Below are positions 1 to 64,000 of a stretch of DNA of 64,000 nt, in pieces. A program made the translations under genes and the position numbers. The stretch spans positions 9,609,933-9,673,932 of the forward strand of contig CM067349.1 in assembly GCA_034190875.2 (NCBI GenBank), given 5' to 3'. The notes beneath the pieces are model-generated. The model was given only the letters and a program-made list of their open reading frames with translations, searched no databases and was not told the DNA's origin. The DNA is from Urechis unicinctus. Its lineage: Eukaryota; Annelida; Polychaeta; Xenopneusta; Urechidae. Numbering within the stretch: position 1 is the first letter of the stretch; the number at the start of each line of letters is the position of its first letter.

Positions 1-79
1 CGTCACGCACGCCTAACTGGCGTTTCATGTTATCGCCTATCGCCCAGTGTTATCTACCGCTAAAACACCGCCAACTTAC

Positions 80-461
80 CGCGGACACAGCCCTGTTTGC
101 TGGTGAGGTACGACTTGAGTTCGGTTCCGCACGGGGGTCGCTGTGGAAAAAGTCCACTGTGTACAGTACCCTCACAGCTCACTCTCCCACTGCACAGTCC
201 GTCCATGATCGACAACACATCCACGTGACATCCCAATCTCCCCAAATCCTCCTTCACACACTTCCCTACAGCCAGTCTCCCAAACATAGCTTCGTGCAGC
301 AATATAACACTGTCTGTTCCGCATTGTATGTGGAACTTTTCTCCGTCACAATATTCCTCTACAGCCCTCGAGAGCGGACCAGTGTGTGTACCGTGTATAG
401 TCAATCGGACACACATGATCAGGAAGACACACAATAAATGATTCCTGAACAGACTTTCCAT
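80..461 (-). CDS. V1: leader + SUEL lectin first exon
   Basis: I start at the ATG at 461 because it opens a hydrophobic leader (HLLCVFLIMC); an in-frame ATG at 533 is an alternative. The lectin domain runs from EYCDGE to GCVRG. The usual YGR triplet is FGR here (AMFGRLAVGKCV). The last third reads TVHSGLF then PPCG. The donor GTAAGT follows base 80 in phase 1. The upstream GAGGCTC element is at 567-573, about 110 bases before the ATG. Confidence 0.83.
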
Positions 462-825
462 TACCACATATATCCAGCAGCCAACTGCTAGCACTCTGTC
501 GATACTATGATGACACAGACTGGTATGAACCACAAATAAACATCCAAGATAGAATTGAGATTTGGTGAGGCTCCCAACCAGTCATCCAGAAATTACACCC
601 ATTTACTTAGTTTGAGACTGAACCAAGTGTGCAGCAATCTTTCAAACGTTTGTTAATGAATGCATGATTTCTAACACCAGCAATGATGTTAATAAATCAA
701 GATAAGTCTCCGTCCAAACTCTTCAAGTGGAATATAAATGCAAATTAACGCTAATACTACTACCCTAACCACTCAGCAACGCTCGACCAAGATTCCGCTC
801 TAAGACCAAAGAGTTTAGTCCTTAC

Positions 826-1193
826 CTGGTTGACATTGATACGATGCCTCTAGGTACATACGTCTGTCGCCGCACGGGGGCGCTACGTCAAACACCCCGC
901 TATGCACGACCAGACGACACTCACGTTGACCGGAACACGTCTGATCGATAACCCACGTGACGTCTACGTGACAGCCAAGTTTACCGAGATCCTCACCGAC
1001 ACACTTTCCTAACTTCATTCTCCCGTAGCGGGCAGATGACATCACAATAACTCGGCCGGCCTCACAGCGTCCAGTAAAAGATTCTCCTTCACAATGCTCA
1101 GATACTTCCTCTAATGCTAAACGCTCCAAAGGAAACTACCGTAATAGCTGTACAAATCACTGTTAAGAAGAATTTATCCAAAGCAGATAACAT
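826..1193 (-). pseudogene. V2: leader and lectin domain in different frames
   Basis: A leader opens at ATG 1193 (MLSALDKFFLTVICTAITVV), but its frame hits a stop just where the lectin domain begins. The domain (HCEGESF, ARYGRMKLGKCV, VVHSGVFDVAPPCG, CQPG) is in the next frame, which has a stop just upstream at 1136-1138. One base gained or lost near 1100-1130 explains it. The donor after 826 is intact. The element is at 1308-1314. This is either an inactive exon or a one-base sequence error. Confidence 0.6.
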
Positions 1194-1401
1194 GATGACA
1201 GCAGGCCTCTCTAAATGTGAATTCTACAAACTCCACCCACTGTACCGCAATCAAAACTAAAATTAAAACCCAAACCGACCGCATAATATTCAAATTAGTC
1301 AAGTTAGTGAGGCTCCCAATGATAAGAGCCATTACTCACCAAATAAACAACCATTCAGGAGCCATTCCGAGACAAAACACCTGGAAAGTTGTGAAATATA
1401 C

Positions 1402-1747
1402 CTGCGATACATTGATAATCCAGTGAAAGATAACTCCTCGACTCCCCACAGGGAGCGCTGGCGTCGAACAGTCCGCTAAACACGGGAATCTCACAGCTTT
1501 GTCGTCCACTACATCTCGCATCCATCGTCGCTACAACATCGGCGTTACACCCCAACTTGCCGTGATCTTCTAACACACACCGGCCTAACTCCATACGGCC
1601 ATATAGGGCTGACTTAACCCATAAAACTGATGTCCCAGCGCAGTCGACATTGACAGTCTCCCCATCACAATAGCTATATGATATGCCATTTGTAACACGA
1701 AGATGCACGGTAGTTGATATAAAAAGAACAAATGTTCTGAAATCCAT
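1402..1747 (-). CDS. V3: leader + SUEL lectin first exon
   Basis: Start ATG 1747 gives leader MDFRTFVLFISTTVHL; ATG 1780 is also in frame. The domain reads SYCDGE, ALYGRMELGRCVLED, LGCNADV, then VFSGLFDASAPCGE and CIAG. The donor GTATAT follows 1402. The element is at 1874-1880 and an octamer-like ATTTGCAT lies between it and the ATG at 1850-1857. Confidence 0.85.
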
Positions 1748-2049
1748 CCTTATTTCATGAAGAATCGGACAGTATAGCATTTCTTCAGGTATACTACGGC
1801 CATCTTAGAGCCACCTACTGGGTTTTGGCTTACATTATCGGCAAACTTCATTTGCATAACCCTAACTCACGGCGAGGCTCCCGATGGGAAGGACCGTCAG
1901 TACAGACGAAATACTGTTTTTGGTCGCTGATTTGTCGGCCCAAAACTGATTTACGATCGCATTTACACAGCGGGCAAATGTGGTCGGGACACTGCGCGAA
2001 TACAAACGCCGCTCTCGTACTGCCGCCATACTGGGTGTTCAGAACCTAC

Positions 2050-2400
2050 CTTCTACACACAGATACTGGGCCTCCAGGTACACCTTCAGTTCGCCACACA
2101 CCTCCACCTGTCCAAACAAGCCGCTATGGACCACTGCCTCACACCTCCCCTTCCCGCCACACAGCGCGTCCATGGCGCTGATGACGTCACGCTGACAACC
2201 CAGTCTCCCGTGGTCCTGCTTGACACACCTGCCTAGGTTCATCCGCCCATACTGAGCTGTCCTCATCAGTATAACCTCACCTGACGGGCACTGGGCCGTT
2301 AACTGGTGCCCTTCACAGTACTCTCCGACGCTGCAATGGGGCCAACCAAGCGCGAGAGTGCAATGCACGCATATACAAGTAAATGCCTAACTTCTGGCAT
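2050..2400 (-). pseudogene. V4: leader and lectin domain out of frame
   Basis: The likely leader starts at ATG 2400 (MPEVRHLLVYACIALSRLVG) and runs to SE, where the next codons should read YCEG. An extra AG (GAGAGTAC where GAGTAC is expected) throws the frame. The lectin domain itself is open: EYCEGHQL, AQYGRMNLGRCV, VVHSGLFGQVEVCGE, CVEG. The donor follows 2050. The element at 2581-2587 has a weaker second half (CTAAACGG). A different ATG at 2552 opens an unrelated hydrophobic frame. Confidence 0.58.
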
Positions 2401-2826
2401 TTTAGACATATCACAGGAACAAATGTAGTCCATTTGATGCAAATGATGTACTCCAATATAAGATCTAACTCACTAACAGCTGAGTGATAACGGAAGCACA
2501 ATATACAACCAAGACACGCGAATAAGATAATGTAATGCATATTCAATATCATTACAGTTATATATTAGGATTGTTGGTGTGAGGCTCTAAACGGTACGGG
2601 GACATCTGTCCTATAGATCACTTTCCGAACTAATCTGAAATGTTGTGTGTTCATAATCGCATTAAAATTTGGACATGCGCTCCGATGGGAATACTAATAT
2701 ATAACACACAGACTTAATCAATAACTGAAAATATTGAGAGCAAATGACAACGATTTGTGTTCATTTATAAAAATTGAAATGGAAGAATGACTGGAATGTG
2801 ACATTTAAAACCCGATTTCCACGCAC

Positions 2827-3169
2827 CTGCTACACATCGTGACGTTATATCCAGGTAGACTTTCAGCTCATCACAAGGCACCTCCACATCAAACAAACCT
2901 GAGTGGACAACAGCATCACATCGGTGTCTACCTGAGCACAGTCCGTCAGCTATTCCAATCACATCCATCTGACAGCCCAGGTAACCCCTGTCCACCGTCA
3001 CACACCGTCCGCGCACCATTCGGCCGTACTTAGCTTCTTCCATCAAAACAACGTATCCAGAAGGACAATCGAACTCAAGTCTCTCCCCGTCACAAAACTC
3101 CACCGAGTTCACGGGAGATGCTAGAACGAAGCAAAGTGATATAGTCAGCGCTATTTGACACCAACACAT
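2827..3169 (-). CDS. V5: leader + SUEL lectin first exon
   Basis: ATG 3169 opens MCWCQIALTISLCFVLASPV. The domain has EFCDGE, AKYGRMVRGRCV, LGCQMDV, VVHSGLFDVEVPCDE and CVAG. The donor GTGCGT follows 2827. The element is at 3284-3290. V5 is the most distal intact exon of the left unit; beyond it lies the 3' flank of unit A. Confidence 0.87.
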
Positions 3170-3290
3170 GTTGTCCGTTTTAAGCTTTGATGTGCCAAAC
3201 TAGACTGGCGATCCCATTCTCTTTCGTGCTTACTTGAAACTGCATTATTTATGAGTTGTTATATGTTAAGTATATATCAGCGCGAGGCTC

Positions 3291-4575
3291 TCGACAAGTG
3301 GATCTGGGATATCAGTATAAATAGCGCTTAAGTACAGGTGATTTATAGAATTTTCAATACCATTTGTCGATGAATCTTTATATATTAGCTTATGAATATA
3401 ATATTCGCATTAAGGCATTATTGTATAAATTCTGATAAATCATGATTCAATAATGGATCGTTTATTGCAGACGTGATTTATAAGTGGTTTGTGTAATGGT
3501 CAGGACAGACTCATATATATGCAAATAATGATTTATATCGGATGATGTCAAACAATATTTAAGAAATTGTGAGCACTTATGTCATAATTTAGGAATACCA
3601 GAAAAACCCATTCGATAACACGGTGTTGACATTCAAGTAACCGATTATAAATTCCCGTAAGTAATATGTGCATGATTATAGTAATGGCCAGCTCGCGGTG
3701 TATCCTCATTAACGGCACTAAGTGATACCCTCTCGATGGAATGATCTATTTCAGTCTGACCATATGTGAAATTGCTCAACGATAAAGGCAACAACTGCTG
3801 GGTAATTATGCAACCAGAAATCATCCTTATCTGTGACAAACTTAGCTCGAAGTTGACGACACACTTTGAAACAATATTCCTGGGACGTAATGCTGGTAAG
3901 AACCCGGCCCAGAGGCCTGGTCGACATGACATGAATTACCAAATCAATACTTCACCTCCCATCACTGATCGTTGATACTTCATCCATTCTTAATAAACAT
4001 CAGGAATTATGTCAATAATGATATCAAATGCTTTGGTTGGACAAAATGAATTGATTACGTAACTGTGGTTGTTTTATGCTCCACTAGCCAGGCTTCTGTG
4101 TATAAATCTAGCATATATTTATAGTATAATTCAGAAGATATTCCCAGGCTTAAGCACACACCACTTAATAAGTAATATTCTTTCCTAAAAAAATCATGTA
4201 ATGCAGACACACCTTAGATTTCTGAATTTGGATTAGCTTCCAATCTAATCTCGTGATCAACATTCACACTTGATAAGCTACACCAATAATGGATAAAAAC
4301 TCAGTTTACACAACAAACTTCACTTCAAGCAATTGCGGTTTGTTCTCTGCTACATTCAGATCATAGGAACATATTATATCACATGACAAAAGAACACATG
4401 CATATATATGCTTAAATCAAACATATAAAGAGTTAATCACAAATACACTTAAACAATACACATCAATATATATATATATATTATACATATGGACAGTTTC
4501 TAAAAGGACGCTCTAAAAACAATTGCAGTAGATCAATCATACGTTATGCCATACAAAAGCTAGAAAAGGAAGCAA
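3291..4575. other. Spacer between left unit and unit A; 3' flank of unit A
   Basis: The stretch is AT-rich with no lectin, CUB or sushi coding sequence on either strand, and short open frames around 3.65-3.98 kb look random. On the minus strand it follows the unit A tail exon, so it should hold the unit A 3' untranslated region. The first AATAAA I see on that strand is at 3461-3466, which is far away. The true polyadenylation site cannot be assigned. Confidence 0.5.
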
Positions 4576-4583
4576 ACCCCTGT

Positions 4584-4795
4584 CACTGGGGCCTGACGAC
4601 TATAAGCGTCTTGTACTGGCCAGACTCCGGGGGATCACTGGGGCCTGACGACTATAAGCGTCTTGTACTGGCCAGACTCCGGGGGATCACTGGGGCCTGA
4701 CGACTAGAAGTGTCTTGTACTGGCCAGACTCCGGGGGATCACTGGGGCCTGACGACTATAAGTGTCTTGTACTGGCCAGACTCCGGGGGCAACAT
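4584..4795 (-). repeat. 52-bp tandem repeat, four copies, covering the end of the unit A tail exon
   Basis: Copies start at 4584, 4636, 4688 and 4740 with an exact 52-bp spacing and very few differences. The rightmost copy is the real end of the coding exon (codons for SGQYKTLIVVRPQ and the stop). The other three lie beyond the stop. Unit B has a single copy, so the amplification is specific to unit A and probably recent. Confidence 0.9.
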
Positions 4796-5063
4796 CGTAT
4801 TGTTGTACATGAGACTCTGGTTAAGATTGTTCCTATAAGGCAGCGTGACAGCTGTGGCCATGTTGTTAGGCACGTTGCTAGGGTTAGCAGGTGCGTTGCC
4901 AGGCGTAAAGCAGAAGTCATAAAGAGCGTCCTCTGTTTCATCGCGGGGAGCTCCGCCCGGGTAGGAGGGCATCATGTATTCGGAATCTGGCCGGGAACCA
5001 GAGCCCTTAGGCAGCTTGGGGTATGTTGATTTCATCTTGGCTATTTGAGCCTCCATGTTTTTC
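4739..5063 (-). CDS. C5-A: cytoplasmic tail exon of unit A
   Basis: This exon follows the membrane span and starts with RKNMEAQIAKMK; it ends at the stop at 4739-4741. The tail is about 107 residues and carries tyrosines in short motifs: SEYMMPSYP (YxxP-like), ALYDF, LPYRNN and LMYNNT (both YxN, the GRB2-SH2 pattern), and GQYKTLIV (YxxL followed by hydrophobics, ITIM-like but with G at -2). Asparagine and proline are common. From SEYMMPSYP to the stop the protein is the same as C5-B. A role in phosphotyrosine signalling is inferred from these motifs. Confidence 0.87.
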
Positions 5064-5236
5064 CTGTTGGTTGTGGAAAAGAATCACATATTATCCTAAG
5101 ATCAATATAGACAATTATTAAACAAATTTGTGTGGGATAATATATCTTAGTAATCAGCTATACAAAACAACACACAAAAATATGTATACATTGTTTAGAG
5201 AATTGTGAAACATGAAACTGTGTTACGCGAACGTAC

Positions 5237-5318
5237 CGTCGCCAGCAGACAATACCCACGGTGACTATAGCAAGACAGGCCACGATACTGCCTGCCACGA
5301 TCAACGTCATCACCACAT
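5237..5318 (-). CDS. C4-A: transmembrane exon of unit A
   Basis: This 82-nt exon encodes DVVMTLIVAGSIVACLAIVT then VGIVCWRR. It is a single hydrophobic span with a basic stop-transfer end (WRR), as in type I receptors. The acceptor follows TTGCAG and the donor is GTACG. It enters in phase 1 and leaves in phase 2. A cysteine sits near the inner face (IVCW), where palmitoylation is possible. Confidence 0.9.
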
Positions 5319-5522
5319 CTGCAATCACCAGAAGGCCTCAGTCACTGCTGAATTCTGCCACATCTTACACTGCTAGCATGTATCATTGCCTGACATTGCC
5401 ATTCAAACGATACGTATACCAAACTATAATCCCTTATAACATCGCCCACCTCGCAAACATATCATAGTTCGCTTGTTGAAATAAGAGCTATAGTTAATCA
5501 CAAATGACATTTGTTCGTTATA

Positions 5523-5611
5523 TAAGATTAACCTTGACAAGACAATGATTAACCTTGACAAGACAATGATTAACCGTGACAAGACAATGATTAACCTTGA
5601 CAAGACAAAGA
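5523..5611. repeat. 21-bp tandem repeat, about four copies, in the C4-C3 intron of unit A
   Basis: The unit is TTAACCTTGACAAGACAATGA, repeated with one or two substitutions. It ends a few bases from the donor of exon C3-A and is not present in unit B. Confidence 0.85.
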
Positions 5612-5615
5612 TTAC

Positions 5616-5675
5616 CATCTGGAATCCAGGGCTCTTCTTTTTCGGCCCCTTTAACAGATGACTTTTGCTGCATAC
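5616..5675 (-). CDS. C3-A: juxtamembrane linker exon of unit A
   Basis: This 60-nt exon encodes GMQQKSSVKGAEKEEPWIPD, a charged stalk between the sushi-like domain and the membrane span. It is phase 1 at both ends. Only the EEPWxP/EEPFLP core is shared with C3-B. No domain is recognised. Confidence 0.8.
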
Positions 5676-5972
5676 CTGCTGAAAAGGAACGACACCAAAC
5701 AAATCAATACAGCAACAAATTACATGGTTAGCAATGTGAGGTCAACAAGTCTGAGAATTAAAAAACACGCTTTCGGTAATGCTTGAACACCTTAAACTGA
5801 TGAAGCATATCAAGAAATGACTGAGTATCTGGTCTATCATTCAGTTACACGATTTAGCCTGCTATTAAGAATATGAAGTGCTTAAAATTTAAGGGCAATA
5901 AATTGGTATGGGCAAAGCATATTGGTGCCTATAGAATGTAATTGCTTAATCATCGATTATACTAAAGTTTAC

Positions 5973-6119
5973 CTGCCGAGCAGTTACCGACCACGCCCAC
6001 CCACGTGTTATCCACACAACGCAGGTGCCAGGTTTGACGAGAATGGTCGCAGCCTATTGTACTCTCATCCCCGTCTCGACTGACAGAGCCGAACTTTGGC
6101 GACGCAAGGTCAGGACAAC
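5973..6119 (-). CDS. C2-A: short sushi/CCP-like exon of unit A
   Basis: The 147-nt exon encodes about 49 residues from SCPDLASPKFGSV to GNCSAG. It has four cysteines in the order C-C-C-C, and W residues in TWHLRC and NTWVGVVGNC, like a small complement-control (sushi) module; the family call is made from this pattern. It enters and leaves in phase 1. C2-B is clearly homologous (CPNLAAPKHGWV). Confidence 0.82.
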
Positions 6120-6235
6120 CTATGACTAGATGTGAAAACCAACGCTACTTTTCTTAGTTTGCATACAGAGAGTAAGATTAAGCGAACTAAAAATGGTTTT
6201 AAAATGATTGATTAATGGAAATTAAGAATATTTAC

Positions 6236-6604
6236 TTTCAAACTTTATCATGAAGTGGGGGTTGTCCACGCCGGTGTTCCATTCTATCTGAAGCTCGTTT
6301 GAGTTTGATGTCATCAACTCTCGTTCGCGACCTTGACCTCCACAAATCTGCGTTCTCTGCCTCGTCTTCGACTCTATAATATCACCATAATGCACGCAAC
6401 CAGACCATGCATTGCCTGTGTTCGGACGGAAGTCGATCAACCCAGCTTTAATCAGCTGTCCTGGAGACGCATGAACTTTCATGGAATGGGGAGGTTGGTC
6501 GATGCAGGACAGCGCCATGATGTCCTTGCCGAGAAGATAGACGGGCGAGCGAGTGAGACTAAGAGAACGGTCAGGCGAGTGGCAGACGGGCGACGCGTCC
6601 AGAA
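6236..6604 (-). CDS. C1-A: CUB-like constant exon of unit A
   Basis: The 369-nt exon starts at VLDASPVCHSPDRSLSL in phase 1, immediately joinable to any V exon. It runs through GLIDFRPNTGN, YGDIIES, QICGGQGRE, SNSNELQIEW and HFMIKFES. The late pattern ICGG - SNxLxIxW - HFxIKFES resembles the end of CUB domains (CG - S.N.L.v.F.S - GF.lrY), so I call it CUB-like with moderate confidence. The acceptor is TGTACAG. An ATG in the leader-like sequence upstream of the acceptor is intronic. Confidence 0.78.
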
Positions 6605-6699
6605 CTGTACACAGACAGGGACAGGCAAACAGTAAAATAGCGAAATATAGAACATAAATAGTACACCTTGAGTTTACATCCAAACCCCGAAGCCTCTAC

Positions 6700-7051
6700 C
6701 TGCCACACACGTAAACTCGACCTCCAGATACACCTGCAGTTCTGAGCACGGCACGTCCACCTTAAATATGCCCCTGTTTACATTAGCTACGTCACACGTC
6801 CGTCTACCGGAGCATCTCTGATCCATGATGGCCGTGACGTCCGCGTGACAGCCCAGGTAGCCCAGGTCGACCTTGACACAGCGACCTAGCTCCATACGGC
6901 CGTAAAGAGCCCGGCGGATGACCACCACCTCGTCATGTCCACACTGTAGGGCCAGTTTCGCCCCATCGCAATATTCCTTTGTCTCGCTCCGAACTTTTCG
7001 ATAGAGTAACACCCAGAATATCCATGTGATGAATATAGAAACTGTCACCAT
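6700..7051 (-). CDS. V6: leader + SUEL lectin first exon, nearest to C1-A
   Basis: ATG 7051 opens MVTVSIFITWIFWVLLYRKV. The domain reads EYCDGAKLALQCGHDEVVVI, ALYGRMELGRCVKVD, LGCHADV, NVNRGIFKVDVPCSE, CVAG. It is nearly the same protein as V19, the exon next to C1 in unit B. The donor GTAGAG follows 6700; only ~95 bp of intron separates it from C1-A. The element is at 7167-7173. Confidence 0.9.
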
Positions 7052-7381
7052 AGTCCTTTCGGAGGCTGACCAAGTCTATAGCTTACAGAACCAGTCGACT
7101 CTCGCGATATAAATACCTCACTTATATACCCCATATCATTGGCATTTTTCAATGAGCCACAATCGTGAGGCTCCCTATGGTTCTGCTATAACAGACTCAA
7201 ATGGAGTTACCATTGATGGATTCAAATTCATACTACATGTTTGATCGTCCAGTCTGTGTATTAAGTTAGGATCAGCTGTTTGACGCATGCGTGTCTCGAG
7301 TCGATGTGATCACATGTACCTTTGCGTGTGACAAAAGCAATTAATTCTTCCTACCATAGAAGCTCATACAACCTGTCTTAC

Positions 7382-7742
7382 CTGGGACGCATGTGTGGCT
7401 GAGTTCTAGGTGCATACTCAACTCGGAACACGGCAGATCCAAATCAAACAAGCCTCTATTCACACTCTCCACGCTACACTGACTCCTGCCACTACAGAGG
7501 TCATCGAGTACACTTGTCACATCCTCTTGACACCCCAGTAAACCGTAATCGACCTTGACACATTTACCTAGTCGTATTCTCCCAAACACGGCCTTTTTCA
7601 CATACATCACTTGTCCGGATTGACATGACAACTCCATGCTCTCTCCGTCACAGTATTCCACAGTGAGCGTGTCGATGTATGCACCGTAACATCGGGCAGA
7701 GATAAGTCCAACGCTAAACACCATCACCCACCATAATTCCAT
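7382..7742 (-). CDS. V7: leader + SUEL lectin first exon
   Basis: ATG 7742 opens MELWWVMVFSVGLISARCYG. The domain has EYCDGE, AVFGRIRLGKCVKVDYG, LGCQEDV, SVNRGLFDLDLPCSELSMHL and CVPG. FGR replaces YGR, as in V8, V9, V21 and V22. The donor GTAAGA follows 7382. The element is at 7880-7886. Confidence 0.9.
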
Positions 7743-8007
7743 GATGTTCTATTTCCTAAACGCCCCGGGAACACACAACCTACAACCGTATTCATAGACA
7801 AAAGTTTCAATGACTTAGTTGCTGGGTCACTAGTATTTATAACTTCCCCGCGATGCATTGCAAATGTAGGGAAAACAGTGAGGCTCCCAATGGATACTAC
7901 AAGCTAGTTCAATTGCCGATTTGAAATTAGTCGACACCTCGACTTAAATCGTCCGCTGGTGAATGGTAAGGATGCCTCAGTGAAACCCGCTATTTATTAC
8001 AACTCAC

Positions 8008-8404
8008 CTGGAACACAAAGGTAAGTCAGATCAAGGTGTAGACTCATCTCGCTGCACGGCAGATTCACCTCAAACAATCCACGATGCAGATGACCTAGGT
8101 CACAGGTTCTACGCCCGCTACACAACCTGTCCATGTGTGCTGTGACGTCACTCTGACAGCCCAGAGAACCCAGATCAGACTTCACACACTTCCCTAGTTT
8201 GATCCTACCAAACTGGGCTGATCTTATCAGAATAACGTTCTCTCCTGGGCATTGAAAATGAAATCTTTCTCCCGTGCAATATTCCTGCTCCATGGGTACT
8301 TCATTCGAATAAACTTGATTGAAGAAGGCTATGATAAAAGATAGCGCTTTTAATTGCAATAAACTAAGCTTATCGAGTTGCCGGTCAGCAGTTGCACAAT
8401 TCAT
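8008..8404 (-). CDS. V8: leader + SUEL lectin first exon
   Basis: The frame is open from ATG 8479, but ATG 8404 places the hydrophobic leader (LSLLQLKALSFIIAFF) closer to the N-terminus; either may be used. The domain (EYCTGERFHFQCPGENVILI, AQFGRIKLGKCV, HLHRGLFEVNLPCSEMSLHL, CVPG) is nearly identical to V9 while the leaders are unrelated. The donor follows 8008. The element is at 8543-8549. Confidence 0.87.
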
Positions 8405-8763
8405 GCTTAGATCAGCGAGATGACCGCCCACAGCGTGGTTAGTTCTCAACCTCACGTAAATGACGATTACTTTGTACATGCTGTGACCACTGCAAATCCA
8501 CAGGGAGATTTAATGAATATGAATGAAGACCAGCAAAGCAATGAGGCTCCCCATGTTTCGCGTAGACACAAAGCCGAAATATGCATTTCATAGCGATTGA
8601 CTGGAAAACTGCAATAGCAATGAAACCTCAAATTAATTACAGTTTTGCTTCATACGACATTTCTAAAGAGATCCCACTCAGTAAGATTGATGGCATGATT
8701 TTCTGCCTCCGGGTGTATGTCTAATACCATCAAAATAGTACAATTCAACAATGCTCAACCCAC

Positions 8764-9109
8764 CTGAAACACACATGTAAGACAGATCCAGGTGTAAACT
8801 CATCTCGCTGCACGGCAGATTCACCTCAAACAATCCACGATGCAGATGACCTAGGTCACAAGTACCACGCCCGCTACACAACCTGTCCATGTGTGCTGTG
8901 ACGTCACTCTGACAGCCCAGAGAACCCAGATCAGACTTCACACACTTCCCTAGTTTGATCCTACCAAACTGGGCTGATCTTATCAGAATAACGTTCTCTC
9001 CTGGGCATTGAAAATGAAATCTTTCTCCATCGCAATATTCCTGTCTCAACTGTACTTCCTCTGATGACCTTACTACTGTTGTAGCCATGATAACAAACAC
9101 GGTTATCAT
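8764..9109 (-). CDS. V9: leader + SUEL lectin first exon, near-copy of V8
   Basis: ATG 9109 opens MITVFVIMATTVVRSSEE; an upstream in-frame ATG lies at 9160. From EYCDGERFHFQC to NLPCSEMSLHLDL the protein differs from V8 at very few positions, and the DNA is also nearly identical. Leader, tail of the exon and intron differ. The donor GTGGGT follows 8764. The element is at 9289-9295. Confidence 0.89.
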
Positions 9110-9295
9110 CCATAACCCACCCGAACAGTCACGTCGGTGTACGACAGCAAAACAATACATGATGTATCAAACACGGTCAGGACATACAGTTGTGACCAGC
9201 GAGGCCTTATATCCATGCCGAGTACTGCTATGTAACAGCATCAAATCGCGATTTCTGAATATTTATTTAATTAGCATATAGGTAGGGTGAGGCTC

Positions 9296-10629
9296 CCAAC
9301 AAGCATCAATAAACAAGAACAAAATACACAGCTAATAACATTTTGTCAGCTTAAACAATAAGGTGCTTATGTTTTCACGGATACACTGAACACGCCATTG
9401 AAGAACCAATCACATTTTGAGTTGAGTCAAGATGCAAACAACAGATCAGGGTCGACGCATCCGTTGTTGGGACTAGACTAAATTCATGGCAAAATGAGTT
9501 ACTTGCGATCAGATTGTTTCTTCAAAAGACTTCCCCGGCATAGAAGTGATGCGACCAATACGATGAAACACAGTCACATCAAGGATATCCTAAACTATGA
9601 TGTCTAAACTAGGCCACAAAACGTCCGTGACGTCACACTAGTAGCTAATCCGGAATGAGTACCGACACTCTGTCTGCGTCATGCAAACACGCAAACTTGG
9701 AACTCGGTCATTTGTTAGACTTATTTCCGCGCGTAGGGACCGCATTGGGTTCTATCTCGTCTGCAATTTAGAAATAGAGTCACTTGATTGGTGAATACTT
9801 TCGAAGCAATATTCGATGTTGAAGGCGGTATTCTGATTGACAAAAAGATATAAACACTTACTCGAAAAATACACTGGTTATTAACGACAAGGAACATAAT
9901 TGCGGCCAGTTGTTACCTTCAGGCATTGATTATGATAAGAAGCAAGCAGGGAACTTGTATTCGGTCAACTTGAAGAAGTCAAATCATTGTATCGGTCATT
10001 AAGTCAGAAATACAAGACAGCGATCAATCGCGATTGAGGTGATTGAATCAGTGAGAGTGTTCGGCGATATCACCTCTTTTTATGGTCGCCGAATCATATG
10101 GTGAAAGTTCGAGGGAAACTAGTCGTCTGGTACAAAATCACCTGCGATTGATCTGAACGTGGACCCCAGCTCCCTAGTCCGATCAGAACAACATCGCAAA
10201 CAGTGTCGGATAAGAATCGCCCAGATGGAAACGCTCACAATAGGAATAGATACCCATCGGGAGGGACCCGTATTAATGGAGACGCAGCTTCACACGTGTT
10301 AACATTCAACAACACGACTGGACGTCTTTTCAGAGTTCCGAGAAACAGCTGATATGTAGTACGACACGACACACACACGGAAATTCATCAGTGAAACTCT
10401 GCTTTCTCATTATGATCACGCCCATTAGCGAATCAGGGTGCGTTATGATTTCGCGTCAGCATATAATTGACTGGGGGAAATATGTACATCATCTAAACGG
10501 AATCGAATCTTTGAGGACGAGCAAACCTATGTTAACAATGACAGTGTCAGGTAGCGAGCAGTATGATGGCCCTCTGGGGCGAGGCAGGATTAACCCAATT
10601 GATCACTATATCAAATTTAAAGTCCTTAC
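9296..10629. other. Long spacer inside unit A without a recognisable V exon
   Basis: Typical V-to-V spacing is about 750 bp, but here 1.3 kb separates the element of V9 from the end of V10. I see no lectin coding sequence and no GAGGCTC element on the array strand. A lost exon or a control region are both possible. Confidence 0.4.
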
Positions 10630-11002
10630 TTTCAACGCAGATGTGTGTGACCTTGAGATACACCTGGAGGTCATAGCAGGGTACATCTAGGTTAAATACA
10701 CCTCTATTGACCTGCATGAGATGGCAGGATTGTTTTCCCGAGCACAACCGATCCATCGGCGCTAACACATCGATGTGACAACCTAAGTTACCATAATCCA
10801 CCTTAGCACAGCGACCTAACTCCATCCTCCCATACCGGGCCTCTGTCAACACTACTCCATGCTGGCTAGTACATCGGATATCTAGACCCTCGCCTTCGCA
10901 GATGTCTTCCGTAGACGTACCAGCCACGACGCTCGTATAAAGAACCATCCATATGACAGGCTTTATGACGTTTGGTACGCCTATAGCTAGGGAGATACGC
11001 AT
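10630..11002 (-). CDS. V10: leader + SUEL lectin first exon
   Basis: ATG 11002 opens MRISLAIGVPNVIKPVIWMV; the frame stays open to 11113. The domain has DICEGEGLDIRC, ARYGRMELGRCAKVDYG, LGCHIDV, QVNRGVFNLDVPCYDLQVYL and ICVE. The last base before the donor GTAAGG is A rather than G, so the junction codon changes but the phase is kept. The element is at 11139-11145. Confidence 0.87.
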
Positions 11003-11242
11003 GGTCCTAGTAATGCAAATATTCCATATATGATACGTGGAGGACGGGTGCTCACAATTCAAGTCACTTGTTGAGAATATCGCGTACTTAATACCCTGAC
11101 CCACCTCAAACATGCATAATCACTAAACAAACCTTAGTGAGGCTCTTAACGAGTGGTACTCAAAGGATCACCAAAATAAAAGCATCTGAAATCTTAGTAC
11201 TTTACGAATCTACAAAAGAATATGATATAATCCTGACCTCAC

Positions 11243-11591
11243 CTGTGACACACCTATAAGAGACCTCCAGGTAGACCTGCAGCTCAGAACAAGGCACCTC
11301 CACATCAAACACACCTCTATTCATCTTTCCGAGCGTACACACCTTATGACCGGCACACGCTCCATCCAGCGGCGACAGTACATCAACCTGGCATCCCAGG
11401 TGACCCAGGTCAACTCGGACACACTGACCTAGTTCCATCCGCCCATACCGGGCCGAGACCACAAGCAGTCGGTCCTCCGGGGAGTTACACTCCATGTGGA
11501 AGTTTTCTCCATCACAAACCTCGTCCATGATAACAGAGTCACCTCGTATCATGCTGATAACGAGCAATGATAAGCCCATAAATAAATACAT
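11243..11591 (-). CDS. V11: leader + SUEL lectin first exon
   Basis: ATG 11591 opens MYLFMGLSLLVISMIRGDS; ATG 11630 is in frame upstream. The domain reads EVCDGENFHMEC, ARYGRMELGQCVRVDLG, LGCQVDV, KMNRGVFDVEVPCSELQVYL, CVTG. The donor GTGAGG follows 11243. The element is at 11698-11704. Confidence 0.89.
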
Positions 11592-11901
11592 TATGTTCAC
11601 AGAATATGTCGCGCTCTCACCAACAACCAACTGCTTTTATACGGTACTGATATTGTAATGAAGACTATGCAAATCAAACTGGGCGCGAGTTTATGACGAG
11701 GCTCCCAACGAGGAGTCAAGGCAATGCATCTCAATTATAGTGTTTTCAAACACATCACCATGAAGCATAACCCGTCAAGCACAGGAAATTTGGGTGCATA
11801 TAAAGTGACAAATGTGGTAAGAAAATCAATTAAAACAGTCGAGAGGTGTTTTTGTTAATTGAATAATACACCCATGCGTAGGAAGTAACACATCCTCATA
11901 C

Positions 11902-12247
11902 CTGCCACACAGACGTGGGACGCCAGCAAGTAGCTATCTAACTCAGCGCATGGTTCGACTGAGCTAAACTGTCCCTTGTGGATGGCGTCTAGTCTACACG
12001 AGGGCATCCCGGAACATGTGGTATCCATGACAACCATGACATCCGCCTGGCACCCCAGGGAGCCGTAATCCCGTTTGGCACAGCGTCCTAGCGCCATCCT
12101 ACCGTACACGGCGCGCTCCATGAGAACGACGTGTCCGGGAGAAGCCGTACTGCAGTCCGCAGTGAACGACTCCCCCTCACAATACTCAGACGACCCACGC
12201 GTCACAATACAACACCATAGTAACACAAATGACTCCAGCAGCATCAC
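11902..12247 (-). CDS. V12: leader + SUEL lectin first exon
   Basis: ATG 12247 opens MMLLESFVLLWCCIVTRG. The domain has EYCEGESFTADCSTASPGHV, AVYGRMALGRCAKRDYG, LGCQADV, AIHKGQFSSVEPCAE, CVAG. The first two thirds are close to V13. The donor GTATGA follows 11902. The element is at 12395-12401. Confidence 0.89.
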
Positions 12248-12657
12248 GAAAGTTTCACTCTAACCGAATCCCAGTGGAAACTCGCAGCAGACAGTTACAG
12301 AAAAGCGTCCCTAGGCGCATCCCTCCCTCGCAAATGACCCGATAGGAAATACATATATATAGACCGCAAATCAAACCCTCAGGTCGTGTTTGACGAGGCT
12401 CTCGATGGGTGCGAATTTTCTTCGGCCTAAATGTCATCTAAAGTTCCGTGTTTGTTAGCCCTCTCTGAACCCAGGTATGATGTGATTTTAGTAACAAGCT
12501 AAATACATGGTGTTCATACACATGACAACATCGACTTCCTTATACAACTCAGAAGCGTGACATTGAGACGAACCAGGACAATTAATAAAACAGCTGGGAA
12601 AGACATGGTTTATCATTCCACGTTGAGTAAATGATCGGTGGATGTGATGCGCCTTAC

Positions 12658-12991
12658 CTGGGATACAGCTGTAATCAGCACTCAGGTAAGTAGCGAGCTC
12701 GGCGCATTCCTCCGCGAAACTAAATCTTCCTTTATGTATAGCGTCAAGCCTACACGAGGGCATGCCGGTACAGAGAATATCCATGACAACCATGACATCT
12801 GCCTGGCACCCCAGAGAGCCATAATCCCGTTTAACACAGCGTCCCAGCGCCATCCTACCGTACACGGCTCGTTCTATGAGTACCGCGTGTCCGGGAGACG
12901 CCGTACTGCAGTCCGCTGTGAACGTCTCGCCCTCACAATACTCCTCAGCCGTCACCACACGGATGACCCATAACCCCAGCCACAACAACAT
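12658..12991 (-). CDS. V13: leader + SUEL lectin first exon, sister of V12
   Basis: ATG 12991 opens MLLWLGLWVIRVVTAEEYC; ATG 13018 is in frame upstream. The domain shares FTADCSTASPGH, AVYGRMALGRC, KRDYGSLGCQADVMVVMD and AIHKG with V12, then changes (RFSFAEECAELATYLSADYS). The donor GTAAGG follows 12658. The element is at 13139-13145. Confidence 0.89.
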
Positions 12992-13403
12992 TCTCGCGTG
13001 AAATATCCAACAGTACAACTTGGACAGTTACTGACATACAGCGCTTGTGAAGTCATCTGACCGCTTCTTACTCTCACAAAATCCCCACTACATAATTAAC
13101 AGCATAATAGTCGCGTTTTATACGCAACCAAACTCATTGAGGCTCCCGATGAGGGGTTAAAAGTAAAGTTCTTTTTATCATTATATTGTGAAATCTGCAT
13201 TTCGTTCTGAGCGAATAAGCCATTCTAACGCAGGCTAGATACACAGTTAGAATATGATTTTTCTCTGACGATAACTGCCATAAATAAAGGTCATTAATAG
13301 TGTTATGTCACGAATGAGTTCAAGAGTCGCACATTACTAGGTACTACAAAAACGCATACACAAATCGAACAGCAAAATATAGCCAGGTGATAAGTTTCCT
13401 TAC

Positions 13404-13743
13404 CTGCGACACAGGTATAATCAGCATCCAGGTAAGCACTGAGATCAGAGGGACACGGGAACACGACGTCAATGCTAGCTCTAGTGAAGGCATCGATGTG
13501 ACACCGGGTCCTCCCGGAACACAGCCTGTCCATCTGTCCCACGATGTCCACCTGACATCCTAACACGCCATACGCCGACCTCACACACGACCCTACCGCC
13601 ATCCGCCCGTACACCGCCGTCCTCATGAGGTTCACTGAGCCGGAGGGACACTGTGAGGTGAAGGTGGCGCCATCACAGTACTCACGGCCCTCAATACCTG
13701 GGGTTAGTCCGGCCAGGACGAGGATCACTAACGCACGCGCCAT
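13404..13743 (-). CDS. V14: leader + SUEL lectin first exon
   Basis: ATG 13743 opens MARALVILVLAGLTPGIEG. The domain has EYCDGATFTSQCPSGSVNLM, AVYGRMAVGSCVRSAYG, LGCQVDI, AFTRASIDVVFPCPSDLSAYL, CVAG. The donor GTAAGG follows 13404. The element at 13871-13877 is followed by a G-run (CACGGGGGG). Confidence 0.89.
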
Positions 13744-14167
13744 ACCTCTCTCCCGGTCGTATATCCGTGGAACAAACACGGCCCTCATGCAGTCTATATA
13801 TCTACCCTATCACCTATCTGATTATTACGGGCTCATTAATACCCAGCGCATATCTTGATAACAACGCAATGAGGCTCTCCACGGGGGGTGACTATTCCAG
13901 GGATGAAAATATTGACTGATGTTAGATGTGACTCGTTCCCAACCAACTTTTACCACTATCCAATGGGGAGAGTAGAGTTAGCGGCTCACAGCGGGGCTCT
14001 GAGTGATCGAGTCCATGTCCTTAGACATGAATGGTTAGGGTTGACAATTCGCAACAAATATTACTTACTTATATTGGGGTTGGGGTGGGGTTGAAGGGGG
14101 GGGGAGGGGTCATGAAAGACGTGTTCTGACAATGACAGGGCTGATTATAATTTGTAATCGATCTCAC

Positions 14168-14513
14168 CTGTAACACACGTGTACTCTGCCGACAAATACC
14201 CTGATAGATCCTTAGGACAATCTAACGCTTCCACGAATACGCCCCTCTTCACTTCAAACGCACACTCCTGTCTCCCGGAGCACTGGACGTCCATGGATCC
14301 CCGGACGTCCGTCTGGCATCCCATATAACCAAATTCCAGAGACACACAATCTCCCCGCTCCATTCTACCGTAAGCAGCTCGCTCCGTCAAAATACGGCGG
14401 TCCGTCTCGCACGCAATTCTAAACTCCTCCTCATCACAAATGTCCACCGATCTGAAAGGTTTTACTGCTGAGAGTCCGAGAAATAATAACAGAGAGCGTA
14501 ACGCAGTCCCCAT
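14168..14513 (-). CDS. V15: leader + SUEL lectin first exon
   Basis: ATG 14513 opens MGTALRSLLLFLGLSAVKPF. The domain has DICDEEEFRIACETDRRILT, AAYGRMERGDCVSLEFGYMG, then ECAFEVKRGVFVEALDCPKD and CVTG. It forms a clear subtype with V16 in this unit and V26 in unit B. The donor GTGAGA follows 14168. The element is at 14648-14654. A G-rich tract (14,075-14,112) lies between V14 and V15. Confidence 0.9.
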
Positions 14514-14862
14514 TTCGCTAGCACCAAGATACGATCACAACAGACAGCCTGTTATCGTATGTGAGTCGATACGACCACAGACCTCTCTATTGGTATCCCT
14601 AATGTTAATACGACGCGCACAAATTGAGGGAGGTACATATGCATGGTGAGGCTCCCTATGGTTAATCTAAAATTGAACTAAATACTTGTTTTGAACCTTG
14701 CTTCATTGTAGTATCAGCGATCATTTTATGTCGTATGACCGAATGAGCTACACAAGTTCACACAACAGGCCAGCTAACACGCCCTAACAATGTAGAGCCA
14801 TGACCACTTTAATCTTCCCTATGAGACAAGATGTGATCATAGTACAAGTACATAGTCATTAC

Positions 14863-15223
14863 CTGAAACGCAGCTATATTCCGCAGACAAATACGCTGCT
14901 AAATCCCTGGGGCAGGTTAACTCTTCAGAAAAGACGCTTCGTTGAACCTCAAAAGCACATTGGCGCCTCCCGCAGCACTGGACGTCCATGGATCCCCGGA
15001 CATCCGTGTGGCATCCCATGTAACCAAACTCCAGCGACACACAGTCTCCCCGCTCCATTCTACCGTAAACGGCTCGTTCTATCAAAATACGGCGGTCTGT
15101 CTCACAGGTAACACTCAACTCGTCATCATCGCACACCTCGACCGATTCTAATCCACCAACACGCGTCAATACTGATACAATGACCAGCCAATAAAAGTGC
15201 GAATGTACTCCACACATGTCCAT
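14863..15223 (-). CDS. V16: leader + SUEL lectin first exon, sister of V15
   Basis: ATG 15223 opens MDMCGVHSHFYWLVIVSVL; ATG 15253 is in frame upstream. The domain has EVCDDDELSVTCETDRRIL, AVYGRMERGDCVSLEFGYMG, CHTDVRGSMDVQC, then QCAFEVQRSVFSEELTCP and CVSG. The central stretch is shared almost unchanged with V15 and V26. The donor GTAATG follows 14863. The element is at 15352-15358. Confidence 0.9.
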
Positions 15224-15590
15224 GGCAACACACACTCGTCCTGCTGTCGTCAATTTTTCCTGCTAGAATTCTACAGACTGCCCTCTATATCATCAACTAT
15301 AGAAGGTGAATAATCACAAAAATGGTAATTGTAAGCTTAGTCAAGTTTGGCGAGGCTCTCGAGGGGATGTGTATTCAAGTTGTCAAAATGTTGGTTTTTT
15401 AGATCACCACACAATGTGTAAGCCTCTATATGAACGCGAGTGCTAATAATGCATACAACTGGAGGAAGGAAATTTCTTAACATGGTTCGCCTTACAATAT
15501 CTCGGAATGCATTATGCCTCAATTAAGAATTTCACTCGATATAAGTCCAGCCATTCCATAAGATGCCTGAGATCATCTGTGAGGTCTTAC

Positions 15591-15945
15591 CTGTGACACA
15601 AGTTTGCGATGCCGCTAAGTAAAACGACAAATCGCTGGGGCACTGCATCTCCTGGGCATCGTTAAAGATACTCCTTCTAACTTCAAACTCGCAAGTCACG
15701 TGACCTGAACACCTGTCATCCAGGTATGTGAGGGCATCCATCTGACAGCCTAGGGCCCCATAATCCGCCTTGACACACCGACCTAGAGTCATCCTACCGT
15801 AACGGGCACCTGTCATGATGATCCTCTCACCAGGAACACACCTGATATCCAACATCTCCCCGTCACAATACTCAGTTAACTTGCTGCCATGTGATGCTGA
15901 CAAATCATAGCTAATGGCAACAAGAGATATCCAGAATGAAATCAT
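15591..15945 (-). CDS. V17: leader + SUEL lectin first exon
   Basis: ATG 15945 opens MISFWISLVAISYDLSASHG. The domain has EYCDGEMLDIRCVPGERIIM, ARYGRMTLGRCVKADYG, LGCQMDALTYLDD, EVRRSIFNDAQEMQCPSDL and CVTG. The stretch between the VRR and the PS cysteine is longer than in proximal exons, as in V18, V27 and V28. The donor GTAAGA follows 15591. The element is at 16067-16073. Confidence 0.89.
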
Positions 15946-16433
15946 GGTTGATGCTTATTCTATAGACATATGATAGTATGTACTCCAACCATAGAACCTC
16001 CAACGACTGACACAAATTATCAAATTCTTAAGCACTGCATGCATAGATAGTATTAGCTTGATCTACGAGGCTCCCGACAAGTGTACTTCTCTGTCAACCC
16101 ATTTACAGAAAACTTGACATCAACGATTACTAATATAGGCCACTATATCTAGCAGTTCTCATCCAAGAAAACCGTGCTACATATTTAACACAACATTTTA
16201 CGTGAAAAATAGAAAAAATAGTTCTTTTTAAGCATTAAAAGGCTATAAGGGTTGGTGAAAATTGGTTATAACTATGTGGTGAGCAAATCATTATAACATG
16301 GTTAACAATAAATATTGCATATATGGTTAGTATTATCTGCTTTCAGATTGAGATTTCTAAATAGCATAAAAAGTTGCGATTTGAGAGAAAATAAATCAAA
16401 CACTTCATTAATATTTGTGTGTAACTAACCCAC

Positions 16434-16803
16434 CTCCAACACACGAGTATGAAGCGGTCAGGTAAAGCGAGAAATCTTTCGGGCAGTCCGAGTTTTGTGC
16501 TATTGTGAATATATTCCGTCCAATAACAGCCTGGCATTGATGCTTCCCCGAGCACATGCCATCCAGGAACGTGAGTGAGTCGACATGACACCCCAATGAG
16601 CCGTAATCCGTCTCCACACATCGCCCCAGCTCCATCCTGCCGTACAGAGCCTGTGCCATGAGGATCCGGTCCCCAGATCCACACTCCACACGCATCCTCT
16701 CTCCGTCACAATACTCTACTACACCACGTGATGTCGCGACATGCTGTAGTATCGCCAACACCCACAAAAGCAACACACACAGACAACGCATACTGTCGTC
16801 CAC
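16434..16803 (-). CDS. V18: leader + SUEL lectin first exon, distal end of unit A
   Basis: ATG 16803 (or 16791) opens MDDSMRCLCVLLLWVLAI. The domain has EYCDGERMRVECGSGDRILM, ALYGRMELGRCVETDYG, DSLTFLDGMCSG, IGRNIFTIAQNSDCPKDFS, CVGG. Its first half is almost the same as V28 in unit B. The donor GTGGGT follows 16434. The element is at 16911-16917 with a palindromic TGAATATTCA at 16880-16889. Confidence 0.9.
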
Positions 16804-16903
16804 ACCTTCACAAAATGTATCTACACTTCACCACAGGCTCTACTTATTATAAATAAGACTTAAGCATGCTTCAATCCAATGAATATTCATTATTTTGAAA
16901 GGC

Positions 16904-16926
16904 ATTAACTGAGGCTCCCAATGGTT
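16904..16926 (-). promoter_or_regulatory. Example of the shared upstream element (V18)
   Basis: On the + strand the core is TGAGGCTCCCAATGG, the same form seen before nearly all V exons (general form GTGAGGCTCYCNAYGRGTG, in fixed orientation). Here it lies about 110 bp upstream of the V18 ATG. Distance and uniqueness per exon make a promoter-proximal role likely; this is inference. Confidence 0.7.
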
Positions 16927-18522
16927 CATTGTGATTGGGTAAAATAGGCCAAATTAAATATATTGGTCAAATGTAAATATATTTGATGGCACCAAAACTC
17001 GTCTATTCCCATGTTTTCATGCTAGATTGCTCTATTAACAAGTGTTGCTTGTCAAGCAGAGCTCTGTTTTTAAACAAATGTGTATAATATGCTAAAAAGA
17101 ACACCGTCGTAATATCATGCCAGATACGCAAGCGGAATGTTGTTCTTGTTTTCTGGTCTTTAGGAACTCTGGATGTACTGCTGATATAAGATCAAGGTAC
17201 ACCTCGTGTCATTAGCGAATTATTTAGGCGACGTATGTATTCATATATTGCTGAGTTTATCTCCCAGACCTTAAACAGGCAATGAAAGACACAAAGGGAT
17301 GAAATGGTACTTAGTTCAGCAATCAACTTATCAGACTATGTTGAAGAGTATATCGCTGTTTTACGAATCAGTTTGTCACGCGGAGTGGGGTGGGGTGGTA
17401 TTAAGTAATGTGTTTAGAATATATATTGATGAAATATCACTCTTGTCATTGGATTCTTGTCTACCTTCAGATGACAACACCTGGTTGATTAACTGCAATG
17501 CAATATGATTTCAGAAAGCCGCTTATAAAGCTTGGTATTTATTCCGACTTATTGTTCCACAAATGTGACTCCATTCGTTTTTCGCACACAATCGATTGCT
17601 TGATGGGATTTCTTCCGCTCACTTAACAAATCAGATACATGGAAGAAAACCTATAAGAATACAACGCACATGTCAATATTGACTGAATGATCGTCTCAAC
17701 ACAAAGGGAAAAATTCCCTACACATGAAATGCTTAACAAAGGGACTTACATTCTGAAAAAGACAATCAGTTAAAAATCAAAAGTCATTTAAGATGGACAG
17801 GTTGTTTTTATAATCGACATTTATACATTTCACAATATCTACATATTTCTGGTAAAAATACACAGTTTATTATACTTATGGTGCAGGCTGAGCGCACGTT
17901 TGGTATCAGCAACGCTAGACAATATCTAAGTGGACACATACATGTTATGACCAGCATACTGGCAGTAAATAAGCAGGGACATACAGATATATTTCCACAT
18001 ACATACCACCAACACAATACACATCTCACTCAGGTGACATTCACAGTTCGCATTCACAATCCGTATATGCCGTCAAATACACGAGTCATACACGTGGATG
18101 TAGGATCAAACACAGCCTAACTACAATGTCTTATTTACAATGTTCACATATACACATTCCATTCAAAGATTTCACATTCAGCTGTCACAATCACACAATC
18201 ACTCCAGGAGAAACATATCAACGACCGCTAGGATCCTAATATCCACCACACTGCAGTTCTGAACTTCAAGCTTATATAACAGATCATTCAGTATGCATAT
18301 CACATCAAAGAAAAACATGCATATTTAATGTGTTTTTCACACACAGCAATAAAAACTCAAACAGGACACAATGGATACATGGTATAATATTATATAAAAG
18401 CAAAGAAATGAATGTGTCTTAACAATACTCGGGTACAAGTAACTCAATCATTGCACATTGAGGTTTTTTTACAGATGAATACAATGTTCACATCATATGA
18501 AAACGAATGAATGTGGCTGCTG
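16918..18522. other. Spacer between units A and B; 3' flank of unit B
   Basis: No V or C exon homology is seen on either strand. A minus-strand AATAAA lies at 17866-17871, about 650 bp past the unit B stop, and is a candidate polyadenylation signal. Short open frames at 17.3-17.5 and 17.8-18.1 kb show no recognisable protein. Confidence 0.5.
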
Positions 18523-18841
18523 TCACTGGGGCCTGACGACTATAAGCGTCTTGTACTGGCCAGACTCCGGGGGCAACATCGTATTGTTGTACATGAGACT
18601 CTGGTTAAGATTGTTTCTATAAGGCAGCGTGACAGCTGTGGCCATGTTGTTAGGCACGTTGCTAGGGTTAGCAGGTGCGTTGCCAGGCGTAAAGCAGAAG
18701 TCATAGAGGGCGTCCTCTGTTTCATCGCGGGGAGCTCCGCCCGGGTAGGAGGGCATCATGTACTCGGATTCCGGCCGTGAACCCTTCGTTGTTCTTGGCA
18801 AGCTGACTTTCATTTTCTCAATCTGGACCTCAACATGTTTC
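18523..18841 (-). CDS. C5-B: cytoplasmic tail exon of unit B
   Basis: The exon starts RKHVEVQIEKMKVSLPRTTK and ends at the stop 18523-18525. The N-terminal part differs from C5-A, but from SEYMMPSYP to the end the protein is identical and the DNA differs at only a handful of sites. The same tyrosine motifs are present (YMMP, ALYDF, YRNN, YNNT, YKTL). There is only one copy of the terminal 52-bp segment. Confidence 0.88.
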
Positions 18842-18963
18842 CTGCCCATCCAGCATCAAAACATAATGTAATCACCTCGTCCATTATTTGTTAAAATGGG
18901 GGTTAAGTGTTTTCAAATAAGCTAGTATATCAAATTCACGAAGTGATCCATTCTGGGACCTAC

Positions 18964-19045
18964 CTCCTCCAACAAACGATTCCTATGGTGATGGTTGCTA
19001 GGCAGATAACCACACTGCCAGCCACAATCAGCGTCATCATCACAT
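18964..19045 (-). CDS. C4-B: transmembrane exon of unit B
   Basis: The 82-nt exon encodes DVMMTLIVAGSVVICLATIT then IGIVCWRR. Length, phases and the basic inner end match C4-A, with conservative changes in the span. The acceptor follows TTACAG and the donor is GTAGG. Confidence 0.9.
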
Positions 19046-19239
19046 CTGTAACACAATACATTCACGTCATGATGGATCTGTACCAGCATCTCGCAGGCGA
19101 CGCTTCTAGATGGAAGATATTCACATGACTGGTAGTAATGATATCACTTCTGTCGGTATATATTATTTTACATCCAAATAATGAATGAGGGTGTGTATCG
19201 TCAGTAAGTTCACTGCGCCAGTCTCCTACAAGGTCCTAC

Positions 19240-19299
19240 CTTGGGGTAGGAAGGGCTCTTCTTCCTCTTCACCAACCACTGTAACTTGAGGAGAGCCAC
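19240..19299 (-). CDS. C3-B: acidic linker exon of unit B
   Basis: The 60-nt exon encodes GGSPQVTVVGEEEEEPFLPQ. It is the stalk between the sushi-like domain and the membrane and is phase 1 at both ends. It has diverged strongly from C3-A, keeping length and the EEP core. Confidence 0.82.
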
Positions 19300-19416
19300 C
19301 TAAATCACACACAACCATACATCACTTAGTGATAATAACCCCAAAGATCCATGTATTGCAGATTATATCAATTGATTAATATCTGTATTGACAACAGACG
19401 CTAATAAGTCACCCAC

Positions 19417-19563
19417 CTGCGGAACAGTTGCCGACCACGCCCACCCACGTGTTGTCCACACAACGCAGGTGCCATTTCTGTTTGTAGTGATCGCAGCCAA
19501 TCGTACTCTCGTCATCTTCTCGCTTCACCCAGCCGTGTTTGGGTGCCGCCAGGTTAGGGCAGC
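19417..19563 (-). CDS. C2-B: short sushi/CCP-like exon of unit B
   Basis: The exon encodes SCPNLAAPKHGWVKRED through DESTIGCDH, KWHLRCVDNTWVGVVGNCSA. Four cysteines and the W residues are placed as in C2-A. The donor GTGGGT follows 19417. Confidence 0.84.
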
Positions 19564-19819
19564 CTATGACTGCATACGTCATGCGAGTGTTAAAGTAAAG
19601 AAGATAGAGAGACATCTAAATGGTCAAAATCATCAAGGGAAGCTTCAGAAATTATAGCAATTTATGAAGGATAATGAGTATATATTAACACCACAGAAAC
19701 AGTATCAGCTGTCAAATATATGCAGAACGAGTTTCCACAATTTATGTTTATCATTCGAAGCAAAATATCTTTGTCTACAAAACCATGTATTTCTACTACA
19801 CTTAACATCAGCTACTTAC

Positions 19820-20182
19820 TCTCAAATTTGATCATGAAGTGAGGGTTGTCAACACCTGGGCTCCATTCTATCTGAAGCTCGTTTGAGTTTGACATCATCA
19901 AATCTCTCTCACGACCTTGACCTCCACAAATTGGCGCTCTCTGCCTCGTTTTGGACTCTATCATGTCGCCATAAGGCACACAACCAACATTGCCTGTGTT
20001 CGGGCGGAAGTCGATCAACCCAGCCTTGATCAACTGGCCTGGCGATGCGTGGACTTTCATAGAGCGGCGCTGCTGGTTGAGACAGGGCAGAGCCATGGCG
20101 TCCTTACCGAGAAGATAGACGGGCGAGCGAGAGAGACTGAGAGAACGATCCAGCGAGTGGCAGACAGGTGACGCGTCCAGAA
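19820..20182 (-). CDS. C1-B: CUB-like constant exon of unit B
   Basis: The exon starts VLDASPVCHSLDRSLSLS in phase 1 and runs to HFMIKFE. Compared with C1-A it lacks two residues (NVGC against NAWSGC). Acceptor TGTACAG and donor GTAAGT are clean. It is the first shared exon for V19-V48. Confidence 0.8.
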
Positions 20183-20394
20183 CTGTACACAGAAGGAAAA
20201 TATATTGGCATTGTTAATCCACAAAAAAATGACCTTTGAAAGCCACCAGAAGAAGCGATTTGTTGCATTGGACGAAGACGGGCTCATGGACTGCCTCTAA
20301 CTTGCCGCTGATGTTTCCTACCTAATACTACTGCTGGAAATATCGTCCATATTCGGCATTCACTTCACCACGACATGGTGACGGTGATGGATAA

Positions 20395-20495
20395 TGATAA
20401 CATGAAGCCAACCAACGCGTCTGGATCAAACTGGGATTCGAATCAGCGACTTTTCCGTCACTAGCCACCGTCGTATATTGCAAGGTTCCCCCAAT
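20395..20495 (-). repeat. Possible tRNA-derived SINE fragment between C1-B and V19
   Basis: On the minus strand there is a box-B-like GATTCGAATCC (about 20,428-20,438 on +) preceded by a box-A-like TGGCTAGTGACGG at the right distance. No clean cloverleaf can be drawn, so I read it as a SINE or tRNA relic in the C1-V19 intron, not a tRNA gene. Confidence 0.35.
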
Positions 20496-20589
20496 CAGGG
20501 TTATGGCAGGTTCTATCAAAAGTGTGCACTAGCAGCACTTATCAGAGGTCTGACGAAGCCGAAAACAAACACAAAACAAAGCTCTTTAC

Positions 20590-20953
20590 CTGTTACACAC
20601 GTAAACTCGACATCCAGATACACCTGCAGTTCTGAGCACGGCACGTCCACCTTAAATATGCCCCTGTTGACATTAGCTATGTCACACGTCCGTCTACCGG
20701 AGCATCTCTGATCCATGATGGCCGTGACGTCCGCGTGACAGCCCAGGTGGTCCAGGTCGACCTTGACACAGCGACCTAGCTCCATACGGCCGTATAGAGC
20801 CCGGCGGATGACCACCACCTCGTCATGTCCACACTGTAGGGCCAGTTGTTCACCTTCACAATACTGGTCTGCCATACACGGAGCTAACAGACTCAAGAGT
20901 AGCAGCCCAGCACCCCCAACTGCACCCAGTTTCCCGCTGTTCACTACCTCCAT
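20590..20953 (-). CDS. V19: leader + SUEL lectin first exon, nearest to C1-B
   Basis: ATG 20953 opens MEVVNSGKLGAVGGAGLLLL; the frame is open to 20995. The domain (QYCEGEQLALQCGHDEVVVI, ALYGRMELGRCVKVDLDHLG, NVNRGIFKVDVPCSE, CVTG) is almost identical to V6, in DNA as well as protein, whereas the leaders differ. The donor GTAAAG follows 20590. The element is at 21048-21054. Confidence 0.91.
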
Positions 20954-21381
20954 CACTACAATGAGTATATCCCTGCAGAGGAAACTTAACAACACGATAT
21001 TCGTAATTTACATAAACAGACTGGTGAACTTCACTGAATATAACACTGAGGCTCTCTATGGTCGTATCGTACAATGGACAAAATGAGCGAGATAGGTATT
21101 TATATCAGGCGGTTGTTGTCCGCATAACGACACATGACCTGGCTTTAACACATCAATGGGAATTAACGGTTAAGACACCTCACCCGCCGTCAGTCACCTG
21201 CGTGACGGTTCATTGATCACACCGGTGATGACAACGCACTGTACCAATCTTGTAACGCGTCACGCACTCCAAACCGCGACTCGCATCAACCAACTCAACT
21301 GAACCCCACGTACCATAGCAGGAGGGGTTAACATTTCACATGCAACCGATCTGATCAGAAGTTGACCTCGCGGACCTTTAC

Positions 21382-21733
21382 CTGGGACGCACTCGTGTGT
21401 AACCTCAAGATGGACCTGCAGCTCGGCACATTGAGTCTCCACGTTAAACCAGCCTCTGTTGACATTCCCCAGCGCACATGACGTCTTCCCGGAACACAAT
21501 ACATCCAACTGATCTAGGACATCCGCATGACAGCCTAGGTGTCCGTAATCCTCCCCCACGCACCTGCTCAGCCGGAGCCGCCCGTACAGCGCACCCGTCA
21601 CGTGCAGGCGGGTATCCGGGGAGCAATCCAGTCGAAAGTCTTCCCCATCACAGAACTCTCTGGATAGAGCGCCACTGATCACATTGACCAGGGTAAATGA
21701 AGAAAGCACCCATGACGTCACAACGTAAGCCAT
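21382..21733 (-). CDS. V20: leader + SUEL lectin first exon
   Basis: ATG 21733 opens MAYVVTSWVLSSFTLVNVIS; the frame is open to 21805. The domain has EFCDGEDFRLDCSPDTRLHV, ALYGRLRLSRCVGEDYG, LGCHADV, NVNRGWFNVETQCAELQVHL, CVPG. The donor GTAAAG follows 21382. The element is at 21987-21993. Confidence 0.89.
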
Positions 21734-22217
21734 TGTTGGTTTGAAGGCTATGTGAGGCACAGTATCTACCCAGTTATCTAAAATTATCCCCGTTATAACG
21801 TCCAACTCAAAATCATCTCAAATATCCTCCTCTCAGCCAGGTCAGTCCTGGTCCTTAAGCTCAGCACGGAGTGGTTGTATGGACAACCCAGTAAACTACG
21901 TGGTCTGCAAGTTCTGATACTACCGAGACAATAAATGTATCTTATGCAATTTACATGAAATACGTTATCAAGCGAAGTGTTACAGTGAGGCTCTCAACGG
22001 GTGGATTCATGCAAAATGACGAAATAACAGCAATCGTCTAATGAATATCGCGTGGTCACTGGGCAACAAAACGGCCAGATAATAATGTGTTCGGGTGACG
22101 AGTCGAACTAATGTGATACTCAATACTGAAAGAACGTCACGACGCTAAGCGACGTCATGGCGGTCTTGTTAGCGCCACACGGGGAACAAGAGGAACCCCA
22201 TTACCCCCTCCTCTTAC

Positions 22218-22585
22218 CTGGGACGCATGAATGAGAGACTTCCAGGTGTAAACTCATCTGGGCACACGGTAAGCTGACACCAAATAAACCACGATTGATG
22301 TGTCCTAAATCACAGGTAGGTTTCCCGGAACACAACCTGTCCATCACCTGGATGACGTCATCATGACACCCAAGTGACCCGTGGTCCGTCGGAATACACT
22401 TTCCCAGTTGGATCCGTCCAAACAGAGCCGTGTGGAATAAAATGACGTCATGACCATTGCACTGGATGTCCAGTTGTTCCCCGTCGCAATACTCCTGTAG
22501 TAACGGGGAGGTCGTGCGATCCCACAACTTGTAGCACCATTCTTACAATCCATATCACAGATATCAGATACTGAGCCCGATCCAT
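22218..22585 (-). pseudogene. V21: leader and lectin domain out of frame
   Basis: A leader opens at ATG 22585 (MDRAQYLISVIWIVRMVLQV) and reaches SHDLPV, which matches SNDLP in V22; one base later the lectin domain continues in another frame (LQEYCDGEQLDIQC, ALFGRIQLGKCI, HINRGLFGVSLPCAQMSLHL, CVPG). The domain and its donor (after 22218) are intact. A single-base change near 22,500-22,510 accounts for the break. The element is at 22757-22763 and an ATTTGCAT octamer at 22718-22725. Confidence 0.6.
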
Positions 22586-23059
22586 CCTGTGGCAGTTGGC
22601 TGTCACAACACGACACGACAAGGAAATCTTGCTTGGTTTACACGTCCAATAACTATCCCCAAACACATCTACCAGTTACAAACCATAACAGATTCATCCG
22701 AGATAAATGAATTATGCATTTGCATAAAATTTGGCATTCGGTGGGACATTTGAAGTGAGGCTCCCGACATGGTGGCGAACAGATTGATAAGAAATAACAA
22801 GATTATACTCCACACTTATTGACAACAATTGGCGAAACCAAGTAATTTCCGAGTAATTCCCACGTATTGTCTCTTATAATAGAGTTACTATTACTATATG
22901 AGATAAGATCAACAAGAACACTGGGGGGTTTGATATAGCTTAGAATCAACGGCTATTTGTCTTACAGTACACCGGAGCGTCCACTCAGTACTCTACCGTA
23001 ATACCGACACTGCCATTAATTAGTAAAGGCGACCTGGAGATGCTACCTGCAGCTCTCAC

Positions 23060-23429
23060 CTGAGATACACATATACGAGGCCTCCAAGTGTAGACTCATC
23101 TCAGCACACGGAAGGTTGACGTCGAATATACCTCGATTGATATTCCCCATATTACACACGGTCCGACCAGAACATAGTTGATCCATAACGGATATGACGT
23201 CAGCATAGCATCCCAGAGATCCGTGGTCCGTTTTGACACACTTGCCGACTTTAATCCTCCCAAACTGAGCAGAATTAATCACAATGACCTCCATCCCTGT
23301 ACATTGTATGCTGAATGCCTCGCCGTCGCAATACTCCTGAGGCATTGGCAAATCGTTCGATTCCACTGAACACTGCTTCATTACCAACAGCCACACAGAA
23401 GTTAACACCAATAGGCCAAGCACTTCCAT
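23060..23429 (-). CDS. V22: leader + SUEL lectin first exon
   Basis: ATG 23429 opens MEVLGLLVLTSVWLLVMKQC. The domain has EYCDGEAFSIQC, AQFGRIKVGKCVKTDHG, LGCYADV, NINRGIFDVNLPCAEMSLHL, CISG. It belongs to the FGR/MSLHL subtype with V7-V9 and V21. The donor GTGAGA follows 23060. The element is at 23582-23588. Confidence 0.9.
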
Positions 23430-24151
23430 TGCGAAGTTAGTTAGAACTCCCCTCTATCGTGATATTTCGACGGTTGAGTACAAGGTGTAATTCACTCTCA
23501 TTTCGAGTCGGCTTTCAATGCAGTGAATAATTATAAGTTTGATTATACATATTGATGAGAATGGGCTATGGACATTAACGTGAGGCTCCCTAAGAGTGAG
23601 CACCCACGGTATTCTCAATTACCAAATACACAGAAGAAAGAGAAAAGGATTTCACTTAAAGATAAGTATATATTCTGTGTTATAAGACTCATTTGGCATT
23701 TACCAATGGTCCATCAAGTGATACCAGATACAGTTGACATTCTACATTAGTTCCAACTTGGTTCGGTTTTAAAAGTGGAAGGCATTTCAAAATATAACTT
23801 GTGCCCTAGCTGTTCAAAACCCCACGGCGAGTGGGTATGGCAAATGTGAAATCAACTAATTCCAGAACAGGAATCATAAACAGATCATCGTGACCTCTGA
23901 CCTCACAGCTGTTCCGACACACCCCTACGTCTTAAAACCAGGCAATAAACAAATTCATGGCAAGCAAATTCTAGCGTTATGATATAGGCACATCTGGAGT
24001 GGGGGAAAAACGTTATGATCATATGCCACGGAAGAGAAACTCGCGCTGCTCAGGGAAACACGTGTCTCATAGATTGAAGCACCCAGTCGATGGTTGTTAT
24101 TGCTAAGTAATCAATCGATTCTCCTGCCAATCAATCAAGTGAATGACCCAC

Positions 24152-24512
24152 CCTGGAGGCACGAGTAGCTGACCAACAGGTACTTGCTGAGATCATCAGG
24201 ACACGGCAGCTGCGAGGTGAAGACGGCTTTATGGAGCGCGTCCGTGGAGCACCCCGTCCTACCGGAACACATCCCGTCCATCTCCGCCAAGACATCGGCC
24301 TCACAACCCAGCGACCCGTAGTCTGTGGTGATACAGCGCCCTAGTGACATCCTCCCGTACCGAGCCGCGCGGAGAAACACAACTTGACCGGAGGCACACT
24401 CCGCCGTGAATCTCTCTCCCTCACAATAATCCCTCACAGGGTCACTACTTGAGGTCACTTTACGCTGCATTATTCCAACTAGTAAAACGAGAATTGAACT
24501 CAGGTCGCCCAT
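24152..24512 (-). CDS. V23: leader + SUEL lectin first exon
   Basis: I choose ATG 24512 (MGDLSSILVLLVGIMQRKV), which lies about 110 bases past the element at 24623-24629; the frame is open to 24674, but that part lies upstream of the element. The domain has DYCEGERFTAECASGQVVFL, ARYGRMSLGRCITTDYG, LGCEADV, ALHKAVFTSQLPCPDDLSKYL, CLQG. The donor GTGGGT follows 24152. Confidence 0.88.
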
Positions 24513-24891
24513 AATGGTTACTGTTCCGGCTATTCCACTACTGAACAATAATAAGCTCGCCTCCACTCGCATGCGCGGTTTGATTATAATCTTAGAAGCC
24601 TCAGCGCACATATTACTAAAGTGAGGCTCTCGATGGGAGCATATTGTCCAACAGCCAATATACCCGTTTGCCAACTAGTACAATGACAAAATATAGGTAT
24701 TCCGATTCAAGATCGAAATCTAAAATCGTTTTGAAGGACCTCACAAAGCCCATGTTCGTATCATCCCTACGAGGACCTGTTATTGCTTTATCATAGCCGG
24801 TGTCCTGTGGGACTACGATCACGCCGACACTCAACCAGGGAAATACTGATAATTCAGTCCATGGTGCTGGTAAAATACACACACAACTTAC

Positions 24892-25243
24892 CAGTAACAC
24901 ACACTGATGTGGCCTCTAGATAACTTGTAAAATCTACAACACAAGATAGTGTCTCATCAAATATCTTCCTGCGGACGTCTACATTGCACGTGAGCTGTCC
25001 GGAGCAGTATTTATCCATGGAGCTGATGACGTCCGTCTGACAGCCCATGGCGTAGTCGACAGTCACACACCGACCCAACTCCATCCGGCCGTAACGGGCT
25101 GCCGACATCAACACAGCCTCGTCATTAGAACACTCCACGCGGAATATGTCTCCGTCACAATACTCCATGCCCGGGTCACTCAGTGCAAACCCAGCCAGAT
25201 AACAATATACTAATACCACAAGAACAATAAGGAATCTACCCAT
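24892..25243 (-). CDS. V24: leader + SUEL lectin first exon, twin of V25
   Basis: ATG 25243 opens MGRFLIVLVVLVYCYLAGFA. The domain has EYCDGDIFRVECSNDEAVLM, ARYGRMELGRCVTVDYAMGC (shortened loop before GC) and DVRRKIFDETLSCVVDF, CVTG. From LAGFALSDPG to DKYCSGQ it is nearly the same as V25; after that the two differ. The donor GTAAGT follows 24892. The element is at 25350-25356. Confidence 0.9.
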
Positions 25244-25540
25244 GTTGAAGAACTCTAAAGTTTACACTGACAGGCAACTTGGCCATTCCCAACAATTTAA
25301 TCAAATGAGAAGCCATGCTTATTTACATATTATTCACCAATAGCTTCGCGAGGCTCTCGACTGATGTCAATCTTCATGGCGCCTTATTGCAGCAAATCAG
25401 TGGCATATAAGCAGCACGCGGATTGGGTATTCCCCAATTAGGGTTGCAATAAGAGAAGTAATAAGATCAGCTGCTAGTACATCGACGAGGACAAGCTTAT
25501 CGCTTATATAACCAGCATGATATACCGGTATCACGTACAC

Positions 25541-25560
25541 CCCCCCCCCCCCCCCCCCCC
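25541..25560. repeat. Poly-C tract of about 20 bases
   Basis: An uninterrupted C run (G on the minus strand) lies between V24 and V25. It is a likely place for length error or polymorphism. Confidence 0.9.
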
Positions 25561-25649
25561 ATTGATACCTGCCAAAAACAGCGACGTGATAGATGGAGAA
25601 GTGATCAATCAATATCATATACCTCCAATTCATCGCTAATATATCCTAC

Positions 25650-26001
25650 CTGGGATGCAAATAGTACTTGCCACCAAGTAACTTATGAAATCGTTCACAC
25701 ATGAAAGCGGTTCTTCAAATATCTGCCTGCGGATCTCTTTTTCGCAAATCTGCTGTCCAGAGCAGTATTTATCCATGGAGCTGATGACGTCCGTCTGACA
25801 GCCCATGGCGTAGTCGACAGTCACACACCGACCCAACTCCATCCGGCCGTAACTGGCTGCCGACATCAACACAGCCTCGTCATTAGAACACTCCACGCGG
25901 AATATGTCTCCGTCACAATACTCCATACCCGGGTCACTCAGTGCAAACCCAGCCAGACACAAATGAATTACAGCCACTAAGTATCCGTGAAAGATATCCA
26001 T
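25650..26001 (-). CDS. V25: leader + SUEL lectin first exon, twin of V24
   Basis: ATG 26001 opens MDIFHGYLVAVIHLCLAGFA; ATG 26010 is in frame. The first two thirds copy V24; the last third reads EKEIRRQIFEEPLSCVNDFI and CIPG. The donor GTAGGA follows 25650. Its upstream element is a variant, GAGGCAC, at 26107-26113. Confidence 0.9.
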
Positions 26002-26292
26002 ATTCCTCACTGACGCCTACACTATAAGTGCGGCATGGGAAATGAGCTAGCTTTAATATATCGTGCTCATTTGAATATTTGCTAATCACATTGTTTTGAC
26101 CTAAGTGAGGCACCCCACGAGTGCACAAAGCACCATAAGCCCTTTTCTGCATTCTGGAGGACTCACAATCACGATAGATAAAACAAAACAATCCCCAGAA
26201 TCAAAACCAATCACAACGAACATCAAATCAATATTACATTTAGGTGTTATTTCGAAAATGATAATATATATCTCCGGCGTCGACAACCTCAC

Positions 26293-26662
26293 CTGACACA
26301 CACGTATACTCGACCGACAGGTAGGACATTATTTCCTTGGGACACTCTAATGGCTCAGAGAATAGCGCCCGTTTAACCTCAAAAGCACACTCTTGTCTCC
26401 CGGAGCACTGGGCGTCCATGGATCCCCGGACGTCCGTGTGGCATCCCATGTAACCAAACTCCAGAGACACACAGTCTCCCCGCTCCATTCTACCGTAAAC
26501 GGCTCGCTCCATCAAGATCCGCGCCCCCACATCACAGCTCATGACTAGTTCCTCGCCGTCACAAAACTCCATAGATCGTATCCCCTGTGTGTTCGGTAGT
26601 GTATATGATACAAACATGCCTACGACAAACAGAATGTAATCCCCTGTGGTATATAGACACAT
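26293..26662 (-). CDS. V26: leader + SUEL lectin first exon, V15/V16 subtype
   Basis: ATG 26662 opens MCLYTTGDYILFVVGMFVSY. The domain has EFCDGEELVMSC, AVYGRMERGDCVSLEFGYMG, CHTDVRGSMDAQC and CAFEVKRALFSEPLECPKE, CVSG. The central stretch is the same as V15/V16 of unit A. The donor GTGAGG follows 26293. The element is at 26823-26829. Confidence 0.9.
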
Positions 26663-26992
26663 GTTGATTGCAGATTCCTGACGCTGTCACTATCAGCGGC
26701 CGCTAAATACTCCTACAACACACTGACGTATGCCCGCCTAACTGACCTCCCTTCACCATCACCTCGAGAACTTCACACAATGCTTAACTCAATGCGTTGG
26801 ACAAATCAGTATTAAAACTAGTGAGGCTCCCCACGAGAGCGACAGCACGTTGGTCAATATACGGACTTCCCATCAGCAGCGGTATTGTTATTATACAACA
26901 AATACTATTGAATATATAGGAACCAAATATCACCACTATACCTTACGATAGTTTCACCGCGAACTGTGAAAGTAATTATCAAAACGTATTAC

Positions 26993-27350
26993 CTGTAACA
27001 CAAGTATATGTAGCTTCCAGGTACAATGAAAAATCCTTGGGACACTGGTGATGTTCTGAATCTGAACCACCAAAGATACTTCTTTTCACTTCAGCATCAC
27101 ACGCCCGTAACCCGGCACATATTGTATCCAGAGTGACGAGGGCGTCGATTGAACAACCTAGATTACCGTAATCTCTCTCAACACACCGACCCAGCGCCAT
27201 CCTTCCATACTGCGCCCCTGTCACCAGGACACCCTCCCCCAGGGCGCACTCGAACCCCAGCCTCTCCTCCGCGCAATACTCAACAGCGCCTGACACGGAC
27301 AGTAATGACGATAATGTCCACCACAAGAGACCGATGATAAACAAATCCAT
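26993..27350 (-). CDS. V27: leader + SUEL lectin first exon
   Basis: ATG 27350 opens MDLFIIGLLWWTLSSLLSVS; the frame is open to 27386. The domain has EYCAEERLGFECALGEGVLV, AQYGRMALGRCVERDYG, LGCSIDALVTLDTICAG, EVKRSIFGGSDSEHHQCPKD, CVTG. The donor GTAATA follows 26993. The element is at 27468-27474. Confidence 0.89.
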
Positions 27351-27562
27351 CCCGTAAACACGAGCTGAGTACGATATCAACCTCACAGTTTCGTTCGACT
27401 AACTGAATAGGCAATTGGAAATGTAATATACAACAATTAGATATTCAACAGACAGTACGCATTTGGTGAGGCTCCTAACAAGTGAACCACAAAGTTGCCT
27501 CTATTGAGAGTTTGCAAACAAATGTGATGAAAAGGTATGAACTGGGAGGATTATAATTCTAC

Positions 27563-27911
27563 CTTCGACACAGGAATATGTCGCTAGAAGATATAGCGCC
27601 AGATCCTTAGGACATTGCTGGGGATCAGAACCAACAAAGACAGTTCGCTTAACTTCCACGTCACACGTCCGTAATCCCGTACACAACAGATCCAGAACGG
27701 TCAAGGCGTCGGAAGAGCATCCTACATTACCGTAATCGGTCTCTACACACCGCCCCAGCTCCATCCTGCCGTACAGAGCCTGTGCCATGAGGATCCGCTC
27801 CCCAGATCCACACTCTACACGCATCCTCTCTCCGTCACAATACTCGCATGAAGTCGGTGCACAAGTACACAATAACAGTATGGTCCATGATATGGACTTA
27901 CACCGCCCCAT
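27563..27911 (-). CDS. V28: leader + SUEL lectin first exon, V18 subtype
   Basis: ATG 27911 opens MGRCKSISWTILLLCTCAPT; the open frame runs further to 28103 but past the element at 28041-28047, so the inner start is chosen. The domain has EYCDGERMRVECGSGERILM, ALYGRMELGRCVETDYG, then ALTVLDLLCTGLRTCDVEVK and CVEG. The first half copies V18; the second half resembles V27. The donor GTAGAA follows 27563. Confidence 0.89.
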
Positions 27912-28297
27912 TTCACACGTAAGAGATGTAACACACGACCACAGAACTCTCCCCACTATCACACTGACTGAAACCACGGAATAACTAATCGACCAACATA
28001 GGTAAATGATTATGCATGTAATGAAGCCAAACAGCCAAATGAGGCTCCCGACATGTGAGCTATAGGTGCGTCCTAAACAGGCATTTGTAACCATCCTTAA
28101 CATTTCTCTGTAACATTTTCAGAGGAGACATTAACTGTGTTACACACTACACGGCATGGGATGAAGGACATGGTATCATACTTAAGGAACGACCCTGCCT
28201 CTATTACCGCTCACTACACGCCGCAAAGATAGTATTAAGCAAAGAGACCAATCAACAGTGATTCAATCCACTTTCAGAGAGTGGAACTACTTTTCAC

Positions 28298-28647
28298 CTG
28301 TAATACAGATATAGGCAGCTTCCAGGTAGAGAGAGAGGTCCTGAGGACATTGGATGTGTTCCTCCTCAGTGAACGTGACCCTCCCTACCGCTACATCACA
28401 CCTGTCCCGCCCCGAGCACATTGTGTCCAGGTACGGCAGCGAATCCACACTACACCCCAGAGAATTTCCGTAGTCAATGGTGACGCAATGGCCGAGTTTC
28501 ATCCTGCCGTACAGAGCTTGCTTCATGAGGATCCGGTCCCCAGATACACAATTTATCTCCAGTCTCTCCCCGTCACAATACTCCGCCGAGTTCACACAAG
28601 CAGCTATAGAGTCCGCACCATAGAAAAACATAAGTTCTCCTCCACAT
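28298..28647 (-). pseudogene. V29: leader and lectin domain out of frame
   Basis: The ATG at the expected distance (28647) opens MWRRTYVFLWCGLYSCLCEL, but its frame ends within the start of the lectin domain. The domain frame is open from ATG 28631 with a poor leader (MFFYGADSIAACVNSAEYC). The domain is complete: EYCDGERLEINC, ALYGRMKLGHCVTIDYGNS, AVGRVTFTEEEHIQCPQDL, CITG. It may be inactive or may use the weak in-frame start. The donor follows 28298. The element is at 28758-28764. Confidence 0.55.
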
Positions 28648-28883
28648 GATGTCCTAGCTAGAATCTACAAGATACACAACTCCGATCACGCGCATCGACG
28701 GCGAGAAAGAGAAACGCTAAGCGCTAAGTACTTACACCCAAACATTATATCAGCGATGAGGCTCCTCACAAGTGGTACCAAATTTGTGTCCAAAATGACT
28801 CTTTCGAACAATGTTGCATTGTAAATCGAAAAAAATCCCCCCAAAAAGAGTAACCATATGAACCCAGTAACCCCCTTACTCAC

Positions 28884-29237
28884 CGACCACACAGCTGTAG
28901 GCAACCCGTAGATACACTGTGAGGTCTTCATTACATGGGATTATCTCCGCAAAGAGCCGTCTGTTGATGATCTCAATCTCACACTGCTGACCACCAAAAC
29001 ACAGGGCATCCATGGAATGCATGACACTCGCCTGACAGCCCAGGTGCCCGTAGTCCTGTCTCACACACTGACCGACCTCCATGCGACCATACACGGCGTC
29101 CCTGACCAACACGCCCTCTCCAGCCGAGCATGAAGCCTCAAAACGCTCGCCGTCACAGTAATCCCTCTGGTCACTGGAGACGTCTTTCCCTGGTTCATTT
29201 GTAGAACCATCACAACTAATGTGACAGTTAACTTCAT
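28884..29237 (-). pseudogene. V30: leader and lectin domain out of frame
   Basis: A good leader opens at ATG 29237 (MKLTVTLVVMVLQMNQGK), about 125 bases past the element (29358-29364), but the lectin domain (DYCDGERFEASCSAGEGVLV, AVYGRMEVGQCVRQDYG, IINRRLFAEIIPCNEDLTVYL, CVVG) is in another frame. The domain frame reaches an ATG at 29265 that gives no hydrophobic leader. The donor GTGAGT follows 28884. Confidence 0.55.
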
Positions 29238-29525
29238 GATGGAGGCCGACAGCGATGTATGACACACTTAGACCACACCTCTATACACCACTTCATTATA
29301 TCAGTAGTACTATACAAGAATATGCATATTCAACAGGGGAAAATGAAAAACGCAAATGAGGCTCCCTATGGAAGGGGGCAAACACTGGCCGATTTACCAA
29401 TTTACCCGCATCTCGCGAATATCGCTTGTCATAAAAATGAAACGTATTTTTTTTGCGAATCGATCCCACTGTAGTGTAACTACTCTTCAAAAGGAGTGTC
29501 AACAACTAAGCAACGAGTTTGTCAC

Positions 29526-29886
29526 CTGGAACACATGCATGGCGGACCTCCAGGTACAGGCTGAGGTCCTTATGACACGGGACACCCTCCTCAATCAGCC
29601 TCCTGTTGACCTCCACAGCGCACCTGCTCTTTCCAGAGCACCTCCCGTCCAGTGAGGTCAATACGTCCGCGTGACAGCCCAAGGATCCGAAGTCGGCCGT
29701 GACACAGCGGCCCAGGGCCATGCGGCCATACGTCGCCTCCGTCATCAACACGGCATTACCAGACGTACAATCCATATGAACCGTCTCTAAGTCACAGTAC
29801 TCTGTCTCCACCGACATGGACAATGACACGGTTATCCAAACAGAACACGCGGTGGTGGTCAGTATAGGTAGACTGTGGAAAGCCAT
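29526..29886 (-). CDS. V31: leader + SUEL lectin first exon
   Basis: ATG 29886 opens MAFHSLPILTTTACSVWITV; the frame is open to 29937. The domain has EYCDLETVHMDCTSGNAVLM, ATYGRMALGRCVTADFG, LGCHADV, EVNRRLIEEGVPCHKDLSLYL, CVPG. It is the closest relative of V36. The donor GTGACA follows 29526. The element is at 30000-30006. Confidence 0.89.
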
Positions 29887-30320
29887 AGCACCAAGTGATG
29901 TCCAAGTGAAACTAGAGACCACTCGATATCCCACCAAGGTTCAGACTAAAACTGGATAAATTACCAGGCATGGAACGATTTATAAACCATTGGGTTGGTG
30001 AGGCTCCCGATGGGGCAGGTCAAATGTAAATACCAAATGAGGCATTGGCTGAGATTTTAACTGGTCGTTGTAATGAAAATATGAAAGAAAAGAAGTTGGA
30101 GATGGAAGAAAGGAGGGTGGGTTAAGCGATGGTCTCGTTGGTGATCGTGGATGGTGTGTAGGCCAGTTGGTATTCATAATTTACACAAGGTACATGACAA
30201 AATCTCACATCGTACAATTCAATGTCCATAACAGAATGTTGAGGTTCGAAAGTACTGTGAAAGAATAATCCAGAGACAATATAAAAATACAATGTACCCC
30301 AACAAACACAGTACCAGTAC

Positions 30321-30672
30321 CTGGAACACACCGGTGAGACGCCTGTAGGTACAAAGCAAAGTCTTTGGTACACGGGATATCTTCTGTAAACAGCTTACTG
30401 GCCAATGTATCCACCTGACAGACAGCTCTACCAGAGCACATGTTATCCATAGAGCCCAACACAGACACCTCACACCGACCGATATCCACCGTGACACACC
30501 GCCCTAACTCCATCCTGCCGTACAGAGCCTCCGTCACGAGGATCCGCTCCCCAGATCCACACTCGATCTTAAACCCTTCCTCATCACAGTAGTCCGTCAG
30601 GGCCGAGGCAGCCACAGATGACAACGTCAGGTGAAAAAGAAACACTATGCTGTATGTTAAAGTCGCCATCAT
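30321..30672 (-). CDS. V32: leader + SUEL lectin first exon, short-loop subtype
   Basis: ATG 30672 opens MMATLTYSIVFLFHLTLSSV. The domain has DYCDEEGFKIECGSGERILV, ALYGRMELGRCVTVDIGRCE (the usual GSLGCQ loop is shortened to GRCE), TLASKLFTEDIPCTKDFALYL, CVPG. V33 and V34 share the shortened loop. The donor GTACTG follows 30321. The element is at 30771-30777. Confidence 0.89.
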
Positions 30673-30894
30673 GAAACTAGCCTGCCAGTCCAAACACCAG
30701 ACGCTGAGTAAAGAGATGTATAGACAAAATGATGATGAATATTTATTATGGCACATTAGCGTGGCTCAGTGAGGCTCCCGACGACAACACAGGTTACCAG
30801 CCAAAATACTACTTTTCTATCAGGGTTATTGAGTCAAATAATATAGGATGCCGTTATCACAAACCGTAACAGTTTGAAATGAGAATAAGCTGAA

Positions 30895-30990
30895 ATCACA
30901 TGTTACTACCAAAGGTCGTATAAGGATTTGAACCCACGTCTCACAGTTCGTGACATAACCTGATAACTCGACGCGATGCAATATCTCTTG
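30895..30990 (-). repeat. Possible tRNA-derived SINE fragment
   Basis: On the minus strand, GGGTTCAAATCC (box-B form) at about 30,928-30,939 follows a box-A-like stretch at a suitable distance. It lies between V32 and V33. No good acceptor stem is seen. Confidence 0.35.
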
Positions 30991-31065
30991 CAAATACAAG
31001 ATGACCACAGAGAAGCTACGTGAAGAGCTTCCATCATTGTGAATCTACCAGGTAGAAACTTTTAC

Positions 31066-31408
31066 CTGAGACACATTGATGAGCCGTCTGGAGGTAGAGA
31101 GCGAAGTCCTGAGTACAGGTAATGTCTTCCGAGAACGTGCGCCTCAGTAACGCGTCCATCTCACAGATGGCTCGGCCAGAACACAGTCTGTCCATGGTGT
31201 GTAACACAGACACCTCACACCGACCGATATCCACCGTAACACACCGCCCTAACTCCATCCTGCCGTACAGAGCCTCCGTCACGAGGATCCGCTCCCCAGA
31301 TCCACACTCGATCTTAAACCTCTCCTGGTCACAGAAGTCCCTCGCCCCACGAGAGCTCACATGCGACATGGAACTAAACAAGAGAACCGTTAACCTCCAA
31401 GCCGCCAT
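31066..31408 (-). CDS. V33: leader + SUEL lectin first exon, short-loop subtype
   Basis: ATG 31408 opens MAAWRLTVLLFSSMSHVSSR. The domain has DFCDQERFKIECGSGERILV, ALYGRMELGRCVTVDIGRCE, ALLRRTFSEDITCTQDFALYL, CVSG. The DNA of the middle of the exon is nearly the same as in V32 and V34. The donor GTAAAA follows 31066. The element is at 31505-31511. Confidence 0.9.
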
Positions 31409-31739
31409 TACTTCTGTCGCTCAAATACCCTCAATATGCGACAAGACTTACTGCATGAATTACCTCACCATGCATATTTACATGCAGCTAGATAGCATGC
31501 CAGTGAGGCTCCCGATGATATATCGGGTATTTTGTTACAAATGCTTCTTTGTTTGGACGAAAACGTTAAACATATGCCTAGTCTACAAATTTATGGCACA
31601 CTTGCACTCCGTAAAACTTTCTAATGATGAACCCGTCCATTTTCTAAATATCAAAACACTGCAGTTGAAAATGGCGCCTGACATCAGTATAGGCTAATGT
31701 AAACTGCTACTGAAAGAGCTTCATACTGTAATTCAATAC

Positions 31740-32091
31740 CTGTAACACATTGATGTGATGCCTGCATGTACAGAGCGAAATCCTGGGCACACGGGATATC
31801 TTCCTCGAACACCTTCCTCGCTAATGTATCCACGTGACAAGTTGTTTTACCGGAGCACAAGTTATCCATGGAGCCGAGAACAGAAGTCTCACACCGACCC
31901 AGATCCACCGTAACACACCGCCCTAGCTCCATCCTGCCGTACAGAGCCTCCGTCACGAGGATCCGCTCCCCAGATACACACTCGATCCTCAGTCTCTCTC
32001 CGTCACAATACTCCGCGGGGTCGGACCCACTTACTAATGACACTACCCATAGCAAGTTCGTTAAAGCCTTCAAAGTATGATAGGACATCAT
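31740..32091 (-). CDS. V34: leader + SUEL lectin first exon, short-loop subtype
   Basis: ATG 32091 opens MMSYHTLKALTNLLWVVSLV. The domain has EYCDGERLRIECVSGERILV, ALYGRMELGRCVTVDLGRCE, TLARKVFEEDIPCAQDFALYM, CVTG. The donor GTATTG follows 31740. The element is at 32215-32221. Confidence 0.9.
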
Positions 32092-32395
32092 TCCAAACCC
32101 AAATGTCCCCAGTAAGAATCGTTGGCAGTATGGGCTGACACAAGTTGGTAATGATGAAAATGATTCTAAAATGAATATTTATATTTCACACCCAAAGTTT
32201 ATAAACACACAGGTGAGGCTCCCTATGGGTGCTTCTTATATTGAGGCCGAAATACAGCTTATTAGTGAAGGTCCGCTACATCTCGATCATCGGCAAGGGG
32301 AAACTTCGCAGCAGATAACATAGCATATATGTCACCTGAAATAAATACTAATTGAATACTTTGAGTAATCTAATGATAGCATGTTAACAACATAC

Positions 32396-32777
32396 CGTCT
32401 ACACACGAGTAGGATGCGGCGAGGTAAACACTTAGATCCTCGTTACAGGGCACGAACTCAGAGAATATACCGCGGTTGAGGAACTCTATCTCACAATGTT
32501 GTTTCGTGGAACACAATGCATCCATGGAATGCAGAACACTCGCCTTGCACCCCAGGTGACCGTAATCTTGCCGAATACACACCCCTAACTCCATACGACC
32601 GTACAGAGCCTCTGAGAAGACGAGTCTCTGGTGGCCGTCACACTCAACAAGGAACCTCTGTCCGTCACAGCACACCTGCGTCTGTTCCCCCGGGGAAGAT
32701 GACGTAGTGAGGTGAAGATCGGTCCATATGAGAGTCAGATGTATGATAAACAGTGGTGTGTCCGAGAACACCGCCAT
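32396..32777 (-). CDS. V35: leader + SUEL lectin first exon
   Basis: ATG 32777 opens MAVFSDTPLFIIHLTLIW; the frame is open to 32810. The domain has VCCDGQRFLVECDGHQRLVF (an extra cysteine before the first conserved one), ALYGRMELGVCIRQDYG, LGCKASV, FLNRGIFSEFVPCNEDLSVYL, CVDG. It is the closest relative of V30. The donor GTATGT follows 32396. The element is at 32894-32900. Confidence 0.88.
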
Positions 32778-33086
32778 CCTCACGACTAATGTATGTAACG
32801 ATATAGCCAAGTCAAGCTACACTTGCCGGCAAAGAGGGTCCGAATGAACGACCCCACCCACCCCACCGATATTTACCGAGACTTAGAGTTTGTGAGGCTC
32901 TCTACGGTACGAATCAAATTCAACCAATATACCAATTCGACAATAAACCCTCACTCACTGAAACCTCAGTGGGCGGGATGCGACCATGGGACGCAGCACC
33001 TGGGTAGCCGTAACAATATCGCGATATCGCGGAGTTCAGCGCACGACGAGGAAACGACGTCTAAAGCAGATGATCGGCCAGTTTAC

Positions 33087-33449
33087 CTGTGACGCACGTG
33101 TAATCCGCCGCCAGGTAGAAACTCAGATCTTTATGACAGGCCAGCTCCACATCAAACAGACTCCTGGTAATCACATCCACGTGACACACCCTGTTCCCGG
33201 AGCAGCGCCTGTCCATGGCCCCTGTCACGTCCGCGTGACAGCCCAGGGAACCGAAATCGGCCGTGACACAGCGGCCCAGGGCCATGCGCCGTACGTTGCC
33301 TCCGTCACCAACACGGCTGTGTGTTGGGGGCACTGTGTATGGAAACTCTCCCCGTCACAGTATTCCGTGATGCTATGTATGCCACTGGTCATCACAGCTA
33401 AGGTGAGGGAGGCAATGTGGTAGAATGATACGGCTCGGGACATTCTCAC
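33087..33449 (-). pseudogene. V36: SUEL lectin exon with a frameshift inside YGRM
   Basis: The leader (ATG 33449, MRMSRAVSFYHIASLTLAVM) and first part (EYCDGESFHTQC, LVTEATYG) are in frame, then one base is missing where V31 reads YGRMALGRC, and the rest (MALGRCVTADFG, ITRSLFDVELACHKDLSFYL, CVTG) is in another frame. The missing base is a G in the + strand context GCGCCGTAC (V31 has GCGGCC), near 33,289. The donor and the element (33540-33546) are intact. Confidence 0.65.
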
Positions 33450-33546
33450 TCCGTGGTCACTCTCAAGTCTGCTACACTGTTTATGATACCATAAGAAGGG
33501 ACTGTGCGAGATTATTTATGTTAATCATGTACTATTCGTGAGGCTC

Positions 33547-34153
33547 CCTACGGATGCGGTAATATAAGAAGTCAAATGGGTCTATTTGAAAATGTTTAAA
33601 ATATACGCAATACGAATATACTGCAGAAAAGTAAGTAAATTGGTGCAGGTTTATCCAGAATACTGGCCTCAGGGTAAAAGTAAGTCAGCTAATTAACTCA
33701 TGGAGACCATTTTCATACCACAAGCGCATGGCATGTGATTTAACAATACTGTCAAAGTCGTCTAAACCTTTTTGAATGAGATAAAGATGAGTCATTTAGC
33801 AACTAATTCAGATTATACGTCTTAAGTGTTATTGAAATGTGGATGCAGCATGAAAAGATTTTGACATATGATAAGAATAACACATCATAGTGCGATATGG
33901 AGTACGTTATGATTTTGAACACCGTCAAATATTGGGCGTCATAACGTTCGCTATAAGCGGGAACCATGTGTTTACATCGTCCGATTCTATGGCAATGACA
34001 ATCAATTTGTAGGTGATGATGTTGATTTCATATTGTCCGAAGCGGAATTCAAACTCATTTTACAGTAATCCACCTTACAATGTATTATATACTTAATCTA
34101 TTATGCACACTATTCCAAAGTAACCGTGATACAACTGAGATAGAATGGCCTAC
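33547..34153. other. Spacer between V36 and V37
   Basis: About 600 bp, AT-rich. I see no lectin coding sequence, element or repeat. Confidence 0.5.
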
Positions 34154-34517
34154 CAGACACACACGCATGATCGACCTCCAAATAGGCCCGGAGGTCCTCG
34201 GAACACGGTACCTCCTCATTGAACACGTCTCTAACCATACTCTCCACCACACACTCCGACTTCCCGGAACACAGCACGTCCATAGTCTCCAGGACACTGG
34301 CCTGGCATCCTAGGAATCCGAAATCTCTCTTGAGACAGGTGCCGAGTTGCATCCTGCCGTAGAGGGCGTGAAGGAGGAGGAGGGTGTGATGAGGAGGGCA
34401 TGTGAGGTGAAGCTGTTTGCCCTCACACACCTCCTGTCCTCCTGGTATCCCGCCGACTGTTAGAGAACTTATCACCCACACACACACAACCAGAGAGTGT
34501 CCCGGTGATGACGACAT
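34154..34517 (-). CDS. V37: leader + SUEL lectin first exon
   Basis: ATG 34517 opens MSSSPGHSLVVCVWVISSL. The domain has EVCEGKQLHLTCPPHHTLLL, ALYGRMQLGTCLKRDFG, LGCQASV, SMVRDVFNEEVPCSEDLRAYL, CVSG. The donor GTAGGC follows 34154. The element (34741-34747) is 230 bases from the ATG because a 37-bp repeat has been inserted between them. Confidence 0.89.
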
Positions 34518-34525
34518 GCCGATTG

Positions 34526-34636
34526 CTCACTCACATACGACGTCAAATGGACACACCGGTAACTCACTCACATACGACGTCAAATGGACACACCGGTAGC
34601 TCACTCACATACGACGTCAAATGGACACAGAACGCC
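34526..34636 (-). repeat. 37-bp tandem repeat, about three copies, in the 5' leader of V37
   Basis: The repeat contains CATACGACGTCAAATGGACA and recurs with exact 37-bp spacing (starts near 34532, 34569 and 34606). Removing two copies would restore the element-to-ATG distance seen at other V exons. Confidence 0.88.
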
Positions 34637-34900
34637 TGTGCAACGAACATGAACACTCGCTCTACTATACAGCGGACCCGCAAATACCCTATGAATATTC
34701 CAGACCAAAAGATAACTATGTTTTCCCAAACTACGTGGATGAGGCTCTCGATGGTTAACTAAGTTTCAGACCAAATGCGCATTTCTCAACGGCGCAGTGC
34801 TACTCTGATGCCGATCAAATCATCCACAAGGTAACCATGAACAACTAAGCCTAAATTACTAACCCTACCTCTGGTATAGCAAATAAAAACAATTTTCTAC

Positions 34901-35252
34901 CTGAGACACACGTGTAGCCCGCCAACAAATACGCCCTTAAGTCATCTGAACACGACGGCTCTTCCACAAACAGTCCCCTGTGTACGAGTTCCGTCCGACA
35001 CTGGATCCGCCCGGAGCAGAGACGGTCCATGGTCACCATGACACGGGCGTGACAGCCCAGCGACCCGTAGTCCACGCGGAGACACCCTCCTAACTCCATC
35101 CTCCCGTAAACTGCTTCCGTCATGAGGAGGGCGTGGAGGGCCGGACACTGTGCCTCAAACCTCTGTCCCTCACAGTACTGCTGTGAGGTCCGTCCGTCAC
35201 AACACACAGTATAACACGCTATCCAAACTCCAATGACAATGACCGACTTCAT
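34901..35252 (-). CDS. V38: leader + SUEL lectin first exon, twin of V39
   Basis: ATG 35252 opens MKSVIVIGVWIACYTVCCDG. The domain has QYCEGQRFEAQCPALHALLM, AVYGRMELGGCLRVDYG, LGCHARV, ELVHRGLFVEEPSCSDDLRAYL, CVSG. DNA and protein match V39 closely up to the CSGR, then diverge. The donor GTAGAA follows 34901. The element is at 35444-35450; a 27-bp direct duplication lies at about 35,299-35,352 between the two. Confidence 0.9.
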
Positions 35253-35691
35253 TCTCCTATGTTCACCGTGTTAATTATACTCTCACGACGAGCGATATAC
35301 AACACCCCAAACCAAGCCAATCTGTACAACACCCCAAACCAAGCCAATCTGTACAACTCCGCAAACGCCAACATATAAGTCGTATCGTCATTCTAACAAG
35401 AAAATGAGGTCGAGTTAATTCCATCTGTAAGGATTTCCTAAATGAGGCTCTCGATGGGTATAATAAACATGTGTGCCCAAATAGTAATTTCCGTCAGTTA
35501 TGTGAGAGTTATTGCACGCTGTGCACATTCAGTTCGCTTGACGATAACGCCACCACTCCGAACGACGGAATGTTTAAGATGCTGATACGTAGGCGAGCAA
35601 TGCTATTTGGATATAAACTTGCTCGGTGCTGTAGCGCACGGGTTTATCGGCAGAAATACGGATTGTTTGTGACTATTTCGAGTGACCTTAC

Positions 35692-36073
35692 CTGATACGC
35701 AGGTGTAGTCGGCCAGAAGGTAGGCGCGTAGGTCATCACTACACGGGCTGGTCTCAGAGAACACACCTTGATGAACAACTTCCACAACACACATATTTCT
35801 ACCGGAACAGAGACGGTCCATGGTGCCCATGACGGGGGCGTGACAGCCCAGCGACCCGTAGTCCACGCGGAGACACCCTCCTAACTCCATTCTCCCGTAA
35901 ACTGCCTCCGTCATGAGGAGGGCGTGGAGGGCCGGGCACTGTGCCTCAAACCTCTGTCCCTCACAGTACTGTTGTGAGGAGACCTCGCCACAATCTACCT
36001 CCCCACTCCACGCCATGACGGCCGTTACCAGTAACAGTATCCCCATCTGCCACGATATACTTATCCACATCAT
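35692..36073 (-). CDS. V39: leader + SUEL lectin first exon without the upstream element
   Basis: ATG 36073 opens MMWISISWQMGILLLVTAVM; ATG 36094 is in frame upstream. The domain copies V38 from QQYCEGQRFEAQC to DRLCSGR, then reads VVEVVHQGVFSETSPCSDDL, CVSG. The donor GTAAGG follows 35692. I find no GAGGCTC element between 36,095 and 36,380; it is the only V exon without one. Confidence 0.87.
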
Positions 36074-36381
36074 AACGCTTACCACTCGGTTCAAAACTAA
36101 AAGTATCCAAAATGTTATTCGTGTCCCTTAGAACACTTCCATATTAACTCTCCATCTTAAATATCCAATCCAAAGTAAGCGCGGAATTCATAAGTCTGCG
36201 TTTGGTAAGCAGATGTCATGTGTCGTCTCCGCTTCACCCAGTGGCGAATGACAATTCTACATGTAACTATAACTTACCCGCGGCGAATAAGTGGGAACCC
36301 ATACATATGTTCAGACAACCTTACCCTGAATTCGATACTGATAAGTAACTTATATCTGCTACATACAAAGTACTGACTTAC

Positions 36382-36738
36382 CCGGTACGCAGCGGTAGTC
36401 TGCCGTCAAGTAGGCCCTCAGGTCACGTGAGCAGGTATTACCTTCCGCGTAGAGGTCGCCCACATCCACCTCAAACTCACATACCCTCTTGCCAGAACAA
36501 AGGTCATCAAGTACAGATAGTACGTCACCCTGACAACCTGTACCGTAGTCAATGGTGACACATCTGCCGCGATGCATGCGTCCGTAAACAGCCTTCCCAT
36601 GAGGACACCCTCTCCGCTCGGACAGTCGGCCGTGAACGCTTCGCCCTCACAGAACTCACGACTCACGGCCCCAATATAGACGCAACTCATATAGTATAAA
36701 CATATCACTATATGTAAACAGAAACTCAGTAGATCCAT
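36382..36738 (-). pseudogene. V40: SUEL lectin exon with a frameshift before YGRM
   Basis: ATG 36738 opens MDLLSFCLHIVICLYYMSC and the frame reaches EFCEGEAFTADCPSGEGVLM; the following AVYGRMHRGRC is in another frame, then VTIDYGTGC (short loop), VDVGDLYAEGNTCSRDL and CVPG follow. A one-base change near 36,595-36,600 explains the break. The donor GTAAGT follows 36382. The element is at 36883-36889 with TGAATATTCA at 36846-36855. Confidence 0.62.
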
Positions 36739-36889
36739 GCTTAGTCCACAACCAATTACTCCTGGGTGTGCAAGTCTCATGGAATGTTCAAATCCACTGC
36801 ATCATTATCGTAACAGACTATTGAAAACTACACCTATAATATAAATGAATATTCAATTAATCATCACTGTCGACACAACGGAGAGGCTC

Positions 36890-37497
36890 TCTATGGGTGG
36901 GAAAGCTGTTGGAACTATATCAGAACCTCGACAATTTTCCGCATTCAGCACTGCTTCTGGAATGTGTTCGCCAAAGACATTATTTAGAAAACAAGTAAAC
37001 TATGATATGCCCTTTACTTGCAAAGGAATTAGTATGGCTACAAATGGAAATATGCGTTTCCGTTTAATACATAAAGGGAAATACTCAAGTGCGATATTCC
37101 ATGAACTAATGGAAAAACACGGTTGATAGCGATATGATATTGTATGTTCACGAACAATATGAAAAGGTGCAGAATGCAGACGGTGCGTCGCATTTTTCAA
37201 GACGTAATCAACTGATAAGCGATATACAGGTTTTCGACATGGTGCATTATGACAAAATGTTAAAGGCCCACGGGTATAATCATAACGCACTGAGTTGCCA
37301 CCTATTTGATTGTATACAGCTAATGTGAATTTGAAAACTACAGGGCGAGGGGGTTATGGTGACGACAAAATACCGCAGCCGGCTAGAAAGGCGCATTGTA
37401 AACGTTAAGTTGATCATCCACCACAATGTACTTCATATCAATTGAGTGTCTAGGTCATCTAACCACTTGGGGTACCTTTAACCAACCTTGAACTCAC
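36890..37497. other. Spacer between V40 and V41
   Basis: About 600 bp. No lectin homology; the overlapping short frames on both strands look like chance. Confidence 0.45.
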
Positions 37498-37849
37498 CTT
37501 GAATACACAAATATTCCGCCGCCATATAAGCTCTAAGACCACGTGGACACGTATTTCCTTCCCGGTAAAACTTCTTATGCGATACTTCGAGTTCACAAGA
37601 GACGCGTCCAGAACATAAGCCGTCTAAGGTCAAGGTCACATCGGCCTGACATCCTAATGATCCATAATCGACGTCAACACAGTCTCCCAGCGCCATACGA
37701 CCGTACACCGCCTGTGTTATTAATACACCTTCTCCAGGAGCACACCGCGCTGTAAATACATCTCCCTCACAGTAATACGTAGACGCCCCGAGTTCTCCGT
37801 ACGCCAGTAATGTAACCAGGACCCAAATGTGAAAAACTCTATCCTCCAT
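37498..37849 (-). CDS. V41: leader + SUEL lectin first exon
   Basis: ATG 37849 opens MEDRVFHIWVLVTLLAYGEL. The domain has YYCEGDVFTARCAPGEGVLI, AVYGRMALGDCVDVDYG, LGCQADV, EVSHKKFYREGNTCPRGLRAYM, CIQG. V41, V42 and V43 form one subtype (GDVFTARC and FY/FF-x-EGNxCP). The donor GTGAGT follows 37498. The element is at 37988-37994. Confidence 0.9.
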
Positions 37850-38428
37850 TGAAGGTTTGGGAAGATTTGTCCAAATTGAAACATGAAGAAAATCGCATGT
37901 ACTAGAACTGAGAAGTCTGACCACAACATTTGATTGAACAGCGTTTATATATCATCAACACCTCATGAATATTACGCTGCTAGAATTGAGGCTCCCAATA
38001 CACTGCCGGTTAAAAACTCCCATTTGTTCATTTTGCTTTTTCAGCTTATTGTCAAGGCTAATTCGTGAGCACGGACAGATGTAGAAAAAATGTGCACAGA
38101 CACGAATGTGAGCTCATGGACTGAAATATCCTGTATTTAATCAGCCAGCAAGATACACTGTATAATGGAAGGTAGCATCACTTAGTAAGACCGGGCCGCA
38201 ACTCCCATTAGGAAACCTATATAGGTATACTTGGTCCATCGGTTACCCAATTTCGGATAGAAGCGTGCCATTAACTATTTGAATTTTACCTTTCAACATC
38301 GCCACTAGCATTTACAGCGAAATCTCGCATATTAAAAAAGTGTATAGAAAGATTTATAGCATAGAAATATATTTCCCCGAGGCAGAGACATTGAGACATG
38401 CGAGTTATCCAACTTTCCATCAGCTCAC

Positions 38429-38780
38429 CTTGTTCACATGTGTATTCGGCCGCCATGTACGCCCTCAGCCCCACGGGGCACGAATTACCTTCCTGGTAAA
38501 ACCCTCTATGCAACACGTCGACCTCACAAGATGCGCGCCCAGAACAGAAACCGTCTAAGGTCAAGGTCACATCAGCCCGGCATCCCAATGACCCGTAGTC
38601 GGCCACAACACAGTCTCCCAGCGCCATCCGACCGTACACCGCCTGTGTAATTAATACACCTTCTCCAGGAGAGCACCGCGCTGTAAATACATCTCCCTCA
38701 CAGTAATTCATAGACGCCCCGAGTTCTCCGTACGCCAGTAATGACACCAGTGACCACACATATACACACATAGTCCCCAT
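38429..38780 (-). CDS. V42: leader + SUEL lectin first exon
   Basis: ATG 38780 opens MGTMCVYVWSLVSLLAYGEL; the frame is open to 38837. Leader end, first domain half and VTLTLDG are shared with V41; the later part reads DVLHRGFYQEGNSCPVGLRAY and CEQG. The donor GTGAGC follows 38429. The element is at 38908-38914. Confidence 0.9.
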
Positions 38781-39281
38781 CGTATCGTGATTCAGAAATA
38801 TCAGTCCTAACAACGTAGACTGGTTGTAGACATCCACATGTCGGTGATTCCTAATTCATTTCCTTCTAAAATTACAGACAACGAATACACAATAAGTTTG
38901 GAGCGGTGAGGCTCCCAACGAACATTTCAGGAACGACCATTTTAAGCATTTTGCCGAATTGGAGTATTTCTTTGAGGGAGGTTGGGGTTTGGGATATTCC
39001 TTTGATCAAGAGTACATGGACAACCACATAATGAAAAACATCAATATCACGTGACTGTGTTTAAGAAAACGGATCCTCAAAATACAACATGGAGTTTTAA
39101 AGCCACAATAACCAACTATGAGGGCCCCACACAAGGAAACATCGCATATGGCACACGCCCATCGCAGAGCAACAGCTGTCCATTATAGGATGAATCCTGA
39201 CGGGACGTGGCTACTTCCCGATGATTTATGCTAAATAAAAGGCATCTATTTTAGATCACAGTTGCAGTGATGACAACTTAC

Positions 39282-39633
39282 TTGTAACGCATGTGTACTC
39301 AGCTGCCATGTAAGCTCTCAACCCAACTGGACACGGGTTTCCTTCCAAGAAAAATTTCTTGTGAGAAACCTCAAGTTCACACGACGTCTGACCAGAACAG
39401 TAACCATCTAGGGTCAAGGTCACATCAGCCTGGCATCCCAATGAGCCATAATTGACAGGTACACACAGTCCGAGCTCCATACGGCCGTATATAGCCTGGG
39501 TTACCATCACACCTTCCCCGGGGGGACACCGCGCTGTAAATACATCACCTTCACAAAACTCTACGGCGACAATAAGTCCTATGTGCGTAATGACTTGCAG
39601 CAGCAAGATCATAAGTACATTTAAACCTCCCAT
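39282..39633 (-). CDS. V43: leader + SUEL lectin first exon
   Basis: ATG 39633 opens MGGLNVLMILLLQVITHIGL; the frame is open to 39687. The domain has EFCEGDVFTARCPPGEGVMV, AIYGRMELGLCVPVNYG, EVSHKKFFLEGNPCPVGLRAY, CVTS. As in V10, the last exon base is A, still phase 1. The donor GTAAGT follows 39282. The element is at 39770-39776 with TGAATATTCA at 39746-39755. Confidence 0.89.
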
Positions 39634-39871
39634 TGGCAATATACGTCTGATAGCCATGAGTACGGTATATGATTTGGGTAAATCCAACTATTGTTGGCAG
39701 GCTTCAGTAGTTTATCAACGCGTCAATTATATGCACACACTCTCGTGAATATTCAATAAGCTAGACTTTGAGGCTCCCAACGTGCAATTTAGAGTATGCC
39801 ATATTGTGATAATATCTACCCGGCGTTGAAATCACACTGAGGCAAGGCAGTTGCACAACGTGTACCTTTTT

Positions 39872-39928
39872 CGGTGGGTGGGTGGAAAGTGGGGGGAGTG
39901 GGGGGAGGGGGGTGTTTGGTTGGTGGAT
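39872..39928 (+). repeat. G-rich tract between V43 and V44
   Basis: Several runs of three to six G separated by one to four bases lie on the + strand, enough to form a G-quadruplex in principle. No function is shown. Confidence 0.6.
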
Positions 39929-40147
39929 TCAATCCAATTCATATTGAGTCGCGTGATATGAGGATTTCGCAATGACAACTTGTAACTCCCATTTGTCACT
40001 TGTGAGCATATTTTTGTAAATATGGGTAAATCACTGATGATTTGGTGTTCTTAATCACTAGAAGTTACAGTCGTAGTCATATTACTAAACAAAAACGGAA
40101 ACAAAATTAATGTGTCGAAAAAAAAAGCATTCGTGGCTGCAACTCAC

Positions 40148-40505
40148 CGGCAACGCACTGATGTGATGCCTCAAGATACACCTGCAGTTCGAAACACGGC
40201 ACGTCCACCTGGAAGACAGAGCGGTGTAATGCAGGTATATGACACACCTGTCTACCTGAACACACCTGGTCCATCTCATCAAGCACATCCACCTGACAGC
40301 CCAGGTAACCATGGTCTACCTGGACGCAGTCTCCCAGCTCCATCCGTCCGTACGTCGCTTTCATCATCACCATCATCCGCCCTGTACCGCAGTCGACGTG
40401 CAGGGGGTCGCCATCACAGTACGACACGGCGTTTATAACCACTAACGCCTCCATGGATAGTAGTAATGTTATAAACACGGGAAGAAATACTGTGATCTGT
40501 GCCAT
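40148..40505 (-). CDS. V44: leader + SUEL lectin first exon
   Basis: ATG 40505 opens MAQITVFLPVFITLLLSME; the frame is open to 40547. The domain has SYCDGDPLHVDCGTGRMMVM, ATYGRMELGDCVQVDHG, LGCQVDV, ALHRSVFQVDVPCFELQVYL, CVAG. The donor GTGAGT follows 40148. The element is at 40651-40657. Confidence 0.89.
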
Positions 40506-40950
40506 CGCTCGTAATGTACCAATAAGATCAATCGCGCAGCTAATCAACTGTCACAAGGTTCAACACCCTCGATACAACCAACCTTAGCGTACACCCGATG
40601 TTTGGGAGCTAGAATGTAATTCGTTATATTTTGTATTGTAAGGCTTTAGTGAGGCTCCCAACACGGGTACGCCGCATTGAGCCCAAATACGCCTCGCATG
40701 AAGCTAATTTGTGTAATTCAGTTACCTTTTCCAGAATTCCAAATCGAACCTTCGACTACCTAACTTTATATTTCATCGATTCAAAGAATGACAGAAGCAA
40801 CATCAGAAGCGATCGCACCTCTAACTCGCAGGGGACGGCTATTAGAACTATAAAGAATTTCTTGCCGGAGGAAACATGAATTCCGTGATATAAAGAACAC
40901 AACAGCCACCGCATGCCAGGTAAAGCTGGCCAATGATGCATCACTTTTAC

Positions 40951-41299
40951 CTCGTACACAGGTGTGTGTGACTTCCAGGTAGGCCTCCAGCTCGCGGGGA
41001 CAGCTCACCTGGACACGAAACACTCTCTTCTGGACGGTCACTGAGCAGGTGGGACGTCCTGAACAGAGCCTGTCCATATCACGCATGACATCCACCTGAC
41101 ATCCCAGAGAACCGTAGTCTTGTTTGACACACTCGCCCAGCGCCATCCTCCCGTACACGGCGCCCTCCATGAGCAACATCTCATCGGAGGCACACTGGAG
41201 GTCCAACGTGTCCTCATCACAATACTCACGCGCTAATATTCCATCTATTAATGCGATGAAACCGAGTAAAACCGCACCTACGTGCATCATGGCTTTCAT
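40951..41299 (-). CDS. V45: leader + SUEL lectin first exon, twin of V47
   Basis: ATG 41299 opens MKAMMHVGAVLLGFIALIDG; the frame is open to 41380 but the inner start matches V47. The domain has EYCDEDTLDLQCASDEMLLM, AVYGRMALGECVKQDYG, LGCQVDVMRDMDRLCSG, TVQKRVFRVQVSCPRELEAYL, CVRG. The donor GTAAAA follows 40951. The element is at 41388-41394 with ATGCAAAT at 41351-41358. Confidence 0.91.
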
Positions 41300-41387
41300 T
41301 ATACCTGATCTTCCTACCTCAGAGTTATATGGAATCAGAACCAAATAAATATGCAAATTGACAACTTCATGTCTTATCAAACTAAGT

Positions 41388-42250
41388 GAGGCTCTCGATG
41401 GGTCAGCACACTGTTAAGGTCAAAATATCAATTTGTATTTTCAACTCATGAACGAGGCCTCAAGATGATATTCATCAGAAGCCTCTCTTTTTATTAGTCT
41501 GCTACATGGCTATCATCATTGATTGAAATAGCTTACCAGTAAAATCCTACCACCATTCTAACTTCTTGCAATACCAATACCAATCAACCAGCCCCCTTTG
41601 GGAAACAAAGCATCGCATTTCCCGTCCTTTGGCCTCTAATCCACACCTCAGAGACAGAGCCACGAATTTCAACTAAATAAGGTATTTCGTGGGCACCAAC
41701 ATGAGTTTCCAAATGAAAGATCATTGCAATACAGCTAAAGCCGAACTTCGTGAGTTCTGCAGCCATATTGAATGACCCGGGAATCTTTATAACATCAGGG
41801 TGTAGTGCTTGGTGTTAGAGCCAATGGGCAATTACGACGGTGATAGATGGGGTTAATTATTCTTTCTCTTAATATACCTCTCTAAACACAAGTCGTTTCT
41901 TACAATCATACCCGAACCAAATAAGTTCCATAATCCGATCTACCACTAACATTTGGGCTTCTGCGTGATCATATAAATGGTTTTGAACGCTCAGAAATCT
42001 TAACCATAGCTGTTTGCTATCGTGTATAGTTAAAATGGGCATCAATTCGCCGATTGCATCGAGAGGATAACGTTCACAAGAGAAGAAATGATTGACTGCC
42101 GTCATTTCGCGTGAGACAAAAGAAACGAAACGTTATGATGTCAACCAAACAGCTACAACAGGCTCGCCAAACATTATGAATTAAAAAAACACAATAAAAA
42201 GTTTGGAAAATTGTAAATTGAGCGCGCGATATTAAGAAAATAGGATCGAA
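41388..42250. repeat. Spacer copy 1 of a two-exon tandem duplication
   Basis: The sequence from the V45 element toward V46 matches 44,494-45,370 in patches: the element plus TCAGCACACTGTT, GCAGCCATATTGAATGACC, GAGCCAATGGGCAATTACGA and TTGAGCGCGCGA occur in the same order in both. The block V45-spacer-V46 and the block V47-spacer-V48 are therefore copies with a period of about 3.1 kb. Confidence 0.85.
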
Positions 42251-42437
42251 CTAAAATGGAATATCGTCGAATAAAAACATCTTTACTTGAAATTTTTCTT
42301 CATAATACAACTAACAATCGGCACTACAAAAAGGAGAAAATGCAATTACACTTCTACAGGATGCTTGTTGATAAAGGTCGATTGTACTGTCCGATAGATT
42401 ACTTTGTTAAAACTATACGCCATGAAAGAGGCCATAC

Positions 42438-42774
42438 CGGGAATACAGGTGGAGCTTGCATCAAGGTGAAATCGAAGTTCGCTCGGGCAAGGCACATCAG
42501 CAGTAAATTCCTTGTTTTGCACTATCATTCTACAGAGCTGACGTCCTGAACAGAGCTTGTCCATATCACGCATGACATCCGCCTGACATCCCAGAGAACC
42601 GTAGTCTTGTTTGACACACTCGCCCAGCGCCATCCTCCCGTACACGGCGCCCTCCATGAGCAACACCTCATCGGAGGCACACTGGAGGTCCAACGTGTCC
42701 TCATCACAATACTCACGCGCTAATATTCCATCAATTAATGCGATTAAACAGAGTAAACCCGCACCTAAATTCAT
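42438..42774 (-). CDS. V46: leader + SUEL lectin first exon, twin of V48
   Basis: ATG 42774 opens MNLGAGLLCLIALIDGILAR; the frame is open to 42882. The first two thirds (EYCDEDTLDLQC to LCSGRQ) match V45, V47 and V48; the last third (LCRMIVQNKEFTADVPCP, CIPG) matches only V48. The donor GTATGG follows 42438. The element is at 42884-42890. Confidence 0.9.
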
Positions 42775-43330
42775 CGTGAACTTCACTGTATCTAAATAAG
42801 TTACAACTCTACATTGGCGGTGCGCAGAATCAGACTTATTTGCATATTCACGCACTTGTATTTTCATGTCTGTTGTTAACATTGAGGCTCTCCATGGGTG
42901 GGAATATCTCTTTGACCTATAAAAACAACTACACTATTAATGGATTTTTGGATTCGAACTGAATAATTTTCATTTATTGTGGAGCCACAACCATTTTATC
43001 TCGATTTTTAAACGAATTCCCACACCAAGAATCTGTGGATCGACTCTATCATATACAATAACAGTTACATCTATCACAATGGGCCATGGGAGACTCAACT
43101 TTTAACTTGCATCCATATGCTTGATTATCAATACAAGCAATAATAAGCAATAACACAGATCTAGTCAAGTTCATGAGTCATTCGGTGTGATCGTGAATGA
43201 AGTAACACATTGGAGTTGGAAGTCACGTTCAAACAGAAAATACATCAGGATGAATGAAATGACCAGATTCTATCCCATAACTTCTATTATGCATATAACA
43301 CAAGACCGTTAGTAACTTCCAGTTAGGAAG

Positions 43331-43450
43331 CTGCAACTGGGGCAACTGAGATCCAAAGCTGGGGCAACTGAGATCCAAAGCTGGGGCAACTGAGATCCAA
43401 AGCTGGGGCAACTGAGATCCAAAGCTGGGGCAACTGAGATCCAAAGCTGT
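43331..43450. repeat. 22-bp tandem repeat, five to six copies
   Basis: The unit is GGGGCAACTGAGATCCAAAG plus CT and lies in the V46-V47 spacer. Copies are nearly perfect, with one variant at the right end. No coding role is seen. Confidence 0.92.
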
Positions 43451-44057
43451 GGCAAGTGCGTGATTGCATGTCATGTCAAATGTACAGATAATGCCAGGAA
43501 ACGAATGAACATTTCAATACTTCCTCATCATCAGTTCCAGTGATAAAACATGAGAACATTATAAAAATCGCTGAGAGAATCCAACTTAGCGAGAATAAAT
43601 AAATAAAAACTGCTATTTGGGTGTGAAAAGCGATAGGGAACGTTATGATGGTAAAAACGCACTCCTTTTACTAGTAACGGTTGGAGATTTAACCCTCGGG
43701 GAAAGAGACTTTTGTAGATAAATCATGCTTCTCTTTATTTATCAATTGAGCTCTATGTTGTTTATCTGTGTCAATGAGAAGCTGTTTGCTTCACCGCTAA
43801 AACAAACTGTTTCGCCTTGAAGGTACATGTTTATAAAAGTTATATCTGAGATAAATATACGGTTGAGTTACAGTTCATTGGCCATGGTAATTTCTTTTAT
43901 TGTCGTTTTATGTGTATTATATCGTACAATAGAAACCGCTGGGCTATAGAAATCCATTAACTATAATATATAGCATGTCAATTCTCAACGTATTTTGGGA
44001 ATAACTGCTTACTGAATGGTTTTAGGCCAGACAAGGTAGCACATCGTATTGACTTAC

Positions 44058-44406
44058 CTGGGATACAGGTGTGGCTGGCTTCCAAATAAACTTCCAGTTC
44101 GCTGGGACAGGTCACTGCGGTGTGAAATACCTTCTCTAACACAGTTACTGAGCAGTGCTGACGTCCTGAACAGAGCCTGTCCATATCACGCATGACATCC
44201 GCTTGACATCCCAGAGAACCGTAGTCTTGTTTGACACACTCGCCCAGCGCCATCCTCCCGTACACGGCGCCCACCATGAGCAGCACCTCATCGGAGGCAC
44301 ACTGGAGGTCCAACGTGTCCTCATCACAATACTCACGCGCTAATATTCCATTTATTAATGCGATGAAACCGAGTAAAACCGCACCTACGTGCATCATGGC
44401 TTTCAT
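44058..44406 (-). CDS. V47: leader + SUEL lectin first exon, twin of V45
   Basis: ATG 44406 opens MKAMMHVGAVLLGFIALING. It equals V45 with few changes up to LCSGRQ; the last third is TVLEKVFHTAVTCPSELEVYL and CIPG. The donor GTAAGT follows 44058. The element is at 44494-44500 with TGAATATTCA at 44452-44461. Confidence 0.91.
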
Positions 44407-44493
44407 TATACCAGATATACCTACCTCAACGTAGTATGTATTCGAACCAAATGAATATTCAATTTCACAACTTGATGTCTTTTCATACCAAGT

Positions 44494-45370
44494 GAGGCTC
44501 TCGATGGGTCAGCACACTGTTTAGGTCCAAATACAAAGTTGAATTTTGAACTCATTATCAAGGCCTCAAGTTAATATGCATCTGAGGTTTCTCCTTTTAT
44601 TCGTCTACTACCTGACCATTATCATTAATTGAAATAGCATACAGGTAAAATCGTACCACCATTCTAAATTCTTGCAAACAATACCAATCACTATACCGCT
44701 TTGGGAAATACAGCATCGCGTTTCTCGTCCCTCAGTCTCCAATCCTTGTTTTAGAAATAGAGCCACGAATATCAAATAAATGAGGTATTTCGAGACCACC
44801 AATAGGAATTTTCCGGTGACTGAACATCGAAATGCAGCTAAAGCCGACCTTAGTAAGGTCTGCAGCCATATTGAATGACCAGGGAATCCTTTGTAACATC
44901 AGGGTGTAGTGATTGATGTAAGAGCCAATGGGCAATTACGACGGTGACAGATGGGGTTCATTAAGATGGATGGATATATCATCGTAACTTATCTCTTTCA
45001 ACACAAGTCTTTTTTTCTCCATCCCTGATTGTATGAAACAGATTCAATACATGATACGGTCAACCTCCCATATTTGGGCATCTGAGCCACCATATTACAT
45101 GGTTAAAAGCGCTCAGAAATATAAACAATAACTGGTTTTTTTATCATGCCCAGTCATCTCCGGCATCAATCCACAGATATCATCGAGAGGATGACATTCA
45201 CAAGACAAGAAATGAATGGGTACCGTCATTTCGTGGGAAACAGAGATAAACGATACGTTATGATGCCTATAAAACCACCGCAACATGCTCGCCGAACATT
45301 ATGAAATAAACACAAAATGAAAAGTTTCGAGAATTATGAATTGAGCGCGCGAGATTCGAACAGTGTGGCA
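44494..45370. repeat. Spacer copy 2 of the two-exon tandem duplication
   Basis: This is the counterpart of 41,388-42,250 (see that entry), with scattered substitutions and small indels, so the duplication is not very recent although the coding parts of the twins stay close. Confidence 0.85.
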
Positions 45371-45576
45371 GCAATAAGGTAGAATAGCCTTGAATGGCTG
45401 GTTCTTAATTTTTTAATTTGATTCTAAAATACCACTATCAATCGGTACTACACATGCGAACAATAAAGGATCACAAGCCATGATATTTTACGAGATACAT
45501 CTTGATAAATGTCCGCCTTTACTGCTACATGTAGATTCCTCTCTTATAACATAAGACTCCATTAAATGAACCATAC

Positions 45577-45919
45577 CTGGAATACAGGTGGCGCTTGCAT
45601 CGAGGTGAGCTTTCAGTTCGCTCGGGCAAGGTACATCAGCGGTGAATTCCTTGCTTCGTACTATCATTCTACAGAGCTGACGTCCTGAACAGAGCCTGTC
45701 CATATCACGCATGACATCCGCCTGACATCCCAGAGAACCGTAGTCTTGTTTGACACACTCGCCCAGCGCCATCCTCCCGTACACGGCGCCCTTCATGAGC
45801 AAAACCTCATCGGAGGCACACTGGAGGTCCAATGTGTTCTCATAGCAATACTCACGCGCTTCTGTTTTAGACATTAATACAGTTTGCATCACCAGTATTG
45901 TCATAATCAGACTGGTCAT
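45577..45919 (-). CDS. V48: leader + SUEL lectin first exon, distal end of unit B
   Basis: ATG 45919 opens MTSLIMTILVMQTVLMSKTE; ATG 45955 is in frame. The domain has EYCYENTLDLQCASDEVLLM, AVYGRMALGECVKQDYG, then CRMIVRSKEFTADVPCPSEL and CIPG. The donor GTATGG follows 45577. The element is at 46015-46021 and is the rightmost one of the array. Confidence 0.9.
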
Positions 45920-46881
45920 TTGGTTTATCACCGTCGATGTGCAGAACATCAACAACCGTCAATGGAGAACTTTCATAAATATATATTCTTGCATGTTTTC
46001 ACGTAGGGTTAAATGAGGCTCTTAATGGGTGGGGAACTTAGACTCTCCAAAATGGGACTTTAACCAATTAACACTGAGCTTAATAATTCATGGCTTCTAT
46101 TCATGAAATTATGCATCACGATTGTGTTTAGAGTGATTTATCCGTGATAGAATGTAAAAACAAATTATTGTCAAGTAATTAACAACTTACCAACCAAACA
46201 CGCGCTCAGCGCAGACCCTTGGAGGGTTGTATATAGGTGCGGTTTTGTCAGGAAAGTGGTGTCAACGATTAATAGTTTTGATTACATATATATTCAGTAT
46301 TATATATCTTCTTGGACTGTCATGTTCATTAATGAGATTTGTTCGCTATATCCAAAGAAAAACAACATGATCTCAATTGAGGTTAAGCCTGGCAGATATC
46401 GATATTGTCAGCGAAAAGGTAAAAAAGAGAAGTTTTGCTTGGTAGACTGAGGAAATTTGATTTTGTGCCACAACAAGTTTTTAATTGCGACAGCAATAAG
46501 CCCAGGAACAACAATTCTAAGACGCGCTCGTCATCATGCTGTTGTATCTCGTTATGACACTTTACAATTGAATCATAACGTATAAAATGAACTTTATGCT
46601 CTTGCTAGATAATGGTAATGGTGATATTGGAGTTAAACGTCACTTTCAACAACGAGATGATATCTCGACGGGGATGGATGCGGATGATTGTGATGCTTGG
46701 ACAACTGCCCTTAAGTGGCAGCGCCCACTTCGCACAAACCCGTTGCCCAGACCGGGCTGCGAAACCCACGCCACTAGGACGAAGGTCCAGCACTATACTG
46801 TTGAGCAACCGGGTCGGGTGCATCCCCTTTCAGAGATGGGACCGCCATTTGACGTGATCATCTGAGTCATGGTGAACTAGT

Positions 46882-46952
46882 CCGGTTCACACCTTGGTAT
46901 CGAACCCAAAACCTGTTTGTCGACAGGCATGCCACTACGACACGGGAACCGG
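46882..46952 (-). repeat. tRNA-like sequence, probably a SINE head
   Basis: On the minus strand the ends CCGGTTC and GAACCGG can pair as a 7-bp acceptor stem over 71 bases, with GTCGTAGTGGC near box A and GGTTCGATACC as box B. The anticodon and T arms do not fold cleanly, so a tRNA-derived repeat is more likely than a working tRNA gene. Confidence 0.45.
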
Positions 46953-47460
46953 CTTTGATGCTCTTGAATATTTTATTTCACCTTCATGCTATGTATTGTG
47001 GTAATCGATACTGATACAGTGTGGCCTTATTACCAAGTTGATTGTATGATGTCTGTAGCTTCAAACATTTTTTTTATCCAACAAATAATGTTTTGAAATC
47101 CTCACAATCACAAAATATCACATTTTAGACGAGAATGACAATAACAGGATACTGATAAAAATTGCATCATACAACCGCCACTAACTGCCAGCTTGATAAT
47201 CAGGTGGATTGCATAGTTTGTGCGATCTTAATTTTATACAGAGTACCATGTACAAATGTACTCGAAATACATGAAACCATCGAAGGTTCGAACCTTAAGC
47301 CGTTTTCTGATCGGAAAACGCAGCACAAATAAAATCACTATTTCTCAGGCAAAATAGACCATATTGGCCGAGTTCACCCCGTCCAGAATGTAATCTGAAG
47401 CAATCGATCCAACCATTGTGATCCTAAGCCTACGGAAAATAAGTGTCTGTGATACTTCCT

Positions 47461-47529
47461 GTCATTCTCCTGGAGCAGAGGATACCCCCGGGAGGATACC
47501 CCAGTACATCCTCTGCTCCAGAGAATGAC
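47461..47529. repeat. Imperfect inverted repeat with 22-23-base arms
   Basis: Left arm GTCATTCTCCTGGAGCAGAG (continuing GAT) and right arm ATCCTCTGCTCCAGAGAATG (continuing AC) are complementary apart from a two-base bulge, with a 24-base GC-rich loop containing CCCCCGGGAGG. It would form a strong hairpin in RNA. No neighbouring gene is recognised. Confidence 0.7.
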
Positions 47530-49129
47530 TTCCTGCGTAGGCCACCTTGTTGACGAGCCACAGTGAGAGTCTCGTCATATCTCGACCGCTGTTGTCCTGA
47601 TCCATCTTGCTGTAGCAGTACAGGGCGGTACGTACAGATCAGTGACCGTGGGACCATCGTGATCCGCGACCAGACAATGACAGCTGTCTTCTCGGTGGAA
47701 CACACTCAGGAGCTGTTGTCATGTGTTGTCATGTGTCCACAGTCTATGACTTTGTCACGCTACAGCACGGTGAATGACGTCCTGTCCACAGTCTATGACC
47801 GTCGCTGCTGACTTGCATTGTAAAGGGGCAGATGGGGCGAGGACGGATCAGACAGCTCATGGGACGCTAAGTCAATAGCCATACATACAGAGCTACGGCA
47901 GTTTATCTGGGTGTCTATGTATTTCTACGGTCATGTGATTTACTGTTTAAGCACTGGTGCAATAACATTCCTTTCAACACGACTGATTTTCTAAAATTTG
48001 GAAAATTAGGACGCCATAAGGAAAGGACAAGGCTAAGGAAGCGAGTCTTTAATATACCGTTATTCTCATGTTCAATTATTTATCATACAGTGATAACTGT
48101 ACAGGTGTATAGTTTTATTAATCTACATCGCAAAGGTGAGAGAATCGCAGCCTGAAGTCTGTTGAACGAACCTCGGAAGAGATGAACTTGGACAAGACAT
48201 CGTCTGTCAGGCAATAGCCCAGTATTCACCCACTCGGCGGAATGAAGGACTTAAGTCCAGGTTGCAGCAGCGTCGATTACGACCAGCTAAGAAATGAAAG
48301 TATCTATGATACAGACTCTGTATCCAATGCTACGTGGTAAATTGATCAAATAATTATACCCGTCCATCAACAGATCAAGTCCGGTCTTGTAGGATTGGGC
48401 TCGGTGTACTCAGCATCATAACGTGTCGACATTTCGAGTATTTGGGAAATCGTGTGAAGCAAATGGTGCCTCGTGTTTCCCAGCAGCCTGTGATGAATGC
48501 TGTACATCTTGATAGAAGTAATGGTATATATTGCACGTTGAACTGTCGGTCCCTGTGAACAACTCACTCCATTACCTACAAGAAGCATCAGCTTTTGGTT
48601 CGACTTGGTCTCTCTATCATCTGTGGTGGTGTGTGATAACGAACAGTGGGCTACTGATCGAGGACCCATCGGAGCTATGAGAGGGTCCCTCTTGATGGGG
48701 TGAGGTCAGGTGAAGGTCGTATCAAACTGGATCTACTTATGTGATCTGCATCTATTACATAACCCTAATCCTGGTAATAAACAATTCACCAGGTTACCCC
48801 ACTAGAGACACAACAACACCTGACTTACCACCAGAGTAAAAGCAGCTTTGGATGGTGGTTATGCAGTAAATCTGAGTTGATCATTTGGCAGTTCCACAGG
48901 AGTGGGGCTCACCTGATTCGATCTCATGACCAGATCAAATCCTGTATCACCACATGGTACCTACAGCCCACAGGGCGACTCTATCTCCACACACACTAAT
49001 CATATAGCAGGAACATGTTCTAACAGGAATTCAATTGGAACGAGTATTATTTCAGACTAATTTAATGGATGTTCATTTCGTTCAACTGAATCACATTGAA
49101 ATTGTCAAGTTGAAATCAGTGGCCATGTC

Positions 49130-49135
49130 TTTATT
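49130..49135 (-). terminator. Candidate polyadenylation signal of ZNF622
   Basis: AATAAA on the minus strand lies 87 bases past the ZNF622 stop codon at 49222-49224, which is a normal distance. Confidence 0.7.
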
Positions 49136-49221
49136 CCAGTATCACACACTATGGACATATACAGTCACAAAATTTCAAATCATAAATCACAAACACCAAT
49201 AAGGTATAGGACATTTTGTTT

Positions 49222-51967
49222 CTAATATAGTACTTGCTCCCTGAAATGTTTTTGTAGTTTATTAGCCTTGACTCCAAGCTGTGAATACTTTTTCCATTGA
49301 ATTCTGTGCATAAATTGCATGTCTTTAGCACGTTTCTGTGCGTCTGCACCTGGAATAAAACACCAGAAAGGTGAATGGGTGAAATGAATGTTTGCAGAAC
49401 ATTTAATTGTACCCAATGACCTTATGATTTAAACATGATGATGAATATGCTATATTGATCATAACGGGCCTACCAATCATAACGTTCGTGTTGTATACTA
49501 ACATAATCCTGAATTAATGTATCACATCTCCATCATTGTGTGAACAATGCAGTGTACTCTACCTGTGGCGCCAGTCCAGCCCAGGGCCTTATACTGAGCC
49601 AGCACGCGGGATGCTGAATTAGCGTGACGAGAACCGGGCCGATCAGCTCGCAGCTTCTGTCTGTAGTAGCGCTGAAGGGTGCGGTGTCCAACACTGGCTC
49701 CTGCACACAGAAACACAGGCACACACTTACTTTAGAGCCAGGCTAAAAATAAAATTACCAAAGCCACACAATTAAAATGCAATGTAATATACAGTCAGAT
49801 TAAATATTTTAACTTCATTACAAAACAAGTGAATTGTCTGCATTGACAACAGCATGTGATACTAGAATCCAAATAACAGAATTACTATCTAACTTTTCAA
49901 TATTGACTGACCAGAGGGCAGCACCAGCTGGTAGTTATCGGAGTCGGACTCAAGCTGGACGATGTCCACTTCTTCATCCTCCTCCCCGGGACGCTGGTCA
50001 CCATCAGGATAACTACTCCTACACACAGCACACACCCAGATATGAGGTCAACAGGATATAACAGATTCACTTTCATCTATAACATACATCCTGGTTTGGT
50101 CAAGACATATTTCTAAAGCGCTGAAAGCCAAAATGCAATGGGCATTTCTGTACACACCCTATTCTGACCAACCGACTGGCATAGATGGATATGTTTTACG
50201 ATGGAAAATAAAGATAAACAATCTTCCTTTCTGTGAGTTGAGCTGCTCCAGTGGATTGATCACTACTTAAGTGACAGAATGACAATGCCAGTAAGTAATC
50301 AATTCCGACAGTCATTCCAACCAAGTTGCCTTGTCACACCTGTAGTGATCAATGAACTCACCTGTAATCATAGAAGTCAGCATACTCAAGCAGGACATCA
50401 TGCTCAAATAGCATCTTGGTGTGCCCTTTGGTTACCATGTGTTTCTGGACAGCTTCTGTTGAGTAGAATGTCTTGCCTTTTTCGTTACACCAAAGACAAA
50501 CATTCCCCTCGCCGACCTTCTCCCCTGTTTCCCACACACAAACCAACTAATCAGTACAAGATGGATTGGTAGTCAAATAATATGTATATATTGATAGATG
50601 AAATGATAGTAATGAATTTCCCCTATCATTCTGATGTATTAGTTGTGTATGCTTTATTGACATTTTCTACTCACCCAGGTAGGCCACCATTGACATTATC
50701 TACTCACCCAGGTAGGCCACCATTGACATTATTTACTCACCCAGGTAGGCCACCATTGACATTATCTACTCACCCAGGTAGGCCACCATTGACATTATTT
50801 ACTCACCCAGGTAGGCCACCATTGACATTATCTACTCACCCAGGTAGGCCACCATTGACATTATCTACTCACCCAGGTAGGCCACCATTGACATTATTTA
50901 CTCACCCAGGTAGGCCACCATTGACATTATCTACTCACCCAGGTAGGCCACCATTGACATTATTTACTCACCCAGGTAGGTCATGAGCCCCTCCAGATCA
51001 GTAACGTACTCCAAGTCGGGGATGAAGAAGCCGTGGGCGCGACTCATATGCTGCATCTTAGCATCAAATGTCTTGGCTACGTGTGGACAGAATAGACACT
51101 GCTCTACACCGAGGGCTTCCCCTTCCCACTCCTCCTCCTCATCGCTCAGCATCTCTGACGAAACAACACAAGGAGCAATGCCATTGATAACACCACAAAC
51201 ATCTGCAGCCTTGTATTCACTGTAAAATTATTTCATGCCTTTTTATCACTTGTTTGCATTGTAGCATTCAAACTATTGTTCCACAGAAAAATGAATACTT
51301 TACACTTAACAGGAAGCATTACAAATTGTACTATACCACAGTCATTGTCATCAGCAGGAGTGCTCCACCAGCAGCACCAGCTGGCTCTTCTGTTTTCTGT
51401 GCAGCACTCTGATTAGCAAGGTTTTTAGCATTTTTTTCTTGAATAAGTTTGTCTTCAGCAGAAGTGGGAGTCTGCTCAGATTTACTGGCCTGCTTAGCAC
51501 TCACTTCAATGTGCTTTTTCGATTGAATGTGATTTGTGTAAGCATTTTGTGAACTGAAGTTTTTGTTGCACAGGACACAGCGAGTGGTTGACTTGACTTC
51601 AGTCTGTTCAACTACCTGCAATCACACACAGCAATATAACCACACCTAACATGAGCTGCACATAAAGCCAGCAACTATCACAAGAAAGGCGTCAAATAGA
51701 GAATATAACTGCTACAGTAGTCAAGTACAAAACTAAAGCATCTTACAACAAAGTGTTTGATAAAAGGGGGTGTGTCTGATGGGAGAAGAGTATAACCTTT
51801 GCTTTTTGTGCGTTGACACGGAGTTTGAATTCTTCGGCTGTGACTGAGGGTAGATCTGCGACTTTGCGTTTGAGGTTATACCGATGCCAGTCTGTCTTGT
51901 AATGGTCTCTCTGAATGTCCGCAGTAGCAAACATGACTTTGCATGTGATACAAGTGAAGGATGACAT
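49222..51967 (-). CDS. ZNF622: ZNF622 (ZPR9 / yeast Rei1 family) zinc-finger protein, seven exons
   Basis: Exons, in order: 51967-51797, 51615-51337, 51152-50972, 50524-50362, 50018-49912, 49700-49563, 49349-49222. They sum to 1,167 nt (388 residues and a stop) and all phases agree. Four C2H2/U1-like fingers are visible: CITCKVMF..HYKTDWH, CVLCNKNF..HIQSKKH, CLFCPHVAK..MSRAHG and CLWCNEKGK..MVTKGH. The signature LEYADFYDYRSSYPDG and VGHRTLQRYYRQ follow. Family members act in cytoplasmic maturation of 60S ribosomal subunits. The acceptor of exon 3 (before ATG 51152) is my least certain junction; the protein is shorter than the human one in the linker after finger 2. Confidence 0.93.
50672..50985 (-). 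repeat. 33-bp minisatellite derived from the ZNF622 exon 3 donor
   Basis: Nine intronic copies of a 33-bp unit containing ACTCACCCAGGTAGGCCACC stand next to the true exon 3 end (copy spacing 33: 50681, 50714 ... 50945, then the exon at 50978). Each copy carries CTACCTGG|GTGAGT, that is, the same 5' splice site as the real one. A TCTACTC/TTTACTC variant alternates between copies. Confidence 0.93.
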
Positions 51968-52463
51968 TATGAGGCTCTGTAAGTACACAAAAGACAGACA
52001 ATTAAGATAAAGACGCTCAGTAGCATGATATAAACACATGATAAGTAATCAAGTGACAGGTGTATATGGTGACATTGTCAGGTGTGGTTGGGGTACAGCT
52101 GTATTGAGTTGCCATGAAACAAGACAATAATTGCAGACATAATATAATTAGATTGCCTAACACCACCACATAATTTTTTTACTTCATGCAGCAAAGTAAA
52201 TACACATATACATAAGATTGAATACTTCAATTTATGTGGAAGGTGTAGAATGATATTCCCACCTTATTCGACTATACCATGGGTTCAAAACAAACAGAAG
52301 TCTGGCAAGGGCAAATGAATGTCTTATTTCCACAAGACCAGCTGGCAAGTGGTTTTCTTAAAATAGATTTTACCAGTTTAATCAATGTTTATTCGGCGAC
52401 ACAGGGCAAATACGTATTGGAGTTTAAAAAAAAAATTGGACAGTTAGGCAGAATTGTAATATA

Positions 52464-53863
52464 CAGGGCTGGAAATTAACTAAAATCATCAGGATGGGTG
52501 GCCAGGAGATGCTACCCATCCTTAACAGATTCTACCCGTCCAAACAAAAAAAGACGCAATGTTAGGAGAACCCCAGGTCAGTGACATACTGGGATGGTGA
52601 TAAGAACCCCAGGTCAGTGACATACTGAGCTGGTGATAAGAACCCCAGGTCAGTGACATACTGGGCTTGTGATAAGAACCCCAGGTCAGTGACATACTGG
52701 GCTGGTGATAAGAACCCCAGGTCAGTGACATACTGGGCTGGTGATAAGAACCCCAGGTCAGTGACATACTGGGCTGGTGATAAGAACCCCAGGTCAGTGA
52801 CATACTGGGCTGGTGATAAGAACCCCAGGTCAGTGTCAGGGTGGGCTGGTGATAAGAACCCTAGGTCGGTGTCAGGGTGGGCTGGTGATAAGGAGAACCC
52901 CAGGTCAGTGTCATGCTGGACTGGTGATGAGGAGGTAAATACAAAGCAGATTAATACAAAGCAGATTAAGTGTTAACCCATGTGACACTATAAACAGGTG
53001 CATACATCATAGCTGCAGGACCATCAATTAGGACCAGGTGGAGCTAAACAGTCATACTGGGTAAACAGAACCTCTGATATAAAACCTCTACTTAACCAGA
53101 CTGGTGGAGCCATACTCACACACAACAAAAACAGATAATACTCGTTGTTTCAGTCATTTGTGTCATTCTGATGGTTTTAACAACAATGACATTTAGACAT
53201 AAAATGTCTTTTTAAGCCCCAGTGATGTGTGCGTTCTCAATACAGCATCAGCTTCACCTTTTCACAAATTCAACTTTTAATAATCGGATGCAGTCAAGGG
53301 GGAACAGAGGGGGAACAGAGAGAGGGAAAAGTGAGTAACTGCGGGGTGGTAGGGGTGTTTGCTTGATTGAGGCTGGCGTTGTTGAGCATTTACGCGTTAA
53401 CCCGAATTGATATGATATGTTGTAATTGGACTTAACAAATTCATATACCATGATCCTAACCCCTGAGTTCTATAAAGTCATCAAAGTATGAATAATAAGC
53501 ACGAGCGTTGTGGCTTCTAAATCAGCGCGTCAGATCAAATTACAGTTAGTCGAATAGTAACCATGGCTAATCTTTTATAAGTGCATGTGTTAAATGAACT
53601 AATACAGATGCAATACTGTACATAACACAAGCAGTAATCTTGTTGATTTTTCGCCAGAACAGCTTTGGTTGTCAGACGACACGCTGCGTTCTTTGATTAG
53701 TCTTGCTAGTATTGCTATGTTCTTATCTGTCTGTGTAATAAACAAACAGTGTTCACCGTGAAAAGTTACCCGTCAGCCGGACGTGTGATTGGGCTAGATT
53801 TACCCGTCTGGCCATAAAATCACCCGTCATTGACGGGCGGACGGGTGTTAATTTCCAGCCCTG
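52464..53863. mobile_element. 1.4-kb element with hAT-like terminal inverted repeats
   Basis: The left end CAGGGCTGGAAATTAAC and right end GTTAATTTCCAGCCCTG are perfect 17-bp inverted repeats. CAGGG ends are typical of the hAT superfamily. There is no transposase frame, so it is non-autonomous. A clean 8-bp target duplication is not visible. Inside the right end there are short GACGGG/CCCGTC inverted motifs. It lies upstream of ZNF622. Confidence 0.7.
52568..52935. repeat. 36-bp minisatellite, about ten copies, inside the hAT-like element
   Basis: The unit contains AACCCCAGGTCAGTGACATA and repeats every 36 bp (first starts 52571, 52607), with degenerate copies at the right end (GTCAGGGTGGGCTGG). 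Being a multiple of three, it gives open frames on both strands; I take these as chance. Confidence 0.92.
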
Positions 53864-55495
53864 AATATCTATAGTTTATGTTAGTAATATAAACATAGTC
53901 TTAATATGTTGAATATTAATAAAACCCCTTACATTAGTTTGAATCAGAACTTTCAACGAAACTGAAAAAAGTGTTGAGTAGAACCCACTCCATGAGCACC
54001 CAGCGAACGGAGAGCAAACAAATGTCATGTGACCTCATATTTACCAAAATGGTGGTCATAGCATCAAAATAATTCGGGAATCCATATGTAGTGGGAATTT
54101 TCACATAGATTACGGCCTATGACAACAAAGGACATTATAAGGAAATGAAACATCTGCGCAGGGCTAGGTTTGATAGAGCTACTCGTATAGTAGCCAAAGG
54201 AAAGTATAGCCGAGTCCAACTGTATATTAAGTAGTTGTGAAATAAATGAGATTTTGATCCACACGCAATCACATCTATTGACTAGGTTCTACAGACCAAA
54301 ACAGACAAGACAGTACTTGCTCTAAGAAGTGTCCTGTTATTGCCAATGATTGTGCCATGTTATGATTCGATCGACAATTTGTGCTTTGGGATCTGGGGAA
54401 AGTAAACTAAAACAATGCAAAACGTTTTATCTGTATGAATTAGTCTAGGTCAAAGCAGAGGTGGAAACTAACAAAATTAGTAACTTTCTGCACCCACACA
54501 CTCTAATGATTCAGTCTCACTGCCAGGATCGATGTTGTAATATTTTTTTATGAATACGGCTGGGACAGCCAACTCAGCTTACCCCTCAAAAACCCGACTT
54601 AATGAACACCTGATCTAAAGCTTGATGACACACGCATATTTTATGGTAGCATGCACGGACAAAAAAACAGAGACAAGCATGCAATGTGGCCGGAAAGTGA
54701 TGAATCCAGAGACAGTGCGATAACTGACTCGCCACCCGGGCGCATGATTAGGTGAATTCACTCGTTTTCAGTCACCATTCACAGGTGGGCGATTGTTAAT
54801 TTCCACCTGTGTCAAAAGTGGCCACGGAATGAATTATGTCCCATGATGTTGGGGCCGCGGTAAGGTTATCAACGTGCATAGGAGACAAACAATATCTTAT
54901 CTCTCAGTGATTATTTACAGGACATTGACTAGCCCTTCATAAAGTATCCAGTTTAACCATTGCGACTTATTGAAGTGGAGTGAGACTGTAACTGTGTAAG
55001 TGTTACGAACAGGATTCGTATAGCTCGTAATCAAAAATGGAAGCGCCATTCGAGGATATCAGCTGATCGAGTACCGATTCATGTTTGATACTAAATTCTG
55101 TTATTGGTCAAGGACTAGATCACAGAGATGTGTTTATAATTGAAACAGCTCGTTCTGAATCATCAAATCACCAGATCACACAGTCACCAGGTCACTGATC
55201 ACAATTAACTTGCTGGAAGTTGGAACTGTTAACTGGTTAACTGTCCTTAACCGGATAATGTAAAAATTACTTACATTCAATGCGCGGACAGAGGCCTGAA
55301 ATAATTTCTGAAATATGAGCCAAACAAATCAAGACTCTGGTTCAACAACAAATATTTCGTCCAAGTGATGTTGCACAACAGTTGCTTTCATGAGTTAGGC
55401 GATAATACATGAATACGTAGATGACAGATTGCGAAATCCCATGATGCACCTTGTGCTAGTTTCCGCTTCCTTTTTGATCTTCCATCCGATCCAAA
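53864..55495. other. Intergenic region between ZNF622 and RPL37A
   Basis: Apart from the short element at 54,456-54,811 I see no gene. The region just upstream of 55,496 should hold the RPL37A promoter. A TTTCCGCTTCC-type pyrimidine-rich stretch sits at about 55,460-55,470, as expected near a ribosomal-protein start site. Confidence 0.5.
54456..54811. mobile_element. Short non-autonomous element related to the 1.4-kb one
   Basis: The ends CAGAGGTGGAAACTAAC and GTTAATTTCCACCTGTG are inverted repeats with the same GGAAATTAAC core as the element at 52,464. It is 356 bp with no coding sequence, so I call it MITE-like. Confidence 0.55.
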
Positions 55496-57811
55496 ATGGT
55501 GAGATAAAATACAACTCGTAAATATCCACTTTAATCTTGAGTAAAAATGGTAAGCTTTTATATTGTTTAGCTTCAAATGACTTTTGAGTCTTTTATCTCA
55601 TTACGGCTAGTCAGTAATTTGAGGTATACGTTATATATTTGCTGTTATCTCTTGACTCCGTGAGGTACCAATGCTTCCCCAAAAAAATAAACAACTTTAA
55701 TTTAACCCTCATTGGCGTCGCTATTGTCTGGCAAACCATATAAACATTTGAGTGTCGTTAAAGATATTGCCGTGTTTGTTTGTAAGATGCCGTTAAGAGA
55801 TTAAAGATGACTTGCTTATTTTAATTTTTCGTGGGCGATAAAACAGTATACTGATGATGTTAGGTTTATCGTATTCGCAAAATGACTTGCTTTGAGCTTT
55901 TAAAAAAGCTGAATATTGTTTGTTTAGGCCAAGAGAACGAAGAAGGTTGGCATCACCGGCAAATATGGAACCCGTTATGGTTCTTCGCTGCGTAAGGACA
56001 TCAAGAAGATGGAAATCTCCCAGCACAGCAAATATACCTGCTCGTTCTGTGGCAAGGTAAATAGAGAATTACACTGGCTTGTTCTTGTTGCTATTCCAAC
56101 GTGTTTACCACAGCTATGTAGTTGGCTGTTCTTGCATCACAGAAAAAATAGTTAATAGAAAATTTAATGTTCTAACCATACGCTATCATGTGTTGTGAAT
56201 GATTTTAACGATGTTTGTGCTCCCTCATAACTACATCTCTGAGTTTGTTATAACTATTGTGCGAATGAAACATGTCGATGGTTTGTCTATTGAGGTGCAC
56301 TGGAAGAATCCAAACTGCATTTCATATTACACAATATAATTAGGATACATTGTTGTCAAAAACTGCATTCAGATTTGACCATTGCAACTTATGGACTTAC
56401 GTGATAACGAAATATAGGCTGCACTCAAAAAGAATTAAACACCCTCCCCCAGCACATTATCTTTCATTTGGGTCATGTTTTGTTTTGATCTCGCAATGTT
56501 TAAAAGATAGGCGTTTGGGGTCCAAGTGTTGTAGTTGGTATAATATGATGTCATCTTAGTTATTGTTTACAGGAGACTCTATTGGATTGTTTTCTCTTGA
56601 ACAAGTTCATTGTACACGTCATTTAAACCCCCAACATGTCCTCTGGAAGTTGGTTATATAACAACTGCAGGGCTGAACATGGGCTATCGCCTTATTATCT
56701 GAGGCAAGTGTCAGACGAGCAGATAAATACGCACGGTTGCCCGAAGGGGCAAGTGAAAATTTCTGCATAGATAGTTTTGTTTGAGAGGCAAAGCGTTCGA
56801 TTGTGTCATAGATTGGGGCGATCTATTATGAAACTGAAAACAATATTGATTGTTGTCATTTTTAGAACAGCTTGGGAGGCTTGGCAATAGGGCTGATGTC
56901 ATCTCCCATTAATATGTGCGTACATTGTCATTGGTTTGTGATGCGTTATGTGAATTTCCATATAAAAATGGGGTTGATTTTGCTTCTGACAAGTTGTGCA
57001 TTCGGACTTGGACAAGTGGTTTTAGAAGTGTGTTCAGCCCTGTAATGTACAAATATTCTAGAGCAGACCTGTCATCCTGCTTGGGATAGAATCTTTAATT
57101 GTCAAAGAGGGATTTTTCTCTCTCCTAAACAACATAGCCAAACAAAAACTAAATATAGTTAGGTATATATTTGTCTCTGTTGAAAGGAGCATTTACGGTA
57201 ATTGCCTACTGTGACAATTACTACTTTATGCACTCAAAAGTCACAGATGTGGCATAAAACATTGTAAAAAACTTAGCTGAACAGGAGTACACCACCCCCT
57301 CACACAATGCCATCCCATCCTAATCTGAATGTCTTGACCCAGCAGCTTCACATGTGGTGTGCTTCCCTTGTGACAAAAAGCATTGTATTTCTGGTTGATT
57401 TAGGAGAACATGAAGAGGCGAGCTGTTGGCATCTGGAGATGCAAAAGCTGCAAGAAGACAGTAGCTGGAGGTGCTTACGTGTACAGGTAAATTAGCCTCA
57501 TGAGGTCATGATCTTGTTATATTGCAGAATTAACTTAGTCTCTGGCTTTTATTGATTGTGTTGTGATTTATTTATGGCATGAAGTGTCTTGAGTTGTTTA
57601 TAACATTTCGCGGTACTCTGGTGGGTGGATGATCTCTATTCAGCCATCTTTGAGTTTGTGATCTGGTGAAATGTTGCATACAAACCTCGTCTAGATAAGT
57701 CTAAAGTTCAGTTTCTTTGTAACAATGTGTTTTTTTTGTGTAAACAGCACCACAGCAGCAGCCACAGTGAGGAGCACAGTCCGTCGTCTCCGAGAAACCA
57801 AGGAGTACTAA
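55496..57811 (+). CDS. RPL37A: Ribosomal protein eL43 (RPL37A), four exons
   Basis: Exons: 55496-55498 (only the ATG), 55928-56056, 57404-57486, 57748-57811. The product is 92 residues, the usual length, starting [20 protein letters not shown] and ending [11 protein letters not shown]. The zinc-ribbon cysteines are CSFC and CKSC in [20 protein letters not shown] and [16 protein letters not shown]. It is a component of the large ribosomal subunit. The first intron directly after ATG is common for ribosomal protein genes. All donors and acceptors are GT/AG. Confidence 0.98.
56668..57042. mobile_element. MITE-like element in RPL37A intron 2
   Basis: CAGGGCTGAACA at the left end and TGTTCAGCCCTG at the right end are perfect 12-bp inverted repeats 375 bp apart, again with hAT-like CAGGG termini. 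No coding sequence. It lies wholly within the intron. Confidence 0.65.
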
Positions 57812-57822
57812 ACTGTGTCATT

Positions 57823-57828
57823 AATAAA
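57823..57828 (+). terminator. Polyadenylation signal of RPL37A
   Basis: AATAAA lies 12 bases past the stop codon, giving a very short 3' UTR as is usual for ribosomal protein mRNAs. Confidence 0.85.
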
Positions 57829-59760
57829 CGTTCTCGCTCGCTGAAGTATCTTTTCTCCTTTTTCTGTTCATTGGGACCATACCAGTCCCATGGTCATGAT
57901 GATATGATGCTTAGAGAATGAGGTATATTAAAGTGAACTATCTTATATTGGCCGTTTATAATATGAATTAAGCAACATCTCGGAGCATGAGCAGGATTAT
58001 TTTCCGGGAGTTCAGATGCATTAGGGGCCTATCTGCTTAGCAAATAGGATTCCATATCTTTACCAAAATCTTAAATAAAAAAGCAGAGCTGCCAGACAAA
58101 CTCTGAAGACGTCATTGCCCTTAATAGTGATGTTTCCTTTATATGCTCTTACAATTGTAGGGGTTGACATCGTCCCACAGGTTCCATGACTGGCCAAGTG
58201 GGTTGTGATAAAAGAATAGCCTGAAAAATAGTTTAGCCTGAACTTTTCTTCATATGTAACTTATAACTGACACCACCCCCTATGACCAGTTAGTAACATG
58301 TTGATTTGAACCTTGTGAACTACTTAAAATTATGATTGAAATTTAAAAAACAGCTGCTCTTTGAGCAGTCCACATTATAAAAATACTAAATAATTGTGCA
58401 AAAAAGTTATTTTACTTTAAAAAAAAAGCACAAAATAGCAGCATAAACTGAAGTCTGGTCGACTATCTGAATATTGCTTGACTCAATTTTGCATGGGATG
58501 CTAGGAAAAAGTGCAACAGAAACAGGAAATTATGGTTAAGTTGAACATTAGGAGATAAGCTTTTGATAAACTGAAGTTTTATAGAAGGGAGGATTGAATA
58601 TACCACCATTAATTCAAGGAAACTATACCGTTTTTCAGCTCAGTGTTTATTCCATTTAACTTTGGGGTAGTTGGGGAGAATGGTTTAAATGACATGGTTT
58701 ATATTAGCCCAACAGACTTGGGGGTACAGCACTCCCGTACATTGGTTCGAAAGAGCTAGTTTATGTGAGCAGACAATGCCTGAACCGCCGTACAAACTTC
58801 GTGAATTATTTTATTATAAGATTTCCAATCAACATTATGCAAATTTACTATGATTCAAGGTCAAGAAGATTTCCAAATGCATGTTTGTTAATATCTTAAG
58901 TGTTTAGAGGTAGTATACATGTGCCGCGCAACGGGGTATACTTGTACGACGGGTTATGATTTTCAGCTTCAATCTGTACGACGGGTTTTTTGGGGGCTTC
59001 GTTTTGTACAGCGAGGCATGTTTTCTCTTCCCATGTCGGGTTTTTTCCCCCAGGATTCCCACCGATCGTTGACAATGCAAATGCAATGAATGGACCCTGT
59101 GTGACGCCCCAAGAATCACACGCTCAGCCCACAGGGATTTGCATTAGCTAACGGATATCTTCTATGTATACAAACCCTTTATGGTTTATGTATACAGATG
59201 CACATTTAAGAGCGCACCGATTAGACAAAAAGAAATCTCTGTAAAATGAATTCGAGGATCATTGGTCTAGGGAGATATGCATTTAGAACATTATGCTAAT
59301 TACGAAAATTATGAATGAAGGTTGTAAATTCTTGACCATGACTTTAAAATCTTGTTCTTCCGTTAGTGATTCTCATTTCAAGACTGAGAAAATCCATCTG
59401 TAGAATTTCCGGACCCTTGTCAGCATTCGACATTTACTCACCCGACATTGGAAAAGCCCAGGAGTTACATAACTATTGGTTATATGTTAATAGGCTTAAC
59501 AAGAGGACAATAACGTTGAACAAATAGGTACGTTTCATGCCATCGGATCAGCAGTGAACGATTCTTCAGCTGGAATGATATAGCGTCATTGCTCAGACGT
59601 CGAACACAACGGACGTGTTTGGAGGATGTGCATCTTTCAACGTTTTTCGCGCCAAAATCTATTTCGTTATTATCGCCATCTTGGACTCTCAATTTGTACA
59701 TAGGCTTTATTATCTTGGACTTTCAGTGTACATAACATAACAAGAGAAGGGCAGAACCCT
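57829..59760. other. Intergenic region right of RPL37A
   Basis: AT-rich, with several A and T runs. I recognise no gene or element. Short frames on the minus strand at 58.9-59.7 kb are not recognisable. Confidence 0.5.
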
Positions 59761-59769
59761 GTGACCCTC

Positions 59770-61900
59770 ACTGACGGAATAAGAACGTCGAACAGTTGCC
59801 AGAATAGCAATTCATTGACTGTTTATTATTTCTTTGGACCCTTATTATTTCCCTTTATTTTCCCTGCACCTTTGAGTAATTCTTCATCATCACGACTTTG
59901 TCATTTCTCCAATCGTTCCCTGGCCAAATGCAAACATGGAAAGCCCTCTCTCTCTATAAATAACCTAGAACCTCGGTCAGATATTCCCACAGTCACCTCT
60001 TCCCTGCATAACACACACAATTCTTACATTTCCCATCCTGATGTATCCACGGAGTATTACTCTTCGGACGAATTTTCCACAGAACACTCACCTAAACGAA
60101 AACGAAAACATTATTCTTCCATTATCCTCCACAATGCTCCCCATACACTTCTATAATAATGGTAAAAACATACTTAAACTAACCTCCCAAGATATATCTC
60201 ACAAATTATCATTTAAAAATACCCACAATACAATGGGAAGTGATCATTCTATCATTTCGATCAAGAATAATAAACCAAATTCAAACTCCTTCCACCACCC
60301 ACATAAGTGGAATATTAAAACAGCTTATTGGTCCTCCAAAAACATCAATGATCAAATTATTTCTTAAAACCCCCTAACCTCTTACGATAATTTCTATGAT
60401 TAACTAATTCAAATAGCTAAACAAGCCATTCCTCTTAATAGTAATCACCGTAAACAACTAAAATCCCATCCTTGGTGGAATCCTAACCGCACCCTCGTAA
60501 TCAAAGAAAGAAACAAAGCCAGAAAAATACTGTCATAATAAAACTTAAGAAAACAAAATTCAACTAAAAAGACTTAAATACGCACTAAAACAAGCTAAAA
60601 TATTCTTTTGACATAATAAATGTTCCTCCCTAAACAAACCAAATTTAAAACAACTGTAGAAAACTGTCAATATCCTCAACGAAAATTATCTTCACACTAG
60701 TATTCCACCAATCCAAAACCCCAACAATAACCTTTATACGGAAAATAATCAACTAATGTCAGACACTTCAGTCTCTTATTTTGCAGGAATTTGTTCCAAT
60801 AACAATCATCCTTCCGATTACAACCCTATAAATTCAGAACCCATTAAAACTAATCCAAATTCACCAATCATTGAACCCTTTTCCTTGTTAGAACTCACTA
60901 ATGCTGTCAATAAATCCCAAAACACGACCCAAGACAAAGATCTACTCATATACTTCTTTTTCAATCACCTTCCGCCAGACTGCAGAGGTACTCCATCAAA
61001 TTGTTAACAAACTCTGGCAATCATCCGTAACCCCTCCCTCCTGTAATTCCTCTATCATTGCCACCATACTTAAACCTAATCAGAACCCACACACCCCATC
61101 CACATATCGCCCCATTAACCTAACCTCACTTGCCTCCAAAATATTTGAAACTATTCTAGACAACATAATCACATGGCACTTAGAACATAACCCAAATCTA
61201 ACAGCTTTTCGACCTCATCATAGTACTACTGACAATATTCATAAAATTACCGATGCAATCAATAAAGGATTTTTAACTAAAAACAACTCATGCAATCTTT
61301 TTAGACATAACTAAAGCCTTTGATATGGTAAATAGACCCGCTATAGAAATAAAAGCACAAACACTTTGTATTACAGGATAAGCTTTATAATGGATATATA
61401 ATTTTATCAACAATAGATCAATACAAGTAAAAGCAAGGACACTGACAATGGAGTACCTTAGGGCAGTGTACTCTCTCCAACCCTTTTCAATATCTTTATT
61501 AATGATATTCCAATCCCTTCTCCCTAAATCATTTATGCAAATGACATAGCCATCTGGTCTTCTGGTAAACTCCAACTACACTTACAAAACTCCTTGAAAA
61601 TCATTTAAACAAAATTCAAAATTGGGCTTCTAAATGGAGCATTACCTTTTCTCCTTTTAAGTCATTCATTTTGGTATCAATATAAAACTCAAAATCCCTA
61701 CTTTCTTCATCAAAAACGAACACATCCATAACCAAACCTCTACTATGTTCCTTGGAATTATTTGAGATAAAGGACTTACCTGAAGAGAACACATCTCACA
61801 CACGGTAACTAAGTACAACATTATCACTAACCTCATCAGTTATGTCAGTGGCAATAACATCTACTCAAATAAATCCTAACTTTCATAGCATTAGATAATT
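59770..61900 (+). mobile_element. Decayed non-LTR retrotransposon (endonuclease and reverse transcriptase remnants)
   Basis: On the + strand an endonuclease end is visible near 60.23 kb (MGSDHSIISIKN, the SDH motif). Reverse transcriptase follows from about 60.87 kb: TYRPINLTSLASKIFE, FRPHHSTTDNI, FLDITKAFDMVN (motif A) and YANDIAIW where YADD is expected (motif C, near 61,534). Frames change at least twice and stops occur, so it is dead. The order EN-RT and the motifs fit a LINE of the Jockey/CR1 kind; clade is uncertain. Confidence 0.8.
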
Positions 61901-62370
61901 CCCCCTTCAATATTACAAAGCTAAACATAACCAAGTACAACGCACTGTTCCCAGCTGCCACACCGTCACAGCCCCGAAACCACACGTCACTTTTTCTTTA
62001 CCTGTTCCAAGTTCAACAACCATCGCAACCCACTAATTGATAAATTAAAATTGCACAAATATAATAGCAATATCCAAAATCTCTTTAAAAAATAAATAAT
62101 AAAACAAACAATCACTTACATTCATAACACACAACGTTTTATTCCCCAATAATTTTCCTCCCCACTCATCAAGTCTATCACACACATGACTCTTAACATA
62201 CGCTGTGCAGTTATTTTTTTGTTTTTCTTCTCTCCCTCATTATTTTTATACTATCTTGAAATCCCCATGTCCTTATAAGGTCATGGACACTGTAGGTCTA
62301 TTTTTCGTCTTACTTTAATGCACTGGAGTGACCCCCAGTGTGAGAAACCTCCTTAACGCTAAAAACATCG

Positions 62371-62600
62371 GGCCGTATCGGACTCATCCGGGTCGTAATT
62401 GACTCATCCGTGGGTTAAATAACACGGACCAATCGGGTCGTAATTGACTCATCCGTGGGTTAAATAACACGGACCGATCGGGTCGTAATTAAATCATCCG
62501 TGGGTGAAACAACACTGACCAATAGGGTCATATTTGACTCATCCGTGGGTGAAATTACACGGACCAATCGGGCCGCAACGGACTCATCCGAGGTGGATGA
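62371..62600. repeat. 45-bp tandem repeat, four to five copies
   Basis: GACTCATCCGTGGGT recurs at 62401, 62446, 62491, 62536 and 62581 (45-bp spacing), with AACACGGACCAATCGGGTCG in each unit. Copies differ by a few substitutions. No gene is associated. Confidence 0.92.
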
Positions 62601-63000
62601 TACTAACCAAACGGCAACTGTAATGCTAAGTTGATGAATAACGCCGCAAGTGTTGTTTATGTAAACAAAAGCGGAAGATCTTATTATTTAATAGGGCAGG
62701 AAGTAGTTTGGTCTGCTACATCCTTATTGGATTCCATCGCTTTCTAAGTCATGGTCCAATAAAACAATAAGTTAGTGCTCCAGATGCGTGGTGAAACAAT
62801 GTATTGTTTACGAACTGTTCACAACATGTGGTACACATAGATGATACAGCAAAACCTCGGAGGGCGATGCAGCTGGTGTAAAGCATTTTAATGCAAGCGT
62901 AAATACAAAAGTCATAGCTGCTCATCCGTCAATATCATGTTGAGACCTGAGTTAACCTCATATTTGTGTAATCTAGTTAGGTACACCTCATTTTATTTCC

Positions 63001-63280
63001 GGTAGAGCGGAAACATGTCGACGGCTTACCATTGAAACATGCGGTAGAGCGGAAACATGTTGACGGCTTACCATTGAAACATGCGGTAGAGCGGAAACAT
63101 GTCGACGGCTTACCATTGAAACATGCGGTAGAGCGGAAACATGTTGACGGCTTACCATTGAAACATGCGGTAGGGCGGAAACATGTTGACGGCTTACCAT
63201 TGAAACATGCGTTAGAGCGGAAACATATTGATGGCTTACCCCTGAAAGTTGCGTTAGAGCGGAAACATGTTGACGGCTTA
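63001..63280. repeat. 42-bp tandem repeat, about seven copies
   Basis: GGTAGAGCGGAAACATGTCG starts units at 63001, 63043 and every 42 bp; the last two are degenerate. The length keeps frames open on both strands, but codon content is just the repeat and I take it as noncoding. Confidence 0.92.
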
Positions 63281-64000
63281 ATTTTGTTCAGTTCCTAACA
63301 ATGCATCCAAACCCCAAACATTCTGGAGTGGGTGTCTAAAGAACACACCACGTGGTTAACTGATAGGAAACAGGTGACAACCAGTGCTTTTTTTGCAAAA
63401 CGGTTGGTCTGTCAAATTCTATCAGCTTGCATATTATTGTATGAAGTCACAACTCGGTGCCATTTGGAAATAGCAATTGTACCACCCGGCTAAAATGTGA
63501 GGTGATAGCAGGGTGTTGGCAATCTATGTAACCTCACCACAGCATTTTGTGTTGGATTTTCTTATTGTCTTTTGTGTCTTACTAGCAGAAAATTGATCGC
63601 GATAGCTCTATTTAAGATGATAAGTACCAGTTTTGATAGCTAAGGTATCTAACATTGCTTTATTTCGAATACTCAGTCTTATGTATCAGGAGGCATATTA
63701 TTTGGAGCAGGTAGTTTTGCTAGTTAATCGTGTGCGTGATATTTGATGCTCTCTCGTGTCATTTTTGGGCAATAATCAGAAAAAAATCACCTGTGACTTA
63801 TTTTTTATGATGAGTTTATATCATATTTAGTTTCAACACAGACCCATTGACGCTTTCTCACTCCGCCCGCCAAAATCACCCCAAAAAAGTTCAAAATATC
63901 AAACAGCGACCAGCGGTGATCCAGCGACTCAAGAACGATACTCGCCTACGTGGGATGGCCATTTATCAGCTGACGTTGGACCTTATTGCCAAGCATCAAT
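63281..64000. other. Right end of window, no gene seen
   Basis: I recognise no coding sequence, RNA gene or transposon in this stretch. Homology-free open frames are all short. Confidence 0.4.

Follow-up and report, generated by a model that had tools for sequence, protein, structure and literature searches.

What product does a run of alike SUEL-lectin exons encode when it lies on one strand, upstream of shared constant exons: many small lectins, a chain of lectin domains, or a receptor whose head is taken from a large set? We analyzed this question in Urechis unicinctus, in a window of 64,000 nucleotides (C8:9609933-9673932; window positions are marked w), with genome-wide searches run against the 1.19-Gb genome. 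We consider it very likely that this is a receptor locus of the variable-constant (V-C) type, in which the lectin exons (V exons) serve as alternative first exons with their own promoters and feed a shared constant set. At the sequence level the layout is strongly supported, the basis being exon anatomy, splice sites, phases, leaders, upstream elements, open joined frames, and the exon order of nearby genes with a single head.

The window contains 48 SUEL-lectin exons, grouped as 5 (C-block, w80-3169), 13 (B-block, w6700-16791), and 30 (A-block, w20590-45904). The first-pass annotation had described 48 alike leader-plus-lectin exons on one strand with a common end phase, and this was borne out: all 48 are on the minus strand and carry a GT donor at the identical phase-1 position, and in 41 of them an in-frame ATG and hydrophobic leader (signal peptide) are joined to the lectin. 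The window covers one end only of the whole SUEL-exon run, which extends over 242 kb (C8:9413563-9655785), and the locus as a whole (arrays A-C and D) has 119 V units extending to the 3′ end of the SUEL domain. Every array is followed downstream by a constant set on the same strand, and array D by two.

All V exons below are on the minus strand, and each is followed in parentheses by the position of its upstream GAGCCTC element. The C-block consists of w80-461 (w567-573), w826-1099 (w1309-1315), w1402-1747 (w1874-1880), w2050-2323 (w2581-2587), and w2827-3169 (w3284-3290). The B-block starts with the V exon closest to its constant set, w6700-7051 (w7167-7173), and continues with w7382-7724 (w7880-7886), w8008-8404 (w8543-8549), w8764-9109 (w9289-9295), w10630-10948 (w11139-11145), w11243-11579 (w11698-11704), w11902-12244 (w12395-12401), w12658-12991 (w13139-13145), w13404-13743 (w13871-13877), w14168-14513 (w14648-14654), w14863-15217 (w15352-15358), w15591-15945 (w16067-16073), and w16434-16791 (w16911-16917). 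Likewise, the A-block runs from the V exon closest to set A, w20590-20953 (w21048-21054), through w21382-21733 (w21987-21993), w22218-22494 (w22757-22763), w23060-23429 (w23582-23588), w24152-24512 (w24623-24629), w24892-25243 (w25350-25356), w25650-26001 (no exact GAGCCTC upstream), w26293-26662 (w26823-26829), w26993-27350 (w27468-27474), w27563-27911 (w28041-28047), w28298-28583 (w28758-28764), w28884-29163 (w29358-29364), w29526-29886 (w30000-30006), w30321-30669 (w30771-30777), w31066-31408 (w31505-31511), w31740-32088 (w32215-32221), w32396-32777 (w32894-32900), w33087-33368 (w33540-33546), w34154-34517 (w34741-34747), w34901-35252 (w35444-35450), w35692-36046 (no exact GAGCCTC upstream), w36382-36657 (w36883-36889), w37498-37849 (w37988-37994), w38429-38771 (w38908-38914), w39282-39612 (w39770-39776), w40148-40505 (w40651-40657), w40951-41287 (w41388-41394), w42438-42774 (w42884-42890), and w44058-44394 (w44494-44500) to the one furthest upstream, w45577-45904 (w46015-46021). 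Seven of these exons are frame-broken and are given above by their lectin part only. In five the leader is out of frame with the lectin (the V exons at w824, w2048, w22216, w28296, and w28882), and in two there is a frameshift within the lectin (w33085-33368 and w36380-36657); these seven may be pseudogenes or assembly errors.

The identity of the head is clear from profile searches: the one V protein scanned matches PF02140 (SUEL) at 34.6 bits against a curated cut-off of 31.4, and all 150 matches scored of 260 candidates in the organism's own genome, window V exons included, are over that cut-off. The eight SUEL cysteine columns are kept in 59-60 of 60 distinct rows from arrays A-C, an alignment from which frame-broken rows had been dropped, and in 45-47 of 47 rows from array D. 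The solved structures that match the head best are those of a rhamnose-binding lectin (5h4s, E 1e-13) and of a latrophilin-like protein (8suf, E 1e-4); in the one V exon that was aligned, the GDPC stretch of a solved rhamnose lectin is not retained. For the first constant domain a CUB fold is predicted (AlphaFold2 pLDDT 87.6), and most of its top Foldseek matches are CUB domains, with a best E of 4e-3, none below 0.001, and a TM score of about 0.5; Pfam gave no match to this exon of set B. The second constant domain has four invariant cysteines in 14 rows and is predicted as a beta module (pLDDT 88.5). We refer to it as sushi-like, a label for which there was no Pfam match and no recognized sushi domain among 50 listed of 134 Foldseek matches. 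Pfam identified no Ig or FNIII domain in any of four scanned sequences (one V exon, the CUB-like and sushi-like exons of set B, and set A from the sushi-like exon to the tail).

Two five-exon constant sets at the 3′ ends of blocks had been noted at first pass; both are complete, with GT/AG at every junction, and the third block, which had been left without one, also has a set. Set A (w18523-20182, minus strand) consists of a predicted CUB-fold exon (w19820-20182), a four-cysteine sushi-like exon (w19417-19569), an acidic linker (w19240-19299), a transmembrane exon (w18964-19045), and a cytoplasmic tail with the stop codon (w18523-18841). Set B (w4739-6604, minus strand) has the same five exons at w6236-6604, w5973-6125, w5616-5675, w5237-5318, and w4739-5063, respectively. 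The set of the third block is located 17 kb outside the window at C8:9590410-9592492, beyond 22 more V exons. Both the CUB exon and the tail exon have three close copies genome-wide, one each in sets A, B, and C. When joined in silico, all 41 intact V exons gave open frames with set A and all 41 with set B, for products of 431-461 residues.

An element with a GAGCCTC core is present upstream of 67 of the 69 V exons in arrays A-C, and its distance to the lectin is 167-336 nt for 65 of the strict matches. GAGCCTC occurs in 44 of 46 non-redundant upstream sequences, while in 20 shuffles of these no 8-mer occurred in more than 8. The longer form GGAGCCTCA occurs 25 times in the window, always on the minus strand, against an expectation of 0.23. 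In 30 of 67 cases the element is followed by a second, AT-rich site of POU/octamer-like type (shuffles 5.5, sd 2.2), and TATA words after the element were not clearly enriched (13/67 vs. 8.9 in shuffles).

Array D, with about 50 V cassettes, has the leader and the lectin on separate exons, and a candidate leader exon was found for 39 of 48 units. In 46 of 48 units the acceptor AG lies exactly 17 nt ahead of the first cysteine, as it does in 14 of 15 single-head genes, and the donor is present in 49 of 50. Its element is bipartite and unrelated to the GAGCCTC element: GTTAACANTT-N7-ACAGTGC has 37 exact matches genome-wide, all inside array D (reversed control, 1), and at two or fewer mismatches it is found in 49 of 50 V units (shuffles, 4 to 7), 239-489 nt before the lectin. 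In the neighborhood are 15 single-head genes, the majority of which have CUB-like, sushi-like, and transmembrane exons of their own, in the same exon order as the arrays with one head per constant set. Neither the GAGCCTC element nor the array D element is present in any of the 15. It is probable that single-head genes of this kind gave rise to the V-C layout here on two occasions, once with a fused leader (A, B, and C) and once with a split leader (D), with separate promoter elements.

We propose that each V exon, encoding a signal peptide and one SUEL domain, would act as an alternative first exon under its own promoter, marked by the element common to its array. A transcript would begin at the chosen V exon and reach the constant set further downstream. 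Splicing would connect the V donor with the acceptor of the CUB exon, each of phase 1, and leave out any V exons in between; both transcription from each element and this V-to-C splice are what we infer from the layout. The product would be a single-pass membrane receptor with a variable lectin head, followed by constant CUB and sushi-like modules, an acidic linker, one transmembrane segment, and a tyrosine-bearing tail. The first-pass annotation had called the receptor combinatorial, which is not supported because each predicted protein would carry a single head, so that diversity would come from choice and not from combination. Its proposed role in immunity, self/non-self recognition, or cell identity is a putative one; no positive selection was detected.

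The V exons could instead be separate small genes for secreted lectins, whose reading frame continues past the donor to a stop close by and leaves the constant exons unused. A stop does come soon past the donor (the median is 12 codons for arrays A-C and 25 for array D), but the extension varies erratically in length, up to 80 and 106 codons, while the phase-1 donor is kept in 132 of 134 SUEL hits across 264 kb that extend to the domain's 3′ end, and the single-head neighbors have the identical donor ahead of their own CUB-like exon; we therefore regard secreted lectins as very improbable. The sense strand has fewer AATAAA poly(A) hexamers (20 vs. 86), but control A-rich words are equally biased, and thus this scarcity gives no support for read-through transcription. 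It is slightly less probable still that the V exon nearest each constant set is the only live one and the others are decaying copies, as the seven frame-broken exons of 48 might suggest: the median dN/dS over 53 close V pairs is 0.26, well below 1, the cysteine columns are kept almost throughout the distinct rows of arrays A-C, and element and donor are preserved along the arrays.

Chains of several lectin domains deserve somewhat more weight, although we still think them unlikely. The phase 1-1 lectin exons of array D have both acceptors and donors, so lectin-to-lectin splicing is possible there, and in chelicerate sDscam cassette-to-cassette splicing is reported to vary the Ig number (PMC4835542). 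Against this, the private leader-exon candidates in array D argue that each unit is a start, and in the window arrays such chains are impossible because leader and lectin form one exon. A different matter is how the V exons would be used within a V-C layout. We give about an even chance to use set by tissue, stage, or challenge, in a UGT1A-like or inducible manner with no random one-per-cell choice; a common element does not by itself imply random choice, and the POU/octamer-like site would suit ordinary regulated promoters, whereas the confinement of the elements to arrays and their absence from the single-head genes fit an array-specific choice device.

The likeness to protocadherins put forward at first pass is strongly supported in its layout at the sequence level, through the elements, private signal peptides, phase-1 donors, constant sets, and single-head neighbors. 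In the vertebrate clustered alpha and gamma protocadherins, the variable first exons stand in tandem and each has a promoter, with a conserved element at much the same distance ahead of the start codon; every cluster has a single constant set, and the transmembrane segment is encoded in the variable exon (PMC7811963). The Urechis locus shares the tandem V exons, the constant set that follows them on their strand, and a promoter-like element at a similar distance before V (in arrays A-C as in D). It differs in having one SUEL domain as head in place of six cadherin repeats and in placing the transmembrane segment in the constant part, and there is no homology between the two. In the chelicerate sDscam genes, the 5′ cassettes are arranged in tandem and comprise two or four exons; each has a promoter in front of it and is spliced to constant exons that bear the transmembrane segment (PMC4835542). 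The two-exon cassette of array D (leader and lectin) is close to this in layout and the window arrays have one-exon cassettes, with SUEL, CUB, and sushi-like modules here in place of Ig and FNIII.

No sDscam locus is known to hold as many V units as the 119 here. UGT1A, with about a dozen alternative first exons and shared 3′ exons, has the same layout but encodes an enzyme rather than a lectin receptor. The SUEL/rhamnose-binding lectins, EVA-1, and the RBL domain of latrophilin belong to the same Pfam family as the V exons (PF02140) and are known as single genes with fixed SUEL domains. The V-C layout itself is already known from protocadherins, sDscam, and UGT1A, but we know of no SUEL-family gene with a V-C array, and our searches found no SUEL version of the layout. 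New here are the GAGCCTC element of arrays A-C, array D with its split exons and unrelated element, and the 15 element-free single-head neighbors.

Any one-per-cell choice, as well as sugar binding and signaling by the tail, is likewise something that we infer. We tentatively raise the possibility, which we think rather doubtful as a whole, that each cell picks one or a few of about 119 heads through a promoter code private to the locus and joins them to a constant signaling tail, a device invented on two occasions in adjacent arrays, each time with an unrelated code, which would let cells of one animal differ in their glycan-sensing identity, with a use in immunity or cell recognition. For the cadherin and Ig families, receptor diversification by choosing among the promoters of tandem first exons is well described, and a lectin version, if true, would extend it to glycan recognition. 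It would also mean that two origins of the layout are possible within 250 kb, from ordinary single-head genes that remain next to the arrays. The two unrelated, array-private elements offer direct access to the question of what a promoter-choice system requires, with the single-head neighbors serving as built-in controls.

SUEL lectin domains were annotated over 264 kb, comprising the window and 200 kb on its low-coordinate side, with a profile made from the locus itself. The SUEL exons of the window number 48 and lie exclusively on the minus strand, in blocks of 5, 13, and 30 (referred to as arrays C, B, and A respectively). Each exon is a proposed alternative first exon (V exon) encoding a leader and one lectin domain. 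The similar lectin exons on one strand with a shared end phase that were described in the first-pass annotation are indeed present, as all 48 carry a phase-1 GT donor at an equivalent position, two codons beyond the last cysteine. Across the 264 kb, a phase-1 donor is found in 132 of the 134 SUEL hits extending to the domain's 3' end, the exceptions being a degenerate lectin of array D, a second SUEL array outside the window, at 9512694, and a cut-short array C lectin at 9607449. The leader-plus-lectin anatomy holds for 41 of the 48 V exons, where an ATG and hydrophobic leader share the exon and reading frame of the lectin, but not for the other seven, which are frame-broken either inside the lectin (two) or between leader and lectin (five). 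Array C has 22 further V exons outside the window, including three split by a frame break, one truncated, and one without an in-frame leader. At C8:9594035-9604500, a unit of ~3.7 kb with several V exons occurs in about three copies whose lectins are identical or nearly so, reflecting either recent amplification or an assembly duplicate.

Both of the five-exon constant sets described at the 3' end of two blocks were confirmed, set C-A after the block of 30 and set C-B after the block of 13, with GT and AG at every junction. Each set consists of a CUB-fold exon, a four-cysteine exon, and a short acidic linker exon (all phase 1-1), a transmembrane (TM) exon (1-2), and a tail exon with the stop codon. 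That two of the three blocks have a constant set is correct within the window, but the block of 5 also ends at one, set C-C, located outside the window at the end of array C (C8:9590410-9592492). When joined in silico to the intact V exons, set A gave one open frame in 41/41 cases (431-457 residues), as did set B (41/41, 435-461 residues).

The domain labels initially given to the constant exons fared differently. The CUB-like label is supported by the predicted fold: AlphaFold2 modeling with 19 CUB-exon relatives gave a pLDDT of 87.6, and a Foldseek search of the PDB gave mostly CUB domains among its top matches, although with modest scores (best E-value 4e-3, none below 0.001, TM-score ~0.5). 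The sushi label has as its sole basis four invariant cysteines in the four-cysteine exon, for which Pfam returned no match and Foldseek no support among the matches listed. In the whole genome (1.19 Gb, 926 contigs), close copies of the CUB exon number three and are confined to this locus, and a further 13 matches are weaker.

Among sets A, B, and C, synonymous-site difference is 46 to 79% in the CUB and TM exons and 25 to 58% in the sushi-like exons. By contrast, the three sets do not differ at all over the final 81 residues of the tail, and their DNA identity is 94 to 100% over the final six 36-nt steps of the tail exon. The tail was probably homogenized by gene conversion, together with selection for one signaling end. 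It contains the tyrosine motifs EYMMP, ALYDF, YRNN, YNNT, and YKTL, some of which we take to resemble SH2 docking sites. A genome-wide search for the tail gave three close copies, each within this locus, besides fragments and one copy at 42% identity; the latter belongs to a distant gene at C8:9572691-9575483 with a single SUEL exon, whose tail retains EYMFP, DTEDALYDFCFTP, and YKTLIV. Just past the stop codon of set C-B (window positions w4586-4755, minus strand), the end of the tail exon (PPESGQYKTLIVVRPQ plus stop, a unit of ~52 bases) is tandemly repeated in up to three extra copies.

Array D lies at C8:9512694-9564031 on the minus strand, ~26 kb beyond set C-C. It has 50 V exons that extend to the 3' end, of which two are interrupted by a frame break, and a further two that are truncated. 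Its leader and lectin are on separate exons: in 46 of the 48 V exons with a whole lectin, the first cysteine codon is preceded at exactly 17 nt by an acceptor AG, and 39 of the 48 have a leader-exon candidate, the intron being mostly ~100-250 nt, although a few candidates are doubtful because of long introns or weak donors (a stricter rule gives 27/50). For arrays A, B, and C, this 17-nt spacing does not rank among the six most frequent AG positions. Beyond array D, two constant sets lie in tandem (C8:9505600-9512230), the second at about C8:9505.6-9508.7 kb. Each has a CUB-like, a sushi-like, a TM, and a tyrosine-bearing tail exon; their tails are related, and the stretch separating them yielded no SUEL exon.

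Besides the arrays, 15 whole SUEL exons stand alone on both strands of the 264 kb, mostly as single-head genes with their own downstream exons of the same types: sushi-like in 14/15, CUB-like in 13/15, and TM in 14/15, with the order kept. The SUEL exon at 9431199 has none of the three. The split leader form is also seen here (acceptor in 14/15, leader-exon candidate in 9/15). A run of N, possibly a gap, begins at ~C8:9480930 beside a single-head gene. Elsewhere, in one 10-kb stretch of a SUEL cluster at 47.7 Mb, two of the three SUEL exons have CUB-like and sushi-like exons of their own and the third is close to the end of the stretch, and other C8 and C9 sites have weak CUB matches beside single SUEL exons. 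The single-head genes show what V exons normally precede and provide the strongest indirect evidence that V exons in the arrays would be spliced to constant sets. The genome-wide SUEL hits are a lower bound, with 150 of 260 candidates scored, and further arrays elsewhere are therefore possible. A possible multi-SUEL gene is located at C13:71078619-71085173, where four SUEL exons in the same orientation span 6.6 kb and have Pfam scores among the better ones in the genome.

The V exons of arrays A-C share a promoter-like element. GAGCCTC, embedded in the consensus CACCCRTYGRGAGCCTCACT, precedes 67 of the 69 V exons, and is kept in 44/46 after upstreams sharing any 16-mer were dropped; in 20 shuffles of these 46, no 8-mer occurred in more than 8. 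The strict pattern T-N-R-R-GAGCCTC-R was matched 68 times over the 264 kb. A single match is on the plus strand; the other 67 are on the minus strand, with 65 located 167 to 336 nt before an A-C lectin, one before the truncated C lectin, and one elsewhere. GGAGCCTCA occurs 25 times in the window, always on the minus strand (0.23 expected). With at most one mismatch, 15 of the 19 whole-genome hits of an 18-letter consensus are in arrays A-C; with two mismatches, the 464 hits (reversed control 55) are swamped by a dispersed repeat. GAGCCTC is upstream of only 1/50 array D units (800 nt) and 0/15 single-head genes (1,500 nt). Within 70 nt after the A-C element, an AT-rich octamer-like word is found in 30/67 cases (shuffles 5.5, sd 2.2), which we treat as a lead only, since the word list was drawn up after inspection. 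TATA boxes (13/67, 8.9 expected) are not claimed to be enriched.

Array D has a different element, GTTAACANTT followed by seven free bases and ACAGTGC. Its 37 exact hits in 1.19 Gb are all in array D (reversed control 1), and a spacer one base shorter gives two hits, none in the array. By V unit, 49/50 are within two mismatches of the 16 fixed letters and 35 are exact (shuffles 4 to 7); upstream of the single-head genes, no match was better than three mismatches.

In a tree of 127 lectins, based on 93 columns and with many forks open, array D falls to one side of a branch that occurs in 70% of bootstrap trees (support 65/91), and 12 of the 15 single-head lectins group together. Array C is nearly apart (2 changes), and arrays A and B are interleaved (10 changes each) and thus share V lineages, including the V exons nearest each constant set, which would fit duplication of a V block with its constant set. 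Given the tree, the two elements, and the two exon forms, separate expansions of A-C and D would be the simplest account. Because the single-head genes, unlike arrays A-C, have the split leader and lectin, this form looks ancestral, and arrays A-C may be the product of one intron loss. Median identity of the V lectins is 45% (A-C) and 42% (D), with eight cysteines kept. Median pairwise dN/dS is 0.26 (A-C, 53 pairs) and 0.24 (D, 6 pairs), and 0.41 and 0.37 respectively by tree counting. Parsimony counts on the two sets, a crude method with usable dS in few pairs (53 and 6), detected no diversifying selection: one site in each set was below 0.05, but positive selection is not claimed as both are the codon that immediately precedes the glycine codon split by the donor.

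Several other features were also observed. The window contains minisatellite-like tandem repeats open in several frames (w50573-50983, w52525-52973, and w62980-63295), zinc-finger-like ORFs presumably resembling ZNF622/Rei1 (w50967-52048, minus strand), and ORFs that we take to be pieces of a non-LTR retroelement reverse transcriptase (w59704-61311, plus strand). At a muscle-type myosin heavy chain locus (C6:25853004-25863511), motor positions ~103-152 are matched several times, which hints at alternative exons. A muscle-myosin exon of the genome is closest to PDB 2ec6, a scallop myosin, with human myosin-7 almost level. Searches of the genome for cox1 and for molluscan haemocyanin gave no match; the haemocyanin query was equally blank in the controls, so its result is no evidence of absence.

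Two other signs of how the arrays might be used did not hold. Scarce poly(A) signals could indicate read-through beyond V exons, and AATAAA/ATTAAA is indeed depleted after V donors (15 vs. 22.8 shuffled in A-C; 4 vs. 12.4 in D), with AATAAA found 20 times in sense and 86 times in antisense over the four arrays. However, six A-rich control words are biased likewise (133 vs. 331), so we attribute the depletion to base skew. The V(D)J signal heptamer is CACAGTG, which the array D element contains, but a recombination signal of this type was rejected as the element is 239-489 nt before the lectin and there is no coding joint.

Among the matches listed, a title and abstract search of the open-access papers in PMC found none on SUEL V-C arrays. 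The nearest described systems are the clustered protocadherins (PMC7811963) and the chelicerate sDscam (PMC4835542). Clustered protocadherins have a conserved element at a similar distance before the start codon, later shown to be bound by CTCF (PMC7811963), which the array elements parallel.

The anatomy, phases, open joins, elements, and conservation are established from the sequence, and on these grounds the locus is very probably a V-C receptor locus. Transcription would start at the private promoter of a V exon, and the chosen exon, with its own leader and lectin, would be spliced to a shared constant set. A random choice of V exon in each cell is possible, though of fairly low probability, tissue-fixed or inducible use being as likely or more so. 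The predicted product would be a binding and signaling receptor with one variable lectin head.
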